Under the pieces are notes generated by a model. It was given only the letters and a program-made list of their open reading frames with translations, was not told the origin of the DNA and searched no databases. Both the position numbers and the translations under genes were made by a program. Positions 1 to 45,350 of a stretch of DNA of 45,350 nucleotides are shown piece after piece. The stretch lies in assembly GCA_017399905.1 (NCBI GenBank), contig JAFQAR010000083.1, forward strand, positions 1 through 45,350. The letters run 5' to 3'. The DNA comes from Bacteroidales bacterium (GTDB lineage: Bacteria; Bacteroidota; Bacteroidia; Bacteroidales; UBA932). How positions within the stretch are numbered: position 1 is the stretch's first letter; each line of letters starts with the position of its first letter.

Positions 1-13
1 CAAAACATTTAAT

Positions 14-478
14 ATGAGAAGACATATATTATACCTACTCGCATTTATTATAATGCCAATTGTTTCGTCGTGTGACATAACAATTGGTTATTTCAAAGTT
101 GATAATGTGCCTCATTCGTATTTCAAGCATATAACTGAAATTCCTGCTGAAGGTGGGGAATTCGACTTTTATTTAGCAGAATATGTGTATGATGAATCTA
201 TGGATACAAAATCACTACCAACCATTCACCAATGCTATCGATATAGATTGAATATCGATGAAAGTATCGGAGCAGAATCGCAAGATTGCACAACAGAGTG
301 TGTCACGATTACAATTCCTGAAAACTCCACAGGAACATATCGAAATCTTACTATAGAAGTAAAGATTGCAGAAGACTACCATAACGATGAAGGTAAGGAT
401 TTTGGGAAACCTTGCAACGACCCTAACAATCAATTTGGAGAGTGGATTGTGGCTTGGAAAGGCACTCAAAGATATTAA
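14..478 (+). CDS. small lipoprotein with BACON-like fold
   Basis: A 154-residue protein with an N-terminal hydrophobic stretch ending in a lipobox-like SSC near residue 20, so it is probably a lipoprotein. After the signal there is an Ile-Pro-Ala-Glu-Gly-Gly segment (about residues 43-48) and later a Val-Thr-Ile-Thr-Ile-Pro-Glu-Asn stretch. Together these resemble the start and end of BACON beta-sandwich domains, which are common in Bacteroidetes surface proteins. No catalytic motif is visible. The next gene begins 21 bp downstream on the same strand and is also a lipoprotein, so the two probably form an operon. The start lies only 14 bases into the window, so upstream control cannot be seen. 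The BACON assignment is tentative; lipoprotein status is more secure. Confidence 0.7.
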   Translation: MRRHILYLLAFIIMPIVSSCDITIGYFKVDNVPHSYFKHITEIPAEGGEFDFYLAEYVYDESMDTKSLPTIHQCYRYRLNIDESIGAESQDCTTECVTITIPENSTGTYRNLTIEVKIAEDYHNDEGKDFGKPCNDPNNQFGEWIVAWKGTQRY

Positions 479-499
479 TGCTAAATTCCAATTTATACA

Positions 500-1564
500 A
501 TGAGACTAATTATCTATCATATAATCATAATCATATTCCTATCATTATGCGGATGCTCGACTGCAAGGAAGACTGCTGCATCAAATGAGCTGGACAGTCA
601 TCAGGGCCCTACTGAGGTAGCGGATATTGACCAGAGTATTGACTCGACCCACGGAGATTGTTCTGATACAACAAAAGCTGTCGTAAATAATGAACTGAAT
701 GGTCAGGATATCCCAGCACGGATTATGGTAATGGACCATAGTGCAGACTTTCCACACACCGGAGGGGAGAGGACGATCTACACCTTCAGCCATAAGGGGT
801 GGAAGATAACGAAGGTCGAGACCCGTAGTCCTGATGCTCCTGACCTGAAGAGTATACTACTTCCACCTACAGACAGTTATGGCGGAGAATGGTTCTCCTT
901 AAACGTACCAGAAGAAGGAAACAGCCTCATAATCAAGACAGAACCGTACAGCGGAAGAAGATACAGAGAACTATATGTGACAATGTATGCAGGGAGTATC
1001 GGACGCAAGATGACGGCACTTCAATATTCATCAGGTAAATACGGTAAGTACCTTCGATATAATGACAGTTACGATGTCAGGAGGGAACTGATCATATCAG
1101 GAGGCAATGGACTAGAAGAGAATATCCGAGAAATGGTTGCGGATAAGATGTCATCTGGAGGACCGAACCAATGGATTACATTCCGAGAAGATAATGATGA
1201 GTGGTATATGGATCTGTGTAAGGGAGTTATAGTATATGATGACGTGACAGAAATTGATAGCGGAAAGATGAGTATCGAGTCAATCGACCCTTATAGTTTT
1301 GATCTAGAGGGCGGAATCGAGGTTGTCAAGGTTATGAAATGGGAGGTGGATTTTGATAAATCCGGGAAAAGGGAATTCATCGCAGTAATATCTCCATTGA
1401 ATAATCCATCATTAAACACAGATTACCAGATTCTGCTGTATGAAGATCTCACCAAAGACATTATTGAAAAATACCCTGATGTCCGGCAGGTAATGATAAG
1501 GCATATCCTTACGGATGTCAATCAGACTGATGCCATGCCTGTGGTTAGTTATCCCGTTAAGTAG
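500..1564 (+). CDS. lipoprotein of unknown function with BACON-like segment
   Basis: A 354-residue protein. The signal peptide is rich in isoleucine and ends in Leu-Cys-Gly-Cys, which fits lipidation at about Cys19. Residues about 80-175 (from Ala-Asp-Phe-Pro-His-Thr-Gly-Gly to the Arg-Glu-Leu-Tyr-Val-Thr stretch) look like a BACON-type beta-sandwich. The C-terminal half is acidic and beta-rich with no motif I recognise. It follows the other lipoprotein by 21 bp and is probably co-transcribed. A cell-envelope location is well supported; the function is unknown. Confidence 0.7.
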   Translation: MRLIIYHIIIIIFLSLCGCSTARKTAASNELDSHQGPTEVADIDQSIDSTHGDCSDTTKAVVNNELNGQDIPARIMVMDHSADFPHTGGERTIYTFSHKGWKITKVETRSPDAPDLKSILLPPTDSYGGEWFSLNVPEEGNSLIIKTEPYSGRRYRELYVTMYAGSIGRKMTALQYSSGKYGKYLRYNDSYDVRRELIISGGNGLEENIREMVADKMSSGGPNQWITFREDNDEWYMDLCKGVIVYDDVTEIDSGKMSIESIDPYSFDLEGGIEVVKVMKWEVDFDKSGKREFIAVISPLNNPSLNTDYQILLYEDLTKDIIEKYPDVRQVMIRHILTDVNQTDAMPVVSYPVK

Positions 1565-1671
1565 AAACGGAAATCCTATTGTATTAATCAATACGACACC
1601 GATAAATTCGTATTTATCTGACAGCCTTGACGCAGTTTAGCTGGCGCCCCTGATAAGCCACTTTGGATTGT

Positions 1672-1715
1672 CATTCCCTGGCCAGGAAATCGGCCATTTT
1701 CCTGGCCAGGGATGG
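1672..1715. repeat. perfect inverted repeat (hairpin)
   Basis: An 11-bp perfect inverted repeat (CCCTGGCCAGG and its complement) encloses about 14 AT-rich bases. A second, weaker hairpin follows at about 1729-1761. They occupy the same place relative to the duplicated promoter at 1777 as the hairpin units at 4596-4731 do relative to the fumarase promoter. Confidence 0.6.
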
Positions 1716-1747
1716 CGAAATGAGAGTGCCGTCCAGAAAAGAGGCCT

Positions 1748-1877
1748 TTTTTATGGCCGGGGTACGGGATATTTGTTATATTTGCATGATTTAGGTGTCA
1801 TCCTGAGCGACAGCGAAGGATCTGTAAATAGGAAATACAAACTAAAACTATACAAAATGGCAGATTTCAAAGATTGA
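1748..1877 (+). pseudogene. duplicated promoter, leader and first codons of fumarase
   Basis: Positions 1748-1794 match 4718-4764 at 46 of 47 bases, including the -7 element TATATTTG (1777-1784). Positions 1851-1871 match 4823-4843 at 21 of 21 bases, including the ATG and the codons for Met-Ala-Asp-Phe-Lys. The copy then diverges and stops after one more codon, giving a six-codon reading frame at 1857-1877. Between the two matching blocks each copy carries a short dispersed repeat, in opposite orientations. This is best read as a remnant of a duplication rather than a functional gene, although the promoter may still be active. Confidence 0.7.
1796..1823 (+). repeat. dispersed intergenic repeat (TGTCATCCTGAGCG type)
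   Basis: A 28-base element resembling TGTCATYYTGAGC...GAAGGATCT, a short repeat type seen in Bacteroidetes intergenic DNA. Related copies occur at 4764-4798 (opposite orientation), 35051-35128 and 44880-45015. Confidence 0.55.
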
Positions 1878-1920
1878 ATACCCATTTTGATACAGCTTTT
1901 TGAAGTTGATAAGTACAGGT

Positions 1921-1951
1921 TTTGCAAATAGAGAAAAACTGCATATCTTTG
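1921..1951 (+). promoter_or_regulatory. Bacteroidetes housekeeping promoter of orphan RNA
   Basis: TTTG at 1921-1924, a 19-bp spacer, and TATCTTTG at 1944-1951 match the Bacteroidetes -33/-7 consensus exactly. Expected transcription start is near 1957. Confidence 0.7.
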
Positions 1952-1957
1952 CAAAGT

Positions 1958-2049
1958 CAATAGGGGAATTCGTAGAAGGGATGACAACCCTTATCGCTCC
2001 GGCGGTTCCGAGCCCCAAAGTCTAGCCACCGCATTTGCGGTGGTTTTTT
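1958..2049 (+). ncRNA. candidate small RNA of about 90 nt, family unknown
   Basis: A perfect promoter (1921-1951) is followed after about 90 bases by a strong intrinsic terminator (2026-2049), with no credible open frame between them. Within the transcript, AAGGG and CCCTT can form a small hairpin around 1976-1992, and GGGG near 1963 can pair with CCCC near 2012 to close a larger domain. It does not resemble tmRNA, SRP RNA, RNase P or a tRNA that I can recognise. Existence of a transcript is inferred from the signals only. Confidence 0.5.
2026..2049 (+). terminator. intrinsic terminator of small RNA
   Basis: CCACCGC (2026-2032), a four-base loop, GCGGTGG (2037-2043), then six T residues. It overlaps the 3' end of the convergent gene ending at 2048. 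Confidence 0.75.
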
Positions 2050-2464
2050 ATTTTGAGACCGAACCTAATGCAGTGAGACAGTACTGAACCTTTTCCTGAG
2101 TGGTCTTCTGTACTCCGACAGTCAGTTTTATCCCGTCATATAGCATAATCAGAAGTTTGGAGTAAGGCTTCTGGTTCTTGTCGCCAGGTTTTGTCGGTTT
2201 CTCCTCTTTGAAGACAGCCTTCTCCATTACTTCTGTCAAACGGAATACAGCAAGGGTAGATTCGTATCTTCTTGCAGCCTTGTTGTATGTTTCGTTGATG
2301 GATTGATATTTGACACAGATATAGTCCTGAAGATCTTCATTCCATATCTTCTTGTCCGGATGCTCACTGATCCACTTCGCATAAAAGTCCTTGATGATCT
2401 TCTCTCGGGCTTTGATATCCTCCTTCCTCGTTCCGGCAGGAATCGTAATTCCATTATTTCCCAT
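2048..2464 (-). CDS. conserved Bacteroidales hypothetical protein
   Basis: A 138-residue basic, soluble protein without signal peptide or membrane segment. The sequence from Ile-Thr-Ile-Pro-Ala-Gly-Thr-Arg-Lys-Glu-Asp through Trp-Ile-Ser-Glu-His-Pro-Asp-Lys is characteristic of a family I recall from many Bacteroidales genomes, with no known function. I chose the internal ATG at 2464: the family begins with a short Met-Gly-Asn-Asn-type N-terminus, and the frame upstream is AT-rich promoter-like DNA. A divergent membrane-protein gene starts 66 bp away at 2531. The 3' end meets the small-RNA terminator head-on. Confidence 0.75.
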   Translation of the reverse strand: MGNNGITIPAGTRKEDIKAREKIIKDFYAKWISEHPDKKIWNEDLQDYICVKYQSINETYNKAARRYESTLAVFRLTEVMEKAVFKEEKPTKPGDKNQKPYSKLLIMLYDGIKLTVGVQKTTQEKVQYCLTALGSVSK

Positions 2465-2530
2465 AGGGCAAATATAGCATTTTATATAATATATCTTAAA
2501 TTTGTCAAAACAATAAATTCTTTGTGTTTT

Positions 2531-3148
2531 ATGGGATACACGATAGCTGTCATCAGAAGGAAAGATTCCAAGAAGATTCTGGAGCGCAAGGATGCGAATG
2601 CAGTGATTCCTGTTGATAAGTGTACATACGATAAGGGTGTTCTGCAAAATCCTCTTGATGAAATCTATGCTGTTCTAAGTGAAGCGTTTCCTCCGTTGAA
2701 TGGACCGGAGGCTCCATCTGATGATGTTGCGGATGAATGTGTGGAATACAGTTTTCTTCCCAATGCCATATATATAGGATATGTAGGCAGTCAATATGAC
2801 GAATTGAACAGGGCACTTGGCCCTTTGTTGCAAAAGTATGATTGTGTGATATACAATTGTGACTGGGGTACTATATCATTACCGGAACACTCCTTTAAAG
2901 TCAGATTATTCAGGCTTAAGTATAGGTTAAAGACAAATAAATGGGCTATTGCATTGCGTGACACCTTGTTGCTGTTTCTGTTGTTTGAAGTAGGATTTCT
3001 ATTGATCAGGTCCGCTTCATCTCATATTGACAATCCATTGATCGATTTTTCGTCAGTGTCATTCGCGGCAGGGACAATCGGAGTGACACTGCTTGCCTCT
3101 GTCCGTATCTGGGCGGAAGTAATCCTGCATTTCAAGTCCAAGCGATAG
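2531..3148 (+). CDS. two-helix membrane protein of unknown function
   Basis: A 205-residue protein. About 135 cytosol-like residues come first, then two predicted membrane helices at about 138-160 and 174-198, and a short basic C-terminal tail (Lys-Ser-Lys-Arg). There is no signal peptide. I chose the ATG at 2531 because the open frame upstream overlaps the divergent gene and the shared promoter region. I recognise no domain. It could be a tail-anchored effector or sensor, but nothing in the sequence decides this. Confidence 0.6.
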   Translation: MGYTIAVIRRKDSKKILERKDANAVIPVDKCTYDKGVLQNPLDEIYAVLSEAFPPLNGPEAPSDDVADECVEYSFLPNAIYIGYVGSQYDELNRALGPLLQKYDCVIYNCDWGTISLPEHSFKVRLFRLKYRLKTNKWAIALRDTLLLFLLFEVGFLLIRSASSHIDNPLIDFSSVSFAAGTIGVTLLASVRIWAEVILHFKSKR

Positions 3149-3170
3149 TCAATATCTCACTTATATTTGC

Positions 3171-3178
3171 TATATTTG
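3171..3178 (+). promoter_or_regulatory. -7 promoter element TATATTTG
   Basis: TATATTTG matches the Bacteroidetes -7 consensus and is followed by CA. No perfect -33 TTTG lies at the expected distance. It points to the short unit at 3184-3285. Confidence 0.5.
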
Positions 3179-3183
3179 CACAG

Positions 3184-3285
3184 ATGATCGGGATTTATCT
3201 AACCGCATTAAAACAGTTCGACTGACATCAATTTTGAATAACATAAGCCTCTAATCACTTGGTTGTGAATAGAGGCTATCATCTT
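3184..3285 (+). ncRNA. possible short transcript or leaderless micro-ORF
   Basis: Between the -7 element at 3171 and the hairpin at 3246-3277 lies a unit of about 100 bases. It begins at, or within a base or two of, an ATG opening a 13-residue frame (3184-3225, Met-Ile-Gly-Ile-Tyr-Leu-Thr-Ala-Leu-Lys-Gln-Phe-Asp). It could be a small RNA or a leaderless peptide. It faces the 3' end of the ribbon-helix-helix gene. Support is limited to the promoter and terminator-like signals. Confidence 0.35.
3246..3277. terminator. bidirectional terminator hairpin
   Basis: AGCCTCTA and TAGAGGCT form a perfect 8-bp stem extended by TCAC/GTGA, with T-rich DNA on both sides. It would terminate the minus-strand SPFH operon ending at 3291 and the short plus-strand unit. 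Confidence 0.65.
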
Positions 3286-3290
3286 TTAGA

Positions 3291-3458
3291 TTACTGTTTT
3301 GATTTCTTCAGGCGTCCGCTTTTTCTCAGCGCCTCAGAGATTATCCATTGAAGCTGACCATTTGTTGAACGGAATTCATCTTCCGCCCATTTCTCGATTG
3401 CTTCCATGGTCTGGGCGTCTACTCGCAAGACGAAACTTTTAGTCTGCTCTTTAGGCAT
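3291..3458 (-). CDS. Arc-like ribbon-helix-helix DNA-binding protein
   Basis: A 55-residue protein (Met-Pro-Lys-Glu-Gln-Thr-Lys-Ser-Phe-Val-Leu-Arg-Val...). The Ser-Phe-Val-Leu-Arg-Val strand followed by two helices (about 17-28 and 33-48) matches the Arc/MetJ ribbon-helix-helix pattern, and the Lys-rich tail is usual. It lies 9 bp downstream of the SPFH gene on the same strand and is surely co-transcribed. RHH proteins bind as paired dimers to short tandem operators, and the operon promoter carries two TGATATCA boxes 11 bp apart, so autoregulation is a reasonable inference. Confidence 0.75.
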   Translation of the reverse strand: MPKEQTKSFVLRVDAQTMEAIEKWAEDEFRSTNGQLQWIISEALRKSGRLKKSKQ

Positions 3459-3467
3459 ATCTCTCTA

Positions 3468-4445
3468 TTAATGATGAAGGGTTCCGGCATTTACCACTGG
3501 TTGAGCTGACTCGTCGGAACAAAGGACTACAAGCAGGTTGCTGACCATAGCAGCCTTGCGCTCCTCGTCAAGCTCTACTACATTATTATCTGCAAGCTGA
3601 TCTATAGCCATCTTGACCATTGATACAGCACCTTCTACAATCTTTTCTCTTGCAGAAATGATTGCATCTGCCTGCTGGCGACGGAGCATTACCGCTGCGA
3701 TTTCAGGAGCATATGCCAGGTAGTTGATACGAGCCTCTATTACTTCGATTCCTGCCATATCAAGACGCTCCGCGAGTTTCTGTTCAAGCTGATCGTTGAT
3801 TTCATCAGCATCCGAGCGAAGACTAAGCTCACCTTCGACTGCAGAATTACTGTCGTATGCATAGCATCCTGCCACCTGACGAAGAGCCGCATCACTCTGC
3901 ACTGCAACGAAGTTTGCAAGAGCATCCATACGCATCTCGCTCGCGCTCTTCGTGGATACAGAAGTCTGACCGTTTTGTGTCTGGGTGGTTGTTGCTGGTT
4001 TCGGGGCATCTATGTTAAAGACAGCCTTATATATTTCTCCGGCTTTTACCTTCCATACAAGCACGAGACCGATCATGATAGGATTACCCATCTTGTCATT
4101 CACCTTGATAGGCTCAGCATTCAGATTTCGCGCACGAAGTGAAATCTTCTTTACGCTCATGAAAGGGTTGATCCACCAGAATCCCTCTTTAAGAAAATTG
4201 CCACGGTATTTACCGAAGAATACAAGCACTCTAGCCTGATTCGGCTCGATTACCATCAAACCTACTAAAATAACAAGGCCTACAAGAATGGCAACTATAC
4301 CGAGTATTGCAGTAAGTCCGTAGTCTACATTGATTGCATTAACAATTCCCCATACGCCGGCTGCACTGAGTGCCAGTGATACGAAAAACATTACAAAGCC
4401 GTTTGCCTTGAAACCTTTGTACTCAAAATTCAGATTCTGTTCCAT
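3468..4445 (-). CDS. SPFH/band-7 domain membrane protein
   Basis: A 325-residue protein. Two hydrophobic segments (about 15-37 and 45-66) are followed by an SPFH/band-7 domain (about 65-280) with Pro-Asn-Gln-Ala-Arg-Val and Gly-Phe-Trp-Trp-Ile-Asn-Pro-Phe motifs. Band-7 proteins oligomerise on membranes and scaffold proteases or membrane microdomains. An Ala/Arg/Gln-rich helix (about 245-285) fits the coiled-coil part of the family. A Thr/Gln/Ser-rich insert sits at about 150-165. It is first in a two-gene operon with the ribbon-helix-helix gene. The promoter (-7 at 4484-4491) and operator (4461-4483) lie just upstream. The family call is firm; the cellular role is not shown. Confidence 0.85.
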   Translation of the reverse strand: MEQNLNFEYKGFKANGFVMFFVSLALSAAGVWGIVNAINVDYGLTAILGIVAILVGLVILVGLMVIEPNQARVLVFFGKYRGNFLKEGFWWINPFMSVKKISLRARNLNAEPIKVNDKMGNPIMIGLVLVWKVKAGEIYKAVFNIDAPKPATTTQTQNGQTSVSTKSASEMRMDALANFVAVQSDAALRQVAGCYAYDSNSAVEGELSLRSDADEINDQLEQKLAERLDMAGIEVIEARINYLAYAPEIAAVMLRRQQADAIISAREKIVEGAVSMVKMAIDQLADNNVVELDEERKAAMVSNLLVVLCSDESAQPVVNAGTLHH

Positions 4446-4460
4446 ATTATATGATTTATT

Positions 4461-4491
4461 AAAATGATATCATTTTGATATCACAAATATA
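4461..4491 (-). promoter_or_regulatory. SPFH-RHH operon promoter with tandem TGATATCA operator
   Basis: The minus-strand -7 element TATATTTG lies at 4484-4491. Immediately downstream, across the expected start site, are two copies of the palindrome TGATATCA (4476-4483 and 4465-4472), 11 bp apart. They form part of a longer 16-bp palindrome AAAATGATATCATTTT at 4461-4476. One-turn spacing of 8-bp boxes is the arrangement used by MetJ/Arc-type repressors. Confidence 0.6.
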
Positions 4492-4595
4492 GTGTTAATA
4501 AATGAAATTCCAACTACTTATCATTATTAATGACAAATAAATTTATTCATTAAACAGAACATGGTGCATAAATGTGCCTATTCCGAATTTCATTT

Positions 4596-4731
4596 CCCGT
4601 CCATAAAAATGCTCGATTTCATGGATGGGAACAGAAAAATTGGCCTGCCATCCATAAAAATGCCCGATTTCATGGATGGAAAATGAAAATTGAGCCTCCC
4701 GTCCATGAAAAGGGCAGTTTTTATGGCCGGG
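4596..4731. repeat. three tandem imperfect hairpin repeats upstream of fumarase
   Basis: Units at about 4596-4630, 4649-4680 and 4699-4731 each contain CCATCCAT- or CCGTCCAT-like and ATGGATGG-like arms around an AT-rich middle, with a period of about 50 bp. Units 1 and 2 share nearly all bases and unit 3 is diverged. The array ends about 15 bp before the fumarase -7 element. It is not a CRISPR: the repeats are contiguous hairpins without unique spacers of constant size. Confidence 0.6.
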
Positions 4732-4746
4732 GTCCGGGATATTTGT

Positions 4747-4754
4747 TATATTTG
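4747..4754 (+). promoter_or_regulatory. fumarase promoter -7 element
   Basis: TATATTTG followed by CA, about 75 bp before the fumarase ATG. The same element is copied at 1777-1784. Confidence 0.65.
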
Positions 4755-4763
4755 CATGATTTA

Positions 4764-4798
4764 GATCTCTCGACTCCCTGCGGTCGCTCGAGATGACA
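4764..4798 (-). repeat. dispersed intergenic repeat in fumarase 5' UTR
   Basis: Read on the minus strand it is TGTCATCTCGAGCG...GAGAGATCT, the same type as the element at 1796-1823 but inverted. It can fold around CTGCGG and would be part of the fumarase mRNA leader. Confidence 0.5.
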
Positions 4799-4828
4799 AT
4801 GTGAAAATATAAACTAATATAATACAAA

Positions 4829-6451
4829 ATGGCAGATTTCAAATACGCACCAATGTTTCAGCTTGGCGAGGACAAGACTGAATATTACAAGATCCCTGGT
4901 TCGGAGCAGTATGTAAGTACAGGCGAATTCGAAGGACATGAGATCCTCAAGATCGCCAAGGAAGGTCTTACAGTCATGGCCAATACGGCTTTCCGTGATG
5001 TTTCGTTCATGCTCCGTCCTGAGCATAATGAGATGGTGGCCAAGATTCTCCACGATCCGGAAGCTTCGGAGAACGACAAGTATGTGGCTCTGACTTTCCT
5101 CCGCAACGCTGAGGTTGCATGCAAGGGCAAACTTCCTTTCTGCCAGGATACAGGTACTGCCATCATCCACGGCGAGAAGGGTCAGCAGGTATGGACCGGC
5201 TATGATGACGAGGAAGCTCTTTCTCTCGGAGTTTACAAGACCTATACAGAAGAGAATCTCCGTTATTCGCAGAATGCTCCTCTTACAATGTATGATGAGG
5301 TGAACACAAAGTGCAACCTTCCTGCACAGATCGACATTGAGGCAACTCATGGTGCTGAGTATCACTTCCTTTGCGTTACAAAAGGTGGCGGATCAGCAAA
5401 CAAGACATATCTCTATCAGGAGACAAAGGCTATCCTCAATCCGCAGACCCTCGTTCCGTTCCTCGTCGCAAAGATGAAGACTCTCGGAACAGCTGCATGT
5501 CCTCCATACCACATCGCATTTGTCATCGGCGGTACTTCGGCTGAGAGAAACCTTCTCACAGTGAAGCTCGCTTCATGCAAGTATTATGACAACCTTCCTA
5601 CAACAGGTGACGAGACAGGACGCGCATTCCGTGATGTAGAACTTGAGAAGCTCGTTCTCGAGGAGGCTCACAAGATCGGTCTCGGTGCACAGTTCGGAGG
5701 AAAGTACTTTGCACACGACGTACGCATTATCCGTCTTCCACGCCACGGAGCAAGCTGCCCTGTAGGACTCGGAGTAAGCTGCTCGGCAGACCGTAACATC
5801 AAGACAAAGATAAACAAGGACGGTATCTGGATCGAGAAGCTCGATGACAATCCTGCACGCCTCATTCCTGAGGAACTCCGTCAGGCAGGTGAAGGCGAGG
5901 CCGTGAAGATCAACCTCGACCAGCCGATGGCAGACATCCTCAAGGAACTCACCAAATATCCTGTATCTACACGTCTCAGCCTGAACGGTACGATCATCGT
6001 AGGCCGTGACATCGCTCATGCTAAGATCAAGGAGCGTCTCGACAGGGGAGAGGAGATGCCTCAGTATCTCAAGGATCATCCTATCTACTATGCAGGTCCT
6101 GCTAAGACTCCTGCTGGAATGGCGTGTGGTTCTATGGGACCTACTACTGCAGGTCGTATGGACTCATATGTCGATCTCTTCCAGAGCCACGGCGGCAGCA
6201 TGATCATGCTTGCAAAGGGTAACCGCGCTCAGTGCGTTACTGACGCCTGCCACAAGTACGGTGGATTCTACCTCGGTTCTATCGGTGGTCCTGCAGCTAT
6301 CCTTGCTCAGAACAACATCAAGAGCATCGAGTGCGTGGAGTATCCTGAACTCGGAATGGAGGCAATCTGGAAGATCCATGTGGAGGATTTCCCTGCATTC
6401 ATCCTCGTGGACGACAAGGGTAACGACTTCTTTAAGAAACTGGGACTGTAA
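4829..6451 (+). CDS. fumA: fumarate hydratase, class I (iron-sulfur)
   Basis: A 540-residue cytosolic enzyme for reversible hydration of fumarate to malate, used in the TCA cycle and in the reductive branch that supplies fumarate for respiration in Bacteroidales. The class I family is recognisable along the whole length. The N-terminal lyase domain contains Pro-Phe-Cys-Gln-Asp-Thr-Gly-Thr and Thr-Lys-Gly-Gly-Gly-Ser-Ala-Asn-Lys. The C-terminal domain contains Gly-Pro-Thr-Thr-Ala-Gly-Arg-Met and Cys-His-Lys-Tyr-Gly-Gly-Phe-Tyr. Conserved cysteines are placed to hold the 4Fe-4S cluster, and the length is usual for single-chain FumA/FumB-type enzymes. It is expressed as a single gene from the -7 element at 4747 through a leader carrying a dispersed repeat, and is closed by the terminator at 6471. 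Confidence 0.93.
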
Positions 6452-6470
6452 CCGTTTCCATATAACAGAA

Positions 6471-6501
6471 AACCGACAGGCACCTGCCTGTCGGTTTTTT
6501 T
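6471..6501. terminator. terminator between fumarase and the PUL
   Basis: A 12-bp perfect stem (AACCGACAGGCA and its complement) with a two-base loop, followed by seven T residues on the plus strand. On the minus strand it lies 6 bp after the last PUL gene, so it probably serves both convergent units. Confidence 0.85.
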
Positions 6502-6506
6502 GTTCA

Positions 6507-8333
6507 TCAGTATCTGAACGCCTTGTACGAGTGTGCCGGTATTTCCATGACCGTCTCTACAGGGACCTTCTCTCCAGTTTCCAGATTCTCCATTCCGCTT
6601 GTCTCTACATTGAAGCGGACCTTTACGGATACCGGAGTGTCATTGAAGTTCTCCACAACGAAAGTCCTGTTGTCATATGGGAAGAGGGCAACCTTTGACG
6701 GACCTTCAATGTACATGTCGAGACCCTTGCTCATGAATCTTCTTATGACGTTGAGCGCTCCTTCCGGATAATCATAGAGATTTCCGAAGTCATCAGGGAT
6801 GGTCAGAACATAAAGGGTTCCGTTAGAGTAGGAGTTTCTCAGCAGCACAGGATATCCCGACACGCCTCCGCGGAGCGGACGGCCTGCACTTACAACCTCC
6901 CATGCGTCGTTCGTGAAGTACTTTACCTGTGGGATGATGAATTCTCTATCGGATTTTCCATGTCGTCCGAAATCGTCAACGATGGCCTTGAGATCTCCGC
7001 AATAGAGTTCGCATACATCAGCAAGGTCGTCCTTGATGGTTTTGAGAAGGCCTGTGGTAACGATCACATCTCCGCCGTTCTTAAGCTGTGTCCTGATCTT
7101 GTCCATGATGGCAGGATCCTTTGCAGCCTGCTGGGTGAGAAGGATCTGCTTCTGATCCTGAAGGAATTCCGGATGCATGTCCTGAGGAAGTCCGATCATG
7201 CCGAGGTAGTTCTGGAGGAAGTCCTCGCCGGAAGAGTGATATGGCTTGTAGGATGCGATGCCTACAGGATTTCCCAATTTACCAAGGAATCCGTCTACCT
7301 GACGCAGTGTGTAGCTTGACACGCTTGCCAATGTCGAAGGTACGATTGTCTTCTTGCCTTTCTTCTTCGGCTGCATCATCTTGTCGTAGTCGAAGCTGTT
7401 GCCTGTGCCCTGCCAATCCTTTCTGTGATGTTCCGCATTTATTGCAACATTGTTGAGCTGCATGAAGTTCCAGAGGATGATTTCAGGGGTCTTGGTGAGC
7501 ATGGTGAGATGTACCTGCTCGGCATAACGGTCAACTCCCATGTTTATGCCTCCTGCATCAACCCAGCCTCCGCCGTTCTTTCCAGGAGCGATATTGTCGA
7601 AATATCTGATCACGTTGTAGCTCAGGTAATTCTGCAGATGCTGGTTTCCGCCTGGGTCACGAGTTTCAGTACCTGTCCAGAGACCGTCAAAATATTTCGG
7701 TTCTTCATCAAGGTTAAAGCCAAGGCCATGGAAATGGTCATACCAGTTAGGATACTTGATGATGACCTTGCATTTAGGATTCACCTTATGCGCAGGGTCT
7801 ACGACAAGCTCCTTTCCTGCCTTTGACATAAGTTCAAGACGGTATTCCGTCCAACTCCTGTCGCCCTTTGCCGCGATTTCGTCGTCGTTCTTCACATCGA
7901 TGAAGAAGAAGTCATCGAGTATGAAGTCATCGAAGAACTTCGCAGTATATTCCGCCACATACTTCACGAACTCTCTGTCCGGCTGTCTTGCGTAGCTGAA
8001 TGTCTGGAAATCATTCGGTTCGGAAATGGTATATGTGATGCCACCGCCTACTTCCAGACCTTTGGACTTGAAGAACCTGATCACTTCCTTCAGCGTCTTT
8101 TCATCAACTACGATCGAGTCGCGGTGTGTCTCTATGTACATCTTGTCGAGGTCGACCTGGCTGCTTACTGTCTCCCAAGTCTGCTCGAGGAAGGCTTTGT
8201 CCTTCATTTTCAGTACATCCTGAGCGCGGATGTACGATGAAACCTTGAAGTTCTCATATTTCTGTGCGTATGCCGTAACGGCTCCCGCTGAAAGCAGCAG
8301 GACAGCCAATAGCCTTAGTGCCATTTTTTTCAT
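6507..8333 (-). CDS. secreted glycosidase-like protein of unrecognised family (U1)
   Basis: A 608-residue protein with a signal peptide (cleavage near Ala-Tyr-Ala-Gln, residue 24). The N-terminal 350 residues look like an alpha/beta barrel: Met-Tyr-Ile-Glu-Thr near 65, Gly-Leu-Glu-Val-Gly-Gly-Gly near 92, Leu-Asp-Asp-Phe-Phe-Phe at 139-144, Ile-Lys-Tyr-Pro-Asn-Trp-Tyr-Asp-His near 192, and Gly-Thr-Glu-Thr-Arg-Asp near 221. The acidic residues at these presumed strand ends are candidate catalytic residues. A middle domain (about 400-480, Gly-Gly-Asp-Val-Ile-Val-Thr-Thr-Gly) resembles an amidotransferase-like fold, and the C-terminus is beta-rich, an order reminiscent of GH42-type enzymes. It is the last gene of the PUL operon, 6 bp after GH3, and is clearly paralogous to the protein at 25745-27634. 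I cannot assign a CAZy family. Glycoside hydrolase activity is inferred from context and fold-like features. Confidence 0.7.
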   Translation of the reverse strand: MKKMALRLLAVLLLSAGAVTAYAQKYENFKVSSYIRAQDVLKMKDKAFLEQTWETVSSQVDLDKMYIETHRDSIVVDEKTLKEVIRFFKSKGLEVGGGITYTISEPNDFQTFSYARQPDREFVKYVAEYTAKFFDDFILDDFFFIDVKNDDEIAAKGDRSWTEYRLELMSKAGKELVVDPAHKVNPKCKVIIKYPNWYDHFHGLGFNLDEEPKYFDGLWTGTETRDPGGNQHLQNYLSYNVIRYFDNIAPGKNGGGWVDAGGINMGVDRYAEQVHLTMLTKTPEIILWNFMQLNNVAINAEHHRKDWQGTGNSFDYDKMMQPKKKGKKTIVPSTLASVSSYTLRQVDGFLGKLGNPVGIASYKPYHSSGEDFLQNYLGMIGLPQDMHPEFLQDQKQILLTQQAAKDPAIMDKIRTQLKNGGDVIVTTGLLKTIKDDLADVCELYCGDLKAIVDDFGRHGKSDREFIIPQVKYFTNDAWEVVSAGRPLRGGVSGYPVLLRNSYSNGTLYVLTIPDDFGNLYDYPEGALNVIRRFMSKGLDMYIEGPSKVALFPYDNRTFVVENFNDTPVSVKVRFNVETSGMENLETGEKVPVETVMEIPAHSYKAFRY

Positions 8334-8339
8334 AGTCGT

Positions 8340-10544
8340 CTATTTTATGCGGGTTTTACCTGTAAGCCTGATGTCATCGGAAGAACTTCCAACGTGGAAT
8401 ACTGCTGCGCCTGGCTCCACTGCCCATCCGTCTGACGCTTCATCCCAATGACGGAATACCTCCTTGTCTATATCTATCTCCACACTTCTGGTTTCTCCAG
8501 CCTTTACTGTAACTCTCTGGAATCCTGCCAGCTCCTTCTCAGGTCTGATGACTGCTGACTCCGGACGTGATGCATATACCTGTACGACTTCATCTGCGTC
8601 CATTTTGCCGGAGTTCGTCAATGTGAGGGAAAGCTTCACGCCCTTGGATGTGGACTTTAACGCAAGGTCCGAATACTCGAAGTCAACATATGACAGTCCG
8701 TGTCCGAAAGGATAGAGGACAGGAATCTTCTTGCTCTCGTACCAGCGGTAACCTACGAAAATATCTTCTGCATAGTCTGCCTCAAGCTTGATGCTGTTCC
8801 TGTCTCTTCTTCTGTTCACAAGATTCACGAATATGTCCTCATTGCCTTCATCAATCTTCTGAGGGAATACGCCGAGTGCATATGCCGGGTTGTCCTCGAG
8901 CTGTACCGGGAATGTGAAAGGAAGCTTTCCTGAAGGTGCGATGTTTCCGACGAGGATATCTGCAAGAGCGTTTCCGCCTTCAGAACCGTTGAACCATGAA
9001 ACAACGACGGATGGAGATACCTCCTTCACTACGCGCAGATCTGCAGGTGCACCGGTGACCACCACGGTCACGATGTTAGGGTTGACAGCAGCAAGAGCCT
9101 TGATAAGCTCGTCCTGGCCCATCGGGAGCATGATGTTTGTCCTGTCTGAACCTTCTGTTTCTATATCGCGGTTGTTTCCGGCAACAAAGATCACCAGGTC
9201 GGATTTTCCTGCAAGCTCGACAGCCTCTTCCATAAGCTTCTGGTCAGGTTCGCGGACAGCAGGCATCCTGCGGTGACGGTCTTCTGCGGTATATTTCGCG
9301 TATCCCTGTGCATAGGTTACCTCAGCCTTGCCTTCAAGTCTTGACAGGAGACCGGCAAGCGGAGTCACTTCGTACAATGTCTTTACGCCTGCACCTACTC
9401 CTCCAAGCGACTGTGTCTGTACAGCATTGTCACCGATGACTGCGATCTTCTTGTGTTTCTGTGTGTCAATAGGAAGAAGGCCTTCGTTCTTGAGCAGCAC
9501 TACGGAATGAGCCGCTACATCGTATGCTATCTTCTGCTGAGGGGCCTGTGATGTCATTTCGACATTAGCCTTCTCTGCAGGAACCGGCTCTACTGCAAGG
9601 CGGACGCGCAGGAGCTCGCGGACTCTCTGGTCAACAGCCTCTACAGAAACCACACCGGCTTCGAGTGAATCAAGCAGGGTCTTTCCGAGGTGCGATGCGC
9701 CAGGCATCTCCACGTTCAGTCCGGCTTCAACAGCTTTTACAGAATGAGTGCCGCCCCAGTCGGAAATCACGACACCCTTGAATCCCCAATCGTCACGAAG
9801 AATGTCTGTAAGGAGCTCCTTGTTTTCAGAGCACCAGTAACCTCTTACCTTGTTGTATGCTGACATTACGCCCCATGCGTCACCTTTGCGTACGGACATT
9901 TCGAAAGGAGGGAGGTATATTTCCCTCATTGCTCTTTCGGACACCTGTACGTCAACGTATCCGCGATGGTCCTCCTGATTGTTCAATGCATAATGTTTGA
10001 GACATACTGCAGTTCCGTTTTCCTGAACGCCAAGTACATACTCCGTGGCAAGAACAGAACTCAGGAGCGGGTCCTCGCTGAAATACTCATAGGTACGTCC
10101 TCCTGTCGGTACTCTCTGGATGTTGATTGCCGGGCCGAGGATCATGTCCTTGCCTCTCAGTCGTGCTTCGATGGACATACCTTTGCCATATTCTCTTGCA
10201 AGCTCATCACTCCATGTTGCAGCAAGGGCCGAACCGGTAGGGAAGAACGTTGCGGAATCAGTGTCCAGATGGATAGAGTTCCAGCTGTGCGGCTCCATTT
10301 CCTCTCTGATACCGAATGGACCGTCAGCATACTCGATGTCAGCGATTCCCTGGGCAGGGACTCCTTCAGAAGAGAACATATGCTTGCCGTGAAGCATCGC
10401 TACCTTTTCTTCCAAAGTCATTGCTGACATGATTTCAGTGATCCTGTCCTCGTTCTTCATGAGGGCGGATTCCTTGACATCGGCTTCTGGACTGCAGCCT
10501 GACAGTGCCAGGAGCAGTAAAGCGGGAATTAATGTCTTTTTCAT
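8340..10544 (-). CDS. GH3 beta-glucosidase-type lipoprotein
   Basis: A 734-residue family 3 glycoside hydrolase with a lipobox (Leu-Ser-Gly-Cys, Cys17), so it is membrane anchored. The N-terminal barrel holds Lys-His near 183 and the nucleophile motif Val-Ile-Ser-Asp-Trp (Asp262). The alpha/beta-sandwich domain (about 340-560) and a C-terminal fibronectin III-like domain complete the BglX-like layout. It would release terminal beta-glucose (or xylose) from oligosaccharides. It lies 6 bp upstream of U1. Upstream is a 93-bp gap containing a -7 element TAATTTTG, so GH3 and U1 may also be expressed from their own promoter. It is the only enzyme of the locus with a lipobox. The family call is firm; the sugar specificity is inferred. 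Confidence 0.88.
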   Translation of the reverse strand: MKKTLIPALLLLALSGCSPEADVKESALMKNEDRITEIMSAMTLEEKVAMLHGKHMFSSEGVPAQGIADIEYADGPFGIREEMEPHSWNSIHLDTDSATFFPTGSALAATWSDELAREYGKGMSIEARLRGKDMILGPAINIQRVPTGGRTYEYFSEDPLLSSVLATEYVLGVQENGTAVCLKHYALNNQEDHRGYVDVQVSERAMREIYLPPFEMSVRKGDAWGVMSAYNKVRGYWCSENKELLTDILRDDWGFKGVVISDWGGTHSVKAVEAGLNVEMPGASHLGKTLLDSLEAGVVSVEAVDQRVRELLRVRLAVEPVPAEKANVEMTSQAPQQKIAYDVAAHSVVLLKNEGLLPIDTQKHKKIAVIGDNAVQTQSLGGVGAGVKTLYEVTPLAGLLSRLEGKAEVTYAQGYAKYTAEDRHRRMPAVREPDQKLMEEAVELAGKSDLVIFVAGNNRDIETEGSDRTNIMLPMGQDELIKALAAVNPNIVTVVVTGAPADLRVVKEVSPSVVVSWFNGSEGGNALADILVGNIAPSGKLPFTFPVQLEDNPAYALGVFPQKIDEGNEDIFVNLVNRRRDRNSIKLEADYAEDIFVGYRWYESKKIPVLYPFGHGLSYVDFEYSDLALKSTSKGVKLSLTLTNSGKMDADEVVQVYASRPESAVIRPEKELAGFQRVTVKAGETRSVEIDIDKEVFRHWDEASDGWAVEPGAAVFHVGSSSDDIRLTGKTRIK

Positions 10545-10589
10545 AAATAATGGTTACGTTTAAGAATTCAACTTTGGAAGCACATGTCC

Positions 10590-10597
10590 CAAAATTA
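10590..10597 (-). promoter_or_regulatory. internal promoter before GH3
   Basis: TAATTTTG on the minus strand matches TAnnTTTG. The 11-base stretch TAATTTTGGGA is identical to that at the U2 promoter (27649-27659). Expected start is near 10583, about 40 bp before the GH3 ATG. Confidence 0.5.
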
Positions 10598-10637
10598 ATC
10601 ATTCTTTGTGAATTTATAGCTCAGTGTTATCAGGTGT

Positions 10638-13076
10638 TCAGAACTTTACAGATATCTTCTTGCCGGTGTATCTTATGGTTTTTGCTGATTTCTCTCCGGC
10701 GATGGTGATAAGGAAGCTTCTTTTGCCGATCATTCCGGAATATCCTCCGACCCTTTCATTGATTGTAAGTGTCTTGGTGGCATCATTCCAGACGAAAGGG
10801 ATCTCTGTATATTCTCCCTTTTCATAATTGTAGTTGTCAAATTCGTCTTCATAAAGGAAGAATTCTCCGTCAGCACCAGGGTATATCCTGATTTCCAGTC
10901 TGTTCCACTTCTTTTCTGTTGCATACTGGACTTTTTCAGTCGTTAAAGGAACGATGCTTCCGGCCTTGACGTAGACAGGTATTATGTCGATCGGAGCCTC
11001 CTTGACAATCATCTGTCCTCCTTCATGCCTTTCATCTGTCCAGAAGTCTATCCATTCCGAATTGTCCGGAAGATAGAGCTGTCTGTTTACTGTCCGGTTT
11101 TCCCCGACACCGTCTTCAAGGACCGGAGCTACGAGAAAGGCCTGGCCGAACATGAACTGGTCATCAAGCAGATAGGTATTCCTGTCCGAAGGTGCCTCCA
11201 TGGACATGTGACGTAGGAATGAATATCCGTTCTTCGTAGTCTGCCATGCAGTGGAGTAGATATATGGCAGCATCGAATACCTGAGGTTGATGTACTGCTC
11301 CTGTACGTCGAACGCCCAATATCCTCTTTCTCCGAACTGGTATATTTCACGAGGTGATCCGGTTCCGTGAGCTCTCATCATAGGGTTGAAAGCTGCAAAC
11401 TGGAACCATCTGCAATAGATTTCCTGATATCCAGGGTCCGTGTTGGCAGTGTTGTATACATAGCCGTACGGATGCCATGCTCCGATATCGGTATTCCAGT
11501 ACGGAATCGCGCACATGGAGAAATTCAGTCCTGCAGGTATCTGCTTTCTGAATACTTCCCAGGAAGCGCGGATGTCTCCGCTCCAGGAACCTGCTCCATA
11601 TCTCTGCAGGCCGGCAAATGCGGATCTGGTCAGGATGTACACACGCTTTCTGTCTGTAACCGAGCGCTGATTCTCATATACTCCTTTGCTTACGAACAGA
11701 GGATATGTGTTTCGGATGTTGCGTAATGTACCTTCTCCTGTCTGGATGTTGAAGTCTCCTGGAGAGGTGTTGTAGAATTCAGGTTCCGGACCGTCAAGCC
11801 ACCATGCGGACATTCCCGGTTCAAAAAGATTCCTGTTCATATATGACCAGAACAGGTCTCTGGCCTTCTTGTTCCATACATCATACACCTTCGCCTCACG
11901 AGGAGAAGTCTGCATCGGAAACAATGCTCCCATTTCGCTCAGATCCTTGTTTATCCGGGTGCTGTCTCCTACGCTTGGCCATACCGTGATCATCATCTTT
12001 GCGTTCATGTCCTTGAGGGATGAGAACATCTTCTGATGATTCCTGAATGAAGGATTGTTGAATTCCAAGGCATTCCACGTGTAGTTTTCTTCACCCCAGT
12101 ATTTCCAGTCCTGGACGATTGCATCGAGAGGGACTCCGAGGTCACGGTATTTCCTTACGACATCAGCCACCTCTTCTGCAGACTTGTACCTTTCCTTGCA
12201 CTGCCAGAAACCGAAAGTCCATAAAGGGGCAAGCTTTGCCTGTCCGGTCAGTTCTCTGAACAATGCGACGTTTCCGTCTCCATCCTTTCCGTAAAGGAAG
12301 TAGTAATCCACTGCCTCACCGGCTTCAGATGTGAACGATGTGCCCATCGGCGTGTCGTCGAATGTGGTGATTGAATAGTTGTCCCAATAGACTCCGTAGC
12401 CTTTCACTGAACTGAAATATGGAATGGCTATTTCCATGTTATTCTGTTCAAGCCTGAGACGCTGGTCTCTCTGATTCATCTTTCCGGACTGATGCTGTCC
12501 AAGACCGTAGATCACTTCGTCTTCATCAAGGATGAATGACTGCCTGATTTCATTGGTCTTTTCAACGACAATGCGCATGCGGCCGTTATTCATGCCCGGG
12601 GTATCCTGCCCTGGCGCACTTTGAGTAGGCACAACACCTGCCGGCTTAGGTGCTTGTGCTTTTTGAGGACGGATGCGCTGAATGAATTGTACGGGCATTA
12701 TCTGAGTGCCATACTCCTTTTCCGAAAGCAGACGCCTGCCGTCGGCACTGTAGAATTCGACTCTTCCGGTCTCCTTGTCAAGATTGACCAGAAGTTCCGA
12801 GGATCTGGCTACGATCAGATTGTCCGTAGCTGAAACTGCAACATCATGAGTCTGTGGCTCCATTTCGACTACAAAGCTTTTCTTTTTGCCGAAATCGGAA
12901 CTTTCAGCATATTTCAATACACGGACGATACCAGGAGAGTAGAACTCGATCTTGACGTCCATTCCTCTCACTTTGGCAGTAAAGCCATTGTCTTGGCCTA
13001 TCTTTTCTGCTTCATGTTGCTCCGCCGGCATCGACATTAATGTCAAGCAACTCAGTATCAGTGTCAATATTTTCAT
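10638..13076 (-). CDS. GH31 alpha-xylosidase/alpha-glucosidase-like enzyme (GH31a)
   Basis: An 812-residue family 31 protein with a signal peptide and no lipobox, so probably periplasmic. The barrel carries Val-Gln-Asp-Trp-Lys-Tyr-Trp at 321-327, the nucleophile motif Ala-Trp-Trp-Leu-Asp-Gly-Pro-Glu-Pro (Asp428) and the acid/base motif Trp-Ser-Gly-Asp-Ile (Asp501). The Val-Gln-Asp-Trp and Trp-Trp-Leu-Asp forms are those of the group containing xyloglucan-locus alpha-xylosidases such as Xyl31A of Cellvibrio. A Pro/Gln/Ala-rich linker-like insert (about 137-165) interrupts the N-terminal domain. It lies between GH9a (35 bp) and GH3 (93 bp). The family is certain; xylose versus glucose specificity is not proven. 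Confidence 0.87.
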   Translation of the reverse strand: MKILTLILSCLTLMSMPAEQHEAEKIGQDNGFTAKVRGMDVKIEFYSPGIVRVLKYAESSDFGKKKSFVVEMEPQTHDVAVSATDNLIVARSSELLVNLDKETGRVEFYSADGRRLLSEKEYGTQIMPVQFIQRIRPQKAQAPKPAGVVPTQSAPGQDTPGMNNGRMRIVVEKTNEIRQSFILDEDEVIYGLGQHQSGKMNQRDQRLRLEQNNMEIAIPYFSSVKGYGVYWDNYSITTFDDTPMGTSFTSEAGEAVDYYFLYGKDGDGNVALFRELTGQAKLAPLWTFGFWQCKERYKSAEEVADVVRKYRDLGVPLDAIVQDWKYWGEENYTWNALEFNNPSFRNHQKMFSSLKDMNAKMMITVWPSVGDSTRINKDLSEMGALFPMQTSPREAKVYDVWNKKARDLFWSYMNRNLFEPGMSAWWLDGPEPEFYNTSPGDFNIQTGEGTLRNIRNTYPLFVSKGVYENQRSVTDRKRVYILTRSAFAGLQRYGAGSWSGDIRASWEVFRKQIPAGLNFSMCAIPYWNTDIGAWHPYGYVYNTANTDPGYQEIYCRWFQFAAFNPMMRAHGTGSPREIYQFGERGYWAFDVQEQYINLRYSMLPYIYSTAWQTTKNGYSFLRHMSMEAPSDRNTYLLDDQFMFGQAFLVAPVLEDGVGENRTVNRQLYLPDNSEWIDFWTDERHEGGQMIVKEAPIDIIPVYVKAGSIVPLTTEKVQYATEKKWNRLEIRIYPGADGEFFLYEDEFDNYNYEKGEYTEIPFVWNDATKTLTINERVGGYSGMIGKRSFLITIAGEKSAKTIRYTGKKISVKF

Positions 13077-13111
13077 GATGTCCAGATTTTCAGGATTGAT
13101 TCCCGTTTTAT

Positions 13112-15649
13112 TTATTTGTTCTTAAGGTTCCGTTGTGCCAGAAGGACCATATACATGAAGTTGCTTGTCAAGCCTCCCATGCAGTATTCTCCCTGCTGCC
13201 ATATGAATGGAAAATCCAGAAGTTCAGGCAGGTCAGGACGGATAAGGTTCGTTCCTGGTGCGACTCCTCCAGGAATATATGACCAGTCAGCTCTGTTGGT
13301 TCCGTATGCTGCCTTCTGTGTCTCCACTCCTACACCTGTCACAAAGGATACGCGGTTAGTTCCAGGATGGAATCCCAGCAGATAATTTATGCTGTTGTAG
13401 ATGTATTCAGGATCGAAGACTTCCGGATATGACTCGTGAAGGAGGCAATAGCTGAATGTGTGGCTTTGCGGCTCCCATGATCCGCTTGAACGGTTTCCAC
13501 GATTGTGGGCGATTCCATAAGGGTTGAGTCTTGCGTATCCTTCGAAAGTCTCTCTGATTGAAGGAAGAGCCTCACGGATAGCCTTGCTGAACTTCTTGTT
13601 GCCGACAGCCTTGTCGAAACGTCCGACGAACCAGCCGCAGCGTGATATGTTCTTCACGATATAGTCCTTGTGGTCAAGGACAAAGTCGCGATAATCATCG
13701 CTGCCGGTTGTGAGGTACAGCTCGACAGCCGCAAACAGTTTACCTCCGGTAAGCCTTTCATTTTCAGGAAGGCTCTTGTAGATGGCTTCGGAAATCTCCA
13801 GACATCTTGTGCTCAATGTGTCGTTATGTCCTTTGAGGACTCTTGACATTGCAGCCAGCTTTCCTGCGACATCGATTTCCTTGTAAGGATTGTCTTCCGT
13901 AAATACCCATCTGTCGTCGCGACCGTCACATACGTTGTCTGTATGTTCGGCAGCATCTCCGAGGTGGACATACTGTCTTACAGTAGGGCAGAGTATGCCG
14001 CGGTAAAGCCGTCCGAGCGCATCCCATCCTGCAACAATGGTCAGGGCTCCGTTCTCAACCTGCTGGAGTATGTCGTTCTTTCCGTCAGGCTGATGGAGTT
14101 CGGTTACCTTGTTGACGAAATCTATGCTTGTCTCATCCCAATATGCACCGAAATTCTCAAATGCGAGGGCAAGTACATAAGCTTCACCTGCCTGTGACTC
14201 CACGCGAAGGTCGTAGTCACCTGCATCATGCCAACCGCCGATATTCAGACCAGGTACACGGTCTCCCGGCTTGTACTTTGTCATTGTGGATGCTCCCTGA
14301 GAATATCCGTCGATATGGTTGATGTCGGTCTTTGCCATTATAGCGTCATCATCATGGCAGTAGCCATGCCATACGCGGTACTTTTCCCTTACTTCCATAT
14401 GGCACATCTGGATAGGGAGGAAATACTCGACTTCAGTCTGCCATACGCCGACATCGTAAAGATCCTTGCTGATTCTGAATACGACTGACTCGGAGTCTCC
14501 GTACCTTACCTTGTACAAGCCTTCATCCACTACGTCAGAGAAGTCGAACTGGAGATAGTTGTAACGGTAGAAGTCACCCCATTGGTGTGCAGGCCCTTCC
14601 TTTACGACTCTTTCTCCAAGTGCGTCGATACGGTAGAGTACAGGTGTCTTGAAGTCATTGTCCCTCTTGTCGAGTTCGATGACAGCGATCTTTTTCTGTC
14701 CGGGATAGTAACCGATCTGAGATGTCTGCACTACAGGAGTATAACGCCAGTCCTTGTCTATTTCCGGCTTTATCACCCATTTTGCGGCTTCCTTTGTAGC
14801 GCCCGGCTTGATGTCGCTGCGGAGGATGAACCATCCGTTGTTATGGTTGATGCGGCCGTCATAAAGCCCGAATTCTCCTGTAAGACATTCGAATGTCACT
14901 TTCTTGAGACTCTTGTGCGGGTTAAGCACGAAGGTCTTTCCCTTTGCCATTGGAGCTGATACTATGTCGTCAGCTATCATAGGATTGTATGTCTTCCTGT
15001 CAAGAAGAAGCTGGTCGAGACTTGCCTTGCCCTTAGGATTGAAATCCCCGATATGGTTCGTGTTGCTCTCCTGTCTCATTGTAGGACCTGAAGACTGATG
15101 CGGGAAGTAGCCTGTCCTGTCATCCATTATCCACGGCTGGCCGAGAAGGGTTGAAGGGGTAAGCTCAAGATTGAAGCCTATCTTGCCTGCAAGCCATTCA
15201 GGAACCGGTCTGTCAAGGTCTACGGTCACTACTACGGCGTCTCCGTCACCTTTGACGCTTATGGTGTAGTTGAATGTGACATCCGGATATATTGCCGGAT
15301 TGAATCCGGAAAGATGATGTGTCGAATCCGGATAAGATAATGTAACTGATATCTCATTGCCTTCCTTGTTGACCTGGCGGCTGCGCATGCGCGGAAGCCC
15401 CTGCCACTGGCCCTGGGATATTTCGAGACGCACGTCACCGCTTCCGGCGACTCTGTCTCCGTTCATCACAATTGTAAGACCTCCTTGATGGCCTTCAGGA
15501 TATACGTCGCTGAATACCATCACATTGGCTCCATGATTCTCAAAATATTCAAGGTCGTTCACCTTGAAGCCTTGCGCATTTGCCAGCGCGGCTCCCATCA
15601 AGAGAGCCGCGACCGACAATAGAATTGATCTGACATTAGTCATAATCAT
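13112..15649 (-). CDS. GH9 glycoside hydrolase with extra N-terminal domain (GH9a)
   Basis: An 845-residue protein with a signal peptide (cleavage near Ala-Asn-Ala-Gln, residue 25). Residues about 27-300 form a beta-rich domain I do not recognise. Residues about 306-395 are the cellulase N-terminal Ig-like domain (Gln-Thr-Ser-Gln-Ile-Gly-Tyr). The (alpha/alpha)6 GH9 domain follows, with Gly-Gly-Trp-His-Asp-Ala-Gly-Asp (Asp475 and Asp478, base side) and a C-terminal Gln-Gln-Gly-Glu (Glu821) as candidate acid. The usual His-His-Arg motif is replaced by Tyr-Gly-Thr-Asn-Arg. GH9 enzymes invert beta-1,4-glucan-type bonds. It is transcribed between SusD and GH31a and is paralogous to 23190-25721. 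An alternative start is two codons in. Confidence 0.85.
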   Translation of the reverse strand: MIMTNVRSILLSVAALLMGAALANAQGFKVNDLEYFENHGANVMVFSDVYPEGHQGGLTIVMNGDRVAGSGDVRLEISQGQWQGLPRMRSRQVNKEGNEISVTLSYPDSTHHLSGFNPAIYPDVTFNYTISVKGDGDAVVVTVDLDRPVPEWLAGKIGFNLELTPSTLLGQPWIMDDRTGYFPHQSSGPTMRQESNTNHIGDFNPKGKASLDQLLLDRKTYNPMIADDIVSAPMAKGKTFVLNPHKSLKKVTFECLTGEFGLYDGRINHNNGWFILRSDIKPGATKEAAKWVIKPEIDKDWRYTPVVQTSQIGYYPGQKKIAVIELDKRDNDFKTPVLYRIDALGERVVKEGPAHQWGDFYRYNYLQFDFSDVVDEGLYKVRYGDSESVVFRISKDLYDVGVWQTEVEYFLPIQMCHMEVREKYRVWHGYCHDDDAIMAKTDINHIDGYSQGASTMTKYKPGDRVPGLNIGGWHDAGDYDLRVESQAGEAYVLALAFENFGAYWDETSIDFVNKVTELHQPDGKNDILQQVENGALTIVAGWDALGRLYRGILCPTVRQYVHLGDAAEHTDNVCDGRDDRWVFTEDNPYKEIDVAGKLAAMSRVLKGHNDTLSTRCLEISEAIYKSLPENERLTGGKLFAAVELYLTTGSDDYRDFVLDHKDYIVKNISRCGWFVGRFDKAVGNKKFSKAIREALPSIRETFEGYARLNPYGIAHNRGNRSSGSWEPQSHTFSYCLLHESYPEVFDPEYIYNSINYLLGFHPGTNRVSFVTGVGVETQKAAYGTNRADWSYIPGGVAPGTNLIRPDLPELLDFPFIWQQGEYCMGGLTSNFMYMVLLAQRNLKNK

Positions 15650-15685
15650 GAAGTTTTTTGCTTAAGTTTTCCTAGTGGAATTCTA

Positions 15686-17356
15686 TTAATAACCCTCGTT
15701 CTGGTCCTCCTGGTTGATGTCAGGATTCCTGAGGATTTCATTTGACGGAATAGGGAAGACCGCCATGTATGGCTGATAATCGAAGTATCTTACTGAACCT
15801 CCGTTCTTCCTGTAATCGCTGGTTTCGCTCTTGTTAGGATACTCGCACTTGAACCATTCGTCTGCGATGCCCATTCTTACCATGCTGAAATAGAGGTCGA
15901 ACTCCTGGTTCAGCTCATGGCGACGCTCGATGAGGAGAGCGACTTTCCATACGTCTGCATTATAACCTTTTTCAGCCTTGTAGTTGGTGTAGAAAGTCTT
16001 TGCATCAGGAACGTCCACCACTGCAGTGTTGAGCATTTCGTTGAAGGCTCCTTCTACTGTGTTGCCTGGCTCGAGGTTACCCCATGCACGGTTACGGATC
16101 TGCTTGATCATCTCCCAACCTGTATTGGCATCTTCTGTCTCGAAGCAGCACTCAGCATAGTCGAGCATTACGCCGGCAAGTCTCTTGAAGGTAAGAGAAT
16201 GAGGAACGAAGATCTTCTGAGTAGAGTTAGGGTCATTCTTCCAGTATTTCAAAGTGTATACTGTAGGCATGTTCTCCGAACCCTGGAACCATCCGTCAAA
16301 TCCTTGTTTCACACCGATTGTCTGTCCTGTGAAAGGATTGGTGTCGCCAAGACCTACCATAGAGTACTGCTTACGCTTGTCACCAGGCTCGAATGAACGG
16401 TAAAGCTCGTATGAAAGACATAGTGAACCCCATCCGCCATGTTCAGGAGCAGCGCACATGCAGCTGTACCACATGGCCATGTCGACGTTGTTACCGCCCC
16501 AACCCATGTAGCCGAGCTCAGCGTACATAACTTCGAAGATCGATTCTTTAGTCCAGTGCTGGTTCCAGCCGTGAAGGTTTCCGTAGCATGGCTCAAGAGC
16601 ATATGTCTTGCTGTCGATGATATCCTTGAGGTGTGTCTTAGCCTCTGCGAATCTTTCCTGATACATCATCATTTCAGCGAGATAAGCTTTGCAGAAACCC
16701 TTGGTGATACGTCCGTATTCGCCGTTGCGAGGCTCCCAGTTGAGAACCTTCATTGCTTCAGTAAAGTCCTGCTCGATGAATTTGTACATCTCGTCAATCG
16801 ATTCAGGACGAGGCTTTCCAGGAGAGTTTGTGTAGGTGTCACCTGTCTTGAGGATAGGAACTCTGCCGAATACCTTAGTAAGGTAGAAGTTGTTGAAAGC
16901 CCTTATCGCCTTTGCTTCAGCCTCATACATCTTGATGTTTTCTTCTGAAGCGAAGATTGACTTGTCAGCCTTTGCAAGACCTTCGAGGAAACGGTTTGCG
17001 CGGTCAACGGCCCTGTAACTCATTCTCCAGGCAGTTGCAAGAGAACCCTTGTCAGGCTGTACGGCATGACGCTGCCACTCAGCATCCCATCCTGATGCCT
17101 GGCAGTCCATGGCAGAGTGGTTTGCAATGAATACCTGAGGCTTGAAACCCCATGTGTTGTCATCATCGGCAGGATTGTCCTGCTTTGTATAGAAGGTGTC
17201 ATAGATGCCGTTCAATCCGGCCTGGACATTCTCCTCAGTCTGGAACATGAAGTCTTCTGGAAGGATGTCATAGTGCTGTATGGTGAGGAAGTCCTCACAA
17301 GATGCCATAAACATTACGGCAGCACCTGTCAACAAGATTCTGAATATATTTTTCAT
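15686..17356 (-). CDS. susD: SusD/RagB-family glycan-binding lipoprotein
   Basis: A 556-residue outer-membrane lipoprotein with lipobox Met-Ala-Ser-Cys (Cys20). It has the helical TPR-like core of SusD proteins, with Ala-Lys-Ala-Ile-Arg-Ala-Phe-Asn-Asn-Phe-Tyr at about 147-157 and a C-terminal Pro-Ile-Pro-Ser-Asn-Glu-Ile motif. SusD lids the SusC channel and binds glycan at the surface. It follows the SusC reading frame by 13 bp and precedes GH9a by 36 bp. No second surface glycan-binding lipoprotein follows it, unlike in many PULs. Confidence 0.93.
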   Translation of the reverse strand: MKNIFRILLTGAAVMFMASCEDFLTIQHYDILPEDFMFQTEENVQAGLNGIYDTFYTKQDNPADDDNTWGFKPQVFIANHSAMDCQASGWDAEWQRHAVQPDKGSLATAWRMSYRAVDRANRFLEGLAKADKSIFASEENIKMYEAEAKAIRAFNNFYLTKVFGRVPILKTGDTYTNSPGKPRPESIDEMYKFIEQDFTEAMKVLNWEPRNGEYGRITKGFCKAYLAEMMMYQERFAEAKTHLKDIIDSKTYALEPCYGNLHGWNQHWTKESIFEVMYAELGYMGWGGNNVDMAMWYSCMCAAPEHGGWGSLCLSYELYRSFEPGDKRKQYSMVGLGDTNPFTGQTIGVKQGFDGWFQGSENMPTVYTLKYWKNDPNSTQKIFVPHSLTFKRLAGVMLDYAECCFETEDANTGWEMIKQIRNRAWGNLEPGNTVEGAFNEMLNTAVVDVPDAKTFYTNYKAEKGYNADVWKVALLIERRHELNQEFDLYFSMVRMGIADEWFKCEYPNKSETSDYRKNGGSVRYFDYQPYMAVFPIPSNEILRNPDINQEDQNEGY

Positions 17357-17369
17357 GATAACGTCAAAT

Positions 17370-17900
17370 TTAGAATGTTACATTTAATCCGAATGAAACT
17401 GACATAGGGAATGGGTAACGTCCCGAGTCGAAGCCGGTGAAGAGTACATTCGAACTTCCGATTTCAGGATCACCATACTTGTTGTAAGGTGAAACTGTGA
17501 GTACGTTGTCTGCGCTCAGGTATACTCTTACGTTCTCCATACGAGCGTATCTTACGACTTTCTTCGGAAGAGTGTATCCGATCTGGATGTTTGAAATCTT
17601 GAAGTAGTCTCCCTTCTTGATATAAGCATCTGATACACGGTAGTTCTTGTTGTAGTCAGTCTTTGTGATTCTGTGTGTAGTACTGTTCTTGTTTGTGCTG
17701 CTCCAAGCATTATTCACATATTCGGCAAGAACATTCTGGTAACCGCCTGTAGGGTTGTAAACAGACTGGAGACGTGCAGATGAATAAGAAAGAATGTCGA
17801 TTCCTGCTACTCCATGAGTGTTCATTGAGAAATCGAAGTTCTTGTATGAAAGATTGAGGATGAGACCGTATGTGAGTGTAGGGAATCCATGTCCGATCAC
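17370..17900 (-). pseudogene. C-terminal fragment of SusC (frameshifted)
   Basis: A 176-residue frame encoding the last beta-strands of a SusC-type barrel (Gly-Phe-Pro-Thr-Leu-Thr-Tyr-Gly and a final Ser-Val-Ser-Phe-Gly-Leu-Asn-Val-Thr-Phe ending in aromatic Phe). It continues the upstream SusC in the -1 frame. Adding one base at about 17898-17900 would join the reading frames as Ala-Glu-Lys-Val-Ile-Gly-His-Gly, which is normal SusC sequence. It has a possible GTG start overlapping the upstream TGA (GTGA), but no signal peptide, so alone it could not reach the outer membrane. Confidence 0.75.
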
Positions 17901-20536
17901 TTCTCTGCGGCATCAGTGATGGTTCCGTCACCGTTGAGGTCCACATACTTATAGTCTCCCGGCATTGTTGTAGCTTCCTGATATTTTCCTTCCGGTGCCT
18001 TTGCGTTAAGGGCATCGATTTCAGCCTGATCCTTGAAGATGCCGGCAACTCTGTATCCATAGTATGAACCTACAGGATATCCGTTCTGTGTAACAGAGTG
18101 GTTGTCCCACTGGTCTCCGTCTTCAGCACCACCGCCTCTCTTGTCCTTAGCGAAGATAGGGTCGCCTACCTCGATCGCCTTGTTCTTCAATGTAGTGGCA
18201 TTAGCGCTGACTGAGAAGAAGAAATCGCCGAAGCTTCTCTTGTATGTCGCCATCAGCTCGAAACCTGAGTTGCGGATATGACCTGCATTAGTGTATACAT
18301 TCTCAAAACCTGTCGAGATACGGATGTTCCTATAGAGGAGGAGATCCTTTGCGTCACGGATGAAGTAGTCTCCTGTGATTGTCAACTGGTCATCCCAGAA
18401 TCCGAGGTCGATACCGATGTTGGTCTGCTCGTTGGTCTCCCACTTGAGGTTTGTGTCGATCTCTTTCTGCTGAGCGATACCGGATGCTGTGATTCCGCCT
18501 GAATTGGTCTTGTTGTCAACCCAGTACATTGTGTGCTCTGATGACAGCTGTGGCACTGAAAGGTTTGTTCCGCCACCTGCGTTACCTGTCTGTCCCCAAC
18601 CTGCACGGATCTTGAAGTTGCTGATGAAGTCAACGTCAGACATGAAGTCTTCCTCGGCGATGTTCCATGCAACTGCAGCTGAAGGGAATGTTCCCCAACG
18701 GTTGCCGGCACCGAAGTTAGATGAACCGTCGCGACGTACTGTTGCAGTCACGATGTAGCGGTCGTCATATGCATAGTTCAGACGGGCGAAGTATGAAGCG
18801 AATCTGCTAAGACGGTTGAGGGCGCCGTTCGAGTTCCTTGATGACATGTCCTGGGTGAGTCCGAGGTCACGGATAGTGTTTGCAGGGAAATTGTCTGCGC
18901 TTGCATTGAGCCATGCTCCGTTATATGCGGAGATAGAGAATCCGGCCATTGCAGTGAAACGGTGTCCCTTCTTGTCAAGGTTATAGGTGAGGTAGCTCTC
19001 AAGACCGAGGTCGTTGCTCTGGCTCTGGTTGAGTGAGAAGCTGTCAGGACGTCCTTCAGAACCGAATGTTCTGTTGTTGACTACAGAATAGCCGTTGTAA
19101 GCGTTTGTATAAAGGTTGTAGCTTCCGATAGCCCTGAATACGAGACCCTTCATGATGTCGATCTGGAGGTTGGCACTCGCGAGTACGCGGTTGCCCTTTG
19201 TGAGGTTGTCCGACTCCATGAGTGATGCCACCTGATTGTCAAGACCCTTAGGAACGTCACCGTTACCTTCCTTCTTGTAGTGTCCCCATGAGCCGTCTTC
19301 AAGTTTTATAGGCATCGAGTAGAACTTTCCCTCCTCGACGTAGTCCATTGTAGGGATTGCAGCAACGATGTTTCTGAGGTTTCCGCCACCTGTGCGCTCG
19401 TGGTGAGTGTACTGGATGTTTGCACCTACGTGGATGAAGTTCTTTATCTTGTGGGTCACGTTTGCTCTCGCTGTGATCCTGTTGTAGAACGAATTGAGGA
19501 TGATACCCTGGTTGTTCAGATATCCGAACGAGATGTTTGCCTGTGTGTTCTCACTTCCGCCTGAAGCTGAAATGTCATATTTCTGACGTACTGCAGGTCT
19601 TGTAACCTCTTTCTGCCAGTCAATGTTGTTAAGCTTTCCGATATACTGCTCGCTGTATGCAAGGTTGGTCATCGTTGTTCCGTCAACTGCAACAGCCTGA
19701 CGTACTGCTGATGTGAAGAGGTCAGCATCTGCCATGTCCATTCTGTTCGCATTGAACTGAACGCCTACGTTAGCGCTGATGTTGAGGTTTGTCTTGCCTC
19801 TTCCACCTTTCTTTGTAGTGATGATTACTACACCGTTAGCACCCTTTGTACCGTAGATCGCTGTTGCTGAAGCATCCTTGAGGATCTCGATCGATTCCAC
19901 ATCCGTAGGGTTGAGGAAATCGATTGACGAACCTACCTGTACACCGTCAACTACGTAGAGAGGGTCTGCAGAACCGTTTACGGTAGCGACACCGCGGATA
20001 CGGATCGAGAAGCCTCCTTCAGGATCACCTGATGAACGGATTACCTGTACACCCGGAGCAATTCCCTGAAGACCTACACCGATGTTGGCTGGGCTGCGTC
20101 TTTCCATTTCTTCAGCGCTTACTGAAACAACGGAACCAGACAGGTCTGATTTCTTCATGGTACCGTAACCAACGACAACTGTTTCTTCCAGAACCTCCAC
20201 GTCATCATCAAGTACGAATGTCATGCTGCTTCCGGTAACAAGAGATGTCTTGCTGATATAACCGAGGAAACCTGCTTCAAGAGTCGAACCTTCCCTGACA
20301 GTGAGAGTGAAGTTTCCTTCGCCGTCAGTGAATGTTCCGTTAGTTGTTCCTGTTTCGATGACAGATGCTCCTGCGATAGGTGCGCCGGCCTTGTCAACGA
20401 CTTTTCCTTTTACTGTAACCGTGTTCTGTTCTGCAGAAACAGCATACGGATCCGGAGTCTTACCTGTTGAGTCAACAGGGAATGCGCATATCATCAATAA
20501 TGACAGTACGCCCAGAAAAGTAATTGTTTTTTTCAT
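17897..20536 (-). CDS. susC: SusC/RagA TonB-dependent transporter, truncated by frameshift
   Basis: An 879-residue frame containing a signal peptide, a carboxypeptidase-regulatory-like domain (about 40-115, Val-Thr-Val-Lys-Gly-Lys-Val-Val-Asp), a plug domain (about 125-240, with Tyr-Val-Val-Asp-Gly-Val and Ile-Tyr-Gly-Thr-Lys-Gly-Ala-Asn-Gly-Val) and most of the beta-barrel. SusC proteins import oligosaccharides across the outer membrane with TonB energy. The frame stops right after Asn-Gly-Asp-Gly-Thr-Ile-Thr-Asp, where intact SusC proteins continue into the last strands, found here in the -1 frame at 17370-17900. The joined length of about 1,055 residues is typical. A one-base deletion in the strain, an assembly error or recoding could each explain it; there is no obvious slippery homopolymer. 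Confidence 0.88.
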   Translation of the reverse strand: MKKTITFLGVLSLLMICAFPVDSTGKTPDPYAVSAEQNTVTVKGKVVDKAGAPIAGASVIETGTTNGTFTDGEGNFTLTVREGSTLEAGFLGYISKTSLVTGSSMTFVLDDDVEVLEETVVVGYGTMKKSDLSGSVVSVSAEEMERRSPANIGVGLQGIAPGVQVIRSSGDPEGGFSIRIRGVATVNGSADPLYVVDGVQVGSSIDFLNPTDVESIEILKDASATAIYGTKGANGVVIITTKKGGRGKTNLNISANVGVQFNANRMDMADADLFTSAVRQAVAVDGTTMTNLAYSEQYIGKLNNIDWQKEVTRPAVRQKYDISASGGSENTQANISFGYLNNQGIILNSFYNRITARANVTHKIKNFIHVGANIQYTHHERTGGGNLRNIVAAIPTMDYVEEGKFYSMPIKLEDGSWGHYKKEGNGDVPKGLDNQVASLMESDNLTKGNRVLASANLQIDIMKGLVFRAIGSYNLYTNAYNGYSVVNNRTFGSEGRPDSFSLNQSQSNDLGLESYLTYNLDKKGHRFTAMAGFSISAYNGAWLNASADNFPANTIRDLGLTQDMSSRNSNGALNRLSRFASYFARLNYAYDDRYIVTATVRRDGSSNFGAGNRWGTFPSAAVAWNIAEEDFMSDVDFISNFKIRAGWGQTGNAGGGTNLSVPQLSSEHTMYWVDNKTNSGGITASGIAQQKEIDTNLKWETNEQTNIGIDLGFWDDQLTITGDYFIRDAKDLLLYRNIRISTGFENVYTNAGHIRNSGFELMATYKRSFGDFFFSVSANATTLKNKAIEVGDPIFAKDKRGGGAEDGDQWDNHSVTQNGYPVGSYYGYRVAGIFKDQAEIDALNAKAPEGKYQEATTMPGDYKYVDLNGDGTITDAAEK

Positions 20537-20568
20537 AATGGTTGGTAGTTAAGTATTAATGTGGTTCT

Positions 20569-22950
20569 TTATCTTACGACTTTAGCCTTCGTGCCGGTGA
20601 TGCCGTTCACCTTGCTGCCGCTTACGGTGAACTTCTGCAGCTTGCCGTCTGACGGAATGCAGAGAAGTCCTTCTGCAGGTCTGCCGGTTGTGCTGTATAC
20701 CTTTACTGATATCTTGCTCCAGTCCATGTCTGCCGTAGACTGTGCGAGGGCTATGTGAGGAAGTGCGGAGCCGTCTTTCACGAGCATTATCACCGGAAGC
20801 TCTCCGTTTGCCTCGATGTGGTTCCAGCCAGGGTTGTAGACCTTGCCTGTCTGATAGTCGATCCATTTTCCGCCAGGGAGATAGACTGTCCTTGAAGTCA
20901 TGCCTTCCTCAAAGAGCGGAGCCACGAGGATCTGTGAACCGAAGAGATACTGGTCGTCAACCTTCCATGCTCCCGGATCGTCAGGGAACTCGATGAACAT
21001 CGCGCGAAGCATAGGAAGTCCCTTTTCAGTACATTCCTTGGCCTGAGCGTATACGTATGGCATGAGCTTGTACTTCATCTCGGCACTCTTGCGGAATACG
21101 TTCTGCACCTGCTCGCTTTCATAGAGCCAAGGCTCTGTAGGAGGAGCTCCGTGTGCTCTTGTGTGTGATGTGAGGAAGCCGAACGGCAGCCATCTGCAGT
21201 AGAGCTCGTCAGGTGTGGATTTTACGAATCCTCCCATGTCGTGGCTCCAGAACGAGAAGCCTGAGAGACCGAATGAGAGTCCTGAGTGGAGGGTACCGAT
21301 CATACCTGTGTCATCTGTTGATGCGTCTCCACCCCAGTGGAGAGGGTATCTCTGTGAGCCGGCCCATGCTGAGCGTGCCCAGATGATGTTTTCACCGTTG
21401 ATTTCCTTTGTGATCTCGGCTACCGCCTTGTTGTAGCGTGCCGGATAAAGGTTATGCTCATACCAGCCGCTCTTGCCTGATGCATACTGGCCGTTGAGAG
21501 GTGCACCTTCGCCGAAGTCAACCTTGATTGCGCCTACACCGATCTTGAGAAGGCCTGCAATCTTGTCCTGATACCATTTTACAGTCTCAGGATTCGAGAA
21601 GTCGAGTACGACATCCTCCTGCGGGAGCTGTCCGTTTCCGTTCTTCACGTAAAGGCCCTTCTCCACAAGCTCAGGGAAGAATACATTCTTCTGTGAGAAG
21701 TACGGAAGCTGCCAAAGGCTTACATGGAAGCCCATATCCTTAAGGTCAGCAAGCATCTTTGCAGGATCCGAGAATCTCTTCGGCGAGAATTTGTAGTCGC
21801 ACTGCCAGTCAACGTCGAACCATCCTGTGTCGAAATGGATGACGTCGCATGGATAGTTGTTTGAACGGATCTTTTCAGCGACATCGTAGCCTTCTTCCTG
21901 TGTGAAGTAGGTGATACGGCTCATCCATGTTCCGAATGACCAGAGCGGAGGCATCTGTGTCTTTCCTACAAGAGATGTATATTCGTCGAGGATGTCCTTA
22001 GGGTCGCCGAGGAAGATGAAGAGGTCAAGGTTCTCGTCGCCCATGAAGAGCTTGTTCAGTCCTATGTATGATGCTCCGAAGTCGCAGGTGACAGGTGCCG
22101 AAGTATGCATGAACATTCCGTATCCTCTGTCCGACATGAAGAACGGAACCGGCTTGTACATCTGGTCTGTTTCAGGACCCTGTGGGTCAGTTACATAAAG
22201 ATGTACCTTCTGTCCTGCCTTGTTGAGTGCAGTCGCTGACTCTCCGCATCCGAAGATCATTTCGCTTGGAGCCATTCTGAATACAGGATTGATGAGTCTG
22301 GCGTTGTCGCGTCCTCTCTTGATGAATGAGAAAGGAGTGTACTTTACCTGGCTGGCGCTGTTGTCACGGATTGCAGCGGTCTCGGTAAGTACCTTGCCGT
22401 CGGCATCCTTTATGACGATACGCCACGGATTCTTCTCGATGACGATCTGGCCGTACTCGCTCTTGTAGCTTACGGCATCTTCTGTCTCTGTGCCTGTCCA
22501 TGCGTCGCAAGACGGTACAGGACCCGCAAGCATTACCTCATCAGTGTTTTCTTCAGGCTCGACTATTGTCGTCAACATTCTGAGCCTCACTGTGCGTGGG
22601 GAAACGAAATCAATGCTGAATCTGTATGACGGATTGTTGTCATAAGCCGTCGAAGGGAAGTCAAGCATGCGCAGACGCATCGGCTGACGCAGGTTTGTGT
22701 TGAATGCCTGACGAGGTACAAGCTGGTGCCTTTGCCAATTGACCAGGCCTTCGCCTGTCGCGACGTCGAATGATTCGAGATGGTCGGCAAGGAACAGAAT
22801 GTTTCCCAATTCCCTGAAATCCTGGCTTACGTCTACTGCTTCATTCATCAGATATGTAACTCCGTTACTTGTCTGAGGCTGTGCAGATACTGACAGAGCT
22901 CCTAAAAGAAGTCCTGCCGTTGCAATCTTAAGGCATCTGGATAAATTCAT
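20569..22950 (-). CDS. GH31 YicI-type alpha-xylosidase-like enzyme (GH31b)
   Basis: A 793-residue family 31 enzyme with a signal peptide (Leu-Ser-Val-Ser-Ala-Gln, cleavage near 23) and no lipobox. The nucleophile motif Lys-Val-Asp-Phe-Gly-Glu (Asp478) corresponds to Lys-Thr-Asp-Phe-Gly-Glu of E. coli YicI alpha-xylosidase, and Trp-Gly-Gly-Asp (Asp542) is the matching acid/base. It is therefore of a different GH31 group from GH31a. It would remove alpha-xylose (or alpha-glucose) from the non-reducing end of oligosaccharides in the periplasm. I chose ATG 22950, which starts directly at the signal peptide; ATG 22962 is also possible. The longer open frame to 23067 lacks a signal-like N-terminus and covers the promoter region. 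SusC follows by 32 bp. Confidence 0.87.
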   Translation of the reverse strand: MNLSRCLKIATAGLLLGALSVSAQPQTSNGVTYLMNEAVDVSQDFRELGNILFLADHLESFDVATGEGLVNWQRHQLVPRQAFNTNLRQPMRLRMLDFPSTAYDNNPSYRFSIDFVSPRTVRLRMLTTIVEPEENTDEVMLAGPVPSCDAWTGTETEDAVSYKSEYGQIVIEKNPWRIVIKDADGKVLTETAAIRDNSASQVKYTPFSFIKRGRDNARLINPVFRMAPSEMIFGCGESATALNKAGQKVHLYVTDPQGPETDQMYKPVPFFMSDRGYGMFMHTSAPVTCDFGASYIGLNKLFMGDENLDLFIFLGDPKDILDEYTSLVGKTQMPPLWSFGTWMSRITYFTQEEGYDVAEKIRSNNYPCDVIHFDTGWFDVDWQCDYKFSPKRFSDPAKMLADLKDMGFHVSLWQLPYFSQKNVFFPELVEKGLYVKNGNGQLPQEDVVLDFSNPETVKWYQDKIAGLLKIGVGAIKVDFGEGAPLNGQYASGKSGWYEHNLYPARYNKAVAEITKEINGENIIWARSAWAGSQRYPLHWGGDASTDDTGMIGTLHSGLSFGLSGFSFWSHDMGGFVKSTPDELYCRWLPFGFLTSHTRAHGAPPTEPWLYESEQVQNVFRKSAEMKYKLMPYVYAQAKECTEKGLPMLRAMFIEFPDDPGAWKVDDQYLFGSQILVAPLFEEGMTSRTVYLPGGKWIDYQTGKVYNPGWNHIEANGELPVIMLVKDGSALPHIALAQSTADMDWSKISVKVYSTTGRPAEGLLCIPSDGKLQKFTVSGSKVNGITGTKAKVVR

Positions 22951-22979
22951 AGTGGTTGTCATTAGTTTTATGTTCTTCG

Positions 22980-22987
22980 CAAATTTA
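22980..22987 (-). promoter_or_regulatory. internal PUL promoter before GH31b
   Basis: TAAATTTG on the minus strand matches TAnnTTTG, with an expected start near 22973, about 20 bp before the GH31b ATG. About 80 bp upstream is the perfect palindrome ATGTATACAT (23068-23077) in AT-rich DNA, a possible regulator site. Confidence 0.5.
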
Positions 22988-23131
22988 AAGAAATCATTTT
23001 GCGGGTATGTGAAATTTTGTGTTGGCGAAGTGTGCGTTTTGTTTCCATTATACGTATCAATAATCACATGTATACATTTTGTTTCATTCTCGGGTGTTCA
23101 ATGTCACCTCGGAGTTACGGTTGCAGAAATG

Positions 23132-23164
23132 AAGGAGGCTGAACTGTCACAGCTCAGCCTCCTT
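23132..23164 (-). terminator. hairpin between GH9b and GH31b
   Basis: An 11-bp perfect stem (AAGGAGGCTGA and its complement) lies 26 bp after the GH9b stop. Only a weak T tract follows, so it may be a leaky terminator or an mRNA-stabilising hairpin that separates the two halves of the PUL. Confidence 0.6.
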
Positions 23165-23189
23165 GCGCAAAATAACTATTAAACTAACC

Positions 23190-25721
23190 TCAGTTCTTGA
23201 GCATATCCTGTACTGCCAGTGCGATGAACATATAGTGTGATGATGCACCGCCGAGGCAGTATTCCATCTGCTGCCACAGGAACGGGAAGTCAAGCAGTTC
23301 AGGGAAGTCAGGACGTATGAGTGCCGTTCCTGAAGCCACACCGCCAGGTATGTATGACCAGTCGGCTCTGTTTGCTCCATATGCTGTTGTAGCAGATTCT
23401 GTTCCTACTCCGGATGCGAATGATATCCTGTTCAGACCAGGATGGCAGCCGAGTACAAAATTGAGCGCATTGTATACAGGTGCGGATGAAATGACATCCG
23501 GATATTCACTTGACATGAAATAGTGTCTGAATGCGAAGCTCTGGATGTTCCAGCCGGCTCCCCATATCGCAGGTCTGTAAGGTACACCGTAAGGCGTTTC
23601 GGCAGCCTGTGATTCGATGGATGCCATATACTTCGGAAGTTCTGCCCTGAACTCCTTCGAGAACTGCTTCGACTTCCTGTCCTTTCCTGCAGCAAATATC
23701 TTCTCTACTCTTGCAAGGTACCATGCGCATCCGTTGAAGTTGCTTATTATGAGATCCTTGTTTTCGAGAATATAATCCTTGTACTTCTGCTCTCCTGTGG
23801 TGAGGAAGAGTTCAGCAGCAGTCTGGATCTTGCTCATCTGTCTTCTGCCCTCAACCTTGACGTTGTCGAATATTTCCTTTGCTATGTTGAGGCAGTGTGC
23901 GCTGAGGGTGTCGTTGAAGCCTTTCAGGACGCGGCTTACGCCTGCAAGTTCTGCCGCAGTTGACATTTCCCTTCCAGGATTGTCCTCGGTGTAGATCCAG
24001 CGGTCGTCCTCATTGCCTATGATGCCGTCAGTCATTGATGCTGCGTCACCAAGAAGTACATACTGGCGAAGACCGTTGCAGATGATTCCTCTGTAAAGGC
24101 GTCCGAGAGCGAGATAACTGTTGACCACGCTCAATGCACCATGCTCGACCTGCTGGAGAATATCGTTCTTTCCGTCAGCCTGATGGATTTCTGTGATCCT
24201 TGTCTTCTGGTCAATTGATGTGACGTCGATATCCGGTCTGAACGTCTCATATGCAAGAGCAAGGATATAGGATTCACCGGCCTGTGATTCCACGCGGAGG
24301 TCGAAGTCTCCGGCATCATGCCAGCCACCGACGTTTACGCCAGGAACGATTTCGCCTGCCTCGTATTTGGACAGTCCCGGTTTCTGGTCATATCCGTCGA
24401 TGTGGCTGTGAGCCGGAGCCATCAGGGCATCGTCCATGTGGCACATGTCATGCCATACACGATACTTTTCGTTGACTCTCATGTGGCACATCTGAACGGG
24501 GAGGAAGTATTCAATGACGGGCTGCCATACACCGCGGTCATAGACATCTTCGTCAATTCGGAAGAGTGTCGATTCTGAATCCTTGTAACGGATCCTGTAA
24601 AGGCCGGGGTCGGTGATGTCCGTGAAGTTTGTCTTTAGGTATCGGTAGCGGAGGAATCTGCCCCATTCAGTTGTGTTGATGCTCTTGATGGCTTTCTCAC
24701 CATCTTCTTCTATCTTATATATGGTGACCGGATCGTTTGATGTGTCTCTGCTGTCAAGTTCTATGACCACCTGCTTTTCCTGAGATGGATGGTAACCTAC
24801 CTGAGATACCTGTACCACAGGCTTGTACATCCAGTCTTCGACTACTTCTGGAGTGATGATCCATTTTACTGCACCCTTTGTGGCGCCGGCAGCGATTTCG
24901 CTTCTGAGGACGAACCATCCGTTATTGTGGTTCACACGGCCGTCATACAGCTTGAGGTCTCCGGTAAGGGACTCTATGGTTACGCGCGAATATGGGTCTT
25001 CCGGATTTGAAGTGAACTTCCTGCCGACTGCATAAGGGGCACCGATGATGTCGTCAGCGACGATAGGGCTGTATCCCTCTCCTATGAGGTGGTCGAAATT
25101 CGCAAGAGATGACTTTCCGTCATGATAATCGCCCACATGCTTGTGGTTCGGGCAATGGGTTTCAAGAGGCGCGTTGGCCTGGCGGGGGTAAATGCCTGTC
25201 TTTCCGTCCATTATCCAAGGCTTGCCGAAAAGGTATCCCGGGAAGAATTCGAGGTTGAATCCTATTTTTCCGATGAGGAAATCAGGTATCGGCCTGTCAA
25301 GATCTACTGTCACTTCCACGCCTTTGCCTACAGCCTCCACCTTCACTGTATAGTTGAAGTGGAAATCAGGATAGATCATCGGGTTGAAGCCGGTCATGTG
25401 GCGCGATGAGTCCGGGAAGCAAAGGGTCGCCGTGATGCTGTTTTCTCCGAGCTCACGTCCTTTCTGCTTTGGAACAGGCTGCCATTGACCAGGAGTCGCT
25501 TCCATACGGATGTCACCGTTTGTGGCGATCCTGTGGCCATGCATGATAAGGCTGACTCCTCCCTGATGGCCTTCAGGGTAGATGTCATCGAATGCCATTA
25601 CATCGACACCTTTGTTGTTAAGGTAGCCGGTAGGTAGTAGTTTGAAATCCTGAGCCTGCAGTGATATCGCCGAGGCTATGGACAGGATCAAGGTGCTGAT
25701 CAGTAGATGTCTTTTCATCAT
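23190..25721 (-). CDS. GH9 glycoside hydrolase with extra N-terminal domain (GH9b)
   Basis: An 843-residue protein with a signal peptide (Ser-Leu-Gln-Ala-Gln). It has the same order as GH9a: an unrecognised beta-rich domain (about 25-300), a cellulase N-terminal Ig-like domain (Gln-Val-Ser-Gln-Val-Gly-Tyr-His), and a GH9 catalytic domain with Gly-Gly-Trp-His-Asp-Ala-Gly-Asp and a C-terminal Gln-Gln-Met-Glu (Glu820). The His-His-Arg motif of GH9 cellulases is replaced by Tyr-Gly-Ala-Asn-Arg, as in GH9a. It follows U2 by 23 bp and is followed by a hairpin and a 239-bp gap. The shared departures from cellulase motifs suggest that both paralogues act on something other than plain cellulose. Confidence 0.85.
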   Translation of the reverse strand: MMKRHLLISTLILSIASAISLQAQDFKLLPTGYLNNKGVDVMAFDDIYPEGHQGGVSLIMHGHRIATNGDIRMEATPGQWQPVPKQKGRELGENSITATLCFPDSSRHMTGFNPMIYPDFHFNYTVKVEAVGKGVEVTVDLDRPIPDFLIGKIGFNLEFFPGYLFGKPWIMDGKTGIYPRQANAPLETHCPNHKHVGDYHDGKSSLANFDHLIGEGYSPIVADDIIGAPYAVGRKFTSNPEDPYSRVTIESLTGDLKLYDGRVNHNNGWFVLRSEIAAGATKGAVKWIITPEVVEDWMYKPVVQVSQVGYHPSQEKQVVIELDSRDTSNDPVTIYKIEEDGEKAIKSINTTEWGRFLRYRYLKTNFTDITDPGLYRIRYKDSESTLFRIDEDVYDRGVWQPVIEYFLPVQMCHMRVNEKYRVWHDMCHMDDALMAPAHSHIDGYDQKPGLSKYEAGEIVPGVNVGGWHDAGDFDLRVESQAGESYILALAYETFRPDIDVTSIDQKTRITEIHQADGKNDILQQVEHGALSVVNSYLALGRLYRGIICNGLRQYVLLGDAASMTDGIIGNEDDRWIYTEDNPGREMSTAAELAGVSRVLKGFNDTLSAHCLNIAKEIFDNVKVEGRRQMSKIQTAAELFLTTGEQKYKDYILENKDLIISNFNGCAWYLARVEKIFAAGKDRKSKQFSKEFRAELPKYMASIESQAAETPYGVPYRPAIWGAGWNIQSFAFRHYFMSSEYPDVISSAPVYNALNFVLGCHPGLNRISFASGVGTESATTAYGANRADWSYIPGGVASGTALIRPDFPELLDFPFLWQQMEYCLGGASSHYMFIALAVQDMLKN

Positions 25722-25744
25722 ATTATGCGGTTAGGTTATTTTCC

Positions 25745-27634
25745 TTAAAATGAGAATGTTGCATATGAATGTGCAGGAAGGCTTATCTTGAATCTGGCCT
25801 CAGGCGCTGATGCTCTTCTCCAACCCCGTCTTTCCGGAAGCGGTTCCGGAACAATCTTCTCTCCTGTTGACAGGTCGGTCAGTTCGGCGGTCTTTTCGTT
25901 CATTGCTATGTTTATCTCAACTGCTTCATCGTTGAAGTTCTCGACAATGAACGTGTTGTTGTCATAAGGGAACAATGCCACCTTTGCAGGGCCTTCCACA
26001 TAATATCCTACATCCTTGCTTACCGCTGCCCTGATGGCGTTGAGAGCTCCTGCCGGATAGTCATAGAGGTTTCCGAAATCGTCAGGAACCGTAAGGACGT
26101 AAAGGGTTCCGTTCGAATACGAATTTCTCAGCAGGATAGGGAAACCGGATACTCCTCCGGTAAGAGGACGGCCTGCGCTTACCATCTCCCATGCGTCATT
26201 GGTGAAATATTTGACCTGAGGTATTATGAAGCTGCGTTCTGATTTGCCGAAGTATCCGAAGTCATCCACAATGGCCTTGAGATCACCGCAATACAGTTCG
26301 CAGATGTCTGCAATTTCGTCCTTCATGGCTTTGAGGAGTCCTGTGGTTATGATGACATCTCCACCTCTGTTGAGCTGCTTCCTGATCTTTTCAATGATAT
26401 CCGGATCGTCTGCCGCCTGCTGTGTGAGCAGAACCTGCTTCCTGTCTTCAGGGAACTCAGGGAGAATATCCATAGGGATGCCTATCATGCCGAGATAGTT
26501 CTGGAGGAATCCTTCTCCGGAAGAATGATAAGGCTTGTATGAAACCAGACCTTCCGGCTCTCCGAGCATGCCGACGATCCTGTCGGTCTCGTGAAGGGTC
26601 ACATGGGCTATTCTTGCCGTCACGGAAGGCACTACTTCCTTTCCGTCCTTTGTGAACGGCGCCATTATCGCATCATAGTCAAAGCTGTTGCCCGTGCCCT
26701 GCCATTCTTTTCTGGTGGCAGGATTTACCGGTGTGGCAAGAGCTGAATAATGCCAGAGTATCATTTCGGGAAGCTTGGCGATCATGCTCAGATGCAGCTG
26801 TTCGGCATACCTGTCGATACCCATGTTGATGCCTCCAAGGTCCACCCATCCTCCGAGATTCTTTCCAGGGGCTATGTTCGAGAAGTAGGTCGTGATGTTG
26901 TAGCTGAGATAGTTCTGCAGATGCTGCTCTCCGGCAGGATCACGGGTCTCATTGCCTGTCCATATGCCGTCGAAATATGTCGGCTGGGTCTCAAGGTTGA
27001 ATCCCAGGCCCTGGAAGTGGTCGTACCAGTTCGGATACTTGATGATCACCTTGCAGTCAGGATTTACCTTGTGGGCCTGGTCTGCGACAAGCTCTCTTCC
27101 GGCCTTGTCCATGAGGTCAAGCCTGTATTCCGACCAGCTCCGGTCACCTTTGGCCGCTATCTCCTCGTCATTCTTGATGTCAATGAAAAAGAAGTCGTCC
27201 AGGATTATCTCGTCAAAATATCCGGCTGTCAGGCTGATGATATCCTTGACCTTTTCCCTGTCTTCCTGTACTGCGTAACTGAATGTAGGATAAGTGCCCG
27301 GCCTGCGGCTGGTAAGCGTTACGCCGCCACCGATTTCAAGTCCTTTTCCCTTGAAGAACGCTATCATGTCCTCAAGAGACTTCTTGTCGATCGTGAATCC
27401 GTCACGATATGTCTCGATGTAGATCTTGTCAAGATCCAGCTGGCTGCTGATGGTGTTCCACTGGTTTTCTCTGAATTCGTGATCTGCGGAAAGCCGTGCG
27501 ACATCCTGCACCATTATGTAGCTTGACACCTTGAAATTTCTGTAGTTTCCGGCCTTCATGTCGGAAGACAGGAACGACATGGCCAGTATGGCACATGCTG
27601 TCAGATACAATCGTAATTTGGGAAACATCTTCAT
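25745..27634 (-). CDS. secreted glycosidase-like protein of unrecognised family (U2)
   Basis: A 629-residue protein, the first gene of the main PUL transcript, with an N-terminal signal peptide. It is collinear with U1 over its whole length and shares all the landmark motifs: Lys-Ile-Tyr-Ile-Glu-Thr, Gly-Gly-Gly-Val-Thr, Leu-Asp-Asp-Phe-Phe-Phe-Ile-Asp, Ile-Lys-Tyr-Pro-Asn-Trp-Tyr-Asp-His-Phe and Gly-Asn-Glu-Thr-Arg-Asp-Pro. These fit a barrel with acidic residues at strand ends. An amidotransferase-like middle domain and a beta-rich C-terminus follow. It has an Arg-rich loop (Pro-Glu-Arg-Arg-Gly-Trp-Arg-Arg) near the C-terminus that U1 lacks. The gene starts about 12 bases after the expected transcription start. 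A role in glycan breakdown is inferred from position and fold; no known family was recognised. Confidence 0.7.
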   Translation of the reverse strand: MKMFPKLRLYLTACAILAMSFLSSDMKAGNYRNFKVSSYIMVQDVARLSADHEFRENQWNTISSQLDLDKIYIETYRDGFTIDKKSLEDMIAFFKGKGLEIGGGVTLTSRRPGTYPTFSYAVQEDREKVKDIISLTAGYFDEIILDDFFFIDIKNDEEIAAKGDRSWSEYRLDLMDKAGRELVADQAHKVNPDCKVIIKYPNWYDHFQGLGFNLETQPTYFDGIWTGNETRDPAGEQHLQNYLSYNITTYFSNIAPGKNLGGWVDLGGINMGIDRYAEQLHLSMIAKLPEMILWHYSALATPVNPATRKEWQGTGNSFDYDAIMAPFTKDGKEVVPSVTARIAHVTLHETDRIVGMLGEPEGLVSYKPYHSSGEGFLQNYLGMIGIPMDILPEFPEDRKQVLLTQQAADDPDIIEKIRKQLNRGGDVIITTGLLKAMKDEIADICELYCGDLKAIVDDFGYFGKSERSFIIPQVKYFTNDAWEMVSAGRPLTGGVSGFPILLRNSYSNGTLYVLTVPDDFGNLYDYPAGALNAIRAAVSKDVGYYVEGPAKVALFPYDNNTFIVENFNDEAVEINIAMNEKTAELTDLSTGEKIVPEPLPERRGWRRASAPEARFKISLPAHSYATFSF

Positions 27635-27651
27635 GGCTGTCGGATTTTTCC

Positions 27652-27716
27652 CAAAATTACGATATTAATACATTATGGAGCATCACTATTTGTATACGTT
27701 ACATGCTCCATTTGTA
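27652..27716 (-). promoter_or_regulatory. main PUL promoter with candidate HTCS operator
   Basis: The -7 element TAATTTTG lies at 27652-27659 on the minus strand. Upstream are two minus-strand TACAAAT half-sites (27688-27694 and 27710-27716) exactly 22 bp apart, and a 9-bp inverted repeat ATGGAGCAT/ATGCTCCAT (27675-27683 and 27703-27711). AraC-type proteins commonly bind two half-sites about two helical turns apart next to the promoter, so this is the best candidate site for the HTCS encoded just upstream. Confidence 0.55.
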
Positions 27717-27729
27717 ACAATTGACAGAA

Positions 27730-30700
27730 TTACCCTTCTTTGTGCTGCCTGATGTAGTCGGTAGGAGTCATTCCGAACACTTCCTTGAAATGTTTTGTGA
27801 ATATCCTCGGTGATGAATAACCTATCTTGTATGCGATTTCAGCTACCTGCAGCTGACTCTCGAGCAGCCACTGCAGCGCCCGTTTCATCTTGATTTCCTT
27901 GATGAATGCAAGAGGAATCTTGCCTGTGATCATCATCAGCTTCTTATATAGGTAACCTCGCGAGATGTTGAGCTCGGATGCAAGCTTCTCAACAGAAAAA
28001 TCCGGGTCGGAAATGTTGGCCTCTACCGATGAAATAGCTTTCTGTATGAACTGTTTGTCCAGCGGTGTGATGGTGATCCTGCTAGGCTCGATCTTCATCT
28101 CGTTGTTGAAAAGACCTCTTCGTGCTATGGCCTCGGATATGATCTTTCCTATCCTGATCTTGAGCACTTCCATGCTGAAAGGCTTTGCTATATAGTCATC
28201 TGCGCCATGCTCCAGTCCCTCGATCTGGTATTGTTCGCCGACCTTGGCGGTAAGCAGGATGACAGGGATGTGCGAGAAACGTATGTCGGTCTTTATTGTC
28301 CTGCAAAGTTGAAGACCATCCATTTCCGGCATCATCACATCGCTTATTATAAGGTCAGGACTTTCCTTCCTGAGAACTTCCAGGGCTTTTCTTCCATTGG
28401 AAGCCGTCAGTATGTAATAGCTGCTTGAGAGTGACGAGCCGAGGAAGTTGAGGAAGTCTATGTTGTCGTCCACAAGAAGGATCGTGTAGTTCCTGTCCGC
28501 TTCACTGCTGTGCTCTTCTATCATATTCTGGTCTTCCTCCATAGCGGGAGGTACCTGTCCGACCTTCATCGGAAGCATGACAGTGAATATGGCTCCATGA
28601 GGAATGTTCGATGCGACCTGAAGGGTTCCTTTATGCATCTTGACATATTCGGATACGAGATACAGGCCGATGCCGCTGCCTCCCTGACTGTTACCCTGGC
28701 TGCTTCCCTGATAGAAACAGTTGAAGATCTTCACCATTTCATCTTTTGCTATACCCTGGCCGTTGTCGATGAATTTGAGCATTATGTTGTTGTCAAGGAT
28801 TTCCGCCCTTATCTCGATGCGTCCTCCTTCATTGCTGAATTTGAATGCATTGGAAATGAGGTTCGTAATGATCTTGCGGACTTTTCCGTAATCAAAGTCC
28901 ATCATTATGGACTCTTTCTGTGAATTCAGGATAAAGTCTATCCCTTTCTGTCTGGACATGGATTCAAAGGACATCATTATGTCGTTTATGAGAGCGATGA
29001 TGTCTCCATAGACGTAATTCATCACTTCTCCTCCGGAATCGAGCTTCCTGAAGTCAAGCAGCTGGTTGATCAGCTCAAGAAGAAAGTTGGCATTGTTCCT
29101 GACTGTAGTCAGAAGAGGCTTCTTGTGCTCCGGATGTCTGCTGAGGAATTCCTCCAGCGGGTTTATTATGAGTGACAGCGGAGTCCTGAACTCGTGACTG
29201 ATGTTGGCGAAGAACTGAAGTTTTATTTCAGCCACCTTGTTCTGCTGTCTCGCCTCTTCCTTTTCTTTTTCAGCTTCCATTTCACGCTTCTGCCTGTTTC
29301 TGTAAGAGCTTTGGAACACATATATCAGTGTGCATATGATGAATAAGTACAGGATGAACGCCCACCAGCTTTTGTACCATGGACCCAGGACCTTGACCGT
29401 TATGCATCTTATGTTCGGCGAGTAGATGTTCTGCGCATTGCGTACGCGTACCTGAAGGTCATATCTGCCTGCCGGAAGAAGGCTTAACTGTATGGTGTTG
29501 CCATCTACCTCCGTCCAGTCGCTTCTTCCGTCTATCCTGTAGGAGAAGGTCGTGCCGTTTTCGTGGAAATCAAAACTCGAGAACTTGAGGAGAAGTGTCG
29601 GGAATCCCTCCTTTATGCGTATTTCCTCTGCGTTTGTCATTCCCTTGCCGTCAAGCATGGCATGAAGGGATCCGTAAATCGGATAGATGCTCGAGAGTTC
29701 GATGTTCGCATCGTAAGCAGTGGATGCCTTCTCCTTGATGAAGATGTTTGTCAGTCCGTTGGCGGTACCGAGCAATATCCTGCCGTCTGAACAACGGAAA
29801 AGGGCGCCTTCATTCATCATGCAGTCCGGGAGCCCGTCCTTATGGTCATATCTGATGCTGTAGAACCGGTCGTCTTTCCTGCTTATGCAATACAATGCGT
29901 TTCTGTCGCAGCACCATATTCTGCCATATTGGTCTTCCTCTATGCTTATGACGTCTATCCTGCTAACGGATTCCTGATATCCTGTCTGGGGATTGTATAT
30001 GAAAAGGCCGTCGTTTCCGCCTATCCACAGATTGCCTTCATGGTCGGATGACAGGGCTGAAACCATGCCGGACAGCCCTGCTATCATTATTTTCTTTGTC
30101 AGGCCGCTGTTGATGTTGGTGCATAGCAGACCATGTGACGTCGCAGCATAAAGCATGCGCCTGCCTTCGTCAAGATGGAGGTAGCGGATATTCGTGCTTC
30201 CGTCCGTGTATATGGTCGTGAATTTCCCGGTGCAGGCGTCGAATTTCTGTATGGCTCCGTTAAGCGTTCCTATCCAGATCGTTCCGTCAGACTCTATCTG
30301 AAGACCGTAGATGGAGTTGTCTGAAATGCCGGATGAAGCCTGGCTGTAATGTCTGGTTCTGCCGTTGTCATAGCAAAGGAGTCCGTTCCTGTATGAACCT
30401 ATCCATAACCGTCCTTTGCTGTCGGCCTTCAACTGTCTGATCACATTTGCATCGCCCAGGACTTCTTCAATCTCGTTGCTGTCGATGCTTTTTCTGAGAA
30501 GACCGTTTCCGTCCGATCCCATCCAGATGCTTCCTTCGTGTTCACAGAAGGCCTGAATGTCATATTTTACCTTGTGCCTGTGGCTTATGAATGCATGGGA
30601 TTTGTCCGACCAGAAAGAGATACCGTTCTTATAGTTTCCTATCCAGACGGTTCCCGCATCGTCAATATGCAGGGTGTAGAGGTTGTCGCTGGCTACAGAA

Positions 30701-31608
30701 GATGAGATGTATTCATTGTGTCTGAAATTATAGAGGCCGCCGTTTTCCTTGCTGTAGATGAAACCTCCTGAATGTGTCGTAGTGATCCAGATGTCTCCGT
30801 CGGGCTCCTGGCCGATCGCGGAGATCCTGTTGTATTGGCCTTGTTCATCCGTAAGTTTGATGTATTCCCATCTGTCCGGGAACTGCGTCATCCTGAAAAG
30901 GTGCGACGAGTATGTCGAATACAGCCAAAGGTGACCTTCGGAATCTACAAACAGCTTTGGCATATCTTCCCTGAGGGACTCCCTGATGCCTTCTGTGGTC
31001 TGTATCCCGTACGTACGGCCTGTATCTATTTCCGTGACGAAAAGACTTGCATCCTCGTAAATGTGGTAGATGGCGCTGTGCTTTATGGTTAAGCCGGTAA
31101 GCCTTTCTCCTGATTTCGGAACCTTTATGCATCCGTCCGTCGCCTTGCTGTATACGTGGATGTCTGAATCGGTGACGGCCCAGAGATATGTCCTGTCTTC
31201 AGCTCCCAGAAAAAGATATTCGGTCGGCAGGCCGAACCTTTCGAGATGTCCTCCAAGTTCTTTTGAGAATTCCCCGTCATGGTAACTGTACAGAATGTCT
31301 CCGGCGTTTGTCCGGATGATGATGTTTCCTTCCGGATCTTCGAAGATGGAATTGATGCTGGCCACATTCATTCCGAGTTCCTCTTCTGTAAAGGTGCGGA
31401 AATCATATGCGTCATACCGGTCAAGTCCGTCGGACGTGCCGATCCAAAGATAGCCGTGTGAGTCGTGAAGTATCGACTGGATCCTGTTGCTGGACAGTCC
31501 TTCCGAAGTCGTGATGTTCTTGAACATCAGCTCGTCCATGGATATCGGCATGGCGAAGAAGGATAGTGCATGCAGTGCTGCTGTCAGGATAAGTAATGTT
31601 CGTTTCAT
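27730..31608 (-). CDS. hybrid two-component system regulator (HTCS) of the PUL
   Basis: A 1,292-residue one-protein signalling system. A signal peptide is followed by many Reg_prop beta-propeller repeats (about 25-650, with recurring Trp-Ile-Gly motifs) and a Y_Y_Y domain. Next come a membrane helix (about 748-768), a histidine kinase (Ser-His-Glu-Phe-Arg-Thr-Pro, His805; Asp-Asn-Gly-Gln-Gly in the ATPase), a receiver domain (Asp1090) and a C-terminal AraC-type helix-turn-helix (about 1190-1290). HTCS proteins sense the cognate oligosaccharide in the periplasm and activate their PUL. I chose ATG 31608 because it starts the signal peptide; an in-frame start at 31719 adds 37 unlikely residues. 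It lies 95 bp before U2 and is divergent from GH2. The domain call is certain. Confidence 0.93.
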   Translation of the reverse strand: MKRTLLILTAALHALSFFAMPISMDELMFKNITTSEGLSSNRIQSILHDSHGYLWIGTSDGLDRYDAYDFRTFTEEELGMNVASINSIFEDPEGNIIIRTNAGDILYSYHDGEFSKELGGHLERFGLPTEYLFLGAEDRTYLWAVTDSDIHVYSKATDGCIKVPKSGERLTGLTIKHSAIYHIYEDASLFVTEIDTGRTYGIQTTEGIRESLREDMPKLFVDSEGHLWLYSTYSSHLFRMTQFPDRWEYIKLTDEQGQYNRISAIGQEPDGDIWITTTHSGGFIYSKENGGLYNFRHNEYISSSVASDNLYTLHIDDAGTVWIGNYKNGISFWSDKSHAFISHRHKVKYDIQAFCEHEGSIWMGSDGNGLLRKSIDSNEIEEVLGDANVIRQLKADSKGRLWIGSYRNGLLCYDNGRTRHYSQASSGISDNSIYGLQIESDGTIWIGTLNGAIQKFDACTGKFTTIYTDGSTNIRYLHLDEGRRMLYAATSHGLLCTNINSGLTKKIMIAGLSGMVSALSSDHEGNLWIGGNDGLFIYNPQTGYQESVSRIDVISIEEDQYGRIWCCDRNALYCISRKDDRFYSIRYDHKDGLPDCMMNEGALFRCSDGRILLGTANGLTNIFIKEKASTAYDANIELSSIYPIYGSLHAMLDGKGMTNAEEIRIKEGFPTLLLKFSSFDFHENGTTFSYRIDGRSDWTEVDGNTIQLSLLPAGRYDLQVRVRNAQNIYSPNIRCITVKVLGPWYKSWWAFILYLFIICTLIYVFQSSYRNRQKREMEAEKEKEEARQQNKVAEIKLQFFANISHEFRTPLSLIINPLEEFLSRHPEHKKPLLTTVRNNANFLLELINQLLDFRKLDSGGEVMNYVYGDIIALINDIMMSFESMSRQKGIDFILNSQKESIMMDFDYGKVRKIITNLISNAFKFSNEGGRIEIRAEILDNNIMLKFIDNGQGIAKDEMVKIFNCFYQGSSQGNSQGGSGIGLYLVSEYVKMHKGTLQVASNIPHGAIFTVMLPMKVGQVPPAMEEDQNMIEEHSSEADRNYTILLVDDNIDFLNFLGSSLSSSYYILTASNGRKALEVLRKESPDLIISDVMMPEMDGLQLCRTIKTDIRFSHIPVILLTAKVGEQYQIEGLEHGADDYIAKPFSMEVLKIRIGKIISEAIARRGLFNNEMKIEPSRITITPLDKQFIQKAISSVEANISDPDFSVEKLASELNISRGYLYKKLMMITGKIPLAFIKEIKMKRALQWLLESQLQVAEIAYKIGYSSPRIFTKHFKEVFGMTPTDYIRQHKEG

Positions 31609-31631
31609 GGCCTGGGGCGTATGGTTGTTTA

Positions 31632-31639
31632 CAAATATA
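31632..31639 (-). promoter_or_regulatory. HTCS promoter -7 element
   Basis: TATATTTG on the minus strand, 23 bp before the chosen HTCS start codon. Confidence 0.6.
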
Positions 31640-31724
31640 GCCAACTTGACGGAATTATGAACTCTTTGATTCCTGTCTGCTGCCGGTGCAATGTCGAAAT
31701 AAATGTATTCAGGTGTCATTATGA

Positions 31725-31753
31725 TTCAAAAATGACATGTATATGATACAAAT
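31725..31753 (+). promoter_or_regulatory. second candidate HTCS operator
   Basis: TTCAAAA (31725-31731) and TACAAAT (31747-31753) are spaced 22 bp as in the PUL promoter. Over the 29 bases, 19 match the U2 site, and the 18 bases CATGTATATGATACAAAT match 14 of 18. It lies between the divergent HTCS and GH2 genes. Its distance from the presumed GH2 start (about 110 bp) is larger than at the U2 promoter. Confidence 0.45.
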
Positions 31754-31878
31754 GTTGGTGTCGGTTCCGTGCAGATGATTCGGGTCAGATGAGCCGGTCT
31801 CCATAAAAGACCTGCAACCCTATGATGTCTCGGAAAAAATCAATATCTTGGCTGGCAGTTTTAAAAATCACAGGCCTT

Positions 31879-33687
31879 ATGAAAAGACTGTTCCTTTTGA
31901 TTCCCGTTATTTTGATGCCGGCGATGTCTTTTGCCGGAGAGGATGCGCCTGCGCAGCAGATCGTCAATGTGTCAGGAAGAGAGACCGTGTCGCTTGACGG
32001 ATTATGGAAGACCATCGTGGATCCGTATGAAAACGGATATTACAATTACAGGATGGCTCCGCATGATGACGGGGCTTCGTATTTTGCCGACAGGGATTTC
32101 GATGCGGACCGTACCGTGCTTTATGAATATAACTTCAATACGGACAGGACACTTGCCGTTCCCGGAGATTGGAATACCCAAAGGGACAAACTTTATTATT
32201 ATGAGGGTACCGTGTGGTACAGGAGGCTGTTCGATTATGAACCTAAGCCGGATAAGCGTACGTTCATATACTTCGGGGCTGCGAATTACGAGGCTGTGGT
32301 CGGACTTAACGGAAAGAAAATCGCGAGGCATGTAGGAGGTTACACGCCTTTCAACATAGAGGTGACCGGTATGCTTGAGGAAACCGGCAATTCCCTTGTG
32401 GTCAAGGTCGACAACAAAAGGCATGCGGACGGCGTCCCGACCTTGAATTCCGACTGGTGGAATTACGGAGGCCTTACCAGAAGCGTGATGATAGTCGAGA
32501 CGCCTATGACCTTCATCCGAGACTATTGCGTACAGCTGGATCCTGACAATCCGAAAATGATCAGGGGCTGGGTCCGGCTTGACGGATCGCAGGCGGAGCA
32601 GGCCGTGACTGTGTCTGTACCGGAATTGAAGGCTGCGGTGACGATGCGGACTGACCCGGACGGATATGCTTGCTTTTCGATGAAGGCGAAGCCGGAATAC
32701 TGGTGCCCGGAAAATCCCAAGCTGTATGATGTGACCATATCTTCCGAAACCGACAGCATTTCGGACCGTATCGGCTTCAGGACGGTGAAGACGCGCGGGA
32801 CCGAGATCCTTCTCAACGGCGAGCCTGTCTTCTGCAAGGGAGTCAGCATTCATGAGGAGATGCCGTATTCCGGCAGTGGAAGAGCCTGGTCCGAGGATCA
32901 TGCCCACATTCTGCTGGGTTGGGCGAAGGAGATGGGCTGTAATTTCGTCAGGCTTGCACATTATCCTCACAATGAACATATGGTGCGCGTCGCGGAAGAA
33001 ATGGGCCTGATGGTGTGGTCGGAAATACCTGTGTACTGGACCATCCAGTTCGATAATCCGGAGACTTATGTCAATGCGGAAGCGCAGCTCGTGGACATGA
33101 TAACGAGGGACAGGAACAGGGCCAATGTCATAATATGGTCTGTAGCCAACGAGACACCCCATGGAAAGGATCGCCTGGATTTTCTCGTGAAGCTTATTGA
33201 AAAGACCCGTGAAATGGATCCTACAAGACTTGTAAGCGCAGCAATGGAGAAGGATAACATAGATGAGGTGACCGTTACGGTGAAGGATGAACTTGTTGAC
33301 TATGTCGATCTGATCAGCTTCAATCAATATGTCGGATGGTATGACGGATCTTCGGAGAAATGTGACAGGATGAACTGGGTCTTTGATGTGAAGAAGCCCG
33401 TGTTCATATCTGAATTCGGAGGAGGTGCCGTATATGGAAGGCATGGGGATGTGACGGAGAGATTTACCGAAGAGTATCAGGAGGATATGTATCAGAGAAG
33501 TGTCAGGATGCTTGACAGGATTGAAGGACTCGCCGGAACTACGCCATGGATATTGAAGGATTTCCGTTCGCCACGCCGTCAGATCGTAGGCATCCAGGAT
33601 GATTTCAACAGGAAGGGCCTGATATCCGACCAGGGTGGCAGGAAAAAGGCGTTCTACGTGATGAAGAAGTGGTATGAAGGGAAATGA
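31879..33687 (+). CDS. GH2 beta-glucuronidase-like enzyme
   Basis: A 602-residue family 2 glycoside hydrolase with signal peptide, close in length to E. coli GusA. Sugar-binding (about 30-190), Ig-like (about 190-285) and barrel domains follow in order. The acid/base is Glu425 in Trp-Ser-Val-Ala-Asn-Glu, and the nucleophile is Glu512 in Ile-Ser-Glu-Phe-Gly-Gly. Asn577-Arg-Lys579-Gly reproduces the N-x-K motif that recognises the uronate carboxylate in beta-glucuronidases, which favours glucuronidase over galactosidase. I chose ATG 31879 at the signal peptide; an in-frame ATG at 31822 precedes the weak -7-like TATCTTGG at 31844. The gene is divergent from the HTCS and ends before a bidirectional terminator. 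Periplasmic location is inferred. Confidence 0.85.
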   Translation: MKRLFLLIPVILMPAMSFAGEDAPAQQIVNVSGRETVSLDGLWKTIVDPYENGYYNYRMAPHDDGASYFADRDFDADRTVLYEYNFNTDRTLAVPGDWNTQRDKLYYYEGTVWYRRLFDYEPKPDKRTFIYFGAANYEAVVGLNGKKIARHVGGYTPFNIEVTGMLEETGNSLVVKVDNKRHADGVPTLNSDWWNYGGLTRSVMIVETPMTFIRDYCVQLDPDNPKMIRGWVRLDGSQAEQAVTVSVPELKAAVTMRTDPDGYACFSMKAKPEYWCPENPKLYDVTISSETDSISDRIGFRTVKTRGTEILLNGEPVFCKGVSIHEEMPYSGSGRAWSEDHAHILLGWAKEMGCNFVRLAHYPHNEHMVRVAEEMGLMVWSEIPVYWTIQFDNPETYVNAEAQLVDMITRDRNRANVIIWSVANETPHGKDRLDFLVKLIEKTREMDPTRLVSAAMEKDNIDEVTVTVKDELVDYVDLISFNQYVGWYDGSSEKCDRMNWVFDVKKPVFISEFGGGAVYGRHGDVTERFTEEYQEDMYQRSVRMLDRIEGLAGTTPWILKDFRSPRRQIVGIQDDFNRKGLISDQGGRKKAFYVMKKWYEGK

Positions 33688-33735
33688 TGCATACGCGGAC
33701 AATGCATGATTCTTTAAGATGACGATATTGATAAG

Positions 33736-33762
33736 AAAAGCCGGTCATAACGACCGGCTTTT
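33736..33762. terminator. bidirectional terminator between GH2 and tRNA-Gln
   Basis: AAAAGCCGGTC and GACCGGCTTTT form an 11-bp perfect stem with a five-base loop and T/A tracts on both sides, serving GH2 (plus) and tRNA-Gln (minus). Confidence 0.85.
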
Positions 33763-33770
33763 CCATAAGG

Positions 33771-33841
33771 TTGAGATACCAGGATTCGAACCTGGACAGA
33801 CAGAACCAAAATCTGTAGTGCTACCATTACACAATATCTCA
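33771..33841 (-). tRNA. tRNA-Gln (anticodon TTG)
   Basis: The cloverleaf is complete: 7-bp acceptor TGAGATA/TATCTCA, D arm GTG...CAC, anticodon stem ACAGA/TCTGT with loop TTTTGGT (anticodon TTG), T arm CCAGG-TTCGAAT-CCTGG. The discriminator is A, and CCA is not encoded. Confidence 0.93.
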
Positions 33842-33850
33842 ATTCCGCTG

Positions 33851-33858
33851 CAAAGATA
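33851..33858 (-). promoter_or_regulatory. tRNA-Gln promoter -7 element
   Basis: TATCTTTG on the minus strand, 9 bp before the mature tRNA 5' end. Confidence 0.55.
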
Positions 33859-33884
33859 TCATTAATTTTGATTATCTGCAAGTT

Positions 33885-34322
33885 CTAGAACAGACCGTAG
33901 ACAAGGTTCCATACGAGGAAACGGGCCAGCTTGCCTATGAGAAGCAGAACCATTGTCCATCCCGGACGTGTCTTGTAGAAGCCCAGTGCGATTGCGATCA
34001 CGTCTCCTATGAAAGGAACCCAGGCAAGCAGTGCAAGCCAGATGCCGTATCTGTCGATCTTTTCCTTCTGCTTCTGAAGAGTCTCCGGCTTGACCTTGAA
34101 CCACCTCTCGATCCATTCCCATCTGCCTATCCATCCTATCCAGTAGGTTACGACGCTTCCGAGCCAGTTTCCCAATGTACCGGTTACCAGACATCCGGCC
34201 GTATCTCCTGTTGCAGCAAGAATGGCAAGATACAGGGCGTCGGAACTGAACGGGAATATGGTCGCCGCGAGGAATGTCCCGATGAAAAGGCCGAGCAGGC
34301 CGAGTCCTTCAAGCCACTCCAT
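33885..34322 (-). CDS. YqaA-like (DedA/VTT superfamily) membrane protein
   Basis: A 145-residue integral membrane protein with several hydrophobic segments (about 8-35, 42-65, 90-113 and 118-140) and a Gly-Asn-Trp-Leu-Gly-Ser motif near 50. This matches the YqaA family, small relatives of DedA proteins thought to act in lipid or membrane transport. Its ATG shares one base with the tadA stop codon (TAATG), so translation is probably coupled. The 3' end lies close to the tRNA-Gln promoter. Confidence 0.8.
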   Translation of the reverse strand: MEWLEGLGLLGLFIGTFLAATIFPFSSDALYLAILAATGDTAGCLVTGTLGNWLGSVVTYWIGWIGRWEWIERWFKVKPETLQKQKEKIDRYGIWLALLAWVPFIGDVIAIALGFYKTRPGWTMVLLLIGKLARFLVWNLVYGLF

Positions 34323-34768
34323 TATGGTTTTCTTTTGTTCCTGAAGAAATCACTGACAAGGCTGCCACATTCGTCTTCCAGGACTCCTGAGACGACTGCG
34401 GTCTTCGGGTGCATCAGGGAAGGGGAGAACTGTGAGAAACCACGCTTAGGGTCAGATGCTCCATACACCACTCTTCCGATCTGTGACCATGCCAGCGCTC
34501 CTGCACACATGGGGCAAGGCTCTACCGTGACATACAGAGTGCAGTCGTTCAGGTATTTGCCGCCGATGGCCTCCGTGGCCGCAGTTATTGCGATCATTTC
34601 CGCGTGGGCCGTCGGATCGTTAAGTCTTTCGGTCATGTTGTGTCCTTTGCCGATTATGCGTCCGCGGCAGACTATGACGGCTCCGATAGGCACCTCGTCT
34701 TCCGCTGCAGCTGCACCTGCTTCACGCAGCGCATCCTTCATGAATTTCTCGTCCTGTTCCATGTCCAT
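34322..34768 (-). CDS. tadA: tRNA-specific adenosine deaminase
   Basis: A 148-residue zinc-dependent deaminase. The His-Ala-Glu motif (about residues 54-56) and Pro-Cys-Pro-Met-Cys (about 83-87) supply the zinc ligands and the catalytic glutamate. TadA converts the wobble adenosine of tRNA-Arg(ACG) to inosine; length and motifs fit TadA better than cytidine or guanine deaminases. It lies downstream of the rpmH terminator, shares the TAATG junction with the YqaA-like gene, and has no clear promoter of its own. Confidence 0.88.
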   Translation of the reverse strand: MDMEQDEKFMKDALREAGAAAAEDEVPIGAVIVCRGRIIGKGHNMTERLNDPTAHAEMIAITAATEAIGGKYLNDCTLYVTVEPCPMCAGALAWSQIGRVVYGASDPKRGFSQFSPSLMHPKTAVVSGVLEDECGSLVSDFFRNKRKP

Positions 34769-34787
34769 TGAGGATAAAGAAATAAAA

Positions 34788-34809
34788 AACCCGACCTTCC
34801 GGCCGGGTT
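34788..34809 (-). terminator. rpmH terminator
   Basis: AACCCG/CGGGTT stem with an inner CC/GG pair. On the minus strand it is followed by six T residues. It lies 7 bp after the rpmH stop. Confidence 0.75.
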
Positions 34810-34816
34810 GGGATTC

Positions 34817-34969
34817 TTACCACCTGTCTTCAGATGATACAGTCAGTTTCTTGCGGCCGCGACGACGGCGAGCTGCCAATACGCGACGTCCGTTAGGTGT
34901 CGACATGCGCTCGCGGAAACCGTGCTTGTTGCGGCGCTTGCGCTCTGATGGTTGGAATGTTCTTTTCAT
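34817..34969 (-). CDS. rpmH: 50S ribosomal protein L34
   Basis: A 50-residue highly basic protein beginning Met-Lys-Arg-Thr-Phe-Gln-Pro-Ser, with Lys-His-Gly-Phe-Arg-Glu-Arg-Met and an Arg-rich C-terminal half, the invariant L34 pattern. The tail ([11 protein letters not shown]) is slightly longer than in E. coli, which is usual in Bacteroidales. It is transcribed from a perfect promoter at 35010-35040 and terminated at 34788-34809. Confidence 0.95.
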
Positions 34970-35009
34970 ATTTTGATCTTTTTATATATTCCTACACAAA
35001 TTGGGAGTG

Positions 35010-35040
35010 CAAAGGTAGTGTTTTTGAATTTATTTGCAAA
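35010..35040 (-). promoter_or_regulatory. rpmH promoter, perfect Bacteroidetes consensus
   Basis: On the minus strand, TTTG (35037-35040), a 19-bp spacer and TACCTTTG (35010-35017). Expected 5' leader is about 35 bases. Confidence 0.75.
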
Positions 35041-35050
35041 ATATTTTTGA

Positions 35051-35128
35051 AGATTTCTCGACTACGCTCGAAATGACATGGAGGTGCAGCTCGAAATGAC
35101 ATGGAGGTGTAGCTCGAAATGACAATGT
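35051..35128. repeat. dispersed intergenic repeat array
   Basis: AGATTTCTCGACTACGCTCG then AAATGACA, followed by two partial copies ending in GCTCGAAATGACA with GTGCAG/GTGTAG linkers. Same type as 44880-45015 and 4764-4798. Confidence 0.6.
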
Positions 35129-35159
35129 AAGAACTGTTTGGAATGACAATGCGGAGTGG

Positions 35160-35834
35160 CTATTTTTCTATGAAAATGACTTGTTTCGTCTCGAAGAAAG
35201 GGTCATCTGTCCACTTCGAAACAGGCCATATGCTCACGGAGCCTTTCCTGAGCCGGGCTTTAGCTATCTCTTCCTCAAGGTCTCCTCCCTTCAGATAGAG
35301 TATACCTTCTGAATATTTTCCCTTTACCCAAGGCATGAAGTTGTCCAAGGAGGTGACAGCTCGGGACACTATGTAATCGAAAGTCTCGGGAAGCGATTCT
35401 GCGCGTGCGTTGACTGTCTTTACGTTCTTCAGTCCGAGGGCTCGTGCAACCTCCGATGCTACAATGATCTTCTTTCCTATAGAGTCGCAGAGCGTAAAGG
35501 CGGTATGAGGAAACATGACTGCCAGCGGTATGCCCGGAAAACCTCCGCCGGTACCGAGGTCGAGGATCTTCATCGGTTCAGATATGCTGTACGGACCGTC
35601 TCCGCGGAGCCTTTCATATACATCAGGCATGCTTGCCTTGATGTACGCTGCTATGCAGAGAGAGTGAAGCACATGATGTCTGTACAGCTGGTCGATGTCC
35701 TTTCTTGAAACGACATTTATCTTTGAGTTCCATTCGCGGTACAGACCTTCCATCAGACGGAACTGTTCCATCTGCGTTTCGTTGATTTCGGGAAACCTTT
35801 CCTCTACTATGTTTTTGAATTCGTTGAATGTCAT
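35160..35834 (-). CDS. rsmG: 16S rRNA (guanine527-N7)-methyltransferase
   Basis: A 224-residue Rossmann-fold methyltransferase with the SAM-binding loop Leu-Asp-Leu-Gly-Thr-Gly-Gly-Gly-Phe-Pro-Gly-Ile-Pro-Leu (about 91-104) and Val-Ser-Arg-Ala-Val near 160, both diagnostic of RsmG/GidB. It methylates G527 of 16S rRNA, a site whose loss gives low-level streptomycin resistance in other bacteria. It follows the sigma-factor gene by 4 bp and ends the polA-sigma-rsmG transcription unit. Confidence 0.93.
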   Translation of the reverse strand: MTFNEFKNIVEERFPEINETQMEQFRLMEGLYREWNSKINVVSRKDIDQLYRHHVLHSLCIAAYIKASMPDVYERLRGDGPYSISEPMKILDLGTGGGFPGIPLAVMFPHTAFTLCDSIGKKIIVASEVARALGLKNVKTVNARAESLPETFDYIVSRAVTSLDNFMPWVKGKYSEGILYLKGGDLEEEIAKARLRKGSVSIWPVSKWTDDPFFETKQVIFIEK

Positions 35835-35838
35835 GACT

Positions 35839-36438
35839 TTACAATAATTCGTCTGAATAATCCATCATTTTGAGCAGCTGTGCCTTTGCTCGGCGTATCT
35901 TCGTCTTTACCGTGTTAATCGGCATCTCAAGGGCGTCGGCGATCTCCTTGTAGCCGAAGTTGTCTATCAGGTTCATTTTCGCTACCGTCCTGTAATCATC
36001 CTTCAGCTTTTCTATGTTTGTCAGCCATTTGTCATATTCCTGCTGGTTGATGATGTCCTCTTCAGGATTATGCATGGTTGCCGGAAGTTCCTTGAGTTCC
36101 GCGATTTCGTCATTTATGGATGTGGTCGGCATGTTGTTCTTTTCCCTGTCGTGCCTGTTCAGATGGTCGAACGCCGTATTTCGTGCGATCCTGTACAGCC
36201 AGGTCGTGAATTTGTATTCAGGATTGTATGATGAGATCTGGCTGAATGCCTTCTGGAAGCTTTCCAGACAGATGTCTTCGACATCCTCCTTCTGACTTAC
36301 ATATCTGGAGACGTGACTTTTCACGCCTGCATTATATCTTGTATACAGTACGATGAATGCCGCCTGGTTCTGTTCCAGAGCCAGACCTACAAGTTCGATG
36401 TCCGAAAGATTAGTGAGCTTCGAGCCAGTTGTTTCCAT
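35839..36438 (-). CDS. ECF-like sigma-70 family sigma factor
   Basis: A 199-residue sigma factor with region 2 (about 15-95, including Tyr-Lys-Phe-Thr-Thr-Trp-Leu-Tyr-Arg-Ile-Ala-Arg-Asn) and region 4 (about 135-190, Tyr-Lys-Glu-Ile-Ala-Asp-Ala-Leu and Thr-Val-Lys-Thr-Lys-Ile-Arg-Arg-Ala-Lys). No anti-sigma gene lies beside it. It overlaps the end of polA by 29 bp and leads into rsmG, so it looks growth-linked rather than part of a SusCD/FecR-type surface-signalling set. Confidence 0.88.
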   Translation of the reverse strand: METTGSKLTNLSDIELVGLALEQNQAAFIVLYTRYNAGVKSHVSRYVSQKEDVEDICLESFQKAFSQISSYNPEYKFTTWLYRIARNTAFDHLNRHDREKNNMPTTSINDEIAELKELPATMHNPEEDIINQQEYDKWLTNIEKLKDDYRTVAKMNLIDNFGYKEIADALEMPINTVKTKIRRAKAQLLKMMDYSDELL

Positions 36439-39067
36439 GATTACATTCTACTGTTAAAGGTATAGACAGTCTGGTAACATTCTCCATTTCCTCCTTGACG
36501 ATGGCTTCCAGCTTCCCGACTTCTTCGGCATAGGCGTCAAACAGAAGCTCATCATGGATCTGAAGTATCATGCGGCTTTTCAGACCTTCCTTCCTGATGC
36601 GTCGGTCCACGTTTATCATCGCAAGCTTTATGATATCGGCAGATGTGCCCTGGATAGGGGCGTTCACTGCCGTCCTTTCGGCTATCGCACGTACCGTGCC
36701 GTTTTTCGAATTGATGTCCGGGAGGTATCTGCGGCGTCCGAAGATCGTCTCGACGTATCCTGTTTCACGTGCTGATGTGAGCGTATCTTCTATGAATGAG
36801 GATATTGCAGGGAAATTCGCGAAGTAGTCATCTATGATCTTTTTCGCTTCCGCCCTGCCGATGTTCAGCCTCTGCGCAAGGCCGAATGACGATATGCCGT
36901 ACATTATTCCGAAGTTGGCGGTCTTGGCTATTCGTCTCTGTTCGGATGTGACATCTTCAAGGCTTACACCGAATATCTTGGCTGCCGTTATCGCGTGCAC
37001 GTCCTGTCCGTTGCGGAAGGCGTTGATCAGGTGGGCGTCGCAGCTCAGATGGGCCATTATCCTCAATTCTATCTGTGAATAGTCTGCGGATACGATGATT
37101 CCGTCCTTTCTTCCGGATATGAATGCCTTGCGGATCTCCTTGCCTCTTTCGCTCCTTACCGGTATGTTCTGGAGGTTGGGTTTCGAAGAGCTGAGCCTTC
37201 CCGTAGCCGTAAGGGCCTGGTTGAAGGTCGTATGTATGTTGCCCGTTTCCGCTGAGATGTAGTTCGGCAGCGGTTCGATATAGGTGGAGAGGAGCTTCTT
37301 GAGCCCTCTGTATTCTAGTATTTCGTTCACGACAGGGTGTCTGTGCGCCAGTCCCTTCAGAGTGTCTTCATCAGTAGGATAGCTGTATCTGACTCCTGCC
37401 TTAGGTTTTGTGCGCGGGTCAAGATTAAGCTTTTCATAAAGAAGGACTCCTATCTGCTTGGGCGACATGATGTTCAGGGACGGATCTTCTGCCGTTTCCC
37501 GGATCTTCTCCTGAATTGCGCTCATTTCGGATGAAAGAGAGGATGCATATCTTCGCAGCTGTGCTGTGTCGATGTGTACGCCTTCGGTCTCCATCCCGGA
37601 CAAGACGCTGATCAGAGGCTCTTCCATAGTTGCATACAGATCCCCGATGCCCATTTCTTCCATCTCGGCCCAGATCTTCTCGCCGAGCATTATGGTTACG
37701 GCGGCCTCAGGAAAGCGTGACGTTTCCTTTGTGTCTTCCGGTGCTTCGTCGAACAGCGACAGACTTGTCGGACTGTTTTCCTCCGGCATGCTTTCCTCGA
37801 GATCTATCTCAAGATAGGACTTAGCGAGTATCTCCACCTTATGGCTCTTTTCCGGATTTACCAGATAATGCATCAGTTCTATATCCATGAGCCGGCCCTT
37901 CATTTCCATGCCGTTATGCAGAAGTATGTTTCTCTGCAGCTTGAGGTCGTAGCCGTATTTGGTTATATCTTCATTTGAAATCAGGTCCATGAAGTCCTCG
38001 GCACCACCTTTTGCGACGGCGACATTCTCACCGTCCATGACGGCTGCATAGATGTTTCTTACGGGAGAGAATATTCCGGGCTGCACGCTTTCGGTAAGGA
38101 GGGCCATGCGTCCTGTAGTTACCGCTATCCTGCTTATTTCTTCAGGGACCGTCTCCTTGAAGGCAAGCTTATTCGTCTCCTTAGGTGCTGCAGGCTGTGT
38201 GTTTCCAAGGAATCTGCGTAGCGAACCGAATTCGTATTTCTCGAACAGGTCGGCCACTTCCGGCGAATATGCTTGACACAGAGCTGTTTCGCTGCTGTCG
38301 ATATCAAGACGGATGTCTGTCTTTATCGTTACCAGTTCATGGCTCAGCCTGATGTGTCCCTCTGCATTGACGAAGGCCTCCCGCTGTCTTGGCGTCAGTT
38401 CGTCCAGATGGGCATAGATGTTCTCTACTGTACCGTATTTCGCAATCAGTTTTCCTGCTCCGACTTCACCGACTCCTTTTACGCCCGGGACATTGTCTGA
38501 CGAGTCTCCGCAGATCGTGAGTATCTCGATGACCTGTTCCGGATATGATATCCCGTATTTCCTGCACACCTTGTCGACATCGATCAGCTCGTTCTCGCTG
38601 CCGGACTTTCCCGGCTTGTATTGGGTTATCTGCGGTGATATCAGCTGGCCATAGTCCTTGTCAGGTGTGACCATGTAAACGTGGAAACCTTCCTTTTCCG
38701 CCTTTTTCGCCATCGATCCGATCACGTCGTCCGCCTCGAAGCCGCGTACCATCAGCACAGGGATTTCCATCGCCTTGCACAGCCCGCACAGCGGCTCAAG
38801 TGAATCGATGACAAGCTGTGGAGTCTCGTCGCGTGTTCCTTTGTATTCCGGATACATTTCATGTCTGAAAGTTCCTCCCGGAGGATCGAATGCGACAGCC
38901 AGATGTGTCGGCCTTTCCTTTTCGATGAGTTCGAGTATGTATTTGGTGAAACCGAACAGGATGGACATGTCCGCTCCCTTGGAATTGATCATCGGATGAC
39001 GCAGGAATGCATAGTACATCTTGAAGATTAGGGCATGTCCGTCGATAAGGAAAAGTCTTTTGTCCAT
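36410..39067 (-). CDS. polA: DNA polymerase I
   Basis: An 885-residue polymerase used in Okazaki fragment maturation and repair. The 5'-3' exonuclease domain (about 1-285) has its acidic clusters (Arg-Gly-Phe-Glu-Ala-Asp-Asp and Gly-Asp-Ser-Ser-Asp-Asn-Val-Pro-Gly). The polymerase domain has motif A (Ser-Ala-Asp-Tyr-Ser-Gln-Ile-Glu), the O helix (Arg-Arg-Ile-Ala-Lys-Thr-Ala-Asn-Phe-Gly) and motif C (Ile-His-Asp-Glu). The middle 3'-5' exonuclease domain appears degenerate: exo I reads Leu-Leu-Thr-Glu instead of Phe-Asp-Thr-Glu, and exo III reads Phe-Pro-Glu-Ala-Ala without its Asp. I chose ATG 39067, where the exonuclease domain starts; an in-frame ATG at 39133 runs through the promoter region. 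Confidence 0.93.
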   Translation of the reverse strand: MDKRLFLIDGHALIFKMYYAFLRHPMINSKGADMSILFGFTKYILELIEKERPTHLAVAFDPPGGTFRHEMYPEYKGTRDETPQLVIDSLEPLCGLCKAMEIPVLMVRGFEADDVIGSMAKKAEKEGFHVYMVTPDKDYGQLISPQITQYKPGKSGSENELIDVDKVCRKYGISYPEQVIEILTICGDSSDNVPGVKGVGEVGAGKLIAKYGTVENIYAHLDELTPRQREAFVNAEGHIRLSHELVTIKTDIRLDIDSSETALCQAYSPEVADLFEKYEFGSLRRFLGNTQPAAPKETNKLAFKETVPEEISRIAVTTGRMALLTESVQPGIFSPVRNIYAAVMDGENVAVAKGGAEDFMDLISNEDITKYGYDLKLQRNILLHNGMEMKGRLMDIELMHYLVNPEKSHKVEILAKSYLEIDLEESMPEENSPTSLSLFDEAPEDTKETSRFPEAAVTIMLGEKIWAEMEEMGIGDLYATMEEPLISVLSGMETEGVHIDTAQLRRYASSLSSEMSAIQEKIRETAEDPSLNIMSPKQIGVLLYEKLNLDPRTKPKAGVRYSYPTDEDTLKGLAHRHPVVNEILEYRGLKKLLSTYIEPLPNYISAETGNIHTTFNQALTATGRLSSSKPNLQNIPVRSERGKEIRKAFISGRKDGIIVSADYSQIELRIMAHLSCDAHLINAFRNGQDVHAITAAKIFGVSLEDVTSEQRRIAKTANFGIMYGISSFGLAQRLNIGRAEAKKIIDDYFANFPAISSFIEDTLTSARETGYVETIFGRRRYLPDINSKNGTVRAIAERTAVNAPIQGTSADIIKLAMINVDRRIRKEGLKSRMILQIHDELLFDAYAEEVGKLEAIVKEEMENVTRLSIPLTVECNHGNNWLEAH

Positions 39068-39087
39068 GGTCGCTGTAAATTGAACCC

Positions 39088-39095
39088 CAAAGGTA
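39088..39095 (-). promoter_or_regulatory. polA promoter -7 element
   Basis: TACCTTTG on the minus strand, 21 bp before the chosen polA ATG. It is back to back with the response-regulator promoter. Confidence 0.5.
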
Positions 39096-39117
39096 TAAAA
39101 AGTTTCGTCAAATTCAC

Positions 39118-39125
39118 TATATTTG
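39118..39125 (+). promoter_or_regulatory. response-regulator promoter -7 element
   Basis: TATATTTG, 20 bp before the response-regulator ATG at 39146. Confidence 0.55.
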
Positions 39126-39145
39126 AACTCCAAAACCCCAGACTT

Positions 39146-39829
39146 ATGAAACTTCTTGTCATAGAGGACGAACTGTCCCTTCAGGAACTGATGACCAGAG
39201 CCCTGAAGAAAGAGGGATATGTGGTGGAAAACGCATATGATTACGCAGGAGCATCGGACAAGCTTTCAGGATATTCATATGATTGTATCCTGCTTGATAT
39301 AAACCTTCCGGGAGGCTCCGGATTTGAGATTCTCGAGCAGATGAAGAAGTCCGGTGACAGATCCAATGTCATCATCATTTCGGCAAGGGACTCCGTCGAT
39401 GACAAGATCAAGGGTTTGGAGTTGGGAGCGGATGACTATCTGGCTAAGCCGTTCCATCTCGCCGAGCTGACCGCAAGGATAAGGAGCGTAGTGCGTCGAA
39501 GTCAGAATGACGGCGAACTGAAATGGAAGGCCGGGAATGTGGTGCTTGAAGATGTCTCAAGGCGTCTGACGGTCGACGGAAAGGAAGTTCCCCTTCTCAA
39601 GAAGGAATTCGACATCCTCAGATATTTCATGATGCGTCCTGGCCATACTGTCGACAAGGCTGTTCTTGCAGAGGCTGTATGGGGTGACCATGTGGACCAG
39701 TCTGATGACTTCCAGTTCGTCTATGCCCAGATGAAGAATCTCCGTCGCAAGCTGTCCGATGCCGGGGCCGGAATCGAGATAAAGGCCATCTACGGATTCG
39801 GCTACAAGCTGGTGACCTCTGATAATTGA
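39146..39829 (+). CDS. OmpR/PhoB-family response regulator
   Basis: A 227-residue regulator. The receiver domain (1-115) has Glu-Asp near 8-9, phosphoacceptor Asp51 (Leu-Leu-Asp-Ile-Asn-Leu-Pro-Gly-Gly-Ser-Gly) and Lys near 101. A winged-helix DNA-binding domain occupies about 130-225 (Leu-Leu-Lys-Lys-Glu-Phe-Asp-Ile-Leu and Tyr-Gly-Phe-Gly-Tyr-Lys-Leu). I chose ATG 39146 because the receiver starts there directly after the -7 element; an in-frame ATG at 39035 adds non-homologous residues. The cognate kinase follows by 7 bp and two PepSY-like proteins come next. Confidence 0.92.
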   Translation: MKLLVIEDELSLQELMTRALKKEGYVVENAYDYAGASDKLSGYSYDCILLDINLPGGSGFEILEQMKKSGDRSNVIIISARDSVDDKIKGLELGADDYLAKPFHLAELTARIRSVVRRSQNDGELKWKAGNVVLEDVSRRLTVDGKEVPLLKKEFDILRYFMMRPGHTVDKAVLAEAVWGDHVDQSDDFQFVYAQMKNLRRKLSDAGAGIEIKAIYGFGYKLVTSDN

Positions 39830-39836
39830 GATACGT

Positions 39837-40880
39837 ATGAGACTTGTACACAGGATAATCCTTTCGGTTCTTGTTCCTATGATCCTTACATTGGGATTGT
39901 GGGGGTGGCTGTCGTTCCGGACCATGGAGCGCAAGATTCATTCGATAAATGTGGAATATCCGGAAAGCTCCATTTATCTGCATGAGGAGATACTGATCGA
40001 ACATGTGCTTCTGTGGACCATCCTGCTTTTCGCCGTGTTGCTCGTCTGTGTGGTGGCTGTCGGCGTGATAGTGACCGATTATAATCTTAGACCTTTGAGG
40101 TCGCTTCTCAAATGGATCGACGAATATGTGCCAGGCAAACCTGGAATGAGTGTGCCGGCCGATACACGGATCATCGAGTTCCGTCGTCTTGCAGATGCAA
40201 CGCAGCAGGCGGTCAACCGTTTCGAACATCAGTTTGAAGAAAGAAAAGTGTTCATAGGAAATGTGTCCCACGAACTTCAGACCCCTTTGGCCGTATGCAG
40301 CAATCATATCGAGCTGCTTCTTGACAGAAATGACTTGAATGAGGAGATTGCTGGTGAACTTGTCAAGATCCACAGGAACCTGCAGAATCTGATCCGCATG
40401 AACAAGAGCCTCCTTCTTCTTACCAAGATAGAGAATGACCAGTTCGCTCCCGATTCTTCAGTGTCGTTCAACAGGCTTCTCAAGGACAGCCTTTCGCTTT
40501 ACACTGACATATATGAGCATAAGTCACATTCCGTTTCCTTCAAGGAAGAAGGGGAATTTTCAATGGAGATGAATGAACAGCTTTCTTCCGTTCTGGTCAA
40601 CAATCTCATAAAGAACGCCTTTGTCCACTCTGCTGCCGGCTCTTCCATAGCCGTTGAGGTGGGAACGGAAGGCTTTTCCGTATCCAATACGGGTGACTCT
40701 CCGCTCGATAGCGATAAGCTTTTCCGCCGTTTCTATCAGCCTTCGGGCCGCAGGGAAGGATCGACAGGTCTAGGTCTTGCCTTGGCTGGAGGAGTGTGCG
40801 CGCATAGCGGTCTGGATATCTCCTACAGCTTCGCCGACGGCTCCCATGTTTTTGCTGTAAATTTGAAAAAATCTAAATAA
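39837..40880 (+). CDS. sensor histidine kinase
   Basis: A 347-residue membrane kinase with helices at about 8-28 and 58-80 framing a short periplasmic segment of about 30 residues. Next come a HAMP-like linker, a dimerisation/phosphoacceptor domain (Val-Ser-His-Glu-Leu-Gln-Thr-Pro, His145) and an ATPase domain with the N box (Asn-Leu-Ile-Lys-Asn-Ala) and Gly-Leu-Gly-Leu-Ala. It is paired with the regulator 7 bp upstream. The short periplasmic loop suggests sensing within the membrane or through a partner, perhaps the PepSY-like proteins downstream. Confidence 0.9.
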   Translation: MRLVHRIILSVLVPMILTLGLWGWLSFRTMERKIHSINVEYPESSIYLHEEILIEHVLLWTILLFAVLLVCVVAVGVIVTDYNLRPLRSLLKWIDEYVPGKPGMSVPADTRIIEFRRLADATQQAVNRFEHQFEERKVFIGNVSHELQTPLAVCSNHIELLLDRNDLNEEIAGELVKIHRNLQNLIRMNKSLLLLTKIENDQFAPDSSVSFNRLLKDSLSLYTDIYEHKSHSVSFKEEGEFSMEMNEQLSSVLVNNLIKNAFVHSAAGSSIAVEVGTEGFSVSNTGDSPLDSDKLFRRFYQPSGRREGSTGLGLALAGGVCAHSGLDISYSFADGSHVFAVNLKKSK

Positions 40881-40990
40881 AATCAAAAAAATCTCAATAT
40901 TTCAGTTTCTTTTCAGAATTGAGTGTGAATTTTGCAAAACAAAAAGTTGCAGGTGCGATACCTGCCTGAATGTGGAATTAACCTTAAATT

Positions 40991-41434
40991 ATGAATGAAA
41001 TGAAACAGATTGTATTGAGTCTTGTTGTTGCCGTTACATTTGCTTTCGCAGCGGATGCCGGTAACCGCCCTATATCATATTCGGATCTTCCTGCCGCAGC
41101 AAGGACTTTCCTGGAATCGAACTTTCCGGGCAAGGACGTGGCTTATGCGGCTGTAGACGATGACCTTGTCCGTCCGGACTATATGATCGCCTTCAAGGAT
41201 GGAATGAAGATCCAGTTCGAACATTCCGGACGACTTGAAAAGATAGAGTCGGGAAGTTCGCTTATTCCTGAAAGAATTATCCCGGTGCAGATATGTGACT
41301 ATGTGAGAACTCATTACCCTGATGCGAAGGTGACAGAATATGAGGTCGGCAGGAGAGATTATGATATAAAGCTGTCCAACAGGATGGAACTGAAGTTCAA
41401 CAGGCATTTCAGCCTTGTGGAAATTGATGACTGA
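40991..41434 (+). CDS. PepSY-like periplasmic protein
   Basis: A 147-residue exported protein (signal peptide ending near Ala-Asp-Ala-Gly, residue 24) with two repeats of about 55 residues of the PepSY-like/DUF2874 type: Leu-Pro-Ala-Ala-Ala-Arg-Thr-Phe-Leu near 32, then Ile-Pro-Val-Gln-Ile-Cys-Asp-Tyr-Val near 98, each followed by Tyr...Lys-Phe/Leu...Met-Lys/Glu-Ile/Leu strands. In Bacteroidetes such proteins commonly sit beside two-component systems. It lies 110 bp after the kinase, with a small GCAGGT/ACCTGC hairpin in the gap (about 40951-40967), and 16 bp before a related lipoprotein. Confidence 0.78.
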   Translation: MNEMKQIVLSLVVAVTFAFAADAGNRPISYSDLPAAARTFLESNFPGKDVAYAAVDDDLVRPDYMIAFKDGMKIQFEHSGRLEKIESGSSLIPERIIPVQICDYVRTHYPDAKVTEYEVGRRDYDIKLSNRMELKFNRHFSLVEIDD

Positions 41435-41450
41435 CAATAACCGTTTGAGT

Positions 41451-41915
41451 ATGAAAAGAATTTTTGGAATTGCTGCTGTAGCCTTCGCCGTCATTTTGAC
41501 GGGAAGCTGCGAAAAATATGAAGATGGACGTCCCGAGAAGTCGGTAAGGAACGAGTTCTCTCAGATGTATCCGGATGCAAAGGACATCGAATGGGATCGG
41601 GAGCACAGCTGGTGGAAGGTTTCATTTGAAACAGGAACGGCTCCGAACCGTACGGAACATGAGGCCTGGTATGATCTGAATGGACAATGGATCCGTACAG
41701 AAACCGATATGAGACTGTCTGCGGTCCCTGAAAGGATAATGGGTTTCCTTTCGGCATCCGAATATGGATCTGCTTCTTTTGAAGACAATGATGCCGAATT
41801 CATACAGACTCCTTCAGGAAACTATTACAGGTTTGATCTTCTTCACTCAGGTGTCGAGATATATGTAGACGTGTCAGAAGCTGGGAAAGTGACTCTGGCA
41901 AAATTTGATTGGTAA
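41451..41915 (+). CDS. PepSY-like lipoprotein
   Basis: A 154-residue lipoprotein (Leu-Thr-Gly-Ser-Cys, Cys20) of the same general fold as its neighbour: Val-Arg-Asn-Glu-Phe-Ser-Gln-Met-Tyr-Pro-Asp-Ala-Lys-Asp-Ile-Glu-Trp near 31-47, then a second repeat after Pro-Glu-Arg-Ile-Met-Gly-Phe-Leu near 95. I chose ATG 41451 at the lipoprotein signal. It is the last gene of the regulator-kinase-PepSY cluster, closed by the hairpin at 41935-41960. A role as an envelope ligand-binding or kinase-modulating partner is inferred from position. Confidence 0.75.
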   Translation: MKRIFGIAAVAFAVILTGSCEKYEDGRPEKSVRNEFSQMYPDAKDIEWDREHSWWKVSFETGTAPNRTEHEAWYDLNGQWIRTETDMRLSAVPERIMGFLSASEYGSASFEDNDAEFIQTPSGNYYRFDLLHSGVEIYVDVSEAGKVTLAKFDW

Positions 41916-41927
41916 ATAAAAGTGTGT

Positions 41928-41970
41928 TAAATTTGTTGCCACGAAATTTTTCGTGGCAACTTTATTTTTT
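41928..41970 (+). promoter_or_regulatory. overlapping terminator and C1 peptidase promoter
   Basis: TAAATTTG (41928-41935) fits the -7 consensus. The last base begins a hairpin (GTTGCCACGAAA and its complement, 41935-41960) followed by a T-rich run to 41970, right before the peptidase ATG. Transcripts from upstream would form the full terminator; transcripts started at about 41942 would lack most of its 5' arm. Confidence 0.55.
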
Positions 41971-43395
41971 ATGAAGAAGATAATCACTATTGCGACATTC
42001 GCCGCTTTTTTTGTCTGCACGGCATCATTTGCACAGCAGAAGCCTGCCGGCTCTGCAGAAGGAGGACTGACACCTGAAATACTGAACGAAATCAGGAACG
42101 GATATGAAGGAAATGTTTCTGACAAGGCATTGAAGAATTCTCTCGCAGGGACTTCAATTGCGGTTCTTGCTGTCAATTCCGAAAATGCGGCCATGATGGA
42201 TACTCATTTTTCCGACAGGGTCAGGACAAAGGGTATCACCGATCAGAAGTCATCAGGACGCTGCTGGCTCTTTACCGGACTCAATGTCTTGAGGGCTAAG
42301 ATGATAGATAAGTATGACCTTCCTTCCATGGAGTTCTCGCAGAACTATCTCTTCTTCTATGACCAGCTGGAGAAGGCGAATCTTTTCCTTCAGGGCGTGA
42401 TAGATACCCGGAAGCTTCCTTTTGACGACAGGAAGGTGGACTGGCTCTTTTCGAATCCTCTCAGTGACGGCGGACAGTTCACGGGGGTTTCCAATCTCAT
42501 TACCAAATATGGACTGGTACCGTCCGAGGCCATGCCGGAAACATATCAGTCGAACAATACCTCACAGATGGCTTCCCTTCTGAAGCTGAAGCTCCGTGAG
42601 GACGGCCTTGCATTGCGTAAGGCTTATGAGGATAACCGTGCCGGCAGCGCACAGCTGCAGGAGATGAAGGTGAAGCAGCTGGCTGAGATATACCGATTCC
42701 TCGTCCTTTGTCTCGGTGAACCTCCTGTGGAGTTCGAATGGACAAGGTGCAACGGCAGCAATGAGATCGTCAGCCGTGGAACGTATACTCCGAAGTCCTT
42801 TTATGAGGAATTCATAGGGGAGGACCTGGAAGGAAACTATGTGATGATAATGAACGATCCTTGCCGTGAATACGGAAAAGTATATGAAATAGATTACGAC
42901 AGGCATGTATATGACGGACATAACTGGCTGTATGTCAATCTTCCTGTCGAGCGCATAAAGGAGATGGCCATCGCATCCATCAGGGATAATGTGGCAATGT
43001 ACTTTTCATGCGATGTCGGCAAGTTCCTGAGCCGCTCGAAAGGAACCCTTGATCTTGCGAACTTCGATTACGAGTCCCTTTCCGGCATGTCGTTCGGCAT
43101 GAACAAGAAGGAACGCGTGCAGACCCATGCAAGCGGTTCGTCACATGCCATGACGCTTATCGCTGTCGACGTGTGTCCTGAAACTGGAAAGCCAGTGAAA
43201 TGGATGGTGGAGAACAGCTGGGGACCGGCATCGGGTTACAAGGGCTGCCTCGTCATGACTGACGAATGGTTTGACGAATATATGTTCCGCCTTGTCGTGG
43301 AAAGGAAATATGTTCCTGCGGATGTACTTGAGATGCTTGAACAGAAGCCTGTCGCTCTTCCTGCATGGGATCCTATGTTCTCTCCTGAGGAATAA
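41971..43395 (+). CDS. C1B-type (bleomycin hydrolase/PepC-like) cysteine peptidase
   Basis: A 474-residue papain-like peptidase. The catalytic triad is visible: Gln-Lys-Ser-Ser-Gly-Arg-Cys-Trp (Cys98), Ser-Ser-His-Ala-Met-Thr (His392) and Glu-Asn-Ser-Trp-Gly (Asn415), spaced as in bleomycin hydrolase. Unlike cytosolic PepC it has a clear signal peptide (Ala-Ser-Phe-Ala-Gln, cleavage near 20), as do the secreted C1 peptidases of Bacteroidales. It therefore probably works as an aminopeptidase in the periplasm. I chose ATG 41971; an upstream in-frame GTG at 41953 lies inside the terminator hairpin. Confidence 0.88.
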
Positions 43396-43428
43396 CGCCT
43401 CTCAAGACGTACGAACATATAAAATTCG

Positions 43429-43436
43429 TATATTTG
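43429..43436 (+). promoter_or_regulatory. hisS promoter -7 element
   Basis: TATATTTG followed by CA, 27 bp before the hisS ATG. Confidence 0.6.
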
Positions 43437-43463
43437 CACGATTTAACTGAAAAACTGAGACAA

Positions 43464-44873
43464 ATGGCACAGAAACCGTCTATCCCAAAGGGAACAAGAG
43501 ATTTCGGACCTGCTGAAATGGCGGGAAGAAACTATATATTCGATACTATCCGTTCTGTCTTCAAGACATACGGATATGCACCTATCGAGACTCCTTCAAT
43601 GGAGAATCTGAGCACTCTTCTCGGAAAATACGGTGAAGAGGGCGACAAGCTACTGTTCCGTATCCTGAACTCGGGTGATGCATTCTCAAAGATCAACTAT
43701 GATGAGTATCGTGTGGAAGGCACTGAAAACGGATACAACAGCAAGGCGCTTTCCCTTAAGGTCTGTGAGAAAGGACTCAGGTATGACCTCACCGTGCCTT
43801 TTGCCCGTTTCGTGGTTCAGCATCAGAATGACATAACATTCCCTTTCAAGAGGTTCCAGATACAGCCGGTGTGGCGTGCTGACCGTCCTCAGAAGGGCCG
43901 CTATAGGGAATTCTACCAGTGTGACGTGGATGTGATCGGATCCACTTCCCAGCTGAACGAGCTTGAGCTTGTGCAGATCGTCGACAGGGTGTTCACATTG
44001 TTTGACGTGAATGTATGCATCAAGATCAACAACCGCAAGGTCCTTACCGGTATGGCTGAAATCTGCGGATTCCCTGACAAGGTGGTTGACATAACGGTTG
44101 CCATTGACAAGATAGATAAGATCGGTCTTGAGGCGGTCGAAGCTGAAATGATGGAGAAAGGACTGACTGCGGAGGCTGTAGAGGTTATCCGTCCGGTGCT
44201 TCAGCTTTCCGGTACGACTGTGGAGAAACTTGCCGTAATGAGGGATCTCATGAGCGGTAAGTCGGCTTCCGGCATAGTGTCCGATACAGGTCTCAAAGGT
44301 CTGGATGAGCTCGAGGAACTTTTTGGCTTCATAGAAGCTGCAGGCATACGTCATGATGTCGAAATCGACCTTTCGCTTGCCCGCGGACTCAACTATTATA
44401 CAGGAGCCATCTTCGAGGTGAAGGCAAAGGATTTTGCTATCGGAAGCATCTGCGGCGGCGGACGTTACGACAACCTTACCGGCATCTTTGGTCTTCCTAA
44501 TATGTCTGGAGTCGGTATTTCATTCGGTGCGGACCGTATCTACGACGTTCTTAAAGGTCTTGACAAGTTCCCTTCGGAGGTGACTTCGACGACAAGGCTT
44601 CTTTTCGCCAACATGGGACGTGATGAACTCGGATATCTCATTCCTGTAGTGAAGTCTCTCCGTGAGGCAGGAGTCGCTTGCGAGATCTATCCTGAGCAGA
44701 CCAAGCTCAAGAAGCAGTTCGATTATGCGGACAAGAAGGCAATACCGTTCCTTTCAATCGTAGGAGGTAATGAGATGGCCGAAGGAATAGTCAATGTGAA
44801 GAATCTCTCTACCGGTGAGCAGAAGTCTTTTGCAAAGACAGATATTGACGGAATGATTACATTCATGAATTAA
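43464..44873 (+). CDS. hisS: histidyl-tRNA synthetase
   Basis: A 469-residue class II synthetase charging tRNA-His. Motif 1 begins at Lys-Gly-Thr-Arg-Asp-Phe-Gly-Pro (about 9-16), and motif 2 includes [10 protein letters not shown]. The HisRS signatures [10 protein letters not shown] and Gly-Gly-Gly-Arg-Tyr-Asp follow, with the anticodon-binding domain at the C-terminus (about 375-469). I chose ATG 43464 because an earlier in-frame ATG (43434) overlaps the -7 element. It stands alone and is followed by dispersed repeats. Confidence 0.94.
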
Positions 44874-44879
44874 CGGACA

Positions 44880-45015
44880 TTGTCATTTCGAGCTTGCGAA
44901 TCAGGATTATGTCATTTGGGCCTGTCGGGAAATCTTGAGCCCCTGATGTCATTTCGAGCCTGACGAGAAATCTTGATCCCCTGATGTCATTTCGAGCCTG
45001 ACGAGAAATCTCCAT
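44880..45015. repeat. tandem dispersed intergenic repeats
   Basis: Three consecutive units of about 40 bases containing TGTCATTTCGAGC (second copy diverged to TGTCATTTGGGCC), then GAAATCTTGA-like ends and CCCCTGA linkers. They belong to the type found elsewhere in the window and fill the gap between hisS and the tRNA promoter. Confidence 0.65.
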
Positions 45016-45032
45016 TTTTTTTGCAATAAAAG

Positions 45033-45063
45033 TTTGCAGTTTCAAAAAATGTCCGTATATTTG
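45033..45063 (+). promoter_or_regulatory. initiator tRNA promoter, perfect consensus
   Basis: TTTG (45033-45036), a 19-bp spacer and TATATTTG (45056-45063), 11 bp before the tRNA. Confidence 0.75.
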
Positions 45064-45074
45064 CAGTCCAATAT

Positions 45075-45150
45075 CGCGGGATAGAGCAGTTGGTAGCTCG
45101 TCGGGCTCATAACCCGGAGGCCGGAGGTTCGAGTCCTCCTCCCGCTACCA
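45075..45150 (+). tRNA. initiator tRNA-fMet (anticodon CAT)
   Basis: A complete cloverleaf with loop CTCATAA (anticodon CAT). Two initiator hallmarks are visible: three consecutive G:C pairs (GGG/CCC) next to the anticodon loop, and an unpaired first acceptor position (C1 opposite U72). CCA is encoded. Confidence 0.9.
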
Positions 45151-45153
45151 GGA

Positions 45154-45177
45154 AAAAGCAGATGCAAATCTGCTTTT
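45154..45177 (+). terminator. terminator after tRNA-fMet
   Basis: AAAAGCAGAT and ATCTGCTTTT form a 10-bp perfect stem with a four-base loop, 3 bp after the tRNA. The next tRNA follows 16 bp later with no clear promoter, so read-through is likely. Confidence 0.65.
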
Positions 45178-45193
45178 CTCATTTATACCAGTT

Positions 45194-45275
45194 GCGGGCG
45201 TGTTGAAATTGGTAGACAAGCCAGACTTAGGATCTGGTGCCGAGAGGCGTATGGGTTCGAGTCCCTTCGCCCGCA
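45194..45275 (+). tRNA. tRNA-Leu (anticodon TAG)
   Basis: Acceptor GCGGGCG/CGCCCGC, anticodon stem CCAGA/TCTGG with loop CTTAGGA (anticodon TAG), a long class II variable arm (GTGCCGAGAGGCGT) and T arm with TTCGAGT. CCA is not encoded. Confidence 0.92.
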
Positions 45276-45278
45276 CTC

Positions 45279-45311
45279 AAAAATAGTTCAGCAATCTGCT
45301 GAACTATTTTT
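45279..45311 (+). terminator. terminator after tRNA-Leu
   Basis: A 15-bp perfect stem (AAAAATAGTTCAGCA and its complement) with a three-base loop, ending in T residues. I see nothing else from 45312 to the window end. Confidence 0.85.
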
Positions 45312-45350
45312 GTTTTCAGGCAGGCCTGAAAACCGTGCGGTCGAAGGGAA

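Follow-up and report, generated by a model that had tools for sequence, protein, structure and literature searches.

A glycosidase-like barrel family, unclassified in Pfam and NCBIfam and associated with GH9 and GH3 enzymes, in a Bacteroidales PUL

U1 and U2, two proteins encoded at either end of a PUL in a Bacteroidales bacterium, belong to a family (U) that is unclassified in Pfam and NCBIfam, has no relative among PDB sequences, is glycosidase-like and is tied to GH9 and GH3; this description is well supported. It is likely that U proteins are glycosidases. The fuller reading, which we consider evenly balanced, is that U1 and U2 would be periplasmic glycoside hydrolases with an Asp/Asp barrel mouth, trimming GH9-released hemicellulose oligosaccharides before GH3 acts. 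The window, i.e., the whole 45,350-nucleotide stretch of DNA that was analysed, contains the following genes:

6507..8333, minus strand: U1, secreted glycosidase-like protein, 608 aa
8340..10544, minus strand: GH3 (Pfam); nearest PDB chains are GH3 enzymes, including beta-glucosidases
10638..13076, minus strand: GH31a (Pfam); nearest PDB chains are the alpha-xylosidases 7kmp, BoGH31A 5jou and 2xvg
13112..15649, minus strand: GH9a (Pfam), a divergent GH9 with CelD_N, 52% identical to GH9b
15686..17356, minus strand: SusD-like glycan-binding lipoprotein (Pfam)
17370..20536, minus strand: SusC-like transporter in two ORFs (17897-20536 and 17370-17900) with a frame break between them
20569..23067, minus strand: GH31b (Pfam); nearest PDB chains are 5f7c (alpha-glucosidase) and YicI
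23190..25721, minus strand: GH9b (Pfam), containing a GGWHDAGD stretch
25745..27634, minus strand: U2, U1 paralogue, 629 aa
27730..31719, minus strand: HTCS hybrid two-component regulator
31822..33687, plus strand: GH2, divergent from HTCS

The order of transcription is HTCS, U2, GH9b, GH31b, SusC, SusD, GH9a, GH31a, GH3 and U1. As the original prediction had it, U1 and U2 lie at opposite ends of the PUL, with U2 as the first enzyme gene after HTCS and U1 as the last, directly after GH3; the GH9, GH31 and GH3 content that it listed is likewise recovered by Pfam (two GH9, two GH31, one GH3). Within GH9b, we take DAGD to be the GH9 catalytic motif, while the N-terminus of GH9a consists of approx. 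300 aa that match no assigned family. GH31b scores 504.7 bits with the NCBIfam alpha-xylosidase model, under its 606-bit cut-off. The GH2 gene beside HTCS and the split SusC are additional features of the locus that had gone unmentioned. An origin of the PUL from the doubling of one GH31-GH9-U block was considered and rejected, since GH31a and GH31b share just 24.5% identity, compared with 52% for the GH9s and 63% for U1 and U2.

Both U genes are intact minus-strand ORFs of the expected position and length, and the claim that they are collinear holds, as a single BLASTP alignment spans both proteins end to end (395 of 624 positions identical, 63%, E 0). The motifs LDDFFF, IKYPNWYDH and ETRDP each occur in U1 and in U2, and both proteins begin with what, judged by eye, are signal-peptide-like N-termini, in agreement with the proposed secretion. 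U1 and U2 are old paralogues rather than products of a recent local doubling, because U1 shares more identity with a homologue from the same genus (73-74%) than with U2 and groups with that homologue in a FastTree phylogeny, in which U2 forms a long branch within the same broad clade.

Neither U1 nor U2 gave anything above cut-off in Pfam or NCBIfam. U1 retrieved no relative from PDB sequences (best E 0.4), profiles built from 10 and 15 U homologues found none there either, and Pfam scans of 10, 15 and 75 members assigned no family. Sub-threshold matches, e.g., to PF22157, PF18604, PPP1R32 and IMP dehydrogenase, were dismissed as chance. Thus, the proposed lack of a clear match to a characterised GH family stands for Pfam, NCBIfam and PDB sequences, libraries that exclude CAZy and dbCAN. 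CAZy adds families faster than Pfam, and U may already belong to a CAZy family that lacks a Pfam or NCBIfam model and a PDB entry, in which case its novelty would be apparent only; this is compatible with any mechanism. We regard it as unlikely, given the empty results from the three libraries and the absence of a matching family from the literature as represented by titles and the opening parts of abstracts, although the choice of libraries itself speaks in its favour.

In the model of U1, a (beta/alpha)8 barrel at the N-terminus is followed by an alpha/beta domain resembling the trimerisation domain of GH42/GH164 and then by a beta-rich domain at the C-terminus. The shared motifs were expected at barrel strand ends and, in this model, they indeed lie at, or immediately past, the C-terminal ends of strands 4 (136-140), 5 (189-194) and 6 (217-222). 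The predicted active-site residues are D140 and D141 (strand 4), K193 (strand 5), E223 (strand 6) and D259 (strand 7), with D146, D147, E229 and D265 as U2 equivalents in the BLASTP alignment. Strand-end acidic and basic residues are invariant among 103 homologues, down to 27% identity; in particular, D141, D259 and E223, the last just past strand 6, are each conserved in 103 of 103. These counts cover 103 of 106 rows (L046, L062 and L088 were also left out of the alignment); the long U ORFs of L046 and L088 were rejected as true extensions and probably arise because the reading frame happens to stay open ahead of the start codon used elsewhere.

As modelled, the fold appears GH42/GH164-like with an unusual Asp/Asp arrangement. 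The model matches both the GH42 plan (barrel, trimerisation domain and C-terminal beta domain) and the three-domain fold of GH164. In GH42 enzymes, according to the available part of PMC5765458, strand 4 carries Asn-Glu and strand 7 carries Glu, whereas U has Asp-Asp and Asp at these positions, matched by strand order rather than by superposed coordinates, so that the Glu/Glu pair is lacking. Similarly, the GH164 beta-mannosidase Bs164 of Bacteroides salyersiae, which is 8-10% identical to U, uses Glu-160 on strand 4 and Glu-297 on strand 7 (PMC7105311, in the portion accessible), where U has D141 and D259. Three points weigh against the preferred reading here, namely that the GH42/GH164 structural neighbours are only 8-13% identical to U1, that Asp-Asp at both catalytic positions is unlike the clan GH-A dyad, and that profile searches retrieve neither family: the GH42 Pfam model had no match in scans of 10, 15 and 75 members, and Bs164 (PDB 6t5o and others) did not appear among the matches of two U profiles, for which the E limits were 5 and 10. 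A precedent for a U-like architecture acting on beta-1,4-linked hemicellulose oligosaccharides is the enzyme in PMC8233224, which, as far as the accessible text goes, differs from U in its catalysts (Glu156 and Glu281) and in having no C-terminal beta domain.

Under the preferred reading, catalysis would take place at the barrel mouth, with D141 replacing the clan GH-A acid/base, D259 replacing the nucleophile, and E223, K193 and R71 assisting. Having Asp rather than Glu at both positions may leave the two carboxylates further apart, and such a spacing would be suited to inversion in a single displacement. Catalytic pairs about 5 A apart suggest a retaining enzyme, and pairs about 9 A apart an inverting one. 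Alternatively, U may follow a retaining route or use E223 as its second catalytic residue. U would trim oligosaccharides cut by a co-inherited GH9 from beta-1,4-glucan-type hemicellulose, upstream of GH3.

Clan GH-D alpha-glycosidases use the strand pair 4 and 6. The invariance of E223 favours a different assignment, in which U is a side-chain alpha-glycosidase (e.g., for fucose, arabinose or galactose) that acts on hemicellulose through D141 and E223. No GH43, GH95 or GH51 for other xyloglucan side chains was found among the scanned PUL genes, a gap that U could fill. However, most of the listed structural neighbours of U1 are beta-active enzymes of the clan GH-A-like type, and in eight genomes with U the thresholds applied detect GH9b without GH31b; we hold this assignment to be improbable. 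It is still less probable that U is a GHL10/PgaB-type enzyme that acts on amino-sugar polymers or follows a lytic route like that of Cwp19 on peptidoglycan. GHL10 (PF02638) resembles U in being a barrel whose strand 4 bears Asp-Asp, but it matched none of the U members in the Pfam scans of 10, 15 and 75, hhalign comparison with 12 GHL10 proteins taken from related genomes gave non-significant probabilities of 0.2% and 1.6%, and the U neighbourhood is one of hemicellulose genes. The C-terminal domain of PgaB, presumably GH153, has Glu on strand 7, where U has Asp, and is fused to an N-deacetylase domain (by annotation) in a protein with PNAG as its substrate, whereas U has two C-terminal domains instead. 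Cwp19, whose substrate is given as peptidoglycan in the part of PMC6016235 available, has no acidic residue on strand 7, with Gly at the position of D259. A third possibility, that U is a non-catalytic glycan-binding or scaffold protein retaining the barrel, agrees with the fact that the literature, in its searched portion, yields no enzyme activity for the family. Nonetheless, binding-only barrels usually lose their strand-end acidic and basic residues, and the invariance of these residues across 103 U homologues makes such a role very improbable.

When 13 positions per strand end are compared, U1 and U2 differ at six, seven, nine and nine positions near strands 1, 2, 3 and 8, and at only one, one, three and two near strands 4, 5, 6 and 7. 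In the model, the two proteins appear to share one catalytic core, with variation mostly in the rim loops of strands 1, 2, 3 and 8, and because of this pattern they probably differ in subsite preference.

U is widespread in the genome contig collection, with at least 505 places confirmed by tblastn. Loci were analysed in detail for the best 80 of these, a set that leans to U1-like sequences as a consequence, and these are mostly records of Prevotella, Prevotellaceae and Bacteroidales, many from ruminants. With the window's own genome included in each count, U matches were found in nine of 61 genomes of relatives, 20 of 393 of the order (one of them weak and partial) and eight of 394 of the phylum; the order was taken as Bacteroidales because some sampled genomes share identical U sequences with Bacteroidales records. 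Two remote clades, with seven sequences of 27-29% identity, keep the key residues. Two of the seven (L145 and L146) lie near rhamnosidase-type genes (GH78, GH106) and the other five in mixed or housekeeping neighbourhoods, which counts against the preferred reading, with one (L134) adjoining a GH3 of 33% identity. In L160, a sugar epimerase carries a fused stretch that belongs to no assigned family; hmmsearch rejected the idea that this stretch is a U copy.

A survey of homologue neighbourhoods, as the original prediction had proposed, ties U to GH9 and GH3 by both genome content and gene context. In 29 of 76 loci (L073, L077, L089 and L090 were left out of the 80 because an antisense frame had been picked), a GH3 at least 50% identical to that of the window directly adjoins U, always on the same strand. 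GH9 genes of at least 45% identity occur in 11 of the 76, and a GH31b-like gene of at least 50% identity in two. By genome content, U (19 genomes) and the GH9b subfamily (23 genomes, E up to 1e-180) occur together in 15 of the 393 order genomes, where approx. one would be expected; the 19 carriers are the 20 positives without G225 (E 1.2e-4). In a follow-up set of 80 genomes (19 U carriers, eight with GH9b only, and 53 random controls, seven of 60 controls being left out), GH3 was found in 11/19, 1/8 and 7/53, and GH31b in 8/19, 0/8 and 2/53, respectively, with the GH9, GH3 and GH31 thresholds set after score ranges were seen. GH31a, the clearest xyloglucan marker, was found in 5/19, 0/8 and 4/53 (p 0.074, not significant, in Fisher tests that ignore relatedness of the genomes), and this weak association argues against the preferred reading, as does the incomplete overlap with GH9b: four of the 19 U carriers (G043, G057, G107 and G326) fall below its threshold and eight GH9b carriers lack U.

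The coupling is also loose within loci. Some of the stretches examined are short, but 46 of the 76 show no GH3 of at least 50% identity and just eight contain SusC-like genes, which is a further difficulty for the preferred reading, and rumen Prevotella, including P. ruminicola KHT3, have U genes with no window-type GH partners nearby. These counts, together with the single U match in 18 of the 20 positive genomes of the order, lend no support to the 'essential' step that had been read into the duplication of U. Of the original proposal, what is supported is a secreted, glycosidase-like family of barrel proteins that lacks matches above cut-off in Pfam and NCBIfam and relatives among PDB sequences, and that is linked to GH9 and GH3.

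It is somewhat more probable than even that U acts on GH9-released hemicellulose oligosaccharides. The GH31, GH2, GH3 and GH9 set suggests xyloglucan, as a best guess that applies to the window locus only; action there on xyloglucan-derived oligosaccharides is plausible, though we would not favour it outright. By Pfam, the gene families of a candidate xyloglucan PUL (SusC/D, GH31, GH9, GH3 and GH2) are present, but SusC is split and the GH9s are divergent. As described in the accessible part of PMC4967831, BoXyGUL, the xyloglucan PUL of Bacteroides ovatus, contains GH9, GH31, GH3, GH2, a TonB-dependent transporter and surface glycan-binding proteins. Of the PDB chains nearest to GH31a, 5jou and 2xvg are described as xyloglucan-active alpha-xylosidases. 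The window PUL and BoXyGUL share the GH9, GH31, GH3 and GH2 set, whereas the window PUL lacks GH5 and GH43, has divergent GH9s and carries U1 and U2; GH31a has 812 aa, compared with 955 residues in the BoGH31A chain. Other loci vary. GH31b, GH9a and U are consecutive in L072, and in L137 U occurs with a GH51-like alpha-L-arabinofuranosidase, GH31b and a gene weakly similar to GH9. The pair of U and partner GH9 lies beside GH5 and GH13 in L019 (and, by similarity, L035), and beside a sugar 2-epimerase in L147 (by similarity also in L142, where GH5 is present too). In L175, GH9 alone accompanies an epimerase-GH26 fusion, GH130, GH94 and a GH2-like gene, with U elsewhere in the genome. The common theme across U loci is beta-1,4-gluco- or mannan-type backbones.

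Tentatively, and with less confidence than for any of the statements on substrate above, U1 and U2 may be founding members of a new GH family, with a GH42/GH164 body in which Glu/Glu is replaced by an invariant Asp/Asp (with E223), inverting, acting on GH9-released hemicellulose oligosaccharides, found in hundreds of places in the contigs and common in ruminant-gut Prevotella and relatives. U1 and U2 probably help to digest xyloglucan or similar plant fibres. If the proposed reading is true, it would assign a function to a common protein of ruminant-gut Bacteroidota, confirmed by tblastn at no fewer than 505 places in a single collection of genomes. The altered catalytic pair on a GH42-like body would also provide a test of how clan GH-A chemistry can shift.

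Both GH9 proteins of the window's PUL (13112-15649 and 23190-25721, minus strand) begin with approximately 300 residues in which no Pfam family was found, and solved chains matching the second of them (GH9b) at E 0.001 were limited to two, 5u2o and 3x17. The GH9 subfamily represented by these proteins looks structurally uncharacterised. Two further GH9 loci have the following gene content:

L175 (G551:C13:21500-41400): GH9 of the window's subfamily, 46% identity, with GH94, GH130, a GH2-like gene and an epimerase-GH26 fusion as neighbours
L160 (G000:C35:135500-155400), 5706-8705: epimerase fusion protein, GlcNAc_2-epim plus a C-terminal part

Because the GH9 gene of L175 is accompanied by these neighbours, the gene set suggests a beta-mannan or glucomannan route. 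L160 is another GH9 PUL of the window's own genome; the C-terminal part of its epimerase fusion is without a Pfam match and, judged by eye, looks GH30-like. A protein comparable to this fusion in length and similarity is also present in L167.

The SusC-like transporter gene of the window (17370..20536, minus strand) is interrupted:

17897-17900, minus strand: split point, two overlapping ORFs (17897-20536 and 17370-17900), each with a product matching TIGR04056

The respective products cover TIGR04056 positions 2-811 and 816-981, and the break is either a genuine lesion or an assembly error. The SusC-like gene of L147 likewise lies in two ORFs, broken at a different place.

Two Prevotella strains, P. 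ruminicola KHT3 (L013) and Prevotella sp. P6B1 (L032), also carry a member of the secreted glycosidase-like family U, and the stretches fetched around it contain no homologues of the window's GH3, GH9 or GH31; these U proteins are candidates for enzymes encoded outside any PUL. Close to the remote U homologues of L145 and L146 lie beta-helix proteins whose match to GH141_M stays below threshold. Rhamnosidase-type genes are nearby as well, assigned to Bac_rhamnosid in the case of L145 and to Glyco_hydro_106 in that of L146, and in L145 an FAD-dependent oxidoreductase adjoins U. The surroundings of U in these two loci are pectin-like and differ from those of the main clade.
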